A stretch of DNA of 64,000 bases from Tribonema minus. Taxonomy: Eukaryota > Sar > Xanthophyceae > Tribonematales > Tribonemataceae. Shown piece after piece: positions 1 through 64,000 of the stretch. Under the pieces are notes generated by a model. It was not told where the DNA came from and ran no database searches. It saw nothing but the letters and a program-made list of their open reading frames with translations. The translations under genes were made by a program, and so were the position numbers. The DNA is taken from the NCBI GenBank assembly GCA_017506865.1, contig JAFCMP010000446.1, positions 434,001 through 498,000 on the forward strand, read 5' to 3'. Position 1 is the stretch's first letter. Each line of letters starts with the position of its first letter.

Positions 1-2367
1 GCTCGCCGGCTGCGACTGCGAGCCGCACGGGCTCGCGGACGACGAGTGCGCCGCCGCCGCCGCGGTCACGTCCACAGTGCTCAGGCCCTGCGCAAACGCG
101 ACCCTGGTGTGCGGCGGCGGCTTGGCAGCGGCAGCAGTGGCGGTGCCGGCTGGCAGCGGCTTGGGCTTGGCGGCGGCGGAGAGCTGCGCAGAGTGCGAGC
201 GGCTTCGCGGCGATGCTACGTCCTCCGCTTCCGCAGATGCTGCTGCCGCCGCTGCTGCTGCTGCTGTCTTGGGGGACTGGGACAGTGGGGTTGGGGGTTC
301 GGTGGCAGCTGAGCCCCGCTGCTGCTGCTGCTGCTGCTGCTGGGACATGGTGGAGCTGCGCCTGCTCGCGTCTGCGCCGCCGCCTCCCCGCTGCTGCTGC
401 TGCTGCTGCTGCTGCTTGGAGCTCGACACCTTGGGGAACGGCACGTTGCGGCGGCGCGGCGACGCAGGCGACGCGGGCGTGCTCGCTGCCGACGCCGCCG
501 CCGCCGCAGGCGCTGCTGCCGCCGCCGCGACATCATGCGGAGCATCAGCGACCTGCGCTGCCGCCGAGGGGGAGCGCCCGCGGCCGAGGTCCTCGTCGCT
601 GTCCTCGGAGTCGAACATGATCTCCTCCTCGCTGCGCTGGCGGCGCTGCGAAGGGCGCGCGCTGCCGCTGCTGCCGCTGACGCCGCTGGCGCTGCGCTGC
701 TGCTGCACCGCCGAGGCGTCGTCCTCGCTGGCGCCCTCCATTATGGCAGCGGCGGCGCTGTCGTGCGCCATGGCGGAGGCGGCGGCGGTGGCGGCGCCGG
801 TGACAGTGCTCGACGTGGAGCCGCGCGGCGCCGCCGCCGCCGCCTTGCTGGACATGGTGCTGGAGCGGCGGCTGCTGCCGTCGGCCTGTTGCTGCTGCGC
901 TGACGCGGCCGCGTCGCTGGCAGCAGCGGCGTTGCTGGAGGGCTTCCTGCTGAAGAGCGAGCCGCGCTTGCCGCTCGGCGAGGCGGCCAGCTCGCCTGCC
1001 GCCGCCGCCTCCGCCTTCGTGCCATCCGCCTTGCCGTCGCTGCCGGCATCGCCGCCTGCGTTGCTGCTGCTGGCGCGCGTGCCGACGGCGGCGCACGCCT
1101 GCGCCGTGCCTGCCGCCATGCTGAGCGCTGTGGCGGCGGCGTGCGCGGCGTCGGCGCGCCCGAACGGCGACTCGGCGCCGCCATCTGCGGACGCCGTCTC
1201 CCACGTGACCGCCAGGCCGCTGCGCGGGCCCGCCGTGTTGGGCTGCGAGAGCGCACCGCCACCGCCGCCGCCGCCGAGGTCGCCGTACGCGCTGCCGTCG
1301 TGCGAGTCGCGCGCGGTCGCGTGCCAGTTGAGCGCGCGCGCTTTGAGGGTGGGCGTGAGCAGGTCGCGCAGCGCGGGGACGCCGTCGCCGCCGAGCGCTG
1401 CTGCAGCGCCGCTGCCGCCGGCATCGCCGAGCAGGAATGCCGTCTGCCGCGTGCCGAGCGTCGGCACGCTGCCGCGCGCCATGAGGTGCTGCAGCATGGC
1501 GCGCTCGAAGCCGCCGACGCCGATCGCACCCTTGAGGGAGCCGCGGCGGCCGTGCGCCTCCATGATGGCGGCGACGGCAGAGGCGCGCAGCGCGGCGCCG
1601 AGGATGTCCTTGCAGGCCGCTGTGAGCTCGTCCGTGGAGAGCGTGCCGTCGGCGTCGGCGTCCGCGCACGCGAAGGCGTTGTGGATGTCCATGATGGCGT
1701 CGGCGACGGCGAGCAGGATCTGGAACTGGTGCAGGTCATCCATAGCGGCTTCAGGGATGCCGTCGAGTTTTGTGGAGTAGAGGAAGGAGAACACGCTGCA
1801 GGCATCTTCTAGCGCGCCCGCGGAGCGCATGCTGTGGAACCGTTCCAGCTGATCTTGCATGACGGAGGCGAGGGTCTTCGCTCCCTGTGTGGCAGCGGCA
1901 GGGCAGGTGGCGTTGCGAGGCACGCGTCAGATGATGCAAGTCCGTCCGTCGTCACTGAGCAAGGGCATGCGGCATGCTCGATCTACCTACTGCAGCCACT
2001 GCATGCGCACATCAGTGCGTCAAAGAACAACAGCGAGAACTGCCATCCTCACCTGTACCGTGATGAGGTTGCCCCTGAGGTCGAGCTTCCGCACCACCGG
2101 GAGCTCCCTGAGAGCGTCCGCTATAACGGCAACATGGGCGTCCACAATCCCCGCCTTCCTTAGATCGAGTTTGTACAGGCGCCGCGCGCCGTCCTTTTGC
2201 TGGCACGCTTGCAAGAGCTCCTTCTGCAGCTTTGCAGGAATGCTCACATTTCTATCCTGCGCCAACTGGGTTACTAAGTCCTTGAACTCCACCGCCTGGG
2301 CCTGAGCCGTCTCCCGCTTGCCTTTGCGGACATGGGTCGCCCTGCGCTCGAGGACTCTTTTCAGCAT
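1..2367 (-). CDS. LRR and EF-hand protein, 3' part (runs off left edge)
   Basis: Two exons are seen. The upstream one (2367 or earlier, down to 2053) encodes leucine-rich-repeat-like sequence (LDLRKAGIVDAHVAVIADAL, then VVRKLDLRGNLIT). It ends at donor CAG|GTGAGG. The second (1884 to the edge) starts after ...CCACACAG and joins in phase 0. Around 1620-1665 it encodes a canonical EF-hand loop, DADADGTLSTDE, with Asp at positions 1, 3 and 5, Gly at 6 and Glu at 12, so calcium binding is likely. The rest is low-complexity Ser/Ala/Gln, with two poly-Gln tracts near 390-417 and 318-347. The ATG at 2365-2367 is a possible start, but the frame stays open upstream to about 2450 and an earlier exon joined there is equally possible. 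LRR plus EF-hand suggests a calcium-responsive scaffold; the function is inferred. No stop codon is in the window. Confidence 0.7.
318..417 (-). repeat. Two CAG/CTG tracts coding poly-Gln
   Basis: Two near-pure CTG runs on the plus strand (about 318-347 and 389-417) read as CAG, giving two poly-Gln stretches in the LRR/EF-hand gene. Their length is likely to vary between strains. Confidence 0.8.
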
Positions 2368-3120
2368 GCCGCCTCTGCTGATGTCGCTGCTAATGCTGTA
2401 CGCGCCCCCGCTTGATAGTAGGGCAGTACCTCTGAATGGTCTGCAGTCAGCCCTGTATCAGGCTGCACCTGTGCATGTGCTGGCGAATGACCCTCGCACA
2501 GACAATACGTTCACCGCATTGCCGCCTCAGTCACGGTGGCGCGCTGACTGTGTGCGGTTTCACTCCCGTGCTTCAGGCGTTTCCTGAAGGTGCGGCAGCG
2601 AAACAGACGTTTTGTCAGGGTTTTCGCCGAGTAGCTCGTTCCTGCGGCTCCAACTTCGGGGAATGGATCCAGATCGCGGGTTAGAGGGTGCACTGTGATC
2701 AAAGTGTTCATCATACTGTTATGTCACCTGCCAGCGCCAGCGTCAAGCATCCTTTGCAGAACGACGATGGTCACCATGATCGCGTTTGACTGTGCAGGAT
2801 CTGTTTGTGCTATGGTGCATGATCATCACCGTAGATGATGATGAGCAGGTTCGAGGTGTGATAAAGGCAAATAATGACAACAAGCAGGACTGACAGAGAG
2901 TGTGATGTATCCATTGGGTGTGTATGTACGTCATTCCATGTATCATCATGCTGCCTGCACCCACCAATTACATTGCATCTATCTGCCACCATCCGTCTAT
3001 GTACAGTCTCGACAGCGAGCTCCCCCTCTTCCTGCTGCTGCGCCCTCAATATTTATCAGCGCCACTGCACAATGCACTTTTTGACATGAACAACAGAGCA
3101 AAAACCTGCCCTCGTCATTG
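2368..3120. other. Intergenic region, no clear gene
   Basis: This lies between the 5' side of the LRR/EF-hand gene and the stop codon of the next minus-strand gene. The first ~80 bases may be coding: the frame upstream of 2367 stays open to about 2450, with a possible acceptor ...CTGCAG near 2433. I see no convincing protein or RNA in the rest. Confidence 0.4.
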
Positions 3121-5412
3121 CTAAGTCCTCGGGTCCACCAGCACGCCGTCGCTGCTCCCGCTCCCGACCTCATCGGTCTCACCGCCGCAGAGTATCACCA
3201 GTTCATCCCCCTGCTCCTCCCCACCCAGGCGGCCGCGCAACTCAGACATTAACCCCTGCGCACTGCCGCCATGCGGAGCATCCGCCGCCGCCGCCGCTGC
3301 CGCCGCCGCGGCCACTTCCTCCGGCCCCAGCCTCGGCCCTGATACGCCCTCCGCGACACCGGCGCTACGCTGATGCGCCGCGTTCAGCGGCGATCCCGGG
3401 GGCGCGCCCTGCAGGCCTTTGACGCGCGGCGGCGGCAGCGCGTGCGCGCGCGAGCTCAGCGCAAAGCTCAGCTCGCCGAGCAGCTCGTCGCGCGAGCGCG
3501 CAGCGGCGCGCTGCTGCTGCTGCTGCCGCTGCCGCTGCGGCGACGCCGACGCGGCACCGCGCTGCTCGCTGCTGCTGCTGCGCGCGCGGCGACGGCCCTC
3601 GCGTCCAGGCGACGCGTCAGGCCCGCCCGTCGCCACCAGCACGTCCGTAAAGCTCTCACGCTCTGCCGCCGCCGCTGCCGCTGCCGCGTGCCCTGCTGCT
3701 GCGGACCGCTGCGGTTCCGCCATGCCCGCCTCGTCGAGGCTCTCGTACAGCGAGTACAGGGCTGCCGCAGGGCTGGATGGTTGGGCTACAGGAATCCAGC
3801 TATCACCCAGCGAAAAAGGCGGAGAATGCGCCCCCGCGGATGAGATGGATGGCACGCCGCTGCCGCCGCCGCCGTCACCGCTGCCGACGGACGCGGCGTC
3901 GCTGGGAATGGCAGCAGCACCGGGCGCAGCAGCGGCAGCGGCGGACAGTTCACGAGCCTGTTCCAGCGCTGCCACGAGGTCCGACGCCTGCTGCTCGGTC
4001 CACGCGTGCGCCGCCGCCGTCAGCAGCTGCGCAACGCCCGCCAGCTGCGCCGCCGCCGCCGCCGCCGTCGCCGCTGCGCCCGCATCTCCGTGGCCGTGGG
4101 CAGCGGCAGGTGGTGATGCGAGCTGCACTTGCGCACGATAGAGCGCCACCACCGCCGCCTCACAGCTCAGCCGCAGGCTCGCTATGGCCGCCGCCAGCTC
4201 CTGTGGCGGCGGCGGCGCTGCGCCCGCTGCGCCGCCGCCGAGCGCGGCGTGGAGGCGCTCCGCCGCGCTGCGCAGGCAGCCGCCGACGCTGGCGACAGCA
4301 GCGCGCAGTGAGGATACGTTGGTTTCAGATGCAGCGAGTGCGCGTGCGACTGCCAGGACGAACTGGTGCAGCTCCTCCGTGAGTGCCGCCTCCGCGTCAG
4401 CGATCTCTGCCAGCAGCAGCACGCCACCGGGTGACTGCTGCGGCGGCAGCGCTGCCGCTGCGGCCGGCGCCGGTGCAGGACCGGCACGCGCAGCAGAAGT
4501 GGTCGCGGCGATGACGTCAGAGGTGCAGCGCGCGACGTGAGCGCGCAGCAGCTGCAGCGCCTCCGCGGCGCACGCGCGCAGCGACGGCAGCTGCAGCGCG
4601 GCGCGGCGGTTGCGAGCGGCGGCCTCCATGCGCGCCACCGGCGGCATCGGCAGCGCCAGCCGCAGGCCCATGGCCGCCGCCTGCGCGCACTTCATCATGC
4701 GCGCGGCTGCGGCCACTGCAGCGAGCAGCGATTCTATGTCTCCCGCCAGGCGCTCCAGGGCCGCCACCAGCTGCTTGACGTCCGCTCGTGCGCGCTCCAG
4801 CAGGCGGCGGCGCGCTGCGATGGTTGCGGCGGCTTCCGCGGTGAAAGCCAGGCTCAGCAGTGACCACAGGAGGCTGCGGGGGCCCGTGCCTCGCAGCAGT
4901 AGCGCGCCAGATACGCCTGCTGCAACGACCATGCCTTTCTGGGCTATATGCCGATCAGCAGTTTTGGCTGTCATCTCCTCTTTGGCCTCCAGGAGGGCAA
5001 TGCCCCACTCGTACCAGTGGTGGGAGTTGTCGTCAGGCAGCGCAGAGAACGAGGCATGAAGGGCGCGAGCCAGCGCTTCTCCGTACTCCTCTGTGGCAGC
5101 TCGATACGCCCGCTGTCGTGCCTCAGCTGAGTCGGAGTGCAAGTCCAAGAAGCTCATGACTGTGTTGAGGAGGGAAGAAGAGCTCGCTGGCAGAGAATAG
5201 CTGCTTGGATGCGATTTGCATGCGCAAGCGGCATCGACGGCCTCATTGGAAACAGCTTTGCCTTGCGGCGAGGGCTGGTGCTGCTGGTGCTGTTGGTGTT
5301 GGTCTCGCTGCTCCTGCTGTTCAGGACCAGAGTTTCCGCTGTCGTTGTCGGTCAAGTGCATCAGATGCCGATCGAGCTGCAGGTGATGACTGCGCAGCGG
5401 CGACGAGTACAT
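3121..5412 (-). CDS. Single-exon membrane/coiled-coil protein, unknown
   Basis: An uninterrupted 763-codon frame from ATG 5412 to the stop at 3121. The N-terminus is Gln/Ser-rich. Around residues 160-210 two hydrophobic stretches flank a short polar turn (GMVVAAGVSGALLL and SLLWSLLSLAFTAEAAATIA), which look like a membrane hairpin. A basic segment (ARRRLLERARADVKQLV) and a likely coiled coil follow. The second half is Ala-rich, then Gly/Ser/Gln-rich, ending in an acidic tail. Its length and its residue composition in only one frame argue that it is a real gene. Two membrane segments followed by a coil recall vezatin-type proteins, but I do not see a diagnostic motif, so the function is left open. 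It is the only long gene in the left half without introns. Confidence 0.75.
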   Translation of the reverse strand: MYSSPLRSHHLQLDRHLMHLTDNDSGNSGPEQQEQRDQHQQHQQHQPSPQGKAVSNEAVDAACACKSHPSSYSLPASSSSLLNTVMSFLDLHSDSAEARQRAYRAATEEYGEALARALHASFSALPDDNSHHWYEWGIALLEAKEEMTAKTADRHIAQKGMVVAAGVSGALLLRGTGPRSLLWSLLSLAFTAEAAATIAARRRLLERARADVKQLVAALERLAGDIESLLAAVAAAARMMKCAQAAAMGLRLALPMPPVARMEAAARNRRAALQLPSLRACAAEALQLLRAHVARCTSDVIAATTSAARAGPAPAPAAAAALPPQQSPGGVLLLAEIADAEAALTEELHQFVLAVARALAASETNVSSLRAAVASVGGCLRSAAERLHAALGGGAAGAAPPPPQELAAAIASLRLSCEAAVVALYRAQVQLASPPAAAHGHGDAGAAATAAAAAAQLAGVAQLLTAAAHAWTEQQASDLVAALEQARELSAAAAAAPGAAAIPSDAASVGSGDGGGGSGVPSISSAGAHSPPFSLGDSWIPVAQPSSPAAALYSLYESLDEAGMAEPQRSAAAGHAAAAAAAAERESFTDVLVATGGPDASPGREGRRRARSSSSEQRGAASASPQRQRQQQQQRAAARSRDELLGELSFALSSRAHALPPPRVKGLQGAPPGSPLNAAHQRSAGVAEGVSGPRLGPEEVAAAAAAAAAADAPHGGSAQGLMSELRGRLGGEEQGDELVILCGGETDEVGSGSSDGVLVDPRT

Positions 5413-6126
5413 GAAGAGCTCCTCTGTTGACTCTGCTCAATTAATCGCAAAAAGCGGAAGCAGACAGAACAGCCTAAATAAGAGAGCGCAAGTCGCAGAC
5501 CGAACAGCCTAAATAAGTGCGCGTCGTGCTACCTAAGGCAGACATGGAACCCTTGAGTCTCCTCTCCCAGTGTGAACAATTTTGCACACAAGCGCGCAGG
5601 GGCCCAGCGATCCAGGCAATCAACAACACCACTGACACAAAAAGCACACCAGGCATGAGGCACGCACGTACAGCCACATCTCAACCGCCGATCATAACGC
5701 ACATGCAGTCAAGGCGATGCGTCAAAATCAAGACATCAAAAATTGATGCTCAATCACGAGCAGAGGCAAGCGCCACAAATATCATGCTGCGAGTCGAGAG
5801 GAAGCGTGGGCGTCTATAATGTCATTTCATGCGACCGTCGCTGCGCGGCAGCGCGGCAAGTGCCGGCGGGGCGGGGCGACAAGCGGCGCGCGCCGCCCGC
5901 GAACGGCACCTATATCATATGTACGCTGACTGAGTATCGATGTAAAAGCAGCAGACGGCTGCTGCGACTGCTAGACGGAAAGCACTGTACACGCTCCAAT
6001 GCGGATACCTACCCCTGGTGTGTGTGTGGGTGTGAGCACTGTTGCTTGCTGACAGGACAGTCTGTCAGCTGTGCTAAGGAGTGCGGCTCGCAGAGCCACT
6101 AAATCCAAATGCTGGCGCGCGAGTCA
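5413..6126. other. Intergenic region upstream of 5412 gene
   Basis: About 0.7 kb between two minus-strand genes. It should carry the promoter of the 3121-5412 gene and the 3' UTR of the PDZ gene. A short direct repeat (CCGAACAGCCTAAATAAG-like at about 5466-5480 and 5500-5518) is visible. I see no coding sequence. Confidence 0.4.
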
Positions 6127-9100
6127 TCAGCTGCTCAGCTGGCCATCGCCAGCGTCGGCTTCCATGGCGTGCTCTATGGCGTTGCGCAGGCCGCGGCGGC
6201 TGATGATGTTCAGCGCCTGTGCAGCAACAACACGTGCATTAACAAGGGCAAGGATTAGGGCTAGGCCAAGCAGGTACTCAAGGCAGGTAGGTACGTTTTA
6301 ATAGTGTATGATAGAGCAGGTGTTCCGGAAGCAGCAGTGCTCAACAGCAATACAGCACTTCCGCATGAACGCCATCAAGTGTGACACATGAGTTCAAAGA
6401 GTGACGTATGAGGTTTCACACAAGGGGGTCACTGCCACTGATGGCGCGTCTCAGTAGCTGCTGGCGGTGGGAGTTGATGCCAATAAAGGGACCAGCAGAA
6501 GTGCTCAACAAGTGTTGGCACATCTCAGTAGCTGTTGGCGGTGGGAGAATTCATGTTGACAAAACCACTTGCAGAAGTGCTGAACGAGTGCCTGCTGCTC
6601 CGGTCCATGGCCAGCTGGTTCGAGTCATCGATACTCGCACGGCAGAAAAGAGGGCCGTGCTATGCTCAGTCCCATTTAATTCGACGTTCAAAAAGGTGGC
6701 CTAAGCAAGAATGACTCTAATGCTTCTGGAAAGCCTACCACCGGAGCAGTGTTCAGCAAGTACCTGTTGCTCCGTGACCTGGTCAAAGGCCAGCTCATCA
6801 AAGCCACCAGCGAGAACAACACTAATAAGACTCGCAGCAGGCTCAGCAAGTCGTCGCCCATCATCAGCAAGAACAACACTAATAAGAGCACCCGCAGCAG
6901 CGCTCAGCAAGTACCTGCTTGTCTGTGATCTGATCCATGGCGGGCTCATCGAAGTCGTCGCCCATCAGCGAGAACAACACTAATAAGAGCACCCGCAGCA
7001 GCGCTCAGCAAGTACCTGCTGCTCGGTGACCTGGTCCATGGCGAGCTCGTCAAAGTCGTCGCCCATCATCTTGGTGTACCACGCATCGAGCTTGTCGAGC
7101 AGCTCGCCGCGGTGGTCGTTGCTCCGCATGCGCAGCCAGATGTAGCGCGGCGACTCGCGGCTCTGAAACAAAATGTCCTGACTGCGCATTGTGACATGGG
7201 GGGGGGGGGGGGGGGGGGTATTGTGAAAGGGGAGGGAGCGCTTGTGCCTGTGCTGTGCAGTCGGGCTTTGTGGGCAACGATGATGACAATGACAGTACAG
7301 GTGCTGCAAGAGTATGTGGCGTATCTCTTTGAATGTCATGAATTCCACTCCTGCTCGTCTTGCTTTTGCCGACCGCACAACTTCGACATGCTGAATCACG
7401 AACTACCTGCTGTTCACACATAAACATCAACGTTGCCCCTGGTAGCCAACTGGCAAGATGGCACAGCCTCATGACAAGGGGGCCCAGCTGTACATCGACG
7501 CACAGCAACAGCTCATTCGCGCTCCGACGCCAGTGGATGCGCATAGAGCGCTTGCCTCTACGCTGCTCCTACCTATGTCCATGTGAAGCATACACAGTGT
7601 ATACTTTGTGAAGTATCATAATGATCCGCTATCAGGCCATCCAATTGGAAAGTTGCAGTCGAACGCGGCAGGAAGGAAGCTCAAAAGTTGCAGCAAGTTG
7701 AAGTTGAATATAGGGGAATTTAACTTGCCTTCGTTGGGCCACCTCGGTGCCATCCTCGCGCATGTACGACACGTACGGCAACAGCACATCGCCTATCTCG
7801 GGGGGCTCGAGCCTCATCACGACGTGCAGCCGCGATATTCTGCGCAGCAGCAGGGCACGAGCACCGCCAGAGCAGATGAAACAAATTGAAATGCCGTGCA
7901 TCAGAATCGAGATGGTGCCCCCAGCACGCAGCACACTCTATGCCGGCGTACTGCATACCGCAGAAGCAGTTCCGTTCTATGAGATAGCCACAATTACACA
8001 GCTGGAGCACCTGCAGCTTGGCGGCGGCATTTTCAGCACAGTGCCAGTCATCGTGAAGCAGTCCTGTCACCATGGCAGCCGGCAACCGCAGCCTTGCACC
8101 ATCAACTTCAACTCCATTTGCGCACCGAAAAAGCAACTGCGCACCTGTCATGAGGCCCATCCTGAGGCCAGATCAGGTCCATCTCGCCCCCCCCCCGCCC
8201 CGGCGACGACAGCGGCGGACCCCCCTTCCCCCCCGCCCCCGCCGCCCCCTGCGCACTTCCACCCCCCGCCAGCTGCACCTCGAGCACGTACACAGCGAGG
8301 CGCGTGAGCACGATCGCGTGGCGCGTGCCGAGCTTCTTCAGCACCACCGGCATCGCCCAGTCGCACCACTCCAGCCCCTCCATGTACCACAGCGGCCACT
8401 CCTCCTCCGTATCGCCGCCGCCGTCCTCCGCCGCCGCCGCCGCCGCCGCCGCTGCGGCAGCGGCCCCCGCCCGCGGGCTCACGAACCCCGACACCAGCCC
8501 TAGCCCCCCGGCGCCGAACGCACTCCCTGCGTCGCCTGGACGTATGCTCTTTGAGCGCGTCGACAGCGGGTTAGTCGCGGCGCCGCTGCCGCCGCCGGTT
8601 GCGGACGGCAGCGACGCTTGCAGCGAGGCCTGCAGCGGGTTCAGCGGCGCGCGCTGCGCTGCCGCCGCGGCGTGCGCTTCTGCTGCCGCCGCGGGCCCCG
8701 CCAGCAGCATGCGCGCCATGTCCGTGTTGCTCATGAAGCCGTTTGGGCGGCAGTGGACGGGGAGGGGGGAGCGCGCGGCGCCCGCGGCGGCGCGCGGCAG
8801 CGCCTCATCTGAGCAGCAGTGACGCGGGGGTAGGTATGATTGGGGGGGGGCAGTGAGGTGAGGGATAGGGCGCGCAGACTACGATGGCGTGAGCAAACTT
8901 GATCAGTGCTGCTGCTGCTGCTGTTGCATCATGAGGCGCGGGGACGCAGCGCGACGCGTTGGACGCGCGCGGAAGGACGTGGAATACAAATCTGAACGCT
9001 AACGCCAACCCTACGCATGTACAGTACACGGGGCGAGCTCACTGTTAAGTTCGACTATCAGTATGCCTGGTGTGAGCGGAGCGTACCAGGGTATTTACAC

Positions 9101-12100
9101 AGGCTACGCCATAGCTGCACCGACAGCACAGCTCTCTGGCCAGCTGCACCAGCATTGGAAGTTGCGCGTGCGACCATGAGCGTCTTACTCCAAAGCTGCC
9201 TTCCTTCGCCTGTGCCATGTGTATGTACATCGTGACATGCGAAGAGCGCAGGGTTTCGAAGCAGTCGCAATACTGATTCAACGGCCATCCTCCTCGCATT
9301 GCCTTAATGTGCTGCTTCCTGGCAATCTGCATTTTGCATGCAGTGGCGCCCAGGGTGAGCATTGACCTTGCCGAACCCTCACTTTGCACTGAACATGTGC
9401 TTTGCAGAACGTGCGTTTGCAGCAGCGGTGCCATGGTCAGCACGAGCACGGTTGAAGGCATCATGGACAAGACACGAGCTGCCTGCGTACGAGGCTGGTG
9501 CCTCTGCAGCACAGAGAGGCGTGTCATGCACACTTCAACTTGAAGTTCATACTTCAAGCATGGCGCGCAACGGGGCGGCCAGTTGATGCTGCAGTGCACC
9601 AGTCTGAGAATTACATCCAGGATCCCACCCTGTAGCCCCCTTGTATCACATTACACAGATGGTGCAGGAGCTGCAAGCTCTGACTCGCTTCTTGCTATCC
9701 GTGCTCCAGTGATACATGACATGTGGATTGGTGGACCACGCAGCCAGGACACCCCGTTTGGCCTCTGCCCGCAGCAGCCGCCACCGCAACGTACCTACCC
9801 AATGAACTACCTGCAGGTCTACGTACACGTTGACAACAACAGTTGTGTGCAGCCGCAACCTCCACCAGGCCACGTACCAATGGTCGCCTGCAGCTGCTTC
9901 TCCCTCAGGTGCCGGCTGCGCAGCTCCGCCAGCTCCGCAGTATCGACCATCTCCGACAGACCCCCCTCCAACCCCCCCCCCTCCCCCCCCTCCCGTACAG
10001 CCCCTCATCGGCCGAGCCGCCGCCACCGTCGCTGCTGTCATCGCTGTAATCGCGCCCGAGCAAGGCATCATCCTCGCTGGCGTCGTCCGCCGCAGCGCCA
10101 CTGCCGCCCGCAGCAGCGGCAGCAGCGCCGTCGCTCTCGCGCCGCAGCGGCGAGTACGCGTGCGCGGCAGGCGGCGGCGGCAGCGGCGCTTGTTTTGCCA
10201 GCGGCGTCACCGGTGGCGGCGGCGGCGCGCGCGCCGCGAGCGGCAGAGCGGGCGGCGGCGGCGTGTCGCGGAGCGGGGGCTGCTGCGGCGGCGGCGTTGA
10301 GGTTTCTGCGGCAGCGTCCTTGGGTGGCGCTGGTGGCGTCGCAGCGAGCTTGCCTGCGCGCGGGGGCAGCGGTTGCGCATGGCAGTTACGAGGGTGCGAG
10401 GCAGGCGCTGCGACGAGCGGTGTGTTGCTGAGAGCTGTTGCGGAGGTCGCTTTCCGAGATAATTGTGGTAAAATGGTATGGTACCGCCTGTTGCAGGTCG
10501 CTGGAGCCAGCAAAGCAGCAAGTACGCAGTCTTCGCACTGGCAGCACCACTGTGCACCACCAGCTCGCTTCGCAATAGACTTTTGAATATAGTGTTCGTC
10601 AGCATCGCCGCGTGTTACTGCCATGGTGATATACATGCCTGCATGCTTCCACCGCACAAGACATAGGGCTCACTCCTGGCACCTCAAAGCCAGCATGCGC
10701 TTTTGCTCACTGTCAACTTCAACCCTCTGCCGTATTGCTCAGCACGACGCACAGCACACATGAATGAGCACTGCAGCCAGCACTCACTGCTGCTGCGCCG
10801 CGGCGGCGGCGCCCGTGCCGCCGCCGGCCGCTGCGGCGGCGGCGCCAGCAGCCCGCCCTCCAGCTTCCGCGGCGACGCCTGCGCAAGCTGCAGCGCCGCC
10901 GCCGCCACCGCCGCCACCGACAAGTGCACGCCGACCGCCGCCTCGCCGCCACCGCCACCGTCGCCATTCCTGCTGCGTGCGCTGTCGCGGCGGCTGCCGC
11001 CCACATCAAGCGCGGGCCCGAGGCTCTCGCGCTTGGAGTGCCGCCCGCCGCCGCCGCCGCCGCCGCGGCTGCCGCCGGCCATCGGCAGCAGGTGCGCAGC
11101 GACGGAGCTGCTGCTGTAGGCGCGCGCGCGCGGCGGCGGCGCCGGCGCGTCGCTGGCGGTGCTGTACGAGCGCAGCGCGCGGTCGAGCTGCGGCGCGGCA
11201 ACGCTCAGCTGCCTGACGATGCCGCCGTGGCGCAGCGCCGCGTGCGCGGGGCTGGGCGCGGCGGTGGTGGTGGTCGCGCGGAAGTGGCGTGGCGCGGCCT
11301 GGTGTTTTGTGAGATTGGGTGCAGAGTTGAAGTGTGCGGAAGTTGGGGTGAGGGACAGGATGCTGACACTAAGTGCTGGATTTGGCCTTTTGTGTCGCAT
11401 TTGGATTCTTGCTGCGGGTAGGCACATGCCGCGGAGAATGCGGCTGTCGCAGCGTGTGCTGGCAGGTGTGTGCCATGAGACAGCAGACCCACGGAGGCAG
11501 TCGGCGGCACTTTGACTCTTACCCTCACCTTGATTCTAAGCGTGGCCGCAATATTGCGTGTCTGGCCACGTTGAGAAGCGCAGTTGCACAGAAGCGTGGC
11601 AACACAACGCGCGGTACATCTGCACGAGACTGTCAGACTATAGTACTTTGTATTTCAAGTTCAAGTTCTACTTTTGTTGCAAGGAGATGTTGGCGTATGC
11701 ACTCTCAATGCGCCTTAGCAGCGCACGGCCGTGAAGATCAGAAGCTGCGCTGCACAACTTTAAGCCCGGCGCAGCAGCGCAACACCGCCTTCTGGCCTGC
11801 CAAACTTCAATGCAGAGGCGCGCCCGACAGCACGCTCGGACTTCAACTCTCCTACAAGTATTAATACCCATACGTACGGTATCATGGCTCATTGCATATA
11901 GACCCTCTCAGCGCTCATGGACGCGGCGGGCGTCTCCATCAGCTAACTCTGTTACACGTATCGTCAACACCCATACATACGGTATCAGAGCTCATTCACA
12001 GCCCATGCCATAAATACCTTCTCATGGATGCAGTGGGCGTCTCCGGCAGCGACGGCGCGCTCAGGGTGCGTACATACAGTTCATCATAGGTCATACATGG

Positions 12101-15100
12101 TATTGCATGGAAACGAATCAAAAGATCGTAGAGCTCTAACTCATACATACCTTCTCAGCACTCATGGACGCGGTGGGCGTCTCCTGCAGCAAACTCTGCT
12201 ACATGTTTCAACACCCATACATACGGTATCATAGCTCAGTTCATACATACCTTCTCGGCGCTCATGGACGCAGTGGGCGTCTCCGGCAGCGACGGCGCGC
12301 TCGGGGTGACGTCGGCAAAGCTCAGCACCAGCGGTCGTCCCGGCTGCAGCGCACGAGAGCGTGAGGTAGATACTCAGCAAGGCTCAAGGCGACCAGGGTG
12401 GTTAATTTAACTTAATTACGGCACATCGAGGTAGTTACTTACGCGTAATTACGTCGTTTACTTACGCGTAATTACGTCCGTCACTCGGTAAGACTGACTT
12501 ACGGCATTTACGGCTACAGCCAACTTCAACCGATTGTAGTTGAAGTCCAACTTCAACACCTGCCAACTTCAAGTTTGAAACTTCAACTTGTGTTTTTACC
12601 GTGGTGTTCCTCGCTACAGCGGCCCTCGCTGCACTAGAGTGTCTGCAGATAGCAATAAATCAGTATCTGACATGCGTACACCGTGACTGTAGCTGCTGTT
12701 GGCGTGGAGAAGTGGTGGGGACGAAGTTCTGTGCAAGCACTCTCTCGCGAGGTGGGCTGTGCACCTCGCTGAGGTAGCCTGCAGGTATGCTTCATATGTA
12801 CTTGCAGAAAGCATTCAATATGCTTTCAAGATCTGCAATGATGATGCTCTTTCTACAGAGGTTGCACAGAGCTCCTGCGTGACCAAGCGCGAACGCATCT
12901 GCTCGGACGTTGCACAGTTACTATGCACAATTACAGCAACTGCTAAGCGCATTCAGTTGTATACAAAGGCATTGTGGATGCAGGGTCACTTTTCCTGCAT
13001 CTTATAGTAATGCTTTCACCAGAGCATCAACACAATACGTGGTGTTGAAGTGCGAAGCTCAACTTGAAGTCTGCCGTCGTTGCCGTACTTTATGAATTTG
13101 CAGTGACTTACTTACTTACTTACTCTGACGTAATTTGGCGTCATTACGTCATCAACAACCCTGAAGGCGACAGCGCAGCTATTGGTAGAGTGCTTGAGCA
13201 CTGCGCGAGGAGGTGTGAGCACTGGCGGAGTTGAGCGTCGGTGGTGCTGCGGTCAGCTGCACAGTCCCTGTGGAGCTGCCGAGCGTTGTTGGTGCCAGTA
13301 GCACTTGTCAATGCTTGCACCCCGGCATAAGCGAGCCCAGGCGCGGCGCAAGTGTCAGTTGTTGAGCGAAGCACTGGGCGGGGATGTGGGGAGGTGTTCG
13401 ACAGCATTCGCAGCAACACCACAGCGCAACACATTGTGCCATGCAAACACAGAATTCTCCCCATGAATGCACGCGCATATGCTTGCACTGTGCGACACAA
13501 TGTTCAGAGCCTATGATCGCTGACGCCAGCTTGGCTTCGAGCCAGAACACGAGCCAGGCACTCGTCAACAACTGCACACGAAAGCACTTCGTGAATTATT
13601 GTCGGGCAAAAGCGAAACCGCCATCTCTCACCTGTGGCCCCCATTTCAGCAGCATGAGGCAGTTCTGGAAGTCCAGGTCCACCACAGAGTTCTCGTTGAT
13701 GTGCGTCACCTGCATGCCCAACTTCAACTTCCCCTGCGACGGCGCCGCAGCCAACAGCAAACATTGGTTTAGAGACTTTGCCATCATGCTTGCTTGTGCA
13801 TGGTAGATATCATGATCACGCAACAAGAGGGCCTTGGGCTTGTTACGAGAAGAAGAGTGGTGAATCATCAGGGCAAGGGTTAGGGTTAGGTTCAACCCTC
13901 AGCTAAGACTATTAGTGGGACAAGGCGAGGTGCATTCAAATCACCCTAGTTCCAGTGGGCCTGCAGCTTTGACGCTCTTGAAGGTCTGCTATTGCGGATG
14001 CACATGGCGCTCAATGGAGAGTTGGCGAATGCTACCGCACATTACCACTCAGGCGCAACTCGCGCTGTGGGTGCACATACTTCAGCACCCATACATACCG
14101 CAACATGTGTCGCGCAGCATGCACAGGGCCCTGAGTTCTACCAACACCGCGGTCAAAGAGGTAGCTTACTCGACTGTCTCTTTGCCACGCGGGTGACATT
14201 ATGCTGAAAAGCGTGCACACAGCAAGTCTTTTGGCTCCTGTGGATATGGTCACCACATCATGGTGGCACTGTTTGACTCGTGGCTAAATGCTGCAGCAGC
14301 GGCGACCACGATTATCGGTGGAAGGCACTGGCGGCTGACCACACCTTATCACCTAGAGCTCTACGATCTTTTGAATGTTTCCATAGCCACATCACTACTT
14401 AGGCGCAGCTCGCGCTGTGGGTGCACCTACTTCAGAACAAATACATAGTGCGACTTGCACCACACAGCGCAAACGGCGCCCCTGAGTTCTGTCGAAACCG
14501 TCGTCAAAGAGGCAGCTTGCTTGACTGTCCATTCGTCACGCCAGTGCCATTACCTGCTGCTGCAGCGCGGAGGGCTTGCCGTCCAGCTGCACAAAGTCCA
14601 GCAGCTTGGCGCCCGTCGCATTGTGCTCGTGCACAGGCACGAACGCCAGGTGATTTGTCGGGCTGCCGGTGTTGAAGACGACCGTGGTGACGCCGCCATC
14701 GTCCGCCACCACTAGTCCGTCATCTGCTGAGGCAGCGGTGAGCCCACGTGTAGTGGGAAGTGTGTTTAGCAAGTATTGCCAGAAGCAATCACCCTTTTCC
14801 GTGTGCGCGACACGTTAAGATTGACCAAGGCGCAATGTGACGGTATCAGTGTAACGGGAAGCGCATTTAGCAGGCCAGATATTACCAGATCAAATCAATC
14901 ACCCATGTCTGTGCACGCCACATTAAGGTTGACCGCCGTCATCCAGTCCCACGTGTGCTGAGGCAGGTGAGCCCGCGTGTAACAGCGTAGTTAGCATGTC
15001 AGGTATTGAACAAAGCATTCAATTACCGTTGTCCGCGCGCGCGACACGTTGAGATTGACCGAGGCGCAACGTAACTGCATCAGCAGAGTTGGCGCCTACT

Positions 15101-15514
15101 CCCAGCAAGCGCTCTGATGGCCTCTGATTGGTGCCCGAACCGAATCAACTTGCAGATACCGAGTGCATGCGCAATCACCAATCAAGCAAGCCTTGAGCAA
15201 AACGCTGCTTCAAACATTCCTGGTTGCCCACCTTTCAATCGCTGTGCCAACCTGGCCTCGATGCGCTCTAGCAGCTTGGCTGTCGGGCTGTCCGCTCCCC
15301 CATGCAAGCCCCTGCTGCTGCTGCTGGGGGTGGAAAGCCTGCCTTTGCCATCCCTGCTCTTGCCAAGCAGGCTGACCTCCGCGTTATCGTGAGGCGGCGA
15401 CGCTGCTAGCCAGTCCGCGAGTGCAGATGATTTTCTGCCCCATTTGTAGCTGAACCTACTCCTCCGTTTGCCCTCCGTCGAAGGCGTCGTGGGAGTGGCT
15501 CTTGCGAAGGACAT
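6127..15514 (-). CDS. PDZ-domain protein, ten exons
   Basis: Exons, 5' to 3': 15514-15232, 14726-14554, 13733-13632, 12343-12251, 11298-10788, 10449-9878, 8808-8292, 7839-7725, 7162-7016, 6216-6127, giving about 867 aa. Exons 2-4 together form a PDZ-type domain: TTVVFN opens it, KLKLGMQVTHINENSV is the core turn, and GRPLVLSF ends it. Exons 5-6 are Gly/Ala/Pro-rich and end in a helix (AELAELRSRHLREKQLQ). Exons 7-9 read WCDWAMPVVLKKLGTRHAIV, SRLHVVMRLEPPEIGD and RYIWLRMRSNDHRGEL, possibly a PH-like fold. The C-terminus is acidic. All junction phases agree except within exon 6, where a G-run at about 9961-9996 must be one base longer (or two shorter) for the frame to pass. Exon 6 starts after an AAG, and exon 8 ends at a weak donor (CAA|GTTAAA). 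It is probably a scaffold or signalling protein. Confidence 0.75.
6700..7015 (-). repeat. Decayed tandem copies of PDZ exon 9 3' end
   Basis: Exon 9 ends DFDELAMDQVTEQQ followed by donor GTACTTGCTGAGC. Downstream in the intron the same junction recurs at about 6905-7000 and twice more at 6700-6905. Each copy holds the remnant of DELAFDQVTEQQ, then the donor and the phrase CACTAATAAGAGCACCC or similar. The copies are degraded and would not encode useful protein. Confidence 0.8.
7197..7218 (+). repeat. Poly-G run in intron
   Basis: About 21 consecutive G (C on the coding strand) in the intron between PDZ exons 8 and 9. Comparable runs lie at about 23516-23530 and 25846-25863. Length is unreliable in most sequencing. 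Confidence 0.85.
11885..12250 (-). repeat. Tandem copies of PDZ exon 4 3' end
   Basis: Exon 4 ends TPTASMSAEK then GTATGT. Three downstream copies (about 12150-12240, 12005-12080, 11890-12000) repeat the ACKGCGTCCATGAG exon end and the intron phrase ACCCATACATACGGTATC. Copies differ by substitutions and small gaps. Confidence 0.8.
12386..13171. mobile_element. Non-autonomous hAT-like element with 8-bp target duplication
   Basis: The element spans 12394-13163 (770 bp). Its left end reads CAGGGTGGTTAAT. The reverse complement of its right end reads CAGGGTTGTTGAT, so it has terminal inverted repeats of about 12 bp with one mismatch. The 8 bases AAGGCGAC lie directly outside on both sides (12386-12393 and 13164-13171), an 8-bp target-site duplication. 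TIRs starting CAGGG with 8-bp duplications are typical of hAT transposons. There is no transposase frame inside. Subterminal regions carry TTAC/GTAA-rich short repeats (ACTTACGCGTAATTACG twice at the left; CTTACTTACTTACTTACT at the right), as expected for transposase-binding sites. It sits in the intron between PDZ exons 3 and 4. Confidence 0.85.
14046..14553. repeat. Duplicated PDZ exon 2 junction split by a dispersed repeat
   Basis: Two copies of a ~160-bp unit lie at about 14046-14210 and 14395-14560 (shared phrases: AGGCGCARCTCGCGCTGTGG, CCTGAGTTCT, GTCAAAGAGG). The right copy abuts the exon 2 donor (14553). The left copy is a diverged duplicate. Between them, at about 14271-14391, lies one copy of the dispersed repeat also found at 22847-22955. 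Confidence 0.75.
14271..14391 (+). repeat. Dispersed intronic repeat, copy 1
   Basis: Starts GACTCGTGGCTAAATGCTGC and ends CTCTACGATCTTTTGAATGT. A near-full copy in reverse orientation lies at about 22847-22955 in the RCC1 gene. Partial copies lie at about 12107-12142 (reverse) and 56703-56745 (forward, NOG1 gene). No coding capacity is seen, so it looks like a short non-autonomous mobile repeat. Confidence 0.7.
14727..15110 (-). repeat. Tandem copies of PDZ exon 2 acceptor side
   Basis: Three ~110-130-bp units precede exon 2. Shared phrases include GAGGCAG(C)GGTGAGCCC, GCGACACGTTRAGATTGACC and GAGGCGCAACGTAACTG variants. Here the 5' (acceptor) side of the exon is duplicated rather than the donor side. 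Confidence 0.7.
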
Positions 15515-15863
15515 GTTGAACGCTCTCAGTGCATCAGGGGCGGCTCACACCACTGTCGCAGCCGCTGGCGTAAACACGTGCCGCTGTGTCGTCCTCCACA
15601 CACACACACTGAGGATCACGTGCCGCTGTTGTCGTCCTCCACACAGACACAGTGAGGATTCGCGCTTTCGAAAATTTCACCAACTTCAAGCACAGCCAGT
15701 TCAACTTGGTGAGGCCCACAGTGGCGTGCGCACGAAAGCGCCTGAGATGCAAACTGTAGATCTGCAGTAGCGCATGCGTGACTTAGTGTAACCCGCCGAG
15801 GTCAATACAGCGCACCTGCGCATTTGAACTGCCAAGTACCGTAAGTCCTGAGATTTGAAACAC
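15515..15863. promoter_or_regulatory. Short divergent promoter region
   Basis: Only about 350 bases separate the start codons of the PDZ gene (minus, 15514) and the RCC1 gene (plus, 15864), so they probably share a bidirectional promoter. A 30-bp tandem repeat (GTGCCGCTGTSGTCGTCCTC with ACACACACA, twice, about 15580-15655) lies within it. I see no obvious TATA box. Confidence 0.45.
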
Positions 15864-18800
15864 ATGATCGCGTCAACAAACACGAATCCATCTCTGCTGC
15901 TGCTGTGGGGCAGCAACAAGGATGGTCAGCTTGGTCTGACAACAGCTGCACCTGGCGAATCAGACGGCAATGCGGCGGAAGTGGGAGATGCCAGCCTCTT
16001 TGTGCAGGTAGACGAGGATGGCTTACAAGATTGCCCTCCCCAGAGCTGCAACCTGCCAACGCCCTGCGACGCTCTGTCATCGCATGTCATCACGGGCGTG
16101 AGCTGCGGCTCGCGGCATACTCTAGCATACAGTGCGAGCGGCGCTGTCTTCAGGTGCGTCTCAATGCACAAACGTTGAATGTACTTGCAGTGGAGGCCAT
16201 AGTGAGATCAACCAAAGTAGGTGGAACGAATGCTAAATGGTATCTGCCGTCTCAGTGGTGTACACTGCGAGCAGGTGACAGCTGCCATCATTGCCACCAG
16301 ACACGTGCTACTGTACTCCTGCAGTTGTCAACACTTGCGTTGCTCGAATGATGTGCCAGCAGAGCGCAGCATCACACCCAGTGCCAGGCAGCCAGGGCAA
16401 TGGACATGAAGGCAAATCACCGCTCTGTCAACCCCAATTCAGCCCGCTCTTGTGCACTGTCACTGCGCAAGTTCAACCAGCCACAGCAGTAAAACCACGC
16501 CTGCTGCATGTCAATGGACATGTAGGCAAATCATCGCGCTGTCAACCCCCGTTCAGCCTGCTCTGCAGCACTCGAATTCAACCAGCCACAGCAGCATACC
16601 AATGCCTGCTGCATGTCAATGGCATGATAATGCCTGCTGCATCGCAATGGATATGTAGGCAAATATTTGCTCTGTCATCTCCCATTCAGCCCGCTCTCAT
16701 GCACTGTCATTGCGCCAGTTTCACCAGCCTCAGCAGCATAACAATGCCTGCTGCACGTGCACGGACAAGTAGGCAAATCATCGCTCTGTCAACCCCGTTC
16801 AGCCCTCTCCCGTGCACTGCCATTGCGCGAGTTCCACCAGCCACAGCAACATAGCAATGCCTGCTGCATGTCAATGGCATGACAAGCATGTCAATGGCAT
16901 GACAATTCATTGCTCTGTCATCTCCTGTTCAGCCCGCTCTCAAGCACTGTCATTGCGCGAGTTCAACCAGCCACAGCAGCATAACAACTCCTCTACATAT
17001 CACTGTGATCTCTTGGGCCACAGCTGGGGCTGGGGAGCTTGCGGACAGCTAGGACATGGCGATCTGAGCAGCCAGCCACGGCCCAAACAGATAGAAGCGC
17101 TGAGAGACAGGAAGGTGGTGGCCATCTCTGCGGGCGGCATGCACAGTGCCGCCGTCGTGGACGGGGGGGAGCTGTACACGTGGGGGAACAGCTCATACGG
17201 TATGTACGGCCGATTTGCTGCTCGTGCTCTGTAGTGCACAAAATGCTGCTTGTCATGCGGCCTGACTGCAGCAACGCATGGTGGGTGGCCTCAACAAACA
17301 GTAGTTTTGAATTCAAAATGATTCCACTCCCTGCCAGAACTTGCAGAGAAGCATCCAAGAGCAACTTGGTTTGAACCCGTGCTTCCAAGAAGAACCTGCC
17401 AAAGATCCTGATCCCTTCCTACCTACCAGGAATGTCCCTTATTTCCTACAGAATGTCATTCTTCACAGGGTGATATTCAAATGTCTGCCATCCGCAGGCC
17501 AGCTGCCCGTGCTCTGCAACGCAGAAAATACTGCTTGCCATGCGGCCTGACTGTAACAACGCATGGTGGCTGGTATCAACAAGCGGTGCTGTGAATGCAG
17601 ATTCAACAAGCGGTACTGTGAATGCAGATGATGCTTGCAGGCTAAGTAATGTCATTCTTCACAAACTGGTTTTCAAATGTCTGCGATGTGCAGGCCAGCT
17701 CGGCCGGGGGGCACTGGTGATGGCGGCGGGCATCATCGCCGAGCCAGCGAGGGTGACCGTGGGGCCTCCGGTGAGTGCTGTGATGAGCAATGCGGACTGT
17801 GGAGCATTGTGATGCCATTGGGAAGCTATGGAGTTTTGAGCTGCTGATGCTTGTTCACCTTGTGAGTGAAGCCTGCTAATGACAAGAGGATGGGGCCAAG
17901 TATTTCCAAGTACTTGAACATGTGGCTCTGTTTGGCCAGCACGCGTCTGACATAGCTAGTAAATCCAATCATCTACTCTACGTATGTGGGCTTTTTGTTG
18001 TGCCAACTGAGATGTGCTTAACTGCAACGGGCATCACCTCTCCACACACGTGATTGACATCACAACAATGTGGCCACTTCGATGGCGCTCAGTTTCAGGG
18101 TACAGATATAAGGTGGTCAGCCTGGAGGGTGGCGTAGAGGCAGTGGTCAGCCCAGCAGCCCTCTGCAATCCGGAATCTACCTACCTGCACGCAGCCTTCT
18201 GCAATCCCAAATTCACCTGCTTTGAAGTGTTCTGTAACCATCGTGTGCCGGGTGACCATATTCTGTCTTCGTATGACCATCGTGCAGATCACGGAGGTGA
18301 TCCCAGAGGGCGGCATAGAGGCACAGGTCTGCCGAACAGCCTTCTGCATTCCTGAATCCACTTATTAGACATTTCACACCATCAACAATGTGACCGGTCC
18401 AGTGGCGCTTACTTCACTTCTGTGCAGATCACGGAGGTGGTCGGTCCAGAGGGCGGCGTAGAGGCAGAGGTCAGCCGCGTCGCCGCCGCGCATCGGCGGC
18501 GCTGCAGCCGCCACAGGGACTCGCTGAGGGAGCAGGAGGCCGCAGAGGCAAGTCACCTGCCGCGTAACTTCAAGTGTTGTGTTGAGCAATGACATGGGGT
18601 TGGAAACGCATAGGCATCGCAGGCGCTGCAGCCGCCACAGGCACTCGCTGAGGGAGCAGGAGGCCGCAGAGGCAAGTCACCTGCTGCATAACTTCAAGTG
18701 TTGTGTTGGGCAATGACATGGGATTGGAAGTGCATAGGTGTGTTGATATTGCATGGTATCCTGTGCAGGCATGGATTGAACGAGGCACCCGCCCTTTCTG

Positions 18801-21800
18801 TTGTGGAGACGCCCTTGGAGACATTGAAAGCTCAGGGTTGGGAATATGGTTTGGGCTAGGTTACAGGTGAGATGCACTTGTGATCACCTGCTCCGCTGCA
18901 CAACTGACACACCTGTTGGAAAACACCTTGTGTGGAGGCTTCAGGCCCAGCAGTTTCATATAATGTTTCAGGCGTATTTCACAAGCCTTCACAAGATGTG
19001 CGTTACATGGCGGTTACTTCTGCAAACAGTTACAATTCTACCGTGTGTGTGTAGTTTATTCACTATCGTTTGGCCCAGCACACCCGTGGTGTGGCGATGC
19101 CCCTCAGCCTCTTCTGCTGCCCTTGCTAGTGCCCAAGACAGCATTTCCAACCACCCAATTGCATCTGGTATGCGGCATTGACCGGCATGCCCCAATGCAT
19201 ACGGTATGCGGCATTGACCGGCATACCTATGACGATGCCTGCCTCATCCACAGGCAGCGGCTGCCATTGCGCGCGGGGAGTTTGGCGGGGAGGTGGGACC
19301 GCCGCTGCTGGTGAAGGCCGTGAGCTGCGGTGGCATGCACACCGCCGCAATAACGCCGGAAGGCAAGTGACGTTCCTCAACCTCATTCTTCAAGTTGAGG
19401 ATTGAAGTACATACATGGGTGGGACCGCCGCTGCTGGTCAAGGCCGTGAGCTGCGAAGGCATGCACACCGGCGCGATAACGCCAGAAGGCAAGTGACTCA
19501 CCTCAATATCTTCTTGAAGGTCAGGATTGAAGTACATCTTGAGACATCTCGCGCGCACTGTTATCATTCATGCCTGTGCAGCGTACTAGCATGAGCTGCC
19601 ACAATACCAGAAGCGGGGATGCATGATCACAGGCAACTTCAAGTTTGCCGCGTATGTGATGGTTTCGCGTGTGACGAGCGCTGAGAATCACCACTGCCAC
19701 TGGTGTAGCAGCAACTGGTACATGCGCAAACTGCTGCATGCACACGTGCCTTCAGGCATGCACACGTGCTTTCAGGATCTCAACACTCTGCAAAGTCCCG
19801 ATGTGTCACCTACTTCAACATCTGCACTCCTGATAGCAAATGTGTGCTTGTTGCGGCTCGTGTGTGCGCTTGCCACCGCCTCGCAGCTGTTGTTCATCAA
19901 TGCTCAGACGTGGTGTGGGCTGCAGGTTGTGTCACGGTTGCCCAGATTGTACAACGGGTGCGCAGTCACTACACACAACGGCACCCTTTTCGCAGCTCCG
20001 TAACTGTCATCGTGCAACTGTCAGCAGGGGGCGTCTACTGCTGGGGGCGCGCTGATTCGGGGCAGCTGGGTATTGGGTATGCATGGGTACACGAGACGGA
20101 CGAGAGCATGATGGGTATGGAATGGCCTCAATTCGTTTCAGGTACGAATGCTTTGCATATTCGTTTATACCCGTATGCTTGTATATACATTGTGCCGCCC
20201 GCAGCAAGCTGACCGCAGCGCGTCCGTCAACTGACTGAGCGTTGCTGCATTGATGGCTGCCACAGCACTCAGCGGCAAGCGCGCCGTGGTCTGAGCGCTG
20301 CTGCAATGCCACACAGTGGACTGAGCGTTGCTGCACATCATAATCAACTGAACATTGACTGAGCGCTGCTGCGCTGATGGCTGCCACAGCGCTCAGCAGC
20401 AAGCGCCAAGTGCGCCGTGTGGTCTGAGCGTTGCTGCTCATCCCTTGACTGACCACTTCTGCGTACTGTAGATGGCTGCCAGCGCTGAGCGGCAAGTGTG
20501 CTGAGCGTTGCTGCGTGTTGAGCTGACCGTTGACCGAGCGTTGCTGTGTCGATGGCTGCCACAACGCTCAGCGGCATACGCGCCGTATGGTCTCAACTGA
20601 CTGAGCGTTGCTGCATTGATGGCTGCCACAGCGCTCAGCGGCAAGCGCGGGTGTGAGCGTTGCTGCGCATCAACTGACTGAGCGTTGCTGCGCTGATGGC
20701 TGCCACAGCGCGCAGCGACAGACCGCACCATGTGGCCTGAGCATTGCTGCGTATTGAGCTGACTGTGGACTGAACATCGCTGCGTTGATCGTTGCCACAA
20801 TGCTGAGCGGCGAAAAGCGCTTCGAGAGGGGTCTGAGCGTTGCTGCACATCAATTCACTGTTGACTGAGCGTTGCTGCGTTGTTTGCTGCCACAGCGCTC
20901 AGCGGCAAGCGCGCCGTGGACGTTGCGTGTGGCGGCTTCCACACCGTCGTCGTGATGGAGGCCGGCGAGGTGTACACGTGGGGCAAGGAGGTGAGGGCTC
21001 CTGTCTATACCTGCCCATATGCCCAGATACATATTTGCATACGAACACGTTCTTTTTACAAACTCATTTTTTAAACATGTTACATTTTTTACTTGCCCTT
21101 TATTGATGTGTACAAGTATGCGGTCGGCAGGATGCACGGAATTAATTCAGCCCAGCACAAATGTGAGCATAAAGCATTTGAAACACGGTCTTTTTTCATT
21201 ATTATTACGTTATCATATTCATGCACCCTCCGACTGTCTATACCCGTGCAGTATCGAGGGCAGCTGTGCTGTAGTACGCACCATTGTTGCCGAGAGTTAA
21301 GGTCAGAAAGAGAGTGCAAATCATGCTCATTCATTCAGATGATCCATATTGTCATCAATTGGGTCGCCTTTCACGACCGGCTTTGTGCAGGAGCAGAGGC
21401 AGCTGCGCTGCAGCAAGCAAGGCCTGCTGACCGGCTGTTGGAATTGTTTTCATCACAATCATTCATACAAAACCAACACCACTCCCAAGGCCAACTCACC
21501 CTTTGGCTGTGTCTGTCTGTGCAGAATCACGAGCAGCTGGGCTGTTGCGATCACAAATTCAGCCCGTCGCAGAATTTCACAGTGAGAGTTCAAATGACGT
21601 CCACTCAGCTGATCACCCGCATTGCTGTTAATAATGATAGTTTCCATGGTCGTGCAGGACCACGGGCAGCTGGGCTGCAGCAAGCACGATGCTAGCCCAG
21701 CATACACGTCAGCCTGAGAGCTCAAATCACGCTCATTCACATCACGTGCATCGTCGTGCTCATGTCACTTGCATTCGTGCAGGGCCAGAGGCTGCAGCAA

Positions 21801-24511
21801 GCCCAGAGCACATGTCAGCCTTGCAATTCAGCGAAATCACCCGCAATGTACGATTCAGCAAATTAGCCGCAACGTTACATTCACGTCACCCATGGTCGTG
21901 CAGGATCACGGGCAGCTGGGCTGCAGCAAGCAAGGCCTGCTGACGGGGGGCCTCAGCGTGCCGCACCTAGTGACGCTGGGGCGGCCGCGCCTGCAGAGCG
22001 AGGGCGGCGCGGTGACAATATCATCAGAGAAGGCGTGCATGGTGGCGTGCGGCGGCTGGCATACTATTGTCATATCCAGGTGATATGCATCGAAGTACAC
22101 ATACTTCAATAAGTATCTAGGTATGCGTAGAAGTACACATACTTCAACGAGTATCTATTGTCATATCCAGGCCATATGCGTACATATACGTCGGAGTACA
22201 TGTAACAGAGCGAGGGCGGCGCGGTGACAATATTATCTGAGAAGGCACGCATGGTGGCGTGCGGCGGCTGGCACACCATCGTCATATCCAGGTCATTAAG
22301 TGCACAGAAGTCTCTATTTCAAGAGTAAGCTTATGAACGAATAGTAGTCTGAAGTGTGCATTTGTATATATATATCCTTCGAAGTATAGTTATATGCATA
22401 TGCCATGTGTATATGAGAAGGCGTGCATGCGGCGGCTGGCACACCATCGTCATGTCTAGGTCATATGTATAGAAAGCTTTGCCAAACTTCCTTCACAACT
22501 TCAAGAGTCTCGCCGACCATTCGTGTTGTTGGTTCACACCTTGATGGTGGCGAGCTATTTTCGGCAACACACGCGAATCGACGAGACAGAGCGACGAAGG
22601 CCCCCACCAACCCCATCTCCACCGCCTGTCGCCATCTCAACAGCTCTGCCGCGACGTTATCTACATGTATATACATCTGTAAGAAGCATTTGGGTAAATT
22701 TGATACGTCAGAGTACATGTACAGAGCGAGGGCAGTGCGGTGACCATATCCTCAGAGAAGGCGTGCATGGTGGCATGCGGCGGCTGGCACACCATTGTGA
22801 TGTCCAGGTAATATGCTAGGAGCATACATAATTTAAATATACGAAGAACGAATCAAAGAGATCGTTGAGCTCTAGGTGACAAGGGATGGTTAGCCGCAAG
22901 TGCCTTCCACCAATAACCGTGGTCGCCGCTGCTGCAGTCATTGGCCACGAGTCAGATATATATATACAAACATAATTCAAATATATATCTTTGCAGTAGT
23001 AAAAATGGCGCCTGGCTTCGCTACGCTGCAGAGACGGCGTCCCCTGGGCGTGCGGCAGGGGCGAGTACGGCCGCCTCGGCATGGGCAACGAAGCCTCCAA
23101 GAGCACCCCGGAGGCGCTGCCGCTGTGGCAGCGGCAGCCCGGCCAGCCCGCCCCCGCGCGCGTCACGCACCTCGGGCTGGGCGGCTCGCACACGCTGCTG
23201 CTCACGGAAGGTGAGCTGCAAGCTGCTGCGCACGCGCGGCGGCGGAGGCGCGGGACGAGAGGGCGGTCGGGTGTGGATTGAAGTCAGTGTTGAAGTTGAG
23301 GGAACGTTCACGCGCGGGTGCCGCGCCGCTTGCGGCGGTGGCGCGGAAGTGAGGGGGCGGTTGAGTGCGGATTGAAGTTGATGTTGAAGCTGAGAGACCT
23401 GAGCGCGCGGATGCCGTGCCGTGCGTGGCTTGCGGCGATTGGAGGGGGCGGTCGAGTGGAGATTGAAGTTGATGTTGAAATTGAGAGACCGTGAGGCGCA
23501 GATGCTGTGCTGTGCGGGGGGGGGGGGGGAGGGGGAGGCGGAGGGTGCGCGTGTGTGAATCCTGGTAACCTATCGTAGACGCGGAGGGTACGTCACATAT
23601 GTGTGCTCGCGTTTGGACTCGGGGCGCGCGTGACAACGGTGCACTTGCACTTTGGCACCGATGTCGCATGCGGCATGCGCGTACGAGCTTGCTCGCATCC
23701 GACACCTGGCGATGGCGTCGCACGCGGTCTATGCCGAGCGCTGCTGGCGTCACGGCAGAGGCAGCAGCGGCAGCAGCTTGGCTGGCCTGCAGCAACGAGC
23801 ACCTTTTATCTCGGCTGAGGCGCTCAGACGCTGCCCATAGCGCAGAATGCGGTGCGGGCACGTACGCTGTCCAGTAGGTGGGATGCCAGCGGTGCTGATG
23901 TCACGGGACGGTTTGGAAGTGGCTGGAGACGGTAGGTGTCATTTGAGGCATCCTTGCGTTGTGATTGCGGCGGCAAGCTTGCACGTATTCTCAGGGGCAG
24001 ATTTGGGCCGGTATGGAGTACGTGGGAGTGATTGTTCGCGAGACGCAGCTGTAAGCCTTGCGAGCGACTGACGTTCTGTCTGCCGTCTTTCGCTTAAGCA
24101 CTCCATACGAGTATGTCAGAGATTCGGCACTCCATCTGTGGTGATGCTGTGCCTGTGCATACACTTCAACAAACGACATCGTCAATGTCCACAGTGTGTA
24201 ATCTGAGCAATGCTTCGCTGTGTTCACGAGCACTGTACAGCGCTGCGACCTCAGCTGCGTGCGCCATCCACTGCTGCTGCCGCCTCGCAGACAACACCGT
24301 TTACAGCTTCGGCCGCGCAGAAGAGGGCCGCCTCGGTCTGAGCGCTGCTGACACCAAGCTGGCGGCCATGGTGCCCGCGCCCGTAACTGCCCTGGACGAC
24401 TGGAAGAGCACGGGGTACAGGGTCACGCAGCTGAGCGCGGGGGGCAACCACTCCGCCGCGCTGCTCGCGCTGGCCGACGACACAACTTCAATTTTGCCAC
24501 CGGCGACGTAA
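15864..24511 (+). CDS. RCC1-repeat beta-propeller protein, ten exons
   Basis: Exons: 15864-16153, 17024-17199, 17694-17770, 18428-18547, 19254-19362, 20028-20141, 20896-20990, 21904-22079, 23032-23210, 24291-24511. All phases close and give 518 aa. RCC1 repeats are plain: LLLLWGSNKDGQLGL, WGWGACGQLGHGD, ISAGGMHSAAVVDGGELYTW, VYCWGRADSGQLG, VACGGFHTVVVMEAGEVYTW, HGQLGCSKQGLL, VACGGWHTIVI, WACGRGEYGRLGMGN, LGLGGSHTLLL, VYSFGRAEEGRLGL, LSAGGNHSAALLAL. This fits a seven-bladed propeller, the fold of Ran exchange factors and many ubiquitin or signalling adaptors. A charged insert encoded by exon 4 (RDSLREQEAAE) interrupts one blade. There is no second domain, so the partner cannot be named. The start is the first ATG in frame (15864). 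Exons 4 and 5 end at GC donors (GAG|GCAAGT, AAG|GCAAGT). A further exon near 18780-18840 is possible but not required. Confidence 0.85.
16385..17000 (+). repeat. ~110-bp minisatellite in RCC1 intron 1
   Basis: Five to six units, each with the phrases GGCAAATCATCGCTCTGTCA, CTGTCATTGCGCRAGTTC, and AACCAGCCACAGCAGCATA followed by ATGCCTGCTGCATGTCAATG. The last unit runs into the acceptor of exon 2, so it is another acceptor-side array. Confidence 0.8.
17200..17693 (+). repeat. Acceptor-side copies of RCC1 exon 3
   Basis: The true exon start GCAG|GCCAGCTCGGCC (17694) is preceded by a decoy, CCGCAGGCCAGCTGCCCGTG (about 17495), and an older one at 17207. Each is followed by GCTTGYCATGCGGCCTGACT and CAACGCATGGTGG. 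Unit length is about 190-290 bp. Confidence 0.75.
18100..18720 (+). repeat. Copies of RCC1 exon 4 on both sides
   Basis: Exon 4 (18428-18547) is flanked upstream by two decayed copies of its 5' half (about 18115-18200 and 18287-18360; GGAGGGTGGCGTAGAGGCAG and GAGGGCGGCATAGAGGCAC). Downstream is a copy of its 3' half with the GC donor (about 18606-18730; GCGCTGCAGCCGCCACAGGC, GCAGAGGCAAGTCACCTGC). Confidence 0.8.
19254..19500 (+). repeat. Duplicated 3' half of RCC1 exon 5
   Basis: The segment GGTGGGACCGCCGCTGCTGG ... AAGGCAAGTGAC occurs at about 19291-19371 (exon, reads VSCGGMHTAAI) and again at about 19420-19498 (reads VSCEGMHTGAI). The second copy has an intact GC donor and could be spliced as an alternative. 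Confidence 0.85.
20212..20895 (+). repeat. Multi-copy acceptor-side array before RCC1 exon 7
   Basis: At least eight units share CTGAGCGTTGCTGC, GATGGCTGCCACAGCGCTC and AGCGGCAAGCGCGCC; the last runs into exon 7 at 20896 (CCACAG|CGCTCAGCGGCAAG). Units are about 55-110 bp and carry near-perfect decoy acceptors. Confidence 0.85.
21385..21903 (+). repeat. Acceptor-side copies of RCC1 exon 8
   Basis: The true junction GTGCAG|GATCACGGGCAGC (21904) is preceded by copies at about 21387, 21524, 21655 and 21778. Each has GTGCAG followed by a variant of the exon start and AGCTGGGCTGCAGCAAGCA. Confidence 0.85.
22080..22812 (+). repeat. Donor-side copies of RCC1 exon 8
   Basis: The exon end (about 22000-22079, ACMVACGGWHTIVISR) recurs at about 22207-22292, 22411-22462 and 22722-22810, each ending at a TCCAGGT or TCTAGGT donor. 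With the upstream array, this exon is flanked by duplicated junctions on both sides. Confidence 0.85.
22827..22985 (-). mobile_element. Dispersed intronic repeat, copy 2, with flanking direct repeats
   Basis: Bases about 22847-22955 are the reverse complement of the repeat at 14271-14391 (GATCGTTGAGCTCTAGGTGA ... TTGGCCACGAGTCAG). It is bracketed by CATAATTTAAATATA (22827-22841) and CATAATTCAAATATA (22971-22985), 14 of 15 identical. This could be a target-site duplication or a local duplication. No coding frame. Confidence 0.6.
23215..23515 (+). repeat. ~95-bp tandem repeat after RCC1 exon 9
   Basis: Three units share GAGGGGGCGGTYGAGTG, ATTGAAGTTGATGTTGAA and GAGAGACC. It contains the TTGAAGTTGAAG-type motif that recurs in other introns. 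A G-run follows at about 23516. Confidence 0.75.
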
Positions 24512-25514
24512 ATGTACCCTTGTTGAAGTTCAGTGCAAGAGCTGGCACCACCTGGCCGACAACTAGAGGAGGCGTTTCCTCGGGCGTATGCGCAGCGAAT
24601 GCTGCCGGTGTTCACAGTTGAAGCAGTCTTGGCCATGCCGCCGCCGCCGCCGCAGCATTAGCAGCAGCGCAGCGCTGCACGGCGCGTGCGCCGCAGCGAG
24701 GATGATGCCATCAGCACAGCACCTAAATACTTCAACAATCCACAAGTTTCGATTTATGCACGTGCATGTCATTCAGGCGCTCTGGTTGCTGCTTGCAAAT
24801 AATATGGAGCTGTTCCCTCAGGCAGCGCTGGACCCATTCCTGCTCTACCCCAACATGCACACGGCTTGGGCTTCTTGATGACAGCGTTTGCCTGGACTGC
24901 TCGCAAAGCTCTGTCCGTGTAACTCAAATGCAAATAACAGCACCATTAACATGCAGCAAACCAAACCACATCAACGGTCCTGTGATCATATGCCCGTGTG
25001 CATGTGCCGTGTGCGAGGGGCAGAAGGCAACCCGACATCACTCCCACGAAAGCGCATGTGTATGTATTTCACTGAAACCAAAATGTTCACTCGCACACCA
25101 GAACCTCTCACTACAGTTCACACATGAATGGAAAGGAAAAGCGACCTACACTACCCAAAACTGCTTGTGCTGACAGCCGTGCGCACGAGCGCTGCAACAC
25201 GCTGCGGAGATGGAACGTCACTCGGACGGCTGCATATGGCAGAAGCGGCAGCGCACGCCCTTCCATCCTCGAAATGATCATAACTGTAACTTCAACTTGA
25301 AGTAGCTGTCTGTGCTCCCAGCTGGTGCATCATCGCTGAAACGATCCTCGCGTCGCAGCTAGGCACCAGTCCGAACTCGCCACCTTTCGATGTGAAGCAA
25401 GCGAGCTCTGTGCCAATAGCACACAGCAGCACTCAGAACCACACAGCAGCGCTATCACACAGCAGCGCTTAGGCGCCGAGCGCTGCCACACAACAGCAGC
25501 AGCAGCGCTCAGCC
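24512..25514. other. Convergent intergenic region
   Basis: About 1 kb between the stop of RCC1 (+) and the stop of the membrane-protein gene (-). It should hold both 3' UTRs. I see no coding pattern. AACTTCAACTTGAAGT occurs near 25288. Confidence 0.45.
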
Positions 25515-27400
25515 TCAGACGCTGAGCTCCGTGTAGCGCAGCTGCTGCCGCCGCCGCATCCCTATGAGCACCGCGGCGATGGACGCGCACACGACCACGA
25601 ACGCGAGCCCGAACAGCAGCATTGGCGACACTCCGCCGCCCCCCTTGGCGGCAAACTCGGAGGGGGGAAACGCGGGGTTGGGGGCACCGGGCTTGTAGCT
25701 GGGGTCGTTGGTGACACCAGCGGCAATGGCCACGGCATTGGCATCGCCCTCTGTTGTTGCGTCTGCGGGCGGCTCGGGGTTTGCCTGCGGCGGCAGGATG
25801 TACCCCTTGCTGTAGTCGTAGCTGTATGTCTGGGTGGCTGGGGGAGGGGGGGGGGGGGGGGGGGATGTGAAGCAGAATGAGGTGCTATGTCGCTGGCGTG
25901 ATTGAGGGGCAAGCGCGGTGGTGAGTGTCGCGTAGCGATGGCAACGCACGCACTCAGGGGACATGTACGATCGTGCTGCTGGCATGAACAGGCCGAAGAC
26001 TGGCAGAAACTGATGTTTGTTCGCACCTGCATTCGGTGTGCCACAGATCCTCGACGACCGAAGGAGTTGTTAGAAGCCAATTGAAAAACCCCTTGTGCAT
26101 GGGATCGTGCAAAGACTTCAGCCACGCGCACTTTTTGAAGCATTGCGCAGTGCCGAAGCGCTGCGGAACACTCGCGTCCAACGAGACGTCCACTGACTCA
26201 AAATTGCAGGCATGCCAGAAGGCGTGAACGTTGTTTGGTTGGCCACCAAAGCAACTCCATGAATGGACCTGCTACTTGTGGCGATCATGCCAGCAGCACC
26301 ATGTGTGTGCTCAAGCAAAAACAACTGTGGAGCAGGTGCTACGATTTCTTGTGGTGCGAGTGACAGAGCGAGGCGTAGTCGCAAAGCCTTGCCCTGACAT
26401 CCATTCATGTGGAGTTACAAGTATCCTGTAGATGAGAACCGTGGCGGCTGAATGGATCTGCATCGCTTGTGAATATCGCGCGCGGGAACTGCAAATGCCA
26501 CCACTGCGACTGACTGGATCTCTGTTGCTCATGACATCAAGCGCAGTAACTGCCAATGCGTATGGTCGCAAAGCCTTGCCCTGAACTCAATTCACGTGAA
26601 ATCACAAGCGCGCTGCAGATGAAAATCATGGCCGCTGACTTGATCTCTATCGCTCATGAACATCACATTCAGCGACTGCCAATGCGCTGCGCAAGCGACT
26701 GAGGCGTGCTTGCCTGCATCGTCCAGCTGTCTGTGCTCCTCCGCCTCCGCAGCGTATCGGAAGAACTGGGCCGCTACATCGCCGTCGTCGAGCTCGCCTG
26801 CGCCGCTGTTGTGCACCTGCGGTGCGTTGCAAGCGCAGATGGGGCGAGCCATGTGGATTGATCGATGAGTTTCTCTATAATGTGTGTGGAATGACTTGAA
26901 GTAATAAATATCACAATGGGCAACGTTGTAGAGGGCAGTTTAGAATGCAGCCAGAGCAACAGCAACGCACTAGAAAGTAACTAAGAGACTGAAAGCTACT
27001 AGCACGAAGCAGGCGCGTTCCTGGAGCCAGATCCTGATTAGCACTTAGATGACGCTGTCGGAATGCAGATCTTGCAAAACGCACACGCTGCACAACCCAA
27101 GTCAACGCACTTGCAGCAGCAAAGTGAGATGCGTAGCCGCAGAGTCGCATGTACATCATTTTGTCTGTGATAGCACAGTCAGAGCAGCGCGACACGCGCC
27201 TGTTAAATCCGCAATCTGTTCTCACCAATTCCCAGATATCAGCATCATGGAGTTCCAGATGCTGCATGAGCGATCCCCTGCTCCAGTTACGCAGTCCGCT
27301 GCTGCGATATCAGCGCTCACCAGAAGTTCGCCGAGCACAGCTATAGCTTCAGCTTTTTCTTGGCTTTGTAGTTCAAGTTTGAGGTTTGGAAATGTCACAG
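25515..27400 (-). CDS. Single-pass membrane protein, partly resolved
   Basis: The last exon (25829-25515, acceptor CCACCCAG|ACATACAG) encodes 104 aa. It starts TYSYDYSKGYILPP, continues with a Pro/Ala-rich stalk, then a 22-residue hydrophobic span (MLLFGLAFVVVCASIAAVLI) and a short tail GMRRRQQLRYTELSV. Positive charges after the span and a Pro-rich segment before it suggest a type I topology. Upstream, a charged exon at about 26816-26714 (GELDDGDVAAQFFRYAAEAE) and another ending near 27315 (LELQSQEKAEAIAVLGELL) are likely coding on the same strand. The last two join in phase 0, but the link to the final exon is uncertain, so start and middle are not fixed. The family is not recognised. Confidence 0.5.
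26340..26715 (-). repeat. Tandem duplication downstream of the 26714-26816 exon
   Basis: Two ~200-bp units share TCGCAAAGCCTTGCCCTGA, TTCAYGTGRARTTACAAG and GACTGCCAATGCG-like phrases (about 26375-26540 and 26567-26700). Confidence 0.65.
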
Positions 27401-27631
27401 TGTGTTGTGTGTGATCGGAGCAGGAGAGAGCTCCGGAGACTACTGATGCAGCATGCAGACTGATGGCTTGCAAACTGGTGAGCACATGAGCTGAATGAGG
27501 GTGCGCATTGCACCGGCGCGCCTGACGCCTCAACTGGACTTTGCCTCGCAATGGTTTCGCCTGCGTAAGTAGGTAAACAACGAGCGGTGTGTAATTCAGC
27601 GATCTGCAGTCCAATTCTTAACACATAAGTC

Positions 27632-28525
27632 TGGTCAACTGGTGTGGTAGATGTGCTGGCGTGCCAGGGGGGCTCGTTCGAGGGAGGTGGAGTCCAGGCC
27701 CTCTTTCTCGAACTGCTTGGGGTGCCTGGCTAATAGCCACCTGTAGGCGGACCTCTCATAGTTGTATCTTTTGATGGGGCTTGAATGGGAGGAGCACATG
27801 CCGCTGCTGCCTGGTCGTAGCGTGGCGTAGCGGCCAACGCGGTCCTGCACTTTCGCTGCTGACTGTAGCTAGCAGATGGAGAGGCGTTCCTGCTGCAGCC
27901 TTGCTTCCTCTTGGCAGTGTAGCACTGGTGCCTCCACCGGCAGGGGGAAGTGTGTGCGCTGCAGTGTGCTTGTGTACCCGAGCAATCAATGGAGACCGCC
28001 GTACGCACTGCCTCCTAGCCACAAAACCTCTCTTCAGCTGGCACGTTCAACTTTCAACTTTGGGAGTGTATTTGCACTTGCGGAAAGTCCTTGAGCCACA
28101 CACCTTGTTGACACGAAAAGCTCATCAAAAGGGAACGTTCATTTTTTTCAAGGAGGAATGTGTTCAGCGTGCGGCGTGCTTGCTCTATTGCTACCAACAC
28201 TTCCTCATTGGCGGCGGCTGGTGCTCCCTGGAAACGAGGAACGCGTTGATAGAACCCTGGCGTTGTTGCGTGTGAGTGAAGTGACGCCCTCATTGTGGTT
28301 TGCGGTTGACAGATCTTGTCAGCTTTTGAAGAGAGCTTGCAGCCTGTGTCAACCCGCTATGTAGGCGACGGGACTTGCCAGCGGTGCTGCACTTGCACCT
28401 TGGTCACAAACAGCACCAGTGCGTGAGTGAGGCACAATCATTACATGATTGCCGGGTCATCAGACGTGAACACGCATAGCGCGCTGTGCAAGAAGACCAC
28501 AATGCGCACGCAGTGTGACTCCCAT
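27632..28525 (-). repeat. Inverted duplication, left arm
   Basis: This ~894-bp segment is the reverse complement of 31414-32308, with scattered substitutions and small indels. The outer boundary falls inside what is exon 2 of the gene in the right arm, so the arm is a copied gene 5' end rather than a classical transposon terminus. Confidence 0.85.
27635..28293 (-). pseudogene. Truncated copy of the gene at 31647-33561
   Basis: Exon 1 equivalent: 28293-28104, ATG preceded by ACCACA, 190 bp, open throughout, ending CAACAAG|GTGTGT. Exon 2 equivalent: begins 27858 after ...CAGTCAG and reads through RYNYERSAYRWLLARHPKQF and the rest, until the duplication ends. It then meets a stop at 27635-27637, four codons after HIYHT begins. 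The third exon present in the other copy is missing. Its exon 1 lacks the 1-bp deletion seen in the right arm. It could make a short protein of about 138 aa, but it most likely is a pseudogene. Confidence 0.65.
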
Positions 28526-28969
28526 TCCCGTGCAAGGGTGGTCCTTTGTTCAAGTGCCTGCAGGCAATTGCCTTAAGGCAGGTGACACTCCCACTTGTCA
28601 CTGCCCAGCAACGCCCCAAGCATATGTGCGATGCTGCCACACAAGTTTGTAGCAACTCTGAACAAAGTGACCAGATAGTGGGTCTGTTTGGCGGCCTCTT
28701 GGTTGCGGCAGCTTTGCTTGGGATCCGCTGCAGTTTGCGCCGCACGCAACTGCGCCTGTGCCTTCAATTGAAGCAGGTGATGGCCACCGTGAGCGGCAGC
28801 TGACGCTTCACGTCATTGTCGCCGGTATCTGGAATTGCGTCAGGCAGCACGTGAAGTCCACAATTGAATGATTCTGCGATCCCCAAGAGACGCCAGGAGT
28901 AGCATGTTATTACCAGCCCTGTTGTGGGCACTGCCGCAGGATGCGGCTGCGTGACCCGCTTGACGAGGC

Positions 28970-30034
28970 TCAGTGCGCCATAGGCTCAGCCTGAGGCTGC
29001 TCCACTGCCATGGAGCACTTCGGCGCCAGCTGCCATGGCATTCCATCAGACGCAGACGTTGCGGGGTACACTGGCTCATTGAGGAATGCCGTGCCGATGG
29101 AGTGCATGGGGCACTGCGACTGGAATTGGGCAAGTGCTTGCGTGCGCTGCGTGCCCTGCGGCAACTGTAGAAGGTGCAGGTCTGCTTCCACTGGCACCTT
29201 ATTCGCAGGCTTGGTGGCGACGGCGTCTGCGAGCGCCCTCTGCGTCAGGCGCCTCTGGCTACACTGCAACGGCAGAGCAACGGCATGAAGTACGCCATGT
29301 GTAGAGTCTGCAGCTCCAGTCCTACCACCTGCTTACTGCTGTTGCATCGGCGGCGAAGCTGGCGCCGGTGGCACCAGGTGCTGCTCAGGCTGTTGCAGTG
29401 CTGGGGAGACTGACGTCAACTGGCGGCGGCGGCTGCTGCCCAGGTGGCTGTTGCTGCTGTAGCGGCGAGTGGCAGCAGACGTTCCAGCTTGTCACCTATT
29501 GCTGCCCGCAGGGATGCGGCAGCTGTGGTAATTGTCTGCGCGAGGGGCAGGCGCGCCATTCCCAACGCCGATGCGCCTTATAGCACTGATGGGGTGGAAC
29601 GTGCATTGAAGGCTGCCTCAGCTGCAGGCGCAGGAGCAGCGGCTGCACTGCCTGCCGCCGCTGCTGGCGTCGGGACAGTTGCGGCGCCTGCCACATTGGC
29701 CGCTGCCGCCGCCGTTGCCGCTCTCAGACCGGCTCCGGGTGTTGCCGCTGCTCCTGATGCAGCAGCTGCAGCAGCCCCTGGGGCTGGCGGCAGCAGCTGC
29801 TGCATGCCCTTGGTGCTGCTGGCACCGCCAGGGCAGCTGGGCGGCCGGCCATGTGCCGCCGCTGCTGCTGCCCGTGCCACTCAAGGGCGTTGCTGGGGTC
29901 ATTACGCCGTGCGCTGTTGCTGCTGCTGGTGCCGCTGCGGCTGGCCCTGTAATTGGTGCCACCGCCGCGGCGGCAGCTCGGCCTGCCGCTGCTGCCGCTG
30001 CTAGAGCGGCTGCACCTGCAAACACCACTGCCAT
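28970..30034 (-). CDS. Ala-rich protein in the spacer, low confidence
   Basis: On the minus strand an Ala-rich frame begins at ATG 30034 (MAVVFAGAAALAAAAAAGRA). It continues through Ala/Pro sequence and a helical segment (SLRAAIGDKLERLLPLAATA, about 29450-29525), and a final exon after ...CCGTTGCAG (about 29265) reads to a stop at 28970 (RALADAVATKPANKV, FLNEPVYPATSASDG). Candidate small introns with GT/AG ends link these, but I could not fix all junctions. The alanine bias could also come from GC-rich DNA read by chance, although the final exon does not look low-complexity. No family recognised. Confidence 0.35.
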
Positions 30035-30170
30035 GGTTGTACTTGTTATTAATTCTCGCTCAGGGCGCGAAAAAAGCCCACTGGCAGATGAATGGCATCT
30101 AACTTGCAGCTTGCTGTATGGAATCTACATATGTAGTGTGACAGTCTGAAAGCGTCTCAACGACAACCTC

Positions 30171-30650
30171 TCAAAAGCTGCCGCCGCCGCCAAATGGCAT
30201 GATGATCTCGGGATCCTCCCCTACGTCCTCCTCCATGTGCCCCCCCCCCCTGGATTCTGCCATGTGTGTCGTGACACGGCCAGAGCACGCCATGTGGAGC
30301 GCTGCCGATAGAGCCGAGCGTAAGCGCGCCAGGGCGATGCCCTTGAAAGCGTTAGGGCGCGATCCTCCGGGCACTGACTCACTGAGGCACATCCTGCTGG
30401 CATACTCCGTCGCCACAGCCTCCAGCAGCTTCCGCCCCTGCTCCACTTCTGCCAAAACTCTTGTTGGTGCATGACCCACGGGTTTGTGACTTGACCAGCA
30501 TCTTAGCGTGCATGCCCCCGCTGTCTTCAACCGAAGTTCGACGGCACAGTGTTTCACGCCCTGCCGTTGAACAACGACAACGCTGCCCCTAGGGCAATTG
30601 ATTTCAAGCTTGAACCACCCATGTGGCATGCACGGGCAGGTGTAGTGCAT
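30171..30650 (-). CDS. C-terminal exon of an unknown protein
   Basis: An open frame ends at 30171 with a convincing C-terminus: VLAEVEQGRKLLEAVATEYA, FKGIALARLRSALSAALHMA, then an acidic/Gly tail EDPEIIMPFGGGGSF. The composition is not Ala-biased, which favours real coding sequence. The coding part probably begins at an acceptor near 30470. An in-frame ATG exists at 30650. A possible upstream exon is at about 31060-31215 (RLQFPLRWKLMSGPEGRGII). The family is not recognised. Confidence 0.45.
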   Translation of the reverse strand: MHYTCPCMPHGWFKLEINCPRGSVVVVQRQGVKHCAVELRLKTAGACTLRCWSSHKPVGHAPTRVLAEVEQGRKLLEAVATEYASRMCLSESVPGGSRPNAFKGIALARLRSALSAALHMACSGRVTTHMAESRGGGHMEEDVGEDPEIIMPFGGGGSF

Positions 30651-30669
30651 GACATGCACACTTGCCTTT

Positions 30670-31413
30670 CACAGTTCGTTGACATTCATTGACAGCAATG
30701 TAAGCGCCAGAAGAGCCGAGCAATGCGTGGGTGTACGATAGTCAGTCACAGGGGCCAGGGAGACTGAAAATTAGCCTTAAGTCCCCTACAATTCCCTCTC
30801 TGCATGCACTCCCCTCAAACTTACATGTTTGAAGGACCATCTCATTCCAGCGCAAAGCATTGTAAAACCTGCATGTAGATCGTGCTATAATTCACCTGTG
30901 ATAACTCTGGTGTGCAGCATTTGCTGCCAAATTGACAATGACAAGATCCTGCGAAAATAGCTTCGATGTGCAGCACCCTGTTACACAATGCTCAATATCT
31001 TGCACCAGAGGTGACAAGGTGATCACGATCACGATGCGCAAGTGGCACGCAGTGGCGCAACGTACCAGAAGAGGATCTTTTGGGTAGAGATCGGCAAGAT
31101 GATGATTCCCCTCCCCTCAGGACCAGACATCAACTTCCACCTGAGCGGGAATTGCAGACGAGAGACATCGGCACGATGCCCCCTTTCGCGGAGGCATTCT
31201 GGAAATGCCATGAACTGGTGCCCCGCGTTTAAAGGATGTCAAGGTGTGCCATGCCAGCAAACGTAAAGGTGAAGGCCACTGTAGAAGGTGAAGTTCTGCT
31301 GTAGTGAATTCCTGGAGATGTTCAATTCAATTCTTCGGCCGGGGCCTGCCTGCATGCATCTGCAATTGGATGCGGACGTGTGCAGACATTGTGTTGCTCT
31401 CAGCGCGATGGCG
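30670..31413. other. Rest of the spacer between inverted arms
   Basis: About 0.7 kb with lower GC than the arms. A short open stretch on the minus strand at about 31060-31215 may belong to the gene ending at 30171. Otherwise I see nothing. Confidence 0.35.
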
Positions 31414-32308
31414 ATGGGAGCCACACTGCGTGCGCATTGTGGTCTTCTTGCACAGCGCGCTATGCGTGTTCACGTCTGATGACCCGGCAATCATGTAATG
31501 ATTGTGCCTCACTCACGCACTGGTGCTGTTTGTGACCAAGGTGCAAGTGCAGCACCGCTGGCAAGTCCCGTCGCCTACATAGCGGGTTGACACAGGCTGC
31601 AAGCTCTCTTCAAAAAGCTGACAAGATCTGTCAACCGCAAACCACAATGAGGGCGTCACTTCACTCACACGCAACAACGCCAGGATTCTATCAACGCGTT
31701 CCTCGTTTCCAGGGAGCACCAGCCGCCGCCAATGAGGAAGTGTTGGTAGCAAAGAGCAAGCACGCCGCACGCTGAACACATTCCTCCTTGAAAAAAATGA
31801 ACTTTCCCTTTTGATGAGCTTTTCGTGTCAACAAGGTGTGTGGCTCAAGGACTTTCCGCAAGTGCAAATACACTCCCAAAGTTGAAAGTTCAACGTGCCA
31901 GCTGAAGAGAGGTTTTGTGGCTAGGAGGCAGTGCGTACGGCGGTCTCCACTGATTGCTCGGGTACACAAGCACACTGCAGCGCACACACTTCCCCTGCCG
32001 GTGGAGGCACCAGTGCTACACTGCCAAGAGGAAGCAAGGCTGCAGCAGGAACGCCTCTCCATCTGCTAGCTACAGTCAGCAGCGAAAGTGCAGGACCGCG
32101 TTGGCCGCTACACCACGCTACGACCAGGCAGCAGCGGCATGTGCTCCTCCCATTCCAGCCCCATCAAAAGATACAACTATGAGAGGTCCGCCTACAGGTG
32201 GCTATTAGCCAGGCACCCCAAGCAGTTCGAGAAAGAGGGCCTGGACTCCACCTCCCTCGAACGAGCCCCCCTCGCACGGCAGCACATCTACCACACCAAC
32301 TGGCCAGG
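31414..32308 (+). repeat. Inverted duplication, right arm
   Basis: Reverse complement of 27632-28525. It carries the presumed 5' flank, exon 1 and most of exon 2 of the gene ending at 33561. The two arms diverge abruptly beyond 32308 and before 31414. Confidence 0.85.
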
Positions 32309-33561
32309 CGCGAAGATCCTTGTCAGGTCAGTGCAGCGCATGGCGTGCAAGATACTCTGCGCCCTGCTGCTTGCTGGCCGGTGCTACCTTCGAACCTGCT
32401 TCAGCGATCCATGGTGCATTTTTCACGGATAAGATTCGACAACGCGCAACATGCTTGCATTCCACATTCATCGCTGATGCAAGTCATCCTTTGCTCGCTC
32501 CTGCCTTCAGGTGCATCGAGGGACGCTATGAGCGCACCGCCTTCTTCGAGAAGTTCATCAACAGGGGCCTCCTGTCAGGCACCCGTTTCGCCGCGGATCA
32601 CCTGGTGCCGGAGGAGAAGCAGGAGCTCGGCATCTTAGAAGACGCCGCCACAGGGAAGTTCTATCTCTCGCACTACGGCCTGGCACCTCCAGCAGAGCCG
32701 CCCACGTTTAACTGGGCCGGGGACTGCGTGCCTGGCTGCTGCAACGGCTCCAAGAAGCGCTGCCATGCTCACACGGAAGCTCAGCGCAAGCTCTGGCAGG
32801 CCGTCTCCGCTGCTGTGGGCCCGGAGCTGTCGACCAAGAACGCCAAACGCGAGGTGACTGTCACCAAGGCCGTCAAGAACACTGGCTGCCGGACCATCAT
32901 GCAGGTGATCATTAAAATAGACACAGGCGCGGAAGGCTCTCCCGACGCCATCGCTGCCGCCGCCGCCGCCACCAGCAATGCCGCCACAACAATAACGCAT
33001 TTGTTCAAGCAGGAGGCAGCAGACCAGCAACCGCACCAACACACGCTGCTAGAACCGTGTGTCACCACCACCAGCGCCGTGGTCTCTCGCGGCCCGTCGC
33101 CGCTGCTGCCATCGCCGCCGCCATCGCACGACGACGCCTTCGCCTCCACGTCCTCCGTCATCTCTGCGGACGAGTCGGACGAGCCCGTGGCGCCGCCGCC
33201 GCGCAAGCGCATGCGCGCGACCGTCTGGGCCACCACCACGAGCGCGCCTCACAGCACCACCACCACCACCTACTTCAAGGAGGGCGGCGCGGCGCTGCGC
33301 GCAGCGGCGGCGGCGCGGCTGCGTGCGGAGTCGCTCGGTGGCAGCGGTGGCGCGGCGGACGCGGCAGCGGCAGCGCGGCATCGCTCCGAGTCGCTGGGCG
33401 GCAGCGGCGCAGCAGAAGCGGCGGCGGCAGCGGCGGCGCTCATCCGCGACAGCGAGTACGCCGCCATCGCAACGCGCTCCGACGAGGACGACTTTGCGCA
33501 CTGGTCCGAGGCCAAGCTGCTCGATGATCTGGACGTGGACATCCTGTCGAGCCTATTCTAG
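31647..33561 (+). CDS. Unknown nuclear-like protein, three exons, exon 1 frameshifted
   Basis: Proposed exons: 31647-31835, 32080-32326, 32511-33561. Exon 2 (phase 1 in, phase 2 out) and exon 3 join cleanly (GTCAG|GTGC...). Exon 3 reads RCIEGRYERTAFFEKFINRG, a Cys-rich spot DCVPGCCNGSKKRCH, Ser/Pro/Thr-rich sequence with a basic patch PPRKRMRA (possible nuclear signal), an Ala-rich coil, and an acidic C-terminus (LLDDLDVDILSSLF) that resembles an activation domain. Exon 1 (ATG 31647) has a 1-bp deletion near 31752 compared with the left arm, so the full model is broken. Translation may instead start at ATG 32139 in exon 2. Without the deletion the phases would fit and the protein would be about 495 aa. 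No family recognised; a transcription-related role is only suggested by the tail. Confidence 0.6.
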
Positions 33562-34862
33562 AAACGTGACGGTGCAGCGGCGCGCGCGCTACGCTACGCC
33601 TTCGGCGGCGGCGGCAGCGACGCGCAGCGGACGACTTTTGTGTGCGGGCGACGGACGTGCGAACGCGCGCAGCAGCACGAAACGAGGGGGAAGAAAGAGT
33701 CAGAAATTGTTGTGTGTTCCTTCGGGATTAGGGCATCCGGGTTGGTGTGACGAGCATGTTGGCTGCACCATGCGCCCCTGTCTTATTTGGCGGCTCGAGT
33801 CAGCGTCGTTGTACTGTTACGCGGCAGCTAGAGGTCAAAAAGGGACCAACCCCCCGCTCCGCGCCGACGCGGCCTGCATCATTGGTAGAGATCAGAGCAA
33901 ATCCATGCGCGAGAGCGGAGGGCCCGGCTTGCCCATTATCCGCCACGCGTGGATCACCGTAGTGTCCCCCCCCTCCCCTTCCCCATCCCCCCCCGTCCCC
34001 TTTTCTGTGACCCCGCCTAGGGGGCTACCTGTGTCAGTACTTGTTTTCCCCTGTCGCGCTGCCCCCTCATTGGGCGCGCCTCTCTCCTTTCTTGATCTTT
34101 ATATGTACCTTGGGCAGCACAGTCCTTTTGTCTTCTGGCTCTCTGTTTTGTGTGCTTCTGCCAACTGCAATTGCATGCTGCAAAAAGTATGTGTATGATA
34201 CGACCGTGGAATCTGTCAATGTTGTGCCAACTGTCTTGTTGCATTGCAGTCGCTGTTGGACCTTGCTTGCGAAAGCTGGATCTGAACGGGCTAGGATGCT
34301 TTGCCACGATGCCATGCTGCTGCGGGTATGAAGCAACCTCCCAGCACATGAGCATGGCACGTCTATGCTTTTATCACGCTAAATGGTGCTGGCCTCTTCG
34401 GCGTGTTTTCTCAACTGGAGAATGACATGTGGCACATGACATGAACGGTGCCTGCGAACACTGGCCTGTCCAGCCAGTTGAGCACTGCTTTGCACGAGTC
34501 ACTGCTGCACAAAGCACAGCGGCTGGTCGTTCCATTACCAGATCAGTCTAAGTGTCTTGCTTTGATCATTGTAGGAAGCATAGACCAGCACAACAGCACA
34601 ATGAGCAGTAGAATCGCAAGCCTCCAAGTATGTGCGCCAGCTGTATGTTACCCTTCTCATCAGCACGAGCAAACTGAGGCGTAAATGCATCAACCTCAAT
34701 AATCACCGCAGCCGGGGGGATAACATAACTGTACAGGTCTGCAGGCGCAGCAGCAGGGGTGCACCCGCAAGCAGGCCAGGGCACGCAGGTACCACAAAGG
34801 TACGCGCACTGGCATGCCCACTGAGAGAAGGGCCAGCGCGCGCAGCAGCGCTCAGCCCACTA
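33562..34862. other. Intergenic region
   Basis: About 1.3 kb between the 3' end of the preceding plus-strand gene and the stop of the IQ/WW gene. It holds both 3' UTRs (convergent genes). A pyrimidine-rich stretch lies at 33965-34010. No coding pattern found. Confidence 0.4.
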
Positions 34863-35274
34863 CTACGGCCACATCGTCTCCCCCGTCTTGAAGTTGTACC
34901 AGTACTCCGCGCCGGACGCGTCGTCCAGGTAGCACACCCAGTCTGCGGGGTTCTCAAACGCGGGCGCGGCGGCGGCGCGCGCAGCAGCAGCGCTCAGCTC
35001 CTTGGGCTCCTCCCACGTCGCCTCCCCCGTCGCCGCGCAGTAGTAGTAGTGCGCCTTGGCGCTGTCGTCCCAAAGCTGCACCCACTGCAGGCCTGCGGGA
35101 CCGAGGGTGGTACTGCCGCCGGCCGCGGCGGCGGCGGCGTTGGTGCCGCCGTCGGTGAGCAGCGGCCGCGTGCTGCCGGCCTGGTAGGATGGCGGCGGGG
35201 TCCAGCTTGCCTGCGCGGCGCGGCAGCAGCAGCAGCGGCGCGGCAGAAGCAGCAGCGGCAGTGGCAGCGGCAAC

Positions 35275-35314
<40 letters not shown>

Positions 35315-38300
35315 CAGAAGTAGCACGAGAGGTTGGGGTGAGGGGAGGGGATGGGGGTCTTGTCATGGTTGTCGAGTGATGGCAAGTGGATGTGGTACCA
35401 ACGCAAGCAGAGAAGCGCACTGCTCGTGTGCGTGAAGTGCGTGCAGGGGCGGTCGCAGCATGCACTCTGCTGCAGGCTCCGCCTCAACGCGGCGGCGGCG
35501 GCGCAGCCTCTGCGGCGCGAGAGCCGCACTACCACAGATTCGAACAGCGCTGTGCCACTTGCGCGAGCGCTGTGCACGCCGTGCGCAATCGCGGTCAGCT
35601 AAACGTCCAACGTGCGTGGAGACCAACTACATGCGCACTCTGACTGCGCGAATACCAAACAAAACTGCTGTAGACTGCCGCAGCCAAACAGATCTGGCGG
35701 CAGAGTAGGTGCTAGACCTGCGCACGCGCGACAGCGCAGCCATGCTCAACAACAACTGTACGCTACCACGTCTCTGGACATGCGTAGTGCTTGTACCCAT
35801 ACATCAAGGCAAGCGCTGCACGCACAGCGATGACTGCTATCAGCGTGCCCGCGGTCACGCTCGGCCATAACCGCCCACTCTCTCACCTCCTGCGTGGCTG
35901 TGTTGTAGTAGTAAGTGGCCCCAACAGACTCGTCCCAGTACTCGAGCCACTCCCCCCCGCCGCCCCCGCTTGCAGGCCCATTCGTCAGCATCACAGCCCC
36001 CGCCATCCTATCATCAGAGATAATGGAGTTGGGGCTCGCCAGAGCCGGCGGCTGCGTGCGCATCGCGGACGCAGGGCGCGACGGCGTCGCCGGACGCGGC
36101 GGGGCCTGCTGCCGCTGCTGCTGCGCCGCCGCCGCCGCTGCCGCCGCCGCTGCCGCCGCCGCCTGCTGCTGCGCCGCCGCCGCCTCCTCCAGCAGGCGCT
36201 GCTTCTCGCGCATCTCCGTGACCGCGGCGCGCAGCTCCGCCAGCCGCGCCTCCGTGACGGCCGCCACCGTCGCCTCCACCTCGTGTCTGATGAAGCTCGG
36301 CCGCGGGCGGTCGGCGCGCTGCGCGGCGGCGGCCGCGGCGGCGCGGTCCGCCGCGGCGCCGCCGCCGGCGCTGCCTGCGGCGGTGGGATCCATGCTGTTG
36401 GCCGGCGCGCCGCTGCCGCTGCTGCGGCGCTCAGCAAGTCCGCCTGCGTCACCGCCGCCGCACGCGCTGCCGCGAGCCACCGCACCAGCGCCGTCTGCGC
36501 CGCCGCCGCCGCCGCCGCCATCACTCCCCTCATCATCGCTCAGCTCGACCGTCTCGCCGGCAAGCAGCCGCGCGCCGCGCGCCGCCAGCTCGCGCGTGCG
36601 TGCCGCGTCCGCCTCCGCCTTGCGCGCCGCTGCCGCCGTCGCCGCCGACGCGCGCTGCTCCACGCGCTGCCGCGCGCGCTCGTCCTCCTCCGCCTCCCTG
36701 CGCGCCGCCTCTGCAGCGGTGTCTTTGGCGCGCCGCGCTGCTTCTGCGTCCGCAGCCGCCTTGAGCGCCGCCAGCGCCTCCATGCCGCGCTGCAGCTCCG
36801 CGCGCTGGGACTGGAGCTGGCGCTCGAGATCAGTGCGCTGCGCGGCGGCGGCGCGCGCCACCTGCAGCGGTCACAGTACGTGCGGCAAGTTGCGGTGTTG
36901 CAGCGGGTGGGTTGGCTGCTGTGTAAATATGTCTAGGATCAGGAACGATCAGCAGTGCAGGCCTTGAGAGAGGGTGCGGCAGAGAGTTGCACTGCTAGCG
37001 GGGGCGGCAATGTGGGTGCGAGCAGCAGCACTCCTCTAAAGGCTCGCCATACAGTAGCAGCACACGATCTGCTGTAGTGAGCGTGTCTTGTGCTGGCAAG
37101 CGCGCCGCGGGTGCTGTGATGACAAGAACCAGCACACACAGTCAGGACACGAGCGCTGCTCTTTCCTGACGTACAACCGCGCGCACCGCACCGCCGTACT
37201 TCAGATTCAACATAGCACGTGACGCACCTCTTCGGCGGCCCTGCTGGCCTGCTCCTTGTCGGCCTCCATCGCCTGCCGCAGCGCCGCCAGCTCGCGCGCC
37301 GCCGCCGCCGCCTCCGCCTCCGCGCGCTGCTGCTGCGCCATCTCCTGCGCGCGCAGCGCCGCCAGCGCCTTGCGCACCTCCGCCAGCTGCGCCGCCGTCG
37401 CCCCCCGCCCGCCTGCCCTCTGCCCCGAAGCAGCCCCCCCTCCTCCAAGCACTGCAAGCCCGCCCTCCGCATTCCGCCCGGTTACCTCCGCCGCGTCGTG
37501 CGCGGCATCCGAAAGCGGCGCGTTGCCGCCGGCGCTGCTGCCGTCCGCGGCGGCAGCGGCGGCGGCGGCGGCGGTGGCGGCGGCCGCTCGAGAGCGCAGC
37601 CGCGCCTCCTTCTCGGCGGCGACGGTCGCGCGCGCGCGTTCCTCCAGCAGCAGCGCCTTGAGCTGGCGCAGCTCCTCCGCCTCGCGCTCGCGCTGCTCCG
37701 CGGCGGCGAGCGCGTCGCGGCGCCGCGCGGACGCCTCCTCCACGAGCGACGCCTGCGCGGCGGCGGCGGCGGCGGCGCGCAGCGTAGAGAGTTGTTGCAA
37801 TTCGAGAGCAGGAGTCGGTCCGCATGGCCGGCGCGGTGCCTTGCTGTGAGGGTTGCGGGGGCTGCGGTCTGTGGCGCGTGCACGCATTGCATGCCTGTAC
37901 CTGGTGTAATGCTGCCTGCACGTGGTCAAATTCTTGTTGAAACGTCAAACAGCGGAGCATACCCGAGGCAGACGCCGTAAACCTCCAAGTTACCGGCCCG
38001 CATAAACCGAGCCATTCCTGAGCTGTAAACCACGCCACTGCAGACGCCTGCGCGGCAAAGCAGGCCACGGCACCGTAGCTCTGTCGTCATGAGCAGTCAT
38101 GCTATGCGGGCCCCAATGCAACAGCATGCGCCCGCAGTGAATGTTTTGCACTGGCAACAAACCCTCATCTATCACGGTACCTATCGTGGCTCCGCATGTC
38201 TTCAATTATTCATGGCAGCAAGCTGTATGTACATCACCGCTCAGCTGCTGCCGCCGCTGCCGCCGCCGCAGCTGCAGCCGCAACCTCCTCCTACCGGCGG

Positions 38301-41300
38301 CCAACCTCAGCTACATACCGCAGCCTAATGCAGCAGACCTCTGTATGCGCGTGCACCCACGCACCTTGATGGCGGCGAGTTCCGCGCCGCCGTGCTCCGC
38401 GCCGCCGCCGCGCCGCCCCTGCAGCTCCGCGCGCAGCGCGTCCACCTCCGCGCGCTGCGCCGCCAGCTCGCGCGCCGCCGCCGCCGCCTGCGCGCGCAGC
38501 GCCGCCGCCACCGCCTCCAGCTCCGCGCGCCGCTGCGCATCCTCCTGCACAAGCCGCACCGCCACCGCCGCCACTGCCGCGTCCGCTGCCGCCTCCGCCG
38601 CTGTCGCGAGCGCCGCCGCCGCCGCCGCGCCGTGCGCCGGCGGCGGCGCCTGCCGCGGGGACCCCCCGCGAGAACTTGAAGCGGTGGCGGCGCGGTGGTG
38701 AGTTGAAGTTGGCGGCCGCGATGCACCGGGGCTGCCGTTGGCGTGCGCGGCGCCGCGCGCTGCGGCGGAGGCGGGGCGCCCCGCGGGGGCGGCGGTTAGG
38801 GGCGGGGAGAGCAGCAGCTCCCGCTGGCGGTGGCGCGCGGCCGCGGCGCGCTGCTGCGCGCGCCGCTGCCGCACCTTGGCCTGCCGCGGCGAGAGAGGCG
38901 CGGCAGCAGCGTCGGTCTTGGGTTGTGCGGCGGGGGGGCGTGACACATGCATGCATCGTGTGGCACGGTCTGTGAGCTTGGCGCTACTCCAGAAGAAGCC
39001 AATCTCAGCGCCCGAAGGCTTGGATGTCCCGGCATCACAAGAGCAGCCCTCTGGTGTAGGGTCACTGTCAACAGCGGCCACTTGGCCGCAGGGCACTTCA
39101 ACACAGCATTGCGTACAGCCGAACATGTGCGAGCAAAAGCACGTTCTCCCTTGCGTATGTTACATGGTATGTATGTACTTCGAAGAATACCTGAATGGCG
39201 GTAGCTGCCGCCTCCTCCTCGCCCGTCGACACTGCCGGCTGCGCTGCCGCCGCCTCTGCTGCCGCCGCTGCTGCCGCTGCCGCCTTCCGCCGCAGCGCCG
39301 CCGCCTTCGCGCGGTCGCGCCCCGCGTATCCGCGGAACGACCGCTGTATTGAAGTCGCCGCTCTGATGAGCGCCGCTGCCTCATCGTCATCCCCTGCCTC
39401 AGCCTGAGGGCCCACTGCAGGCTCCATGCCATCAGCTGCGGTGTTAGCCTCGGCTCCAGCTTTCGCAGCCTCCGACGCCGCTCCCGCACCTGCTGTGACG
39501 TCATCGGCATGATTCTCGTCAGCGAGGAGCTGTGCATCCGAGGCATCGCGCGTGGCGTCGCTAGCGGCGCTGCCAACACGCCCCAAGCCATCGTCGCCGC
39601 CGCCGCCGCTCGCTCTGCGCCCGGAAGCGTCGTCCCGCCCACGAGCGTTGCGCGCGCTGCCGCTGCTGCTGCCCCTCGCGGCGCCTTTTGACCCTGGCCT
39701 GCCGCCCTTCGAACCCGGCCGTGCGCCGCCGCCGCCGCTGCCGCTTTTGACGCGCTCTTGCTCGCCGCTGCCGCTGCGACCACTCTGCTGCGCCTGCGCC
39801 TGCGCGCTGCGTCCGCCAGCGCCGCGGCCACGGCCGCCGGCGCCGCCGCTGCCGCCGCCGCCACTGTGCCTGCCGCCGCCCCTGCCCTGTTGAGAGCGCG
39901 CACCGTGTCTGCTGCCGCTCCTGCCGACACGCTCATCCCCCTTGCCGGCGGCAGCGCTGTTGCCAGCAGGTGCGACTTCGCCGCTCTCGCCGCGGCCGCT
40001 GCCGCCGCCGCCGCCGCCAGGCTCCCTCATGGCGTCTGCTCCCCACTCTGCGGCACCCTCCAACTGCGCGGTGTGCGCGTCACGCCGCCGCCGCAGCGCG
40101 TCCGCGCGCGCGCGAGCCGCGCGCGCACGCTGCGCCGCCTGCAGCCGCGTCGCCGCCGCCTCCGCCAGCGCCGTCACGTGCTGCTCGTCGCCGCCGCTGC
40201 TGCTGTGCGCGAGCGCCGCCGCCGCCTCTGCACGCTGCCGCGCCAGCTGAGCCTCCTCCTCCTCAAAGAGGCGCCGCTCCTCCTGCTGCGCACGCTTGGC
40301 GGCGGCGCGCGCGGTGCGCGCGCGCGCGACGGCGCCGCGTTGCGCAGCCTGTATTCTGGTGGCGCTGGCAGCGAGGCGGCGCTCGTGCGCCGCTGCCGCC
40401 GCCGCTTTCCGTGCTGACGGCGGGGAGAGCACGTGCCACAGAAGGGGGTTTGGCGGGTTCAGTGCGCCGTTGCATGGAGCATATGATAGCAAGAGTACGC
40501 TAGTTTCAAGACGGCAACGAGTTGAGTTTGTGAGGCCCAGGTATGTATGTACGGCCGCAGCGGCCCTCTTGCTGGCTGGCGCTAGACATTTTGAGCGCGG
40601 CTCGCAGCAGCGAACAGCAGTACCTAGTGCCTATCGATCCCCGTTGCAGGTGCGCGTATTATCTCATTGGGCGGATCTACACTCAGCTCACACTCGCTGC
40701 ACTCCGACACGCGCAGAAGCGCAATAATGCAGCCGATAACGATATCTGTAGGCAATGCTGAGCAATACCCCAAACCACGCTAGGTGCCTTGCTCACCCGC
40801 AGCACCCCTGGCGACGCTCTGTATCCGCAGCGCCGCCGCCGCAGCCTCGCGCTCCGCCGCCGCCGCCGCCGCCGCCGCCCTGCGCGCCGCCGCCGCCGCC
40901 TCCAGCTCACACCGCGCCGCCGCCGCCTCCGCGCGCGCCGCACGGCCGCGCTGCAGCGCCTGCAGCCGCGCCGCCGCTGCCTCGCGCCGCTGCCGCACGC
41001 CTTCGAGCCTGGCCTCCCACATGCGTATCGCGCGCTGCAGCACGGACGCCGCGCTGCCGCGCTGTGCGCGCCGCCGCCGCCGGTACGCCGCCTGCAGCGC
41101 CGCCACCGCGTCCTCCGCGCGGCGCAGCGCGCGCAGCCGCTGCACGCGCCGCCGCGCCAGGCGGCCACGGGCAACACGTTGCACCGCAGTCGCGCCGGCG
41201 GCGCGCGCGCGGCGCCGCTCCAGCAGGCGCGCCTCACGGGCGGCGGCGGCGGCAGCGGCGGCGGCGGAGCGCCGCGCGGCCGCACGCTGCCCGCGGCGCG

Positions 41301-44238
41301 CCGCGGCGGCGCGCGCCGCGCGCGAGCGCCCCTGCACGCGCCTGACGTGGCGCTGTATGGCGGCGGCGGCGCGGTCGGCGCGCAGGCGGCGCACGCGGAG
41401 TCGCGCCGTGAGGCCTCGCGCCATGCGCTGGATCAGTCTGAGCGGGATGAGGAGCGCGCGGCGGTGAGGGGGCAGTGGTGAGAGGTGAGCGGCAGTTGTT
41501 GAGACTTGGAAGTGGGGCGCCAGAGAATGCAAGCTAGGGCAGGGGCAAGCTGATGGAGGCGCGCTCGGGGGTGCGTGCGCTGGCGGTGTGTGCCGTGGCG
41601 GTGTCAACACTGGTGGTGCTCGCAGTGACGTTCATGGTGGCAGAGGTTTGAGTGTCCATGTGTTGGTGGTGCCAGGGCACGGGAGTGTGCCAGCGCAGCG
41701 TCAGGCAACGTGCATGGCTGGCAGTGACACTTGTTAGTCGCGCTACGGCGCTCCATCGATCACATTACACATGCTCACATGTCAGTAAACATACACATGG
41801 GACATGCATTTGTATCGCGTTCTTTGTGAAACACGTGTGAACTGCGACATGCGGTGCAGCACCGCATGCGCGTATGCGAGCACCGTGCCGCACCGGCACC
41901 CGATACCCTGCTGCCCAGACCCAAAGCACAGACACGCTGTACGCACCGCGCAGCGGCGTCGTGCTCGCGCCGCCGCGTGCGCGCGCACCCCGCATACTCA
42001 CGCAGTACATACCATACATACATACATACGCAGCACGCACCGCGCAGCGGCGTCCTGCTCGCGCCGCCGCGCGCGCGCGCACCCCGCGCGCCACGCGGCG
42101 AACTCCCGCGCCGTCTTGCGCCGCGCACTGCGCGCCAGCAACGCCGCCAGCCGCGCAGCGCCACTGAAGCGCAGGAAGCCCAGCGCGAGCGCCTCGTTGG
42201 CGGCGTGCGCGCGATGCGCGCGCCAGCGACTGAGCGCTGCCGCGAGGCGCCGCTCCTCGGCGCGTGCGCACAGGTCGCGGATCTGTCAGCAAGTGAAACA
42301 GCGCGCGATGGAGCGCGTGTGATGCCGCCGCCACGGGGGCTGCAAGAGCGCGGTTCACGTCCGGGTGGCATGTGGTGCTGTGCCTGTGCGTGCCCACGTT
42401 GCACGCACTGGTCGCGGACCGCATGTGCGCGCCGTCAGCTGAAGCTTGTGACGCTGCAACCAGACTTCAATACGAGATTTTAAGTGCAATTTGGGATCAG
42501 TGCGTCGTCAGCGCTGTGCGCATGCATGCCGACAGGCAGGACCTTCCGCCTGCTGTCACGCGCCGTGGTTGCACTGCGCACTGCAGCTTTGCACGCGCAC
42601 ACTTTTGGACGCGCACACATGGCAGCGCCGCCGCCGCCGCCGCCGCCACGCTGCAGCGCGGCGCGGTGCGTGCGCGCCGACCCCACTCACCTTCTCAGCG
42701 CCCCACAGCCGTGAGACAGCGCTCACGCGCGACGGCATCCGCAGCCCCACGTGCTGCTGCACCCACGCCATGCCCCCCCTAATACGCCCCTCCAAGCTCG
42801 CCAACCCCGCCTGCGCCACCTCCAGCTCCGCCCGCAGCTCCGCGATGGTGCTGCCGCCGCCGCCGCTGCCGTCGCCGCCGCTGCCGCCGCCGCTGCCGCC
42901 GTCGCCGCCGCTGCCCACGCGCAGCACGCGCGGCGTCTCCCTCGAGAGCTGCGCGTCGAAGTGCCGCTGCAGCAGCAGGCGGCGCCGCGCGGCGGCGGCG
43001 GCGGCGGCGGTGAGCTGCGGCAGCGGCGCCGCCACCGCCGCCGGCGCTGCACTCAGAGGTGCCGTCGAGGAACTGCTGCCGAGGGGCAGGACTTGTGGCG
43101 GCAGCGGCAGGGGCTCGTGACTGACTGAGGCAGCGTGCTGACAATGTCTAATTGGCTTATTAATGTATGCCGCGGCGGTCCAGCCCAGGTGCACTGCCAT
43201 GGCCTGCACGCGCTCCGCCGCTGCCGCAGCCACGAGAAATTTCTCGCAGTCGACGGCGGCGCCATTGGCGGCGCCTGGAGTGCTGCCGGCTTGCACTCCT
43301 CCTAACAGCCATGGCTGTTGCAGGTGTATTTGCCGCGCTTCGAGGGCCGTCTGCAGCGCGGCGAGAGGCACTAGCAGTGGTGCGCCGTCGCCGCCGCCCT
43401 CTGGTGCGGCGTCCCGCAACAGCGACTCCAGCTGCGCTCGCACTGCGGCGGCGCGGTGCGCGCCGTGCGTCAGCGCCACCTGCAGCGCCTGGAAGCTCTC
43501 CACGGAGACTGTGCTGCCGCTGACGAACGACAGGGTGCTGATGTGCGCCCCTGCACCGGTGCTAGCCACAAGTGCCGAGCTGCCAGAAGTTGACGCTCCA
43601 GAGGCTGATGCTGTCGCATCTGTGCGTACCCGTTTTCGACGCCGGGGCTTGCTGTTTGTGGTCTGTGATAGAAACTCATCACAGGCGGTGATGCTAGATG
43701 CAGGCAGCGTTGGTCGTTTGCGAGACTTTTCCAGGTTCGCAGCCTTGATACGTGCCTTGTGGCTTGCATCCTGTGCACTGAGGGTGAACTCTACCAAAGT
43801 GCTCAGATCCCCTTTCAGCAGATCCTCCAGAGCTGCGCCACTGCCAGGTGCAACGGAGTTGCTCTTCTGCAACAGCAATGGTGTGCCCGCTACGGAGCTG
43901 CTGGCAGCATTGCCGCTGATGTCGGTGGGCACCGCGAGCAACCTTCGCACAGCTTTCGCATCCAGCAGCTGCGGCAGCAAAGTCTTGCCGACACCACCAC
44001 TGCCGACATGCTTATATTTGCGTTTTCCGGTCCACCCAGGCAGCACGGGGCCAGGACTGGCAGCTCTGTTACTGAACCAGCTGCTGCCCTTTGCTGCTAT
44101 GAGATTGGCGGTCGGGTCATACTGCCAGGAATCTAATGACTGCTCGCTGCCGACATCAGTAGGGCAGGCCGTAGCAGGATCGTCTTGCCAGCTCCAATCA
44201 GGTGCAGTCATTCCATTGCTTGCGAACAAATCTGTCAT
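34863..44238 (-). CDS. Large IQ-motif, coiled-coil and triple WW-domain protein
   Basis: Eight exons, all in phase: 44238-42691, 42282-42041, 41437-40797, 40413-39191, 38880-38365, 37839-37228, 36861-35887, 35210-34863; about 2034 aa. Residues 1-516 are Ser/Ala-rich with no recognised fold. About 590-815 carry a row of IQ-like motifs (ARLIQRMARGLTARLRVRR, AAAIQRHVRRVQGR, ATAVQRVARGRLARRR, ALRIQSVARG). More follow at about 830-910 and 1180-1230 (ATRIQAAQRGAVARAR, ATSIQRSFRGYAGRDR, ATAIQAKVRQRR), with a Gly/Ser-rich stretch between. About 1230-1900 is Ala/Glu/Arg coiled coil. Three WW domains end the protein: EWLEYWDESVGATYYYNTA (split by the last intron), WVQLWDDSAKAHYYYC, WVCYLDDASGAEYWYNFKTG. 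IQ motifs bind calmodulin and WW domains bind Pro-rich ligands, so this is probably a calmodulin-regulated cytoskeletal or ciliary scaffold (inference). The start is the ATG at 44238; an earlier in-frame ATG (44265) is possible. Exon 6 uses an AAG acceptor. Confidence 0.85.
35277..35314 (-). repeat. CAG/CTG microsatellite in last intron of IQ/WW gene
   Basis: About 12 CAG units on the plus strand (CTG on the coding strand), just upstream of the acceptor at 35211. They form part of the pyrimidine-containing tract of that intron. Confidence 0.8.
41925..42040 (-). repeat. Duplicated 3' end of IQ/WW exon 2
   Basis: The exon end (GTGCGCGCGCGCGGCGGCGC ... GACGCCGCTGCGCG|GTGCGT, 42041-42110) recurs at about 41930-42000 with its donor intact (GCGCG|GTGCGTAC). 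Confidence 0.8.
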
Positions 44239-44974
44239 GACATTGTTGTCTGCGGTGCAGTACATATAGTATAGGGGGCTCGCTCGAGAAGTTACGGCGG
44301 TTTCAACGATGTTGAAGTTGAAGTTCTGGAGAAAAAGAGAGTTTACATAGTGCAGGCAACTGCAGTGCAGCATCAGCTTCAGTGTAGGAGCTGCGTGCGC
44401 TTCCACTTTGTGCTCTGCTTTCGCTAGGAAAATCAGCCGATTTGAATAGGCGTGTGTGTGGTGCTGCGTACAGTGAACGCACGCATCGCTGCAAATATTT
44501 TGCAACCTGATGGCAGCTGTGCTCACACCTCGATCGTGTAGTGGCCCTCGTGGGACCGCCGACGATTACGACCATAGGCTGCCGCGCAACTTTCCGTGAA
44601 CCCTACAGGTGTGTGTGCGTCACGTCACGTCACGAGTGATGCGTTCCTGTCACCACTGATGCGTTCCGGATGTGGTGGGCGGTACTCTCCTGGTGGCTGC
44701 ATTTCATGCAACATTACTTGATGGCAATCAGCACAGAGTAGCAGGAGATCTGCATGCCATGCAAACACGGGCAGCAGCAATTGGCAGATCCGCTGAAACA
44801 AGTGCAAAACAAAGGAACTACTTAGAAGCAGCATGTGCTCAGCCACAGACGACGACCTCCTGGTGAGTACCGTGCAGCACCAGCATCGGTCAACAACAAA
44901 CACCAACAAGTGCACTAAATCACCTGCAATCACATGCATGCATGGCGCATGCATCATACTATACAAGTTGCAAC
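44239..44974. other. 5' flank of the IQ/WW gene
   Basis: About 0.7 kb between the IQ/WW start codon and the retrotransposon. It should contain the promoter. It holds a GTCACGTCACGTCACGAG run (about 44617-44635) and a doubled GATGCGTTCC. CACGTCACG-type palindromes could bind bZIP factors, but this is speculative. Confidence 0.4.
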
Positions 44975-44979
44975 ATGAC

Positions 44980-45261
44980 TGACGGAGTATGATACCTACA
45001 TACCCTACTTGCATGTGCATGCATACCTACACAGGTTTCTCCCCATTCTGGGAGTTTCTCTTGTTAGTCCACCACTGCATGTTCCAGCACCAGTCCGGTA
45101 CTGTTCCGCCATTGACTCAGGGCTATTTCTCCGCTTGCTCACGCTCCTGCACAATAATCACTTCTTTGCAATACCAGCCTGCCCTGGTCTAGTGCTGTTC
45201 TGCACTTTGCATTGGGTCCACCTTGGGTGTCCTACTCTGCCACGGTGTTATAGTTCCGTCA
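44980..45261 (+). repeat. 5' LTR of the copia element
   Basis: 282 bp, TG...CA ends, matching 50110-50391 almost base for base. Confidence 0.95.
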
Positions 45262-45274
45262 GGTTATGATGGCC
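45262..45274 (+). promoter_or_regulatory. Putative primer-binding site overlapping the gag start
   Basis: GGTTATGATGG starts directly at the LTR boundary. It resembles the complement of the anticodon region of initiator tRNA-Met (GGTTATG), the primer type known for Drosophila copia. It does not match the tRNA 3' end used by most plant copia elements. The gag ATG codons (45266, 45269) lie inside it. Confidence 0.5.
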
Positions 45275-48064
45275 TCCATGCGGATGGACACCAAGGTGCC
45301 GCTGCCACAGTTTGATGGGCAGCACGAGAACTGGGACCAGTTCTCTTACCTCTTCTTAGCCATCATGGCATCAAAGGGGTTCTCCGGAGAGTTTCTCAAC
45401 TTCCGGCTCTCCGACTCAGAGGAGACGCAGCTGAAAGCCAAGGACGACTACGCCAAGATGAATCAACACTTCTTCGGCTGTCTGGTGGCATCAATCAGCT
45501 TCACAGCCAGCGCTGCGCACGCAGTGATACGGCAATCCGCAGGGCCACCAGCAGATGGTCGCGGAGCATGGCGGGCACTCACCGCCAAGTACGAGGGCAA
45601 CACGCGGGCTCGCACCATGGCCCTGACCAGCGAGTTCCAACGCACTTCCCTCCAGCCAGGCGAGGACACGGACGAGTTCCTCATGCGGCTGCAGAACCTG
45701 AAGGCGAAGCTGACCGCCTTAGGAGAAATGATCACGGACACCACGTTGATCGGGCAGATCCTCCGGGGATTGCCTAGCGCCTACGACACCGTGAAGAAGA
45801 TCATCATGGTCAACGGCGCCATGTCTTGTGCAGACATCCAGCAAGCGCTCCGGACGGAGTACGACAGCCAGCGGGAGCAGGGGCTTCTCACAACCCTCTC
45901 AGCTTCGACGCCGGCATTCCGAGGTTCCTGCCGCTCCTGCGGCAAGTTCGGACACAAGGCCAGCAACTGCCACGCCAAGAAGCAGCAGAAGGGCCAGCGC
46001 CATCGCCCCAGCACTCCCAGCAGCAGCGCTGGTGCCAGCGGCAAGTGGTGTCATCGACACAAGAGTGACACGCACTCAACCAGCGAATGCGAGCTGCTCG
46101 CTCGTGAGCGGCGCAATCGCAACGGGCGACGATCAGAGGGTCACGATGCCTCTTCGGCTGGACAAGATGGCCCACTCGGCTTCGCCATAAACAGCAGCCA
46201 CCCCAATGGCGACCAGCACGGTTTCCAAGCTGCCATCGACACAGGCAGCAATCGGTACGTCTTCGATCCTCTACTCCTGCCTTGGGACTTCAGCATCGCC
46301 CTGTCCAACAAGCGGCCTTGCAGCGAGAAGATCAAAGGAGTCGGAGGTTTGTGCGAAGTTGACATCATCGCAGATGTCACGCTGTCGGCACGGACGAAGA
46401 ACGGCAGCTACACCGACGTCAAGTTCACCGACTCGGTCATCGCAGCAGGTGCAGGCTCGCACCTCATCAGCTACTCGCGGCTCGAGGCTGCAGGTGGCAC
46501 CTTCGAGTTCAGCAACAAGAAGGTTCAAGGCATCAGCAAAGGGAAGGTGCTCATCCCTACTCCGCTCCGCAACGGCCTATACTACATCAGCCTACGTCCT
46601 CCGTCTCGCCGCAAGCAGCCGATCGAGACTTTGGCGGCAGTACTTACAATTGCCGAAGCTCAACTTTGGCACCGACGGTTGGGTCACCTCAACTGGAGGG
46701 ACGTACAGGCCCTGGCCAAGGACCGCGGCACAGGCATCAGCACGACAGTCAGCAAGGCGCAGCTTCCGGATTGCTCGACCTGCGCCCTCGCCAAGTCACG
46801 TCATCAGCCGCCAGCAGCAGCAGCATCGAAGCCAGCAGGTACTTCAACTCGCGGCAGTCACTTCCACTCTGACTTCGCAGGTCCCATCACGCCTGCGTCG
46901 CTACAAGGCTACAGCTATGCGCAAGGCTTCAAGGACGACAGCACGCGCTACAGCTTCATCTACTGCTGCAAGCGCAAGAGCGACGCTCCCGACAACGCGC
47001 ACAAGCTCGTCTTCGCCATGGCAAAACAGGGCATCCACATTCGCGGCATCCGCTTCGACAACGCTCGCGAGTTCATCAGCGAGGACATCATCCACTACTG
47101 CAACAGCGCGGGTATCACTCCAGACTACTCAGCGCCGTACACGCCGCAGGAGAACGGCGTCGCAGAGCGGTCGTGGAGCACCCTGTTCGGCATGGCTCGG
47201 TGCATGCTGTACGACACATCGCTGCCCCCATTTCTGTGGGCAGAGGCGCTGCAGACCGCCAACTACATCCGCAACCGCTCTCCAACGCGGGCACTCGGCG
47301 GCATGACGCCTTATCAGGCATGGACAAACGAGGTGCCGGACCTTGCGCACCTCAGGGTGTTTGGGGCGCATGCGTACGTGCACCTGGAGCCAGGCGCCAG
47401 GGAGGGTAAGCTTGGCCCTAGGGCATGGCGGGGGAGGTTTGTTGGCTACGCGGAGCAGAGCAACACCTACCGCGTCTACAACGAGTCTACGCGGCGCATC
47501 ATCGAGACGCGTCAAGTCACATTCATCGAGGACCCTCGCGACGCGCCTGCACTTCCCACCGGTGTGCAGCTTGAACAGCAGTACATCACCATCGGCATGC
47601 CAGAGCCAGAGCAGCCGCTACCTCAGCAACAGCCTGCAGACGCGACGCAGCAGCCCGTAGCCCCGCCGCAGCCGCCACTGCAACCGCCGCCGCCGCAGCA
47701 CCAGCAAAACGACCAACCTCAGCCGCAGCTACCTCAACTGCCGCCCGCACGTGGGCCGGTCACTCGCGCCCAGACGCGAGCTGCCCTCCGCGACGAGCTG
47801 GCGGCCAAGCGCGCCGACCTCAATGCTTTTCAGGCATTCGCAGCTGTTGCTGGCGTCAGCTCCGAGGAGCCCAGTACCATTACCGCTTTCGAAACGTTCG
47901 CAGCAGCAGCTGAAACCAGCTCATCGGAGCCTAGCAGCTACGGCGAGGCGGTGGTATCGGAACAGTGGCGTGCAGGCCATGCAGAAGGAGTACGACGCCC
48001 TCATCGACAACAACACCTGGGAGCTGGTGCCGCGGACCAGCGGCATGAACGTGGTAAGCTCTAG
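45266..48064 (+). CDS. Copia Gag-protease-integrase, frame broken before RT
   Basis: A 932-codon frame from ATG 45266. The order is a UBN2/Gag-like N-terminal domain, zinc knuckle CRSCGKFGHKASNC (about residue 222), aspartic protease AIDTGSNRYVFD (Asp about 325), GAG pre-integrase region (LWHRRLGHLNW, CSTCALAKSR), and integrase core. The three integrase acidic residues are in HFHSDF (about 536), RFDNAREF (about 598) and NGVAERS (about 634), with D35E spacing. A Pro/Gln-rich linker follows. Near 47976 one extra G shifts the frame, and the stop at 48064 follows soon after. In the intact family this polyprotein would continue into RT. The element as sequenced cannot make a complete Pol. Confidence 0.9.
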   Translation: MMASMRMDTKVPLPQFDGQHENWDQFSYLFLAIMASKGFSGEFLNFRLSDSEETQLKAKDDYAKMNQHFFGCLVASISFTASAAHAVIRQSAGPPADGRGAWRALTAKYEGNTRARTMALTSEFQRTSLQPGEDTDEFLMRLQNLKAKLTALGEMITDTTLIGQILRGLPSAYDTVKKIIMVNGAMSCADIQQALRTEYDSQREQGLLTTLSASTPAFRGSCRSCGKFGHKASNCHAKKQQKGQRHRPSTPSSSAGASGKWCHRHKSDTHSTSECELLARERRNRNGRRSEGHDASSAGQDGPLGFAINSSHPNGDQHGFQAAIDTGSNRYVFDPLLLPWDFSIALSNKRPCSEKIKGVGGLCEVDIIADVTLSARTKNGSYTDVKFTDSVIAAGAGSHLISYSRLEAAGGTFEFSNKKVQGISKGKVLIPTPLRNGLYYISLRPPSRRKQPIETLAAVLTIAEAQLWHRRLGHLNWRDVQALAKDRGTGISTTVSKAQLPDCSTCALAKSRHQPPAAAASKPAGTSTRGSHFHSDFAGPITPASLQGYSYAQGFKDDSTRYSFIYCCKRKSDAPDNAHKLVFAMAKQGIHIRGIRFDNAREFISEDIIHYCNSAGITPDYSAPYTPQENGVAERSWSTLFGMARCMLYDTSLPPFLWAEALQTANYIRNRSPTRALGGMTPYQAWTNEVPDLAHLRVFGAHAYVHLEPGAREGKLGPRAWRGRFVGYAEQSNTYRVYNESTRRIIETRQVTFIEDPRDAPALPTGVQLEQQYITIGMPEPEQPLPQQQPADATQQPVAPPQPPLQPPPPQHQQNDQPQPQLPQLPPARGPVTRAQTRAALRDELAAKRADLNAFQAFAAVAGVSSEEPSTITAFETFAAAAETSSSEPSSYGEAVVSEQWRAGHAEGVRRPHRQQHLGAGAADQRHERGKL

Positions 48065-48414
48065 GTGGCTGTTCAAGGAGAAGCGCAACGAGCTGGGGGA
48101 GGTAGTGGTACACAAAGCTCGTTGCGCTTCTCCTGGAACAGCCACCTAGAGCTTACCACGTTCATGCCGCTGGTCCGCGGCACCAGCTCCCAGGTGTTGT
48201 TGTCGATGAGGGCGTCGTACTCCTTCTGCATGGCTGCACGCCACTGTTCCGATACTACCGCCTCGCCGTAGCTGCTAGGCTCCGATGAGCTGGTTTCAGC
48301 TGCTGCTGCGAACGTTTCGAAAGCGGTAATGGTACTGGGCTCCTCGGAGCTGACGCCAGCAACAGCTGCGAATGCCTGAAAAGCATTGAGGTCGGCGCGC
48401 TTGGCCGCCAGCTC
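47795..48414. repeat. Inverted duplication inside pol
   Basis: Bases 48117-48414 are the reverse complement of 47795-48092 (about 298 bp, nearly identical). After it the sequence returns to plus orientation by repeating TAGTGGTACACAAAGCTCGT (first at about 48103, again at 48415). The net insertion is about 312 bp. The inverted copy lacks the extra G present at about 47976. Confidence 0.9.
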
Positions 48415-48416
48415 TA

Positions 48417-49781
48417 GTGGTACACAAAGCTCGTTTCGTAGCAAATGGCTTTTTACAGCAGCCCGGCGTCGACTTCCAGCATACCTTCGCGCCAGTAGTG
48501 CACATGGCATCGCTGCGCACCGTCATCGCCTTGGCAGCTCACAACGGCTGGCAGCTTCGCCATATCGACGTCAACAACGCCTTCGTCCAGATTTACATGG
48601 ACGAGGAGGTCTACGTCAAGCAACCTGAGGGGTACGAGCAGCACGCAGCAGACGGCACTCAACTTGTGCTACGGCTTAACAAGAGCCTTTACGGACTCAA
48701 GCAGAGTCCCCGCACCTGGCATCGTACAGTGTCAGACTACCTACTACAGCAGGGCTTCACCAGCTGCGACTACGACCCGTGCGTCTTGTTCGACGCCGAG
48801 ACCGGCGTCATCCTTCTCATCTACGTCGATGACATCTTCTTCACCGGCACGAGCAACGGCCAGCTCATCACCAGCATCACCAGCAAGCTGCAGCAGCGAT
48901 TCTCCATCAAGGATCTAGGAGAGCTCAAGTGGTTCTTGGGCATCAACATCACTCACAACACCACCAGCCACACCATCAGCCTTGGCCAGTACAGCTATGC
49001 GGCCACACTGCTCAGCAGGTTCAACATGACTAACTGCAACCCCGCGCCAACACCGGCCGTCTACCAAGGTGACAAGCTCATCACCTCAGCAGCCTTGGAG
49101 CCTGCACAAGCTGAGCTCTACAGGAGCATGGTCGGGGGCTTGCTCTACCTGTCAACGAGCACGCGCCCCGACCTCGCCTACACAGTTGCTCAACTGGCTC
49201 AGCACATGGGCAGCCCCTGCCAGCATCACATGCGCAACGCCAAACGCGCACTGGCGTACCTCAAGAGCACACAGGACTACAATCTCACGTTCAGGCCCAG
49301 CAAGCGGCTTCAACTGATCGGCTATGCGGACGCGTCCTTCGCCAGCGACCCGGTCGACAGCCTGAGGCGCTCAACATCGGGCTTTGTCTTCATGCTGGCG
49401 GGAGCGGCGGTCGCATGGCGCAGCAAGAAGCAGGGCCTCGTCACCACTTCCACTACGGAGGCGGAGTATGTGGCGCTGTACCACGCGTCACAACAGGCGG
49501 TTCCACTTCTGGGCCTGCTTGCCTTTCTGGGGGTGAGTGGCCAGCAGCCCATGCCCTTGTACGAGGACAACTCCGGGGCGCTACAGCTGGCGTCCAACCC
49601 CTACGCGCAGCAGCGTACTAGACACATTGGCGTCAAATACCACTACACCAGACAGCAAGTGGCAGCCAAAGTCATCGATGTCACGGCCGTGTGTACACAG
49701 CAGCAGTACGCGGACGGCTTCACCAAGCCACTGCCCAAGCCGGCTCACCGCACACACACTGCCTTCATCATGGGCATCTAG
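48417..49781 (+). CDS. Copia reverse transcriptase and RNase H
   Basis: An open frame, without its own natural start, that continues pol after the inverted duplication. RT motifs are VHKARFVANGF, HIDVNNAF, LNKSLYGLKQSPRTWH and the catalytic LLIYVDDIFF (about 48810-48840). RNase H follows (IGYADASFASDP near 49320, TTSTTEAEYVAL, YEDNSGALQL), then RTRHIGVKYHY and the C-terminal tail. The stop is at 49779-49781. The intact domains and the near-identical LTRs suggest the element was active recently, but this copy is split from its Gag-integrase part. Confidence 0.9.
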   Translation: MVHKARFVANGFLQQPGVDFQHTFAPVVHMASLRTVIALAAHNGWQLRHIDVNNAFVQIYMDEEVYVKQPEGYEQHAADGTQLVLRLNKSLYGLKQSPRTWHRTVSDYLLQQGFTSCDYDPCVLFDAETGVILLIYVDDIFFTGTSNGQLITSITSKLQQRFSIKDLGELKWFLGINITHNTTSHTISLGQYSYAATLLSRFNMTNCNPAPTPAVYQGDKLITSAALEPAQAELYRSMVGGLLYLSTSTRPDLAYTVAQLAQHMGSPCQHHMRNAKRALAYLKSTQDYNLTFRPSKRLQLIGYADASFASDPVDSLRRSTSGFVFMLAGAAVAWRSKKQGLVTTSTTEAEYVALYHASQQAVPLLGLLAFLGVSGQQPMPLYEDNSGALQLASNPYAQQRTRHIGVKYHYTRQQVAAKVIDVTAVCTQQQYADGFTKPLPKPAHRTHTAFIMGI

Positions 49782-50109
49782 GCAGCAACCTCAGCTTCAA
49801 TGTCAAGCTCCAACTTCAGCTTCAACAACAACTTCAACGACAGCTTCATCAGCTTCGTCAAACACCATCAGCTCAGCTTCAACAGCAGCTACAACCGCAG
49901 GGATCAAGCGGCGCACACTCAAGTTTCACACGGCAGCACGCCGTTCGCACTTGCAGTACACACTGGTGCCTAATCCAGGTTTTCAGAGTACACACTGGTT
50001 GCTACACCAGTTAGCATGCACACCGTTGCACATCAAGGAGCACACCCGGCTCATACCTGCATGTTTGCATTTCAGTACTTCAGCACACGGCTTTCGTACT
50101 GAGGGAGGG
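49782..50109 (+). other. Copia 3' internal region and polypurine tract
   Basis: About 330 bases between the pol stop and the 3' LTR. It contains CTTCAA-rich sequence (TTCAGCTTCAACAACAACTT) and an imperfect CACACTGGT repeat, ending in the polypurine tract GAGGGAGGG. Confidence 0.7.
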
Positions 50110-50391
50110 TGACGGAGTATGATACCTACATACCCTACTTGCATGTGCATGCATACCTACACAGGTTTCTCCCCATTCTGGGAGTTTCTCTTGTTAGTCC
50201 ACCACTGCATGTTCCAGCACCAGTCCGGTACTGTTCCGCCATTGACTCAGGGCTATTTCTCCGCTTGCTCACGCTCCTGCACAATAATCACTTCTTTGCA
50301 ATACCAGCCTGCCCTGGTCTAGTGCTGTTCTGCACTTTGCATTGGGTCCACCTTGGGTGTCCTACTCTGCCACGGTGTTATAGTTCCGTCA
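50110..50391 (+). repeat. 3' LTR of the copia element
   Basis: 282 bp, essentially identical to 44980-45261, followed by the second ATGAC target copy. Confidence 0.95.
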
Positions 50392-50753
50392 ATGACTGTG
50401 GCGCCCGTCCGCTAATTTGCCCATGTTTTCTACAACCCAATGCCAGAAACAGGCTCTGCGGCGCAGCAGCAGTTCCCGCAGCGGATGCATTGTCTGCTGA
50501 ACCTCATCTATCACGGTCCTGCTGGCCGCTACGCCGTAATACCGGCGATTGCGAACACCTCCTCGGCCAGCCTACACCCCTAAAGGAAAGCAGTTCTGTC
50601 ACCACCGCCGCCGCTGCCGTACCAAGTACTACATAGTAGTCATCACCGTCGCCGCCGCCGCCACAGCGTGATTTGCCGTCATAGCTGAGGGGCGGCGCTG
50701 TGCTCACGCAGCCTCCTACTTGTGCTGCTGCAACCTACTCATGCTGCTGCCGC

Positions 50754-51015
50754 CTAAACCGCCGCCAATCGAGAGAGGTCGATGCTCGGAGGTGCGGAGG
50801 TGAGCGCCTGCGGCGCCGGCGCTGCCATGTTTATGGTCGTTTTGCCTATGCTTAAGGGTACAGGTGTACTGGTGATAGTCGGTGCGGCACTGATGCCGCC
50901 TCCTATGCCGCTCGCACCGCCGCCGACTGCCTCGCGCGTGCTGCTCCCGCCGCATGCCGCGTGCACGTCCTCACTGCTGTCTGCGACACCGCTGCCGCCG
51001 TGCGCGTTCGCATCG
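50754..51015 (-). CDS. Possible small exon, Gly/Ser/Ala-rich
   Basis: A minus-strand frame reads AHGGSGVADSSEDVHAACGG then PTITSTPVPLSIGKTTINMA and ends at 50754. Its mixed composition makes it more plausible than its neighbours, but no start or splice site is clear. It may be the last exon of an unresolved gene, or chance. Confidence 0.2.
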
Positions 51016-51510
51016 ACATATCTATAGGCCCTGAGCTGCCCCCCTGCGCAGCTTCATTCGCGGCACCTACGGCGCTAGACTAAGTGGTGATAGTGGAAGC
51101 GACAGCCATTGCGTCCATGCTTGGAGCTGATCATCACGCTCGTGGCGCACGTCTCCCCAGCTCCCTTCACAGTGCGACGGGTCACACCCGAAGCAAGGCA
51201 ACCCGAGCGCACCGCTTGTGTAGACTATCACAGTTTTCCAGCAAGAGGAGTTGCTGCCAGTGGTGTCTGGTGCACCCACTGCCGGAGCTGCTCGCGCATG
51301 CTGTGGGGCCCTCGAGTGGAAGCATCAGATTGAGAGATGCGCTTGCAGGTACTTGAGACACATGACTTGATGATCTCACACAAGAATTGCAAGGTACAGC
51401 TTTTAAGGGAAACGCAATTGCTAGGATTAGGGCAGCGCTCTCCACTGCGCTGCAAAGGGGGGTAACTGTTAACGGTTGTCTCAACGAGTAACGGCGTATC
51501 TAGCGGCGCC

Positions 51511-51535
51511 AACTCAACTCAACTCAACTCAACTC
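51511..51535 (+). repeat. (AACTC)5 microsatellite
   Basis: Five perfect AACTC units. Just downstream (51610-51700) is a GGGATGCCCGGGGATC-type palindromic repeat, two to three diverged units. The region 50397-52482 otherwise shows no clear gene. Confidence 0.8.
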
Positions 51536-52482
51536 GTAGGCTGTAGTGGGAGCAACGAGTTGTTTTAACAAGTAAAAAGATTCGAACCCCTCTCACGCAT
51601 GGTGTGGGTATGGGGCATGGGTATCCGGGATTCGAGTTGTATCTCGGGATGCCCCGGGGATCTCGGGATGCCCGGGGATCCCGGGCTTGGAGTTGTATCC
51701 CGGTGACATCTCCAAAAAGACCTGTGTGCCTTGCTCCGGGATTCAGGGAAGACAAAATGCCTGTGTCTCAGTCACTCCCAGTCTCCTCCTCGCCGCCAGG
51801 CTTCACGCTTTTGCGTTCATGGACGCCACTACTTCGCAGGTAACGTACATAACCGTCCATCCCCACCGTTTGCACCGGCCGCTTTAGAGTTTGGGATCAC
51901 AGCACACGCCCTGCTTGCTGACGGTGTCCAGAGTGTGTTCTCCTCATCTTGTTGAAGGTGTCGTCAAGTCCCTCTATGTGGCGCCATGATTAGGCATGCC
52001 TCTCGACACACAGCTGTGGGGTAGAGGCAACTCAACCAACTTGAAGGGGGGCTAGACTCAAGTCTCAGACTGGTGTAGCGATGTGTAGCGATGTGTCCAC
52101 CCTCTTGCACACCGTAGGAGTGATCCAAGCTTTCACACCCTCTCCATAAAGCGAGCTGGTTACTGCAGATAGACCACTGAGCAGGCGAATTGTGTGCGTC
52201 CACCACGCCGGCGCAGACAACCTTGTTCTAGTGGACTGTGGCACCCGCGGCACTTGCGGATTGGCACTTGCAACAGTGACCCGTGCCATCCATCTGACAC
52301 TCCGCCAAGCAAGTTGCTGCACTACATACATGGTGCACTGCACCTCAAATGAGGCCGCACAAGATGATTTCCATCGCATCACCCTGCATTGAAAGCACTA
52401 CAGTTACAGGAGAACCTGAAGGAGCTGCAGCAAACACACTGGCCTCAACCCCCCCACGTTATCTACCGTGTATGCTCCCACC

Positions 52483-53346
52483 ATGCAGGGACGCGATCAT
52501 CCTGATGCAGACGCAGCTGCAGCCATGCAGCGCGACGGCGCACGCGACAGCGCCGAGGACGGCGCCGGAAAGCGCATGCGCTCAAAGTCGCCGCCGCCGG
52601 TAGCTGCGCGCAGCGCGGCGCCGTCGCTCCCGCGCGCCCCCTACGATGCCCGCACGGCACTGCTCGAGGAGCTCAGTGCGCATTCGGGGATGCTGCCCAT
52701 GGACTTCGAGCCCTGCGAGCCGCTGCTGTATCTTGATGACTCGGATAGCGATGTCACGATCACGGTGCCGGCGCCGCTGCCGTTCGCCCCCTACAGCGCG
52801 TGCGCAGCGATGCTCGAGGAGCTCAGCGGGCAGCCGGGGACGCTGCCCATGGACTTCGAGCCCTGCGAGCCGCTGCTGTATGACGACTCGGATAACGATG
52901 TCACGGTCACGGTGCCACTGCCGTGCGCCGCCTACAGCGCCCGCGCAGCGCTGCTCGATGAGCTCAGCGGGCGGCCGGACATGCTGCCCATGGACGATAC
53001 ACTGCCGCGGCAGGAGCACAAGTACTACCGCCCGCTACCGAATACGCTGGACTGCCACGGTTTCATGCCCGCCGGCTTGCCGGGCAGGGCGCTGGTGCGG
53101 CAGTACGAGACTATGGTCGTGGATGTGTCCCGAGACCGAGTGCCGATCCCGAACTCGGTTTCGAGCCACTTCGTGTACCAGGACTGGACGCGCATCGAGG
53201 TGGAGGACATAATGCGCAAGAAAAAGCAGAAGGACGACGAGAGCCAGGGCGTGCCGGCGGCCCCCGAGATGCGCCGCATGGACGTGTTGGAGTGTGTCGC
53301 GGCGTCGATCGCGCCGCCGCTGCCGCCGCCGTCGCCGCTGCCGTAG
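52483..53346 (+). CDS. Intronless protein with three tandem internal repeats
   Basis: 287 aa from ATG 52483; a GTG 15 bases upstream is in frame but not a eukaryotic start. A basic N-terminus (GKRMRSKSPPP) is followed by three ~43-residue repeats. Each has ALLEELSG or similar, then a LPMDFEPCEPLLY segment and an acidic DDSDNDVTVTVP segment; the third copy is shortened (LPMDDT). The C-terminal half is single-copy: YYRPLPNTLDCHGFMPAGLP, then FVYQDWTRIEVEDIMRKKKQ. Hydrophobic residues within acidic repeats resemble short interaction or activation motifs; this is inference. No family recognised. It may be lineage-specific. The DNA repeats are clear as well (CCCATGGACTTCGAGCCCTG at about 52697 and 52846). 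Confidence 0.7.
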   Translation: MQGRDHPDADAAAAMQRDGARDSAEDGAGKRMRSKSPPPVAARSAAPSLPRAPYDARTALLEELSAHSGMLPMDFEPCEPLLYLDDSDSDVTITVPAPLPFAPYSACAAMLEELSGQPGTLPMDFEPCEPLLYDDSDNDVTVTVPLPCAAYSARAALLDELSGRPDMLPMDDTLPRQEHKYYRPLPNTLDCHGFMPAGLPGRALVRQYETMVVDVSRDRVPIPNSVSSHFVYQDWTRIEVEDIMRKKKQKDDESQGVPAAPEMRRMDVLECVAASIAPPLPPPSPLP

Positions 53347-54236
53347 GGCGCCGGCGTCATCGCCGCTGTCGCAGGCGCTTCGGCGCTGTCGGCAGATGTA
53401 CACAGCTGTTGCAAGGGAGAGGAGAGGAGGTGCCGTATGGCACTCACCATCAAGCTGACCTCTTCGCTATGTGTTGGGCAAAGGGAGCAACGCAGGCTTC
53501 CCCTGTTCATGTGCGCTCCCCAGGTTCCGAGCATAATGGAAACTGCTTGCACGGAAAATTCATGAGCAATCTAGTGTTGTACGTTTTAGAAGCCATGGCG
53601 ACTTGTCTGACATGCGTCATGCTATCCCTCTGTCAGTAGTGCTGTGACTGCTTGTGTAGGTGATGCCAGTGTGCAGTGCAAGCTGGCTGCATTTTTGAGA
53701 TGTACATGCCATGTCAGCTAGTATGGATAGTACTGGGTATAGCCGCGTCAAATGCCACCGGTGCATGAGCCATAAGCGTCAATTCTGGAGGACTTCTGTG
53801 AGAATACAGTTTGGAGTTGAACCCATCTTTGAAGGCTTGGTCGGATTCACTTGACTTCAGCAAGGGGACGCCCTGTGCCCCCAGCTTCAGTCTGCACTTC
53901 GGGCAGTTGAAGGACGTGAAATTCATATGCTGCATGTCAGGCCGTCTATCTGTGTGCATCTTGCGCCAGGTGCAAGTCTATGCATTTATTGAAGCCAACC
54001 CATGAAATTGTGGGGATGGTGACTTGGCACACTGATGGCGGCAGCCAGGGAGCAGTCAAGGGCATGCTGATCGTCACGTCACTGATCGTCACGTATCTCC
54101 TGCACATGTCGAAAATTTGGCAGAGCCCTCGCACTTTGGAGCTGGCGCATGTTCAAGCCTAAACTCACCACTTTGAACAAAGGAGCTTCGGCACCGCGCC
54201 CTGCGGCGGCGCGGCGGTCTCGCCGTGCGCGTCGCG
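53347..54236. other. Intergenic region, nothing recognised
   Basis: About 0.9 kb. GTCACGTCACTGATCGTCAC-like short repeats occur near 54073. No coding pattern on either strand. Confidence 0.35.
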
Positions 54237-54615
54237 CTACGCCGGTGGCGGCGGCGGCGGCGGCGCTGCTGCCACCGGCTGGCTAGCGGCAGCGGCAGCG
54301 GCGGCGGCGGCGGCGGCAGACGCCTGCGCCGCCTTGACCTGCTCCGCCTGCGCCGCCACCGCCACCTGTGCCGCCTGCAGCGCCGCCACCAATGCCTCTA
54401 TGCCGTGGAGCTTGTGTTGCATGGCGCGGAACTGCTTGGTCTGCGCGGCGGCGGCGGCGGCGCGCGTCGCCGCCGTGATGGCCGCCGGCGCGATCGCCGT
54501 CGCGCCCTCCGCCGCCGCCGTCGCCATAGTTGCCTCGGTCAGCTCCGCCAGCCGCGCCGGGGCTGCTGCTGCCGCTGCCGCCGTTGGTTGGTGCTGCCGC
54601 CGCCGCCGCTACAAG
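54237..54615 (-). CDS. Ala-rich coiled-coil C-terminal exon
   Basis: A minus-strand frame open from about 54615 to the stop at 54237. It reads ARLAELTEATMATAAAEG, then FRAMQHKLHGIEALVAALQA and VAVAAQAEQVKAAQA, then Ala and Pro runs. Heptad-like Leu/Ala spacing suggests a coiled coil. An upstream exon (ATG near 54771, MSHGDVPTWLYSNVLESM) is possible, but no junction convinces me. The ATG at 54527 could also start a 96-aa protein. If the upstream exon is real, the gene overlaps the 5' end of the NOG1-family gene head to head. Confidence 0.4.
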
Positions 54616-54762
54616 CGCGCCACCGCACGAGGACAATGGCGTGTCATCATGTTTAAGTGTAACTTGATCTTCAGCAGATCTTGCCGCCACAACTGAAGTA
54701 CCTCTGCTTACAGAGCACATTGATTCCAGTACATTGCTGTAGAGCCACGTGGGTACATCTCC

Positions 54763-57700
54763 ATGAGACAAGTTACCATGCTGCTGCTAGCATTGTGTGG
54801 CGGGCGAAGAGCAGCCTCTCTGGTGCCGGCCTCCCTTTCGAGGTGCAGCGCACATCGCAGCAATCATGTTTCGTATTCGTTGAGGCACACTAGCTCAGTT
54901 AACCATAGATGCAGACTTCTGCAGCCGATCAGCAGCAGCCTTCACCACAACGCTGCCCAGCGACTAGCAGCAGCAAGATGTCAACGATTGCATATGTCGA
55001 CATCGCAAGGCGAACAGCAGCAGCAGCAAGAGCACGCACAGGAGGAGCCATTAGCGCAACCACCGCAGGCATCGTCAGAAGGAGATGCAGCAGCATCACA
55101 CCCAGCGGGCAAGAAAAAGTTCCAAAGGAGAAGGCTGACCACCACGGGGGGACTCAAGGGCCTGCCCATAGCGGCACCTGCGGACGAGCTGTTGAGCGGA
55201 GCAGTGCGCAGGAGCAAGAAGATACGGCAGGATATGGAGGTGAGACAACCAGCTGAAGCGCTGTCAGCCGCTGCGTACACACGTTCTCGCAGTTGGCGCT
55301 GACTGCAGCGATTTCTCAGCTAGGTCCAGCAACAGCTAGTGTGCAGCAGCTGACAGCTACAGGAATCGCAGCAAAGAACTGCCAAGTGCGCGTGATGCAT
55401 GGTGGTAGGCGTCAATAGGACAGGCTGCATACTGTATGCACAAGAGGTCGTTGCGTGTGGTCGCGAAGTGCCCGTGATGCGTGGTCGTCGCAGCCAATAG
55501 TACAGGCTGCATACTGCGCTCCATGACAGCGCTTGTGCATCTGGTAATTCAAGCGCTTTTGGGCAACTCAATTTCACGCTACCACCTGCCCACCCTCTGA
55601 GCTGCGATTGCCATGCACCCCTTCCGCAGATCAAAAACGCGCGCAACAGGGCGCGGAAGTGGACCGCCGAGCGCATGGACACGCTGGCCAAAGAGATCTC
55701 CAAGCCGCTGCGCCACATCCTGGACCGCTACAACTACCAGATCCCCATACTGCACCCGTTTGAGGCGACCGTGGCGGACCTCACTGTCAGGGTAAGTGAC
55801 CGGGGGTCCACACCGCAGCGGTGTTGAGTAGGCGGCTGGAACGCACGTGCTGCAGTTGCTCGCCGCAATAGCCTCGAGTGCCATGCGCGGTTGGGTTGGG
55901 CCGCTCATGGGATCATGTCAAGGGGACAGACAGCGTCATTTGAGAACCGAATTGCAGCGGTGAGGTTTTGCGTACAAAGCGCTTGCTTTGATAAGCATGC
56001 GCGTACGCGCGCGCATGCATGCTCGCTTTAGTCCTCAATGAAGTGAGCGCTGCAGAACCTCTGTGCCATAGGAGAGCGTGTTGTGCAAGCTGAAGTCGCA
56101 CTGCGTAAAGCGCAGTGTCAAGCGGTACTGGATGCTTGCTGCGCTGCAAGTGCTAGGCGCGCGCCAGCCGCGGCGAGCGCACGCTTCAGTCGGTGCTGCG
56201 CAAGGGTGCACCCGTAACTGCCACTGTTGTAACTGCCGTAACTGTCAGGCGCGCGCCAGCCGCGGCGAGCGCACGCTGCAGTCCGTGCTCGACGAGGTGA
56301 ACGAGCTGCGCAAGGGCGCGCTCGGCGTCGGCAAGGCGCGCGCGATGGAGGCCAAGCGCCTGGAGAAGCGCGCAGAGATACTGGAGGTGATGGACAGGGG
56401 GTATGAGGACATGGAGTTCCTGTTCAAGAGGGTGAGTTTTGGAGCCTGCAGTTGAAGTTGAAGTAGTACTAGCACGGACAGACAGGCGGAGGTACTGGAG
56501 GTGATGGACAGGGGGTACGAGGACATGGAGCACCTGTTCAGGAGGGTGAGCGCGGGTGGCGGTTTTTGGGGCACGCATCTGAAGTTGAAGTAGTACCTGG
56601 TGCACTTGACATAGAGACGAGCTGATGGGATGGAGCACAGCAGCCAAGGCATGCACCATTGACACAAAAGGGGTTGTTGTCAACAGGGGGTATAACCATC
56701 CTTTGTCACCTAGCTCTACGATCTTTTGATTCATTTCCATAAAGATATGGAGTACCTGCTGAAGCGGGTGAGCGCAGGCGGCGGGACGCTTGAGGCACAC
56801 ATTCAAACTTAAAGTACATAACCATAAAAGTGCCATTCGCAAAGGTGCCGCTCTCTTCGTGTCATGGAGAGACATGTTGAGGCACGTGGTTCGGCATGAA
56901 GCAGTAGAAACGCTGCTGCAGAGACCCCAAAATTAATGCCCTGTGTGCGCGTAATGAAGAAGATAGCGGAAGGAGGCCACAGTCGGAGACGGCCACAAGC
57001 GCAGAAATGAAAATACTGCTGGACGTCGCCGACAGGGGTATGTACCAGGACACACTCTTCACGCCTGCACGTGCACGGTAGCAGCGCGTGCAAGGAGTTG
57101 ATGCAAGATACGACGATACGTAATTTGCATGATACACTCTTCCAGCCTCTGCACTGTATGAGGCGGAGATACTGGGGTGAGGCGATGGAAGGGAAGCGGC
57201 TGGGCACGTGAATAGACAACACAATGGGCGTCTGAATGACTCCAATGCGAAGTATGACGAGGGGGCCGCGGGCCCTGACCCCAACCCCAGATTGCGCGCC
57301 GCGTGCGTGTGCCATCTGTTCAGTCGCTTTTGTAGACAACCTCGCCGCTTATTTTGCATAGTTCGCGCGCTCAGTTAAGGCGCTCCCTTAAAACTGATTG
57401 TCGCCTGCTGATACGGTGCACGACGCCAAGGCACTCATCGCGCTTACCAAAGTGACTTTGACGAGCAATTTCTACTGGTAGCGATTCCTGGAGTGATCAC
57501 GAGAGTTGCGCATACTGGAGTGGTTGTGACAAGCGGTTACAGGTACAGTACCGATGCCATCTCTATAAAGAACAAACCGTGGCCCGCGTGCGCATTTTGC
57601 AGGACGGCCACATTGTCCAGGACCTCATCGAGATCCAGCGGCAGCTGCGCAGCATACCGGTGGTGCAGCTGCACGTGCCCACGATCGTCCTCGTGGGCGC

Positions 57701-60700
57701 GCCGAACGTGGGCAAGAGCAGCATCGTGCGCACGCTGAGCACTGGCACGCCTGAGGTCAACAACTACCCCTTCACCACGAGGGGCATGACTATGGTAAGT
57801 CGTACTTGAAGTAGGTGCAGAGGCATTGGATCATGATTCACGAAGACATGATTTATCACCAGCACCCGGAGCTTAACAAACTACCCCTTCGCCACAAGGG
57901 GCATGACCATGGTGAGTGGGGGGTTGCAACTGCACAGAGTTCAGTATTGCGAAACCGTTGGATCACGCATCAAGCTTACTGCCGTGAAGCTGTTTTCAAT
58001 ACATCTGTCTGAGGTTAACAACTACCCCTTCACCACAAGGGGCATGACAGTGGTGAGTCACACTCGCATCAAATACACGCAAATCCAAGCATGATTTACC
58101 ACTGGCACTCCGAGGTCAACAACTACCCCTTCACCATTTGGAGTCACACATAAGTCAAGTTCAATGCCATTAAGACTATTCATGATTCACAAAAGCATCA
58201 AGCTCACTGTCGTTAAGCTGTTTTCAGTACACCCTGCCCGAGGTCAACAACTAGCCCTTCACCACCAGGGGCATGACCACGGTGAGTTGCATTTGCGTTG
58301 ATTCCAGTATCATTCATGAAAGTAATCTCATCATGCCTGCTGGACTCAACAAGGACCCAGTAGACCACGATGGGCGTGACTATGGCAAATTACAGCGCAT
58401 GTGTATACATTTCTTACACGCAGGACCCATATTGTGCATTTACATCCATGTCGATTTTCACGTCTGCAGTACACAGCGCGACATTCATTAGGACGGTCAT
58501 GAGTTGTGACGATGGTGGTTTGCAGTGCAGGCGCAGACCCATGTTTGAGCTTCGTGTTGCAGAGTGTGCAGGCACCCTCAAGGTCAATTTTACCACCGAG
58601 GGGCATGATGCTGTCGAGACGCACCGCAAGTGCAGTTGGGGTTAAGATTTAGCAGCGGGCCCATCCCACCAGCCCCACTGCTTGTATACTTCTATGTCGT
58701 CCTTGGGCTTGACTAGGGGCTAGAATAATACCTAGGCTAGCCTAGTCCTACTTAGTTCTAGCAATCAGCCCGTGATAAGTGCCAGAACTTGAGGTTGATG
58801 GCGCACTGAGGTTGATAGTGCATTTCAAGCCGACACCGCACTGCGTGCCTGCGAGGCCGCGTGTATAGTCCACTTTGGACTTGCTTTAGACGTCGTCAAC
58901 GTCTTACGCAGCCGTTGTACATGCAGCAAAGCCGCGAGCGGAGGTGGACACGATGTCTGAGCGGTCAGCCCAGAGCAGCACCATGTCGCTCTTGTGTCGA
59001 CCAAAACTGTGTTCAACGAACAGGCTGCTCTTGTACTGTGACCGCTCTCATAGCGAGTGCTCTTGTATCGTAACTGAAATGGGGTGCATGCAGGGCCAAC
59101 AGTGAAGGCCTTGGGCTCGCCATTGCAGATGACAGGCCAGGCGCTTACAGCGTACCTACCATAATATGATACGGTGTCTGGGTCATTTGACTCACTCAAC
59201 CGCCAGCTTGCGAAACATGTTATTTCATCATGCTCTGCGCTTGCAGTGTCAGCTTGCGAAACATGTTATTTCATCATGCTCTGCGCTTGCAGTTCCAACC
59301 ACGTGAACATCATGCAATAATATACTAGAAGTACTAGCTTTACCTGGCGCTCCGCTGTCGCAAAGCCACATGCGCCCCCCCCTGTCGCAAGCTCGCTCGT
59401 GTACGAAAGATGTCTGATGCCATCGCAACGGTCAGCTCACAAACAAGCACCTTCTGTATTCTACACTCGCAGGGACACATGTTCCACCCCGTCACAAACC
59501 AGCGCTACCAGATGATGGACACGCCGGGAGTGCTGAGCCGGCCCGATGAGGAGCGCAACTGTATGGAAGCGCTCACGCTGGCGAGCATGCAGCACCTGCC
59601 GACCGCCGTTATCTTTGTGATGGACCTCAGCGGCTACAGCGGCGAGCAGAGCACCGTGGAGAAGCAGGTGCGTCACTTGCAGTGTGGTGTTTCCTCTTCC
59701 TTGAAGTAGGTGCAGCGTAACATGGAAGCGCTCACGCTGGCCAGCATGCAGCACCTGCCGACTGCCGTCATCTTTGTCATGGATCTCAGCGGCTACAGCA
59801 GCGAGCAGAGCACCGTGGAAGCAGGTGCGTCACTTGAAGTTTGGCAGTTCCTCTACTTCAAAGCAAGCAGGTGCAGCAAGCAAGCAGGTGCAGTGCAACT
59901 GCATGGAAGCGCTCACGCTCACGCTAAGCGCACCGTGGAAAAGCAGGTGCGTCACTTGCAGTTTGGCGTTTCCTCTGATTGCTTTCTTGAAGTAGGTGCA
60001 CCGCAACTGTGCGGAAGCGCTCGCTCTTGCCAGCATGCACCACCTGCTCAATGTTGTCATTTTGATAATGGACTCAGTGGCTACAGCGGCGAACAGAGCA
60101 CTGTCAAGACGCAGGTGCGTCACTTGCACTTTGGTGCCTGGGGAGCCTGGGACCCGTTCGCTTGAACTAGTAATATTGCAACTGCATGGAGATGCTCATG
60201 CTGCGCAGAGATGCTCATGCTGCGCAGAGATGCTCATGCATGGAGACGCATCATCGCAGCGCAAGAGCTGAGCATGTTGGGCATGCATGTCTGACATGTC
60301 GATGCCGTGCTGGAATGGTTACAGGTGGAGGTGCGGAACGAACTGCGCAAGCGGTTCCCCCGGCGGCCCTGGCTGGATGTCATCTCCAAGCTGGACTTGC
60401 CCCGAGAGGGCTTGGAGTTTGCGGTGAGAAAGCAAGACAAGAAAGTGCTTGCATCACAGTCAGCTCCGCTCGACACGCAAGTGTTTGCAGTGGACCACAA
60501 CTTCCAGCAAATATCCATAGACAGTCGTAACCCTCGCAACCAGCATATTTACAAGACAGCATGCTGCTGTGGCATGCAACGTTGATGTTGGCCAGCGCGC
60601 TGTAAAGGCCAATGCTCACAGCAGCAGCATGAAAGAAAACAGTTCAAATGAAGGCTTTGTCATGGTGCAAATGCGTGCATGTCATTCAGTGCCTGGCATG

Positions 60701-61043
60701 ACTGGCCCTCCTATGATGCTCGTTTCTGCATCAATCAGCAGCATTTCTTCCAGCACTGCGTGAGCTGGCCAAGGCTCGCAAGGATTTACGCCTCAAAAGA
60801 GGACCTCCAACTCATTTGCTGACATGTAAATGCCATGTTCCCTGGCTGTTGCTGCCACTGCCTATGCAGGCAAGCTCTCTGCCAGAGGGCTATCTTGACG
60901 TGTCTGTGCACGATGGACGAGGCTTGGACGAGCTCCGCACCCACGTGTATGACATGCTTCAAGTCATTGAAAGCGTGCTCTTCCCTCCTCCTCTGATCGA
61001 TTCTGATGGGGAGGGCGAGGAGGAGGGGGCCGAGCCCGAATAG
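54763..61043 (+). CDS. Organellar-type NOG1-family GTPase, seven exons
   Basis: Exons: 54763-55239, 55630-55791, 56249-56431, 57543-57794, 59473-59667, 60325-60423, 60870-61043; all in phase, 513 aa. The N-terminus (MRQVTMLLLALCGGRRAASL, many Ser/Arg, few acidic) looks like a mitochondrial or plastid transit peptide. GLPIAAPADELL then matches the NOG1 N-terminal domain, followed by the helical region (RARKWTAERMDTLAKEISKP, YNYQIPILHPFEATVADLTV). G-domain motifs: G1 GAPNVGKSS, G2-region YPFTTRGMT, G3 DTPG, and a G4-position SKLD in place of the usual NKxD. The acidic tail is GEGEEEGAEPE. NOG1/Obg-like GTPases assist large ribosomal subunit assembly. Transit-like start and compact length suggest an organellar ribosome, but localisation is inferred. 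ATG 54763 is the first in frame; 54778 is an alternative. Confidence 0.85.
56155..56790 (+). repeat. Junction copies around NOG1-like exon 3
   Basis: Upstream: a copy of the exon start (GGCGCGCGCCAGCCGCGGCG at 56156). Downstream: copies of the exon end EVMDRGYEDMEFLFKR|GTGAG at about 56488-56550 (intact frame EVMDRGYEDMEHLFRR, donor GTGAGC) and a shorter one at 56745-56775. The TTGAAGTTGAAGTAGTAC motif follows the first two donors. Confidence 0.85.
56703..56745 (+). repeat. Partial dispersed repeat copy
   Basis: CACCTAGCTCTACGATCTTT ... CATTTCCATA matches the end of the repeat at 14271-14391. Confidence 0.6.
57850..58630 (+). repeat. Donor-side copies of NOG1-like exon 4 (G2 region)
   Basis: The exon end EVNNYPFTTRGMTM|GTAAGT recurs at about 57867-57915, 58010-58058, 58109-58135, 58237-58285, and more weakly at 58345-58385 and 58578-58620. 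Most copies keep a GTGAGT-like donor after GGGGCATGAC. Confidence 0.85.
59208..59295 (+). repeat. Perfect 44-bp tandem duplication
   Basis: CAGCTTGCGAAACATGTTAT ... CTGCGCTTGCAGT occurs twice without differences. It is probably a recent duplication (or an assembly artefact) in the intron before exon 5. Confidence 0.8.
59705..60120 (+). repeat. Donor-side copies of NOG1-like exon 5
   Basis: The exon part ALTLASMQHLPTAVIFVMD ... STVEKQ|GTGCGTCACTTG recurs at about 59715-59835 (frame nearly intact), 59895-59960 (shortened) and 60003-60125 (decayed). All keep the donor phrase CAGGTGCGTCACTTG. Confidence 0.9.
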
Positions 61044-61125
61044 AGACTGGCGATTTGCGCAGCAAAAGTATTCCTGACCGGATCTGTCTCGACTGCGCTG
61101 TTGCCTTTGCGATGCGCATCGACTC

Positions 61126-61398
61126 TCATCCATCTTGCGAGCGTTGTTGGCTTTTACCAGCGTCCTGCTCCGCTTTGGGATTCCGCTGGTCAGTGTGCTG
61201 TTGCTGCTGTTGCATGGTGGCGTAGCCTTGAAGCTTGCTGCAAACCTGGTGCATCTCCTCGGGCGTCAAGGCTTCGGGCTCCAGCTGACAGCAGTCCGGG
61301 ACCTTTGCTGTGTGCAGCAGACAGCCAGGCTTGCTGCCGCTGCACTCCTGTGTCTGATTCGGGTCCCGATCATCGCTATCACCGCCATCACCGCTCAT
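61126..61398 (-). CDS. Small 90-aa protein, unknown
   Basis: ATG 61398 to stop 61126. It reads MSGDGGDSDDRDPNQTQECS, then CQLEPEALTPEEMHQVCSKL, then a Gln/Lys-rich tail. The composition is polar and coherent, and not explained by the other strand. A good acceptor (CTTCCTTCGCAG, about 61419) lies 20 bases upstream, so a 5' UTR intron or an upstream exon is possible. It sits between the 3' end of the NOG1-like gene and the start of the TFIIIC gene, divergent from the latter. Four Cys are present but no known motif. Confidence 0.45.
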   Translation of the reverse strand: MSGDGGDSDDRDPNQTQECSGSKPGCLLHTAKVPDCCQLEPEALTPEEMHQVCSKLQGYATMQQQQQHTDQRNPKAEQDAGKSQQRSQDG

Positions 61399-61595
61399 TG
61401 TGTGTTGGCTCGTTTCTGCGAAGGAAGGAAATTCAACACGCACTTGAAGTACACTCTTGAAGTATACACTGACGTGAAGACACGCTATTGCGAATCGGTG
61501 TGACTGGCAGCTCACCGCCGCCTGGCCCTTGCAAGAGGGAGCAAATTTTGATCAAAAATGCGTGTCTGACCTCTCACACACACCTTCGTGATCCG

Positions 61596-64000
61596 ATGGC
61601 GCGTGGTGATGATGATGCTATGGACGTAGATGTAGACGCCGACTCCTCTGACATTGATGAGGTCGAGGGTGAGCCCGGCATGGACGACAGCGGCAGCGGC
61701 GATGGCAGTGTCAGCGAGTTCGAGCCGGATCCCGATGACTACGATCCGGAGGACGAGCCAGCAGACGAGTACGAGGAGGAAGACGACGAGGACACCGCCG
61801 ACGTCCGCGCGAATGGCGGCTCTGACAACGACCTCCAGGATAGCAGCGATGACGCCTTCGAGGCGCGTCAGGCGAAGGGGGGCAAGCGCCGGCGCCTAGC
61901 CAGCAGCGCGGACGACGAGGAGTCGGACGAGGCAGCAGCGCAGCAGCGGCAGTCTCTGGAGGCGCAGCGCAACAAACTGCAGCCGTATGGTCCTGAAGGG
62001 GATCAGGCTGATGCTCTGGAGGATGGCTGGTTCGAAGGGGAGGAGGCTGAAGCCGCCATCGAGGAGTATCAGTGAGTGGTGCACACGCATGTTACTCGTC
62101 AGCTGCCTGGTGATGGTTAGGTTGGCAAACACATGCATTGTTGACACTTCGTCACGCTCCACGTCTCTGCGCCAGCCAACGCACAATTGCTCGGCAGGCA
62201 TCAGAGTCTGCTTGGTTGAGCGGGCAACAAACGTGGATAGATCATCAGACCCGCTATACAGCATCGCACAGCATGTCATGACTCATGAGACATTCAGCAG
62301 TGCAAGCAACCGACTCAAAGCTATACTGATTTAAGTATGTGCTCTTAGTGCCCCAGCAGATGAAGCGCCAAAAGCTGCGGATTGCAGTGCTCTGCTTGCC
62401 GCATCAGACAGTCGCGTGACCTGCTGGCGTTGGCGACCGCTCACCAGTCTGCAGCAGAGCAGCAGCGGCAACAGCTGTCCTCACTGCGCGCCCCCGTCGC
62501 CATGCTGCCTACGAATCTGTCAGCCATTCACCGAAGCATAATCAAGGGATGCATTGTCCCTGCCAAGGATAGGCAGATGGGCAGGGCAGCCTGCGGTGCA
62601 CTTTTGTCACCGTCTTAACTTCAACTTTCATCAGGTAGACCGCGCTGCGCCCGCACAATGTGCCCTCACCCCCACGCACCCTCCCGGCGCCAACGCTACG
62701 CGACGCTTTCCAGGTACCTCGTGGACCACAGCCAGCCCGCGGAAGCATCGGCCGCGGCGCCGCCGGCCGCCGCAGCCGCCTCCGCCGCTGCCGCTGCTGC
62801 CGCCGCCGCCGATGCCGCCGGCCTCTTCGAAGCGGACGACGCCGACGAGGTCTTCGCGGGCACGATGCGCGAGGTCGATCTGCCGGCGGAGCCAGAGCGC
62901 GGCGAAAAGAAGACGGCGGCGCGCGCGCGCAGCAGCGGCGGCGGCGGGCGGCGCAAGTACGGCAAGCTGCGGCCCGTCATCGACGACCTGCTCGGGCGCG
63001 CGAACCAGGCGATCATGGCGGGCGACGTGCCGGCGGCGATGGCGGCGCTGCGCGAGGTGGTGCGCATCGCGCCGCAGGTGCCGGAGGCGTACCGCTCTCT
63101 GGCGGCGGTAGCCGCGGAGCGCAAGGACACACGGCTTGAGCTCGAGTTCAACATGTGCCTGTGCGGCCTGGACAAGTCGGTGAGCGGCGCTGGGGTGATG
63201 CCTAGGGTTAGATTTAGGGTGAGCATTAGGGTAATTGCCCATTTGTGCAGGGACACGCGCCTCGAGCTCGAGTTCAACATGTACCTGTGCGGCCTGGACA
63301 AGTCGGTGAGCGGCGCTGGGGTGATGCCTAGGGTTAGGGTTAGGGTTAGCATTAGGGTAGTTGCCATCTGTGCAGGGACTCGCGCCTCGAGCTCGAGTTC
63401 AACATGTGCCTGTGCGGCCTGGACAAGTCTGTGAGCGACGCCAGGGCTGCGTCTAGGGTTAGGGTTAGGGTTAGCATTAGGGTGAGAGCGGCCCATAGAG
63501 TTGCCCAGCTGTTCAAAGCCACGCGCTTCGAGCTCGAATTAAACATGTGCCTGTGCGGCCTGGACAAGTCGGTAAGCCGCGCTACGGCAACACCTAGGGT
63601 TGGGGTTAGTTTACGGTTGGGCCTAGGGTTACAGTTGCCTGTGTGTTGAGCCCTGGACATGTCGGTGCGCAGCGCTAGGGTTGAGGTCAGGGTCAGGGTT
63701 AGGGTTTAGGCTTAGGGTTGCTGTTGAGCTGGTGGACAAGTCGGTGAGAGGCGCCAGGGTTACGTCTGAGAAGTGTTAGGGTTAGTGTCAGGGGCAGGTT
63801 TAGTGAACACCCTGGATCAGCTGTTGCGCAGCGCTAGAATTGAGGTCAGGGTTTAGGGTTAGGATGGATTTAGAATTAGGCGTAGGGTGTATGTTGAGCT
63901 GGTGGGAACGCCCTGGACAAGTCGGTGCGCGGCGCTAGGGTTGGGGTCAGGGTTAGGGTTAGGGGTGGGGTGAGGGTCAGGTTGAAGCTGCCTATCTGTT
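61596..64000 (+). CDS. GTF3C3: TFIIIC subunit 3-like TPR protein, 5' part
   Basis: Exon 1 (61596-62071) starts at ATG 61596. It is very acidic (SEFEPDPDDYDPEDEPADEY) with a basic patch GGKRRRL, and ends GWFEGEEAEAAIEEYQ. Exon 2 (62714-63179, acceptor CTTTCCAG) joins in phase to give an Ala-rich linker, a second basic stretch (RRKYGKLRPVIDDLLGRANQ) and the first TPR (AIMAGDVPAAMAALREVVRI, then APQVPEAYRSLAAVAAERKD). Acidic N-terminus, then KLRPVIDDLLGRANQ-like entry into TPRs, matches the Tfc4/GTF3C3 subunit of TFIIIC, which contacts TFIIIB and recruits RNA polymerase III. The last coding bases seen are at 63179; further exons lie beyond the window. The intron that follows is filled with junction copies. 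Confidence 0.7.
63120..64000 (+). repeat. Tandem exon-end/TTAGGG array in TFIIIC-like intron
   Basis: Units of ~90-125 bp begin with the exon end (TRLELEFNMCLCGLDKS|GTGAGCGG...) and end in TAGGGTTAGGGTTAGG-type sequence. Clear copies start at about 63120 (real exon), 63250, 63375 and 63520. Later units (63650, 63730, 63810, 63910) keep only CTGGACAAGTCGGTG. Donors remain in most units. The array reaches the window edge. Confidence 0.85.

Follow-up and report, generated by a model that had tools for sequence, protein, structure and literature searches.

Several genes in a 64-kb stretch of the Tribonema minus genome (158 Mb; contig JAFCMP010000446.1, positions 434,001–498,000; hereafter, the window) have introns that contain decayed copies of the ends of their own flanking exons. 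The question raised by this locus is whether such copies come from a process acting at exon-intron junctions, as proposed in a first-pass annotation, or from duplication that takes place regardless of exon borders. We analyzed 34 introns with modelled junctions, 14 in the window (RCC1 and NOG1 genes) and 20 in kinesin loci. Both window genes had been flagged by the first-pass annotation, and the kinesin introns, which it had not chosen, are the fairer sample. The latter came from 32 candidates; the first filter left 22, and a score of ≥3.5 was required for the final 20, with 12 dropped before counting; neighbouring exon pieces with a profile gap below −14 or above 16 were excluded. A repeat was taken to span a junction if at least 8 bp matched on both sides of the splice site (hereafter, the 8-bp rule). 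In the search of the window for exon-end copies, rows with 0 bp of exon and 100% identity are self-overlaps, and the ab initio coding map of the 64 kb is too coarse for delimiting intergenic DNA.

The RCC1-like gene (15864–23210, plus strand), whose label is borne out by Pfam RCC1/RLD matches, has an open spliced frame with nine modelled exons (15864–16153, 17024–17199, 17694–17770, 18428–18547, 19254–19362, 20028–20141, 20896–20990, 21904–22079, and 23032–23210) and continues in the 3′ direction. The end of exon 6 and the start of exon 7 were corrected from P0003, a transcript-derived protein of a relative. The arrays proposed for this gene were recovered in introns 4–8, where repeats cross a junction with ≥8 bp on either side. 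The end of exon 4 (58 bp) is repeated with its GC donor and intron sequence in two contiguous 124-bp units that are 93% identical (18490–18738; TRF), and the end of exon 5 (71 bp), also with a GC donor and intron, in two units offset by 126 bp (19292–19537; 88%). The acceptor and start of exon 7 form an array of six to seven copies with a period of ~124 bp (20227–20919), including 17–31 bp of exon in the six measured copies. Four copies of the acceptor and first 20–44 bp of exon 8 lie upstream of this exon (21385–21947; functional last copy at 21904), and four copies of its end (86 bp) with the donor lie downstream (21994–22836; copies at 22155, 22206, 22425, and 22722). Intron 3 holds two copies of ~50 bp of exon start accompanied by just 6 and 0 bp of intron, and intron 2 an acceptor repeat with ~7 bp of exon. 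The array in intron 1 (16398–17005; TRF and self-BLAST; units of ~114 and 247 bp) is purely intronic, ending 18 bp before the acceptor without spanning the junction.

The NOG1-like GTPase gene (54994–61043, plus strand) matches Pfam NOG1 and MMR_HSR1, in keeping with its label, and is modelled with exons at 54994–55239, 55630–55791, 56249–56431, 57603–57794, 59473–59667, 60325–60423, and 60870–61043. Its spliced protein is 100% identical over 100% to the annotated T. minus protein P0121, and protein matches of both RCC1 and NOG1 assign the window to this species. Exon-edge copies are present in introns 2–5, with those of introns 3–5 only being junction-spanning under the 8-bp rule. The start of exon 3 is copied in the upstream intron (56155–56197; 41 bp of exon, 95%) and its end, with the donor, twice downstream (56486–56814; 60 and 24 bp of exon); the observation that both sides of one exon can be affected is exemplified here. 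Intron 4 contains five copies of the end of exon 4 (57862–58390; 38–55 bp of exon), of which three show single-base gaps and one an in-frame TAG (read by eye), and copies of the end of exon 5 with its donor (59722–60136; up to 116 bp) carry frame-breaking gaps.

The annotation also listed sites outside these two genes. The minus-strand gene that had been labelled PDZ gave no Pfam match in 5600–15540, and two of its arrays were found, both of exon end plus donor: one for the exon end at 7016 (6571–7016; copies at 6852–6967, 6741–6803, and 6571–6630) and one for the exon end at 12251 (11845–12251; copies at 12141–12190, 11945–12068, and 11845–11943). The remaining two sites are a weak acceptor copy with 13 bp of exon (14945–14981) and an intron repeat (14038/14388) that reaches the donor by only ~6 bp of exon (partly read by eye); for the 14.55-kb exon, a trial donor string was unmatched in the window search. 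The proposed IQ/WW array is one 60-bp direct repeat pair (41934–42087; starts at 41934 and 42028; 93%), assigned to a WW-domain gene region rather than to an exon edge; the domain search confirmed the WW domain and found no IQ. In the gene called TFIIIC-like, for which the domain search gave no match, the end of an exon at 63179 (59 bp of exon) with its donor is followed by six downstream copies at 63247–63964 (array at 63121–63983, plus strand), as annotated. The intronic part of this array includes TAGGGT telomere-like runs.

Self-comparison of the window gave 74 repeat pairs <4 kb apart (71 direct, 3 inverted), and the 58 fetched loci, some of which overlap, gave 384 direct and 14 inverted pairs, the orientation expected of small local tandem duplications. 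Local direct repeats were present in 25 of the 34 introns (inverted repeats in 1) and crossed a splice site in 18; among the kinesin introns alone, the corresponding numbers were 12 and 10 out of 20. None of 170 dinucleotide shuffles of the 34 introns contained a direct match. Exon edges recurred in their own adjacent intron in 23 of 68 cases, in one randomly picked intron of another gene in 1 of 68, and in a more distant intron of their own gene in 0 of 44, showing the adjacency of copy and source that small local tandem duplication entails. Of 44 matches between exon and intron, 39 end ≤5 bp from the exon edge, where random placement would give 8%. For the 74 kinesin exon pieces of loci L039–L058, which are the quoted set, a copy on the same strand lies within 2 kb for 35 and one on the opposite strand for none (40 and 1, respectively, for all 104 partly overlapping pieces, which include 30 loci partly repeating the 74). 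A control against other loci (15/104) was unusable because kinesin exons match paralogous kinesins, and the strand contrast was absent in eight PDZ-family loci (2 vs. 2 exon copies). These results uphold the claims that tandem copying, with exon ends and splice sites included, makes introns longer, that decoy splice sites are thereby seeded inside introns, and that exon-edge copying is repeated across unrelated genes. The introns examined probably grow by short local tandem duplications that arise regardless of exon borders.

The first-pass annotation held that breaks or slippage favour exon-intron borders and thus copy exon ends into introns. In line with this idea, a direct repeat crosses a splice site in 18 of the 25 introns that contain such repeats, and the exon-to-intron matches extend as far as the exon edge. 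However, the rate of spanning by a repeat is the same at junctions (19/68, 28%; 11/40 in kinesin introns and 8/28 in window genes) and at interior intron positions (248/931, 27%; Fisher p = 0.78), 7 of the 25 repeat-bearing introns have none at a junction, and the array in RCC1 intron 1 is purely intronic, making a junction-targeted process improbable. We infer that the seeming focus on exon ends reflects longer recognisability of exon-edge copies than of intron-intron copies, because selection preserves the exon partner. This easier detection at exon edges means that slight selection or a slight bias could be masked by the equal rates.

The offset between copies ranges from 57–517 bp (median 142 bp) and their identity from 67–98% (median 84%), as a continuing process would give and as the annotation had assumed. 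Among nearest-copy pairs, 26 of 61 are contiguous over at least half of the offset. Since 11 of 61 reach ≥0.8 of the offset, contiguity is presumed to have decayed away in most pairs; the other 50 are what would be expected if exon-edge pieces had been pasted in during break repair instead of being duplicated head-to-tail. Such templated insertion or ectopic copying is nevertheless quite unlikely, given that nearly all copies keep the strand of their exon edge and sit in the intron next to it, that they carry the splice site and flanking intron, and that young pairs are contiguous (18490–18738, 19292–19537, and 63121–63483; TRF and self-BLAST). Assembly is difficult for repeats of such length, but an artefact of this kind is very unlikely: the copies differ by substitutions and indels, occur on several contigs, and leave the NOG1 and RCC1 exons open. 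With regard to array order, similarity is highest for the nearest copy in only 6 of 11 arrays, and later multi-unit events or conversion are therefore needed. A conveyor model, with the newest copy invariably next to the exon, holds in those six arrays and was rejected, as was the idea that unit joints form AG and would supply mini-introns from the outset (4 of 24 joints, p = 0.09).

Decay of the copies was assessed in 51 copies at 24 junctions. Divergence was 63/719, 39/722, and 133/712 at codon positions 1, 2, and 3, respectively, and 200/1311 in the intron part. The ratio of positions 1 and 2 to intron (0.47; CI 0.34–0.65 by junction, 0.41–0.57 by 8 genes) is near the 0.5 expected if the copy alone drifts, and codon decay in the copies is about neutral. 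Splice dinucleotides were strictly retained in 39 of 48 copies (43 if GC is accepted for GT), compared with a single-lineage expectation of 0.81. Two results are not predicted by this simple model, the ratio of third positions to intron (1.22; CI 0.98–1.49) and an indel rate in the exon part (14 per 2153 aligned bases) that is below half of that in the intron part (32 per 1311); alignment choice may have caused both. The copies could alternatively be in use, either as alternative or mutually exclusive exon ends or as decoys retained for regulation. Their donor motifs are of nearly real strength (6.4 vs. 6.7 of 9 consensus matches; n = 21), and the deposited RCC1 model P0001, which takes the copy at 22725–22807 as an exon, could mirror a real isoform. 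Against such use, codon positions and splice dinucleotides decay almost neutrally at the single-lineage rate, 12 of 14 indels in the exon part break the frame, and a NOG1 copy has the in-frame stop described above, leaving no sign of the coding constraint expected of mutually exclusive or alternative exons and leading us to reject functional extra exons. In addition, P0121 (a gene model) uses the exon-proximal sites and skips the NOG1 copies, and exons 6–9 of P0003 (from a relative, the genome of which may lack the decoys) correspond to the exon-proximal RCC1 structure; both have one intron where the arrays lie, whereas P0001 shifts into one copy. We consider use of the copies highly unlikely.

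Under growth by local duplication regardless of borders, small tandem duplications would arise anywhere in introns, possibly through end joining or slippage, and some would spill over exon edges. A duplication crossing a border would place an extra exon edge and splice site inside the intron. Because the original exon-proximal donor or acceptor would still define the shortest exon, the protein would be unchanged and the event close to neutral, with the copy free to decay while selection holds the exon. Exon definition, in which the shortest exon wins, would presumably render the decoys harmless. Whether this applies to the whole genome is more speculative, and we suggest only tentatively that tandem duplication might be a main route of intron growth, leaving thousands of intact, ignored decoys, with splice sites chosen by position and introns recording past exon edges. 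If so, each decoy would be embedded in tens of bp of copied exon and intron, splice-site choice would be mainly positional (nearest site, shortest exon) because the local sequence of real and decoy sites is nearly the same, and introns would be a record of the former states of their own exon edges. Look-alike splice sites in introns are natural material on how cells pick the right one, and near-identical real and decoy sites in one intron, at several ages and with a conserved master, allow position to be tested against local sequence in a species for which transformation has been reported (PMC7139823). The same combination of ages and master provides an internal yardstick for intron growth. 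The decoys may also explain faulty gene prediction in this species, as in the deposited RCC1 model, into which a copy was incorporated.

As far as the accessible accounts of known systems go, the closest is a potato gene (model of Rogers 1989, as cited), in which a short head-to-tail duplication across an intron-exon border likewise carries splice signals and an exon edge. There, the signals of the copy are used and a new intron arose in one gene, whereas in T. minus the copies are apparently unused and lie in longer introns, in several genes and after several rounds. Local direct duplications are described as the commonest short insertions in the human genome (PMC8355091), and tandem duplications made by end joining at breaks with overhangs (PMC8355091; Vaughn and Bennetzen 2014, as cited) are local and direct like those of T. 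minus; that class is described as <100 bp, in contrast to the T. minus median offset given above and arrays of six or more units. No prior report of such copies was found in the open-licence literature, in so far as its text was available, and one may exist elsewhere. Introners, as described in part in PMC9860276, resemble the T. minus copies in altering intron content in many genes. They place copies of their own sequence in many genes, whereas the exon-edge copies of T. minus come almost solely from the adjacent exon, with the single edge shared with another gene (of 68) referring to exon edges only, each compared with one random intron.

Self-comparison of the window returned 71 direct and three inverted repeat pairs separated by at most 4 kb. 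As the first-pass annotation had described, exon edges together with their splice sites lie inside repeats in the RCC1, NOG1 and TFIIIC-like genes and in the minus-strand gene at 5.6–15.5 kb. RCC1 introns 6, 7, and 8 contain six, four, and four copies, respectively. Of the gene labels given in that annotation, RCC1, NOG1, and WW were recovered by Pfam, whereas PDZ, IQ, and TFIIIC gained no Pfam support. The NOG1-like protein is identical over its full length (100%) to the annotated Tribonema minus NOG1 protein P0121, the RCC1-like protein matches a T. minus protein, and RCC1 exons 6–9 are consistent with P0003, a transcript-derived RCC1 protein from a relative. Two neighboring RCC1 introns, at 18548 and 19363, are of the GC-AG type, and the GC donor is duplicated in both. 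T. minus is a xanthophyte of the PX clade (stramenopiles), which also includes the brown algae, and the genome that holds the window comprises 158.2 Mbp in 554 contigs.

Kinesin motor exons outside the window were located with Pfam PF00225 (132 matches), and 20 stretches were fetched. When a copy had to cover ≥20 exon bp and lie no more than 2 kb away, 35 of 74 kinesin exon pieces had one on the same strand and none (0/74) had one on the opposite strand; PDZ-family loci showed no strand contrast (2/8 on each strand). Splice motifs together with the reading frame served to delimit the kinesin introns; of 32 candidates, 20 were retained and combined with 14 introns of the window. Direct repeats occur in 25 of these 34 introns (kinesin alone: 12/20) and cross a splice site in 18 (kinesin alone: 10/20), covering 7243 of 25,127 intron bp (29%) at BLAST sensitivity. 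Shuffled introns served as the control, and 0 of 170 contained a direct match.

The matches are local. Of 68 exon edges, 23 recur in the neighboring intron, compared to 1/68 for one random intron of another gene and 0/44 for an intron of the same gene that does not adjoin the exon. Of 44 exon matches, 39 reach to 5 bp or less from the splice junction, and only one lies >40 bp away. Such local, edge-anchored matches are the expected product of tandem duplication crossing an exon border. The proposal that the process is centered on junctions was not supported: repeats span 12/34 donors and 7/34 acceptors (28% of junctions), compared to 248 of 931 interior intron positions (27%; p = 0.78), or 227/931 when only intron-intron matches are counted. 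Exon-edge copies seem more prominent, we infer, because the exon partner hardly changes.

Measured over 51 copies at 24 junctions, each against its exon, divergence was 8.8% at the first codon position, 5.4% at the second, and 18.7% at the third; the intron portion of these alignments diverged by 15.3%. If copies are free and exons constrained, positions 1 and 2 are expected to show half the divergence of the intron; the observed ratio was 0.47 (CI 0.34–0.65 by junction; 0.41–0.57 by eight genes), with position 3 somewhat above the intron (1.22, CI 0.98–1.49). Indels in the exon part (14 per 2153 aligned bases, 12 of them frame-breaking) fall below half the intron rate (32 per 1311). Splice dinucleotides were strictly retained in 39 of 48 copies, a count that took only alignments reaching past the junction and may therefore be inflated. 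Intron dinucleotides were retained in 686 of 1046 cases (65.6%), the square root of which (0.81) is the expectation with one side fixed; thus, decoy splice sites seem neither preserved nor purged.

In the modelled arrays, the real donor comes first and the real acceptor last, therefore the real pair sets the shortest exon. P0003, whose own genome may lack such copies, connects the RCC1 exons through these proximal sites; in the window, RCC1 introns 6–8 carry copies. Passages of PMC3488318 describe exon definition and intron definition; exon definition, by favoring the shortest exon, would render decoys harmless in Tribonema. It is possible, if somewhat doubtful, that decoys are ignored and splice choice is mainly positional across the genome of this alga. 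The deposited RCC1-like gene model P0001 is reproduced over the RCC1 region by splicing from within exon 8 into the copy at 22725–22807. This join could represent a real isoform that uses a copy; we take it for a prediction error, and P0001, which spans about 11360–22807 of the window, is probably a mis-annotation. Read by eye, its start residues are seemingly encoded near 11360 (+), within the opposite-strand gene.

Copy-to-copy offsets range from 57–517 bp (median 142; 61 pairs), and young pairs are contiguous (18490–18738, 19292–19537, and 63121–63483). End joining of breaks with overhangs yields small tandem duplications, according to passages of PMC8355091. Tandem duplication is also among the routes of intron gain in sections of PMC3443670, and the closest precedent found, described in part of PMC4974935, is a single potato gene in which duplication across an intron-exon border created a new intron. 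Passages of the kelp genome paper (PMC4421812) give intron sizes and no such mechanism, and among the titles and abstract openings listed by searches of open-licence literature there was no earlier account of intron growth by recurrent, apparently unused border-crossing duplication.

TTAGGG telomere-like words occur within the intron at 63190–63983 and in the fetched loci. The telomere-like TAACCCTA/TAGGGTTA number 109 in 186.6 kb (1.3 expected) and might be break-repair scars, which we regard as a lead and not as evidence. Another word, AACTTCAA/TTGAAGTT, was counted 29 times in the window (0.84 expected from shuffles) and 92 times in 186.6 kb (11.4 by Markov estimate), on both strands and in 19 of 21 sequences. 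An 896-bp inverted repeat (27631–28525 and 31414–32307; 98.3% identity), with about 2.9 kb between its arms, resembles a mobile element or an inverted duplication, and Pfam returned no match in six frames of 27600–32400. An open frame at 52420–53346 (+) contains a unit of about 50 residues repeated in tandem and in frame (about 2.5 copies, 82% identity) which, near 52.6 kb and with a similar unit size, may be a case of tolerated exonic duplication.
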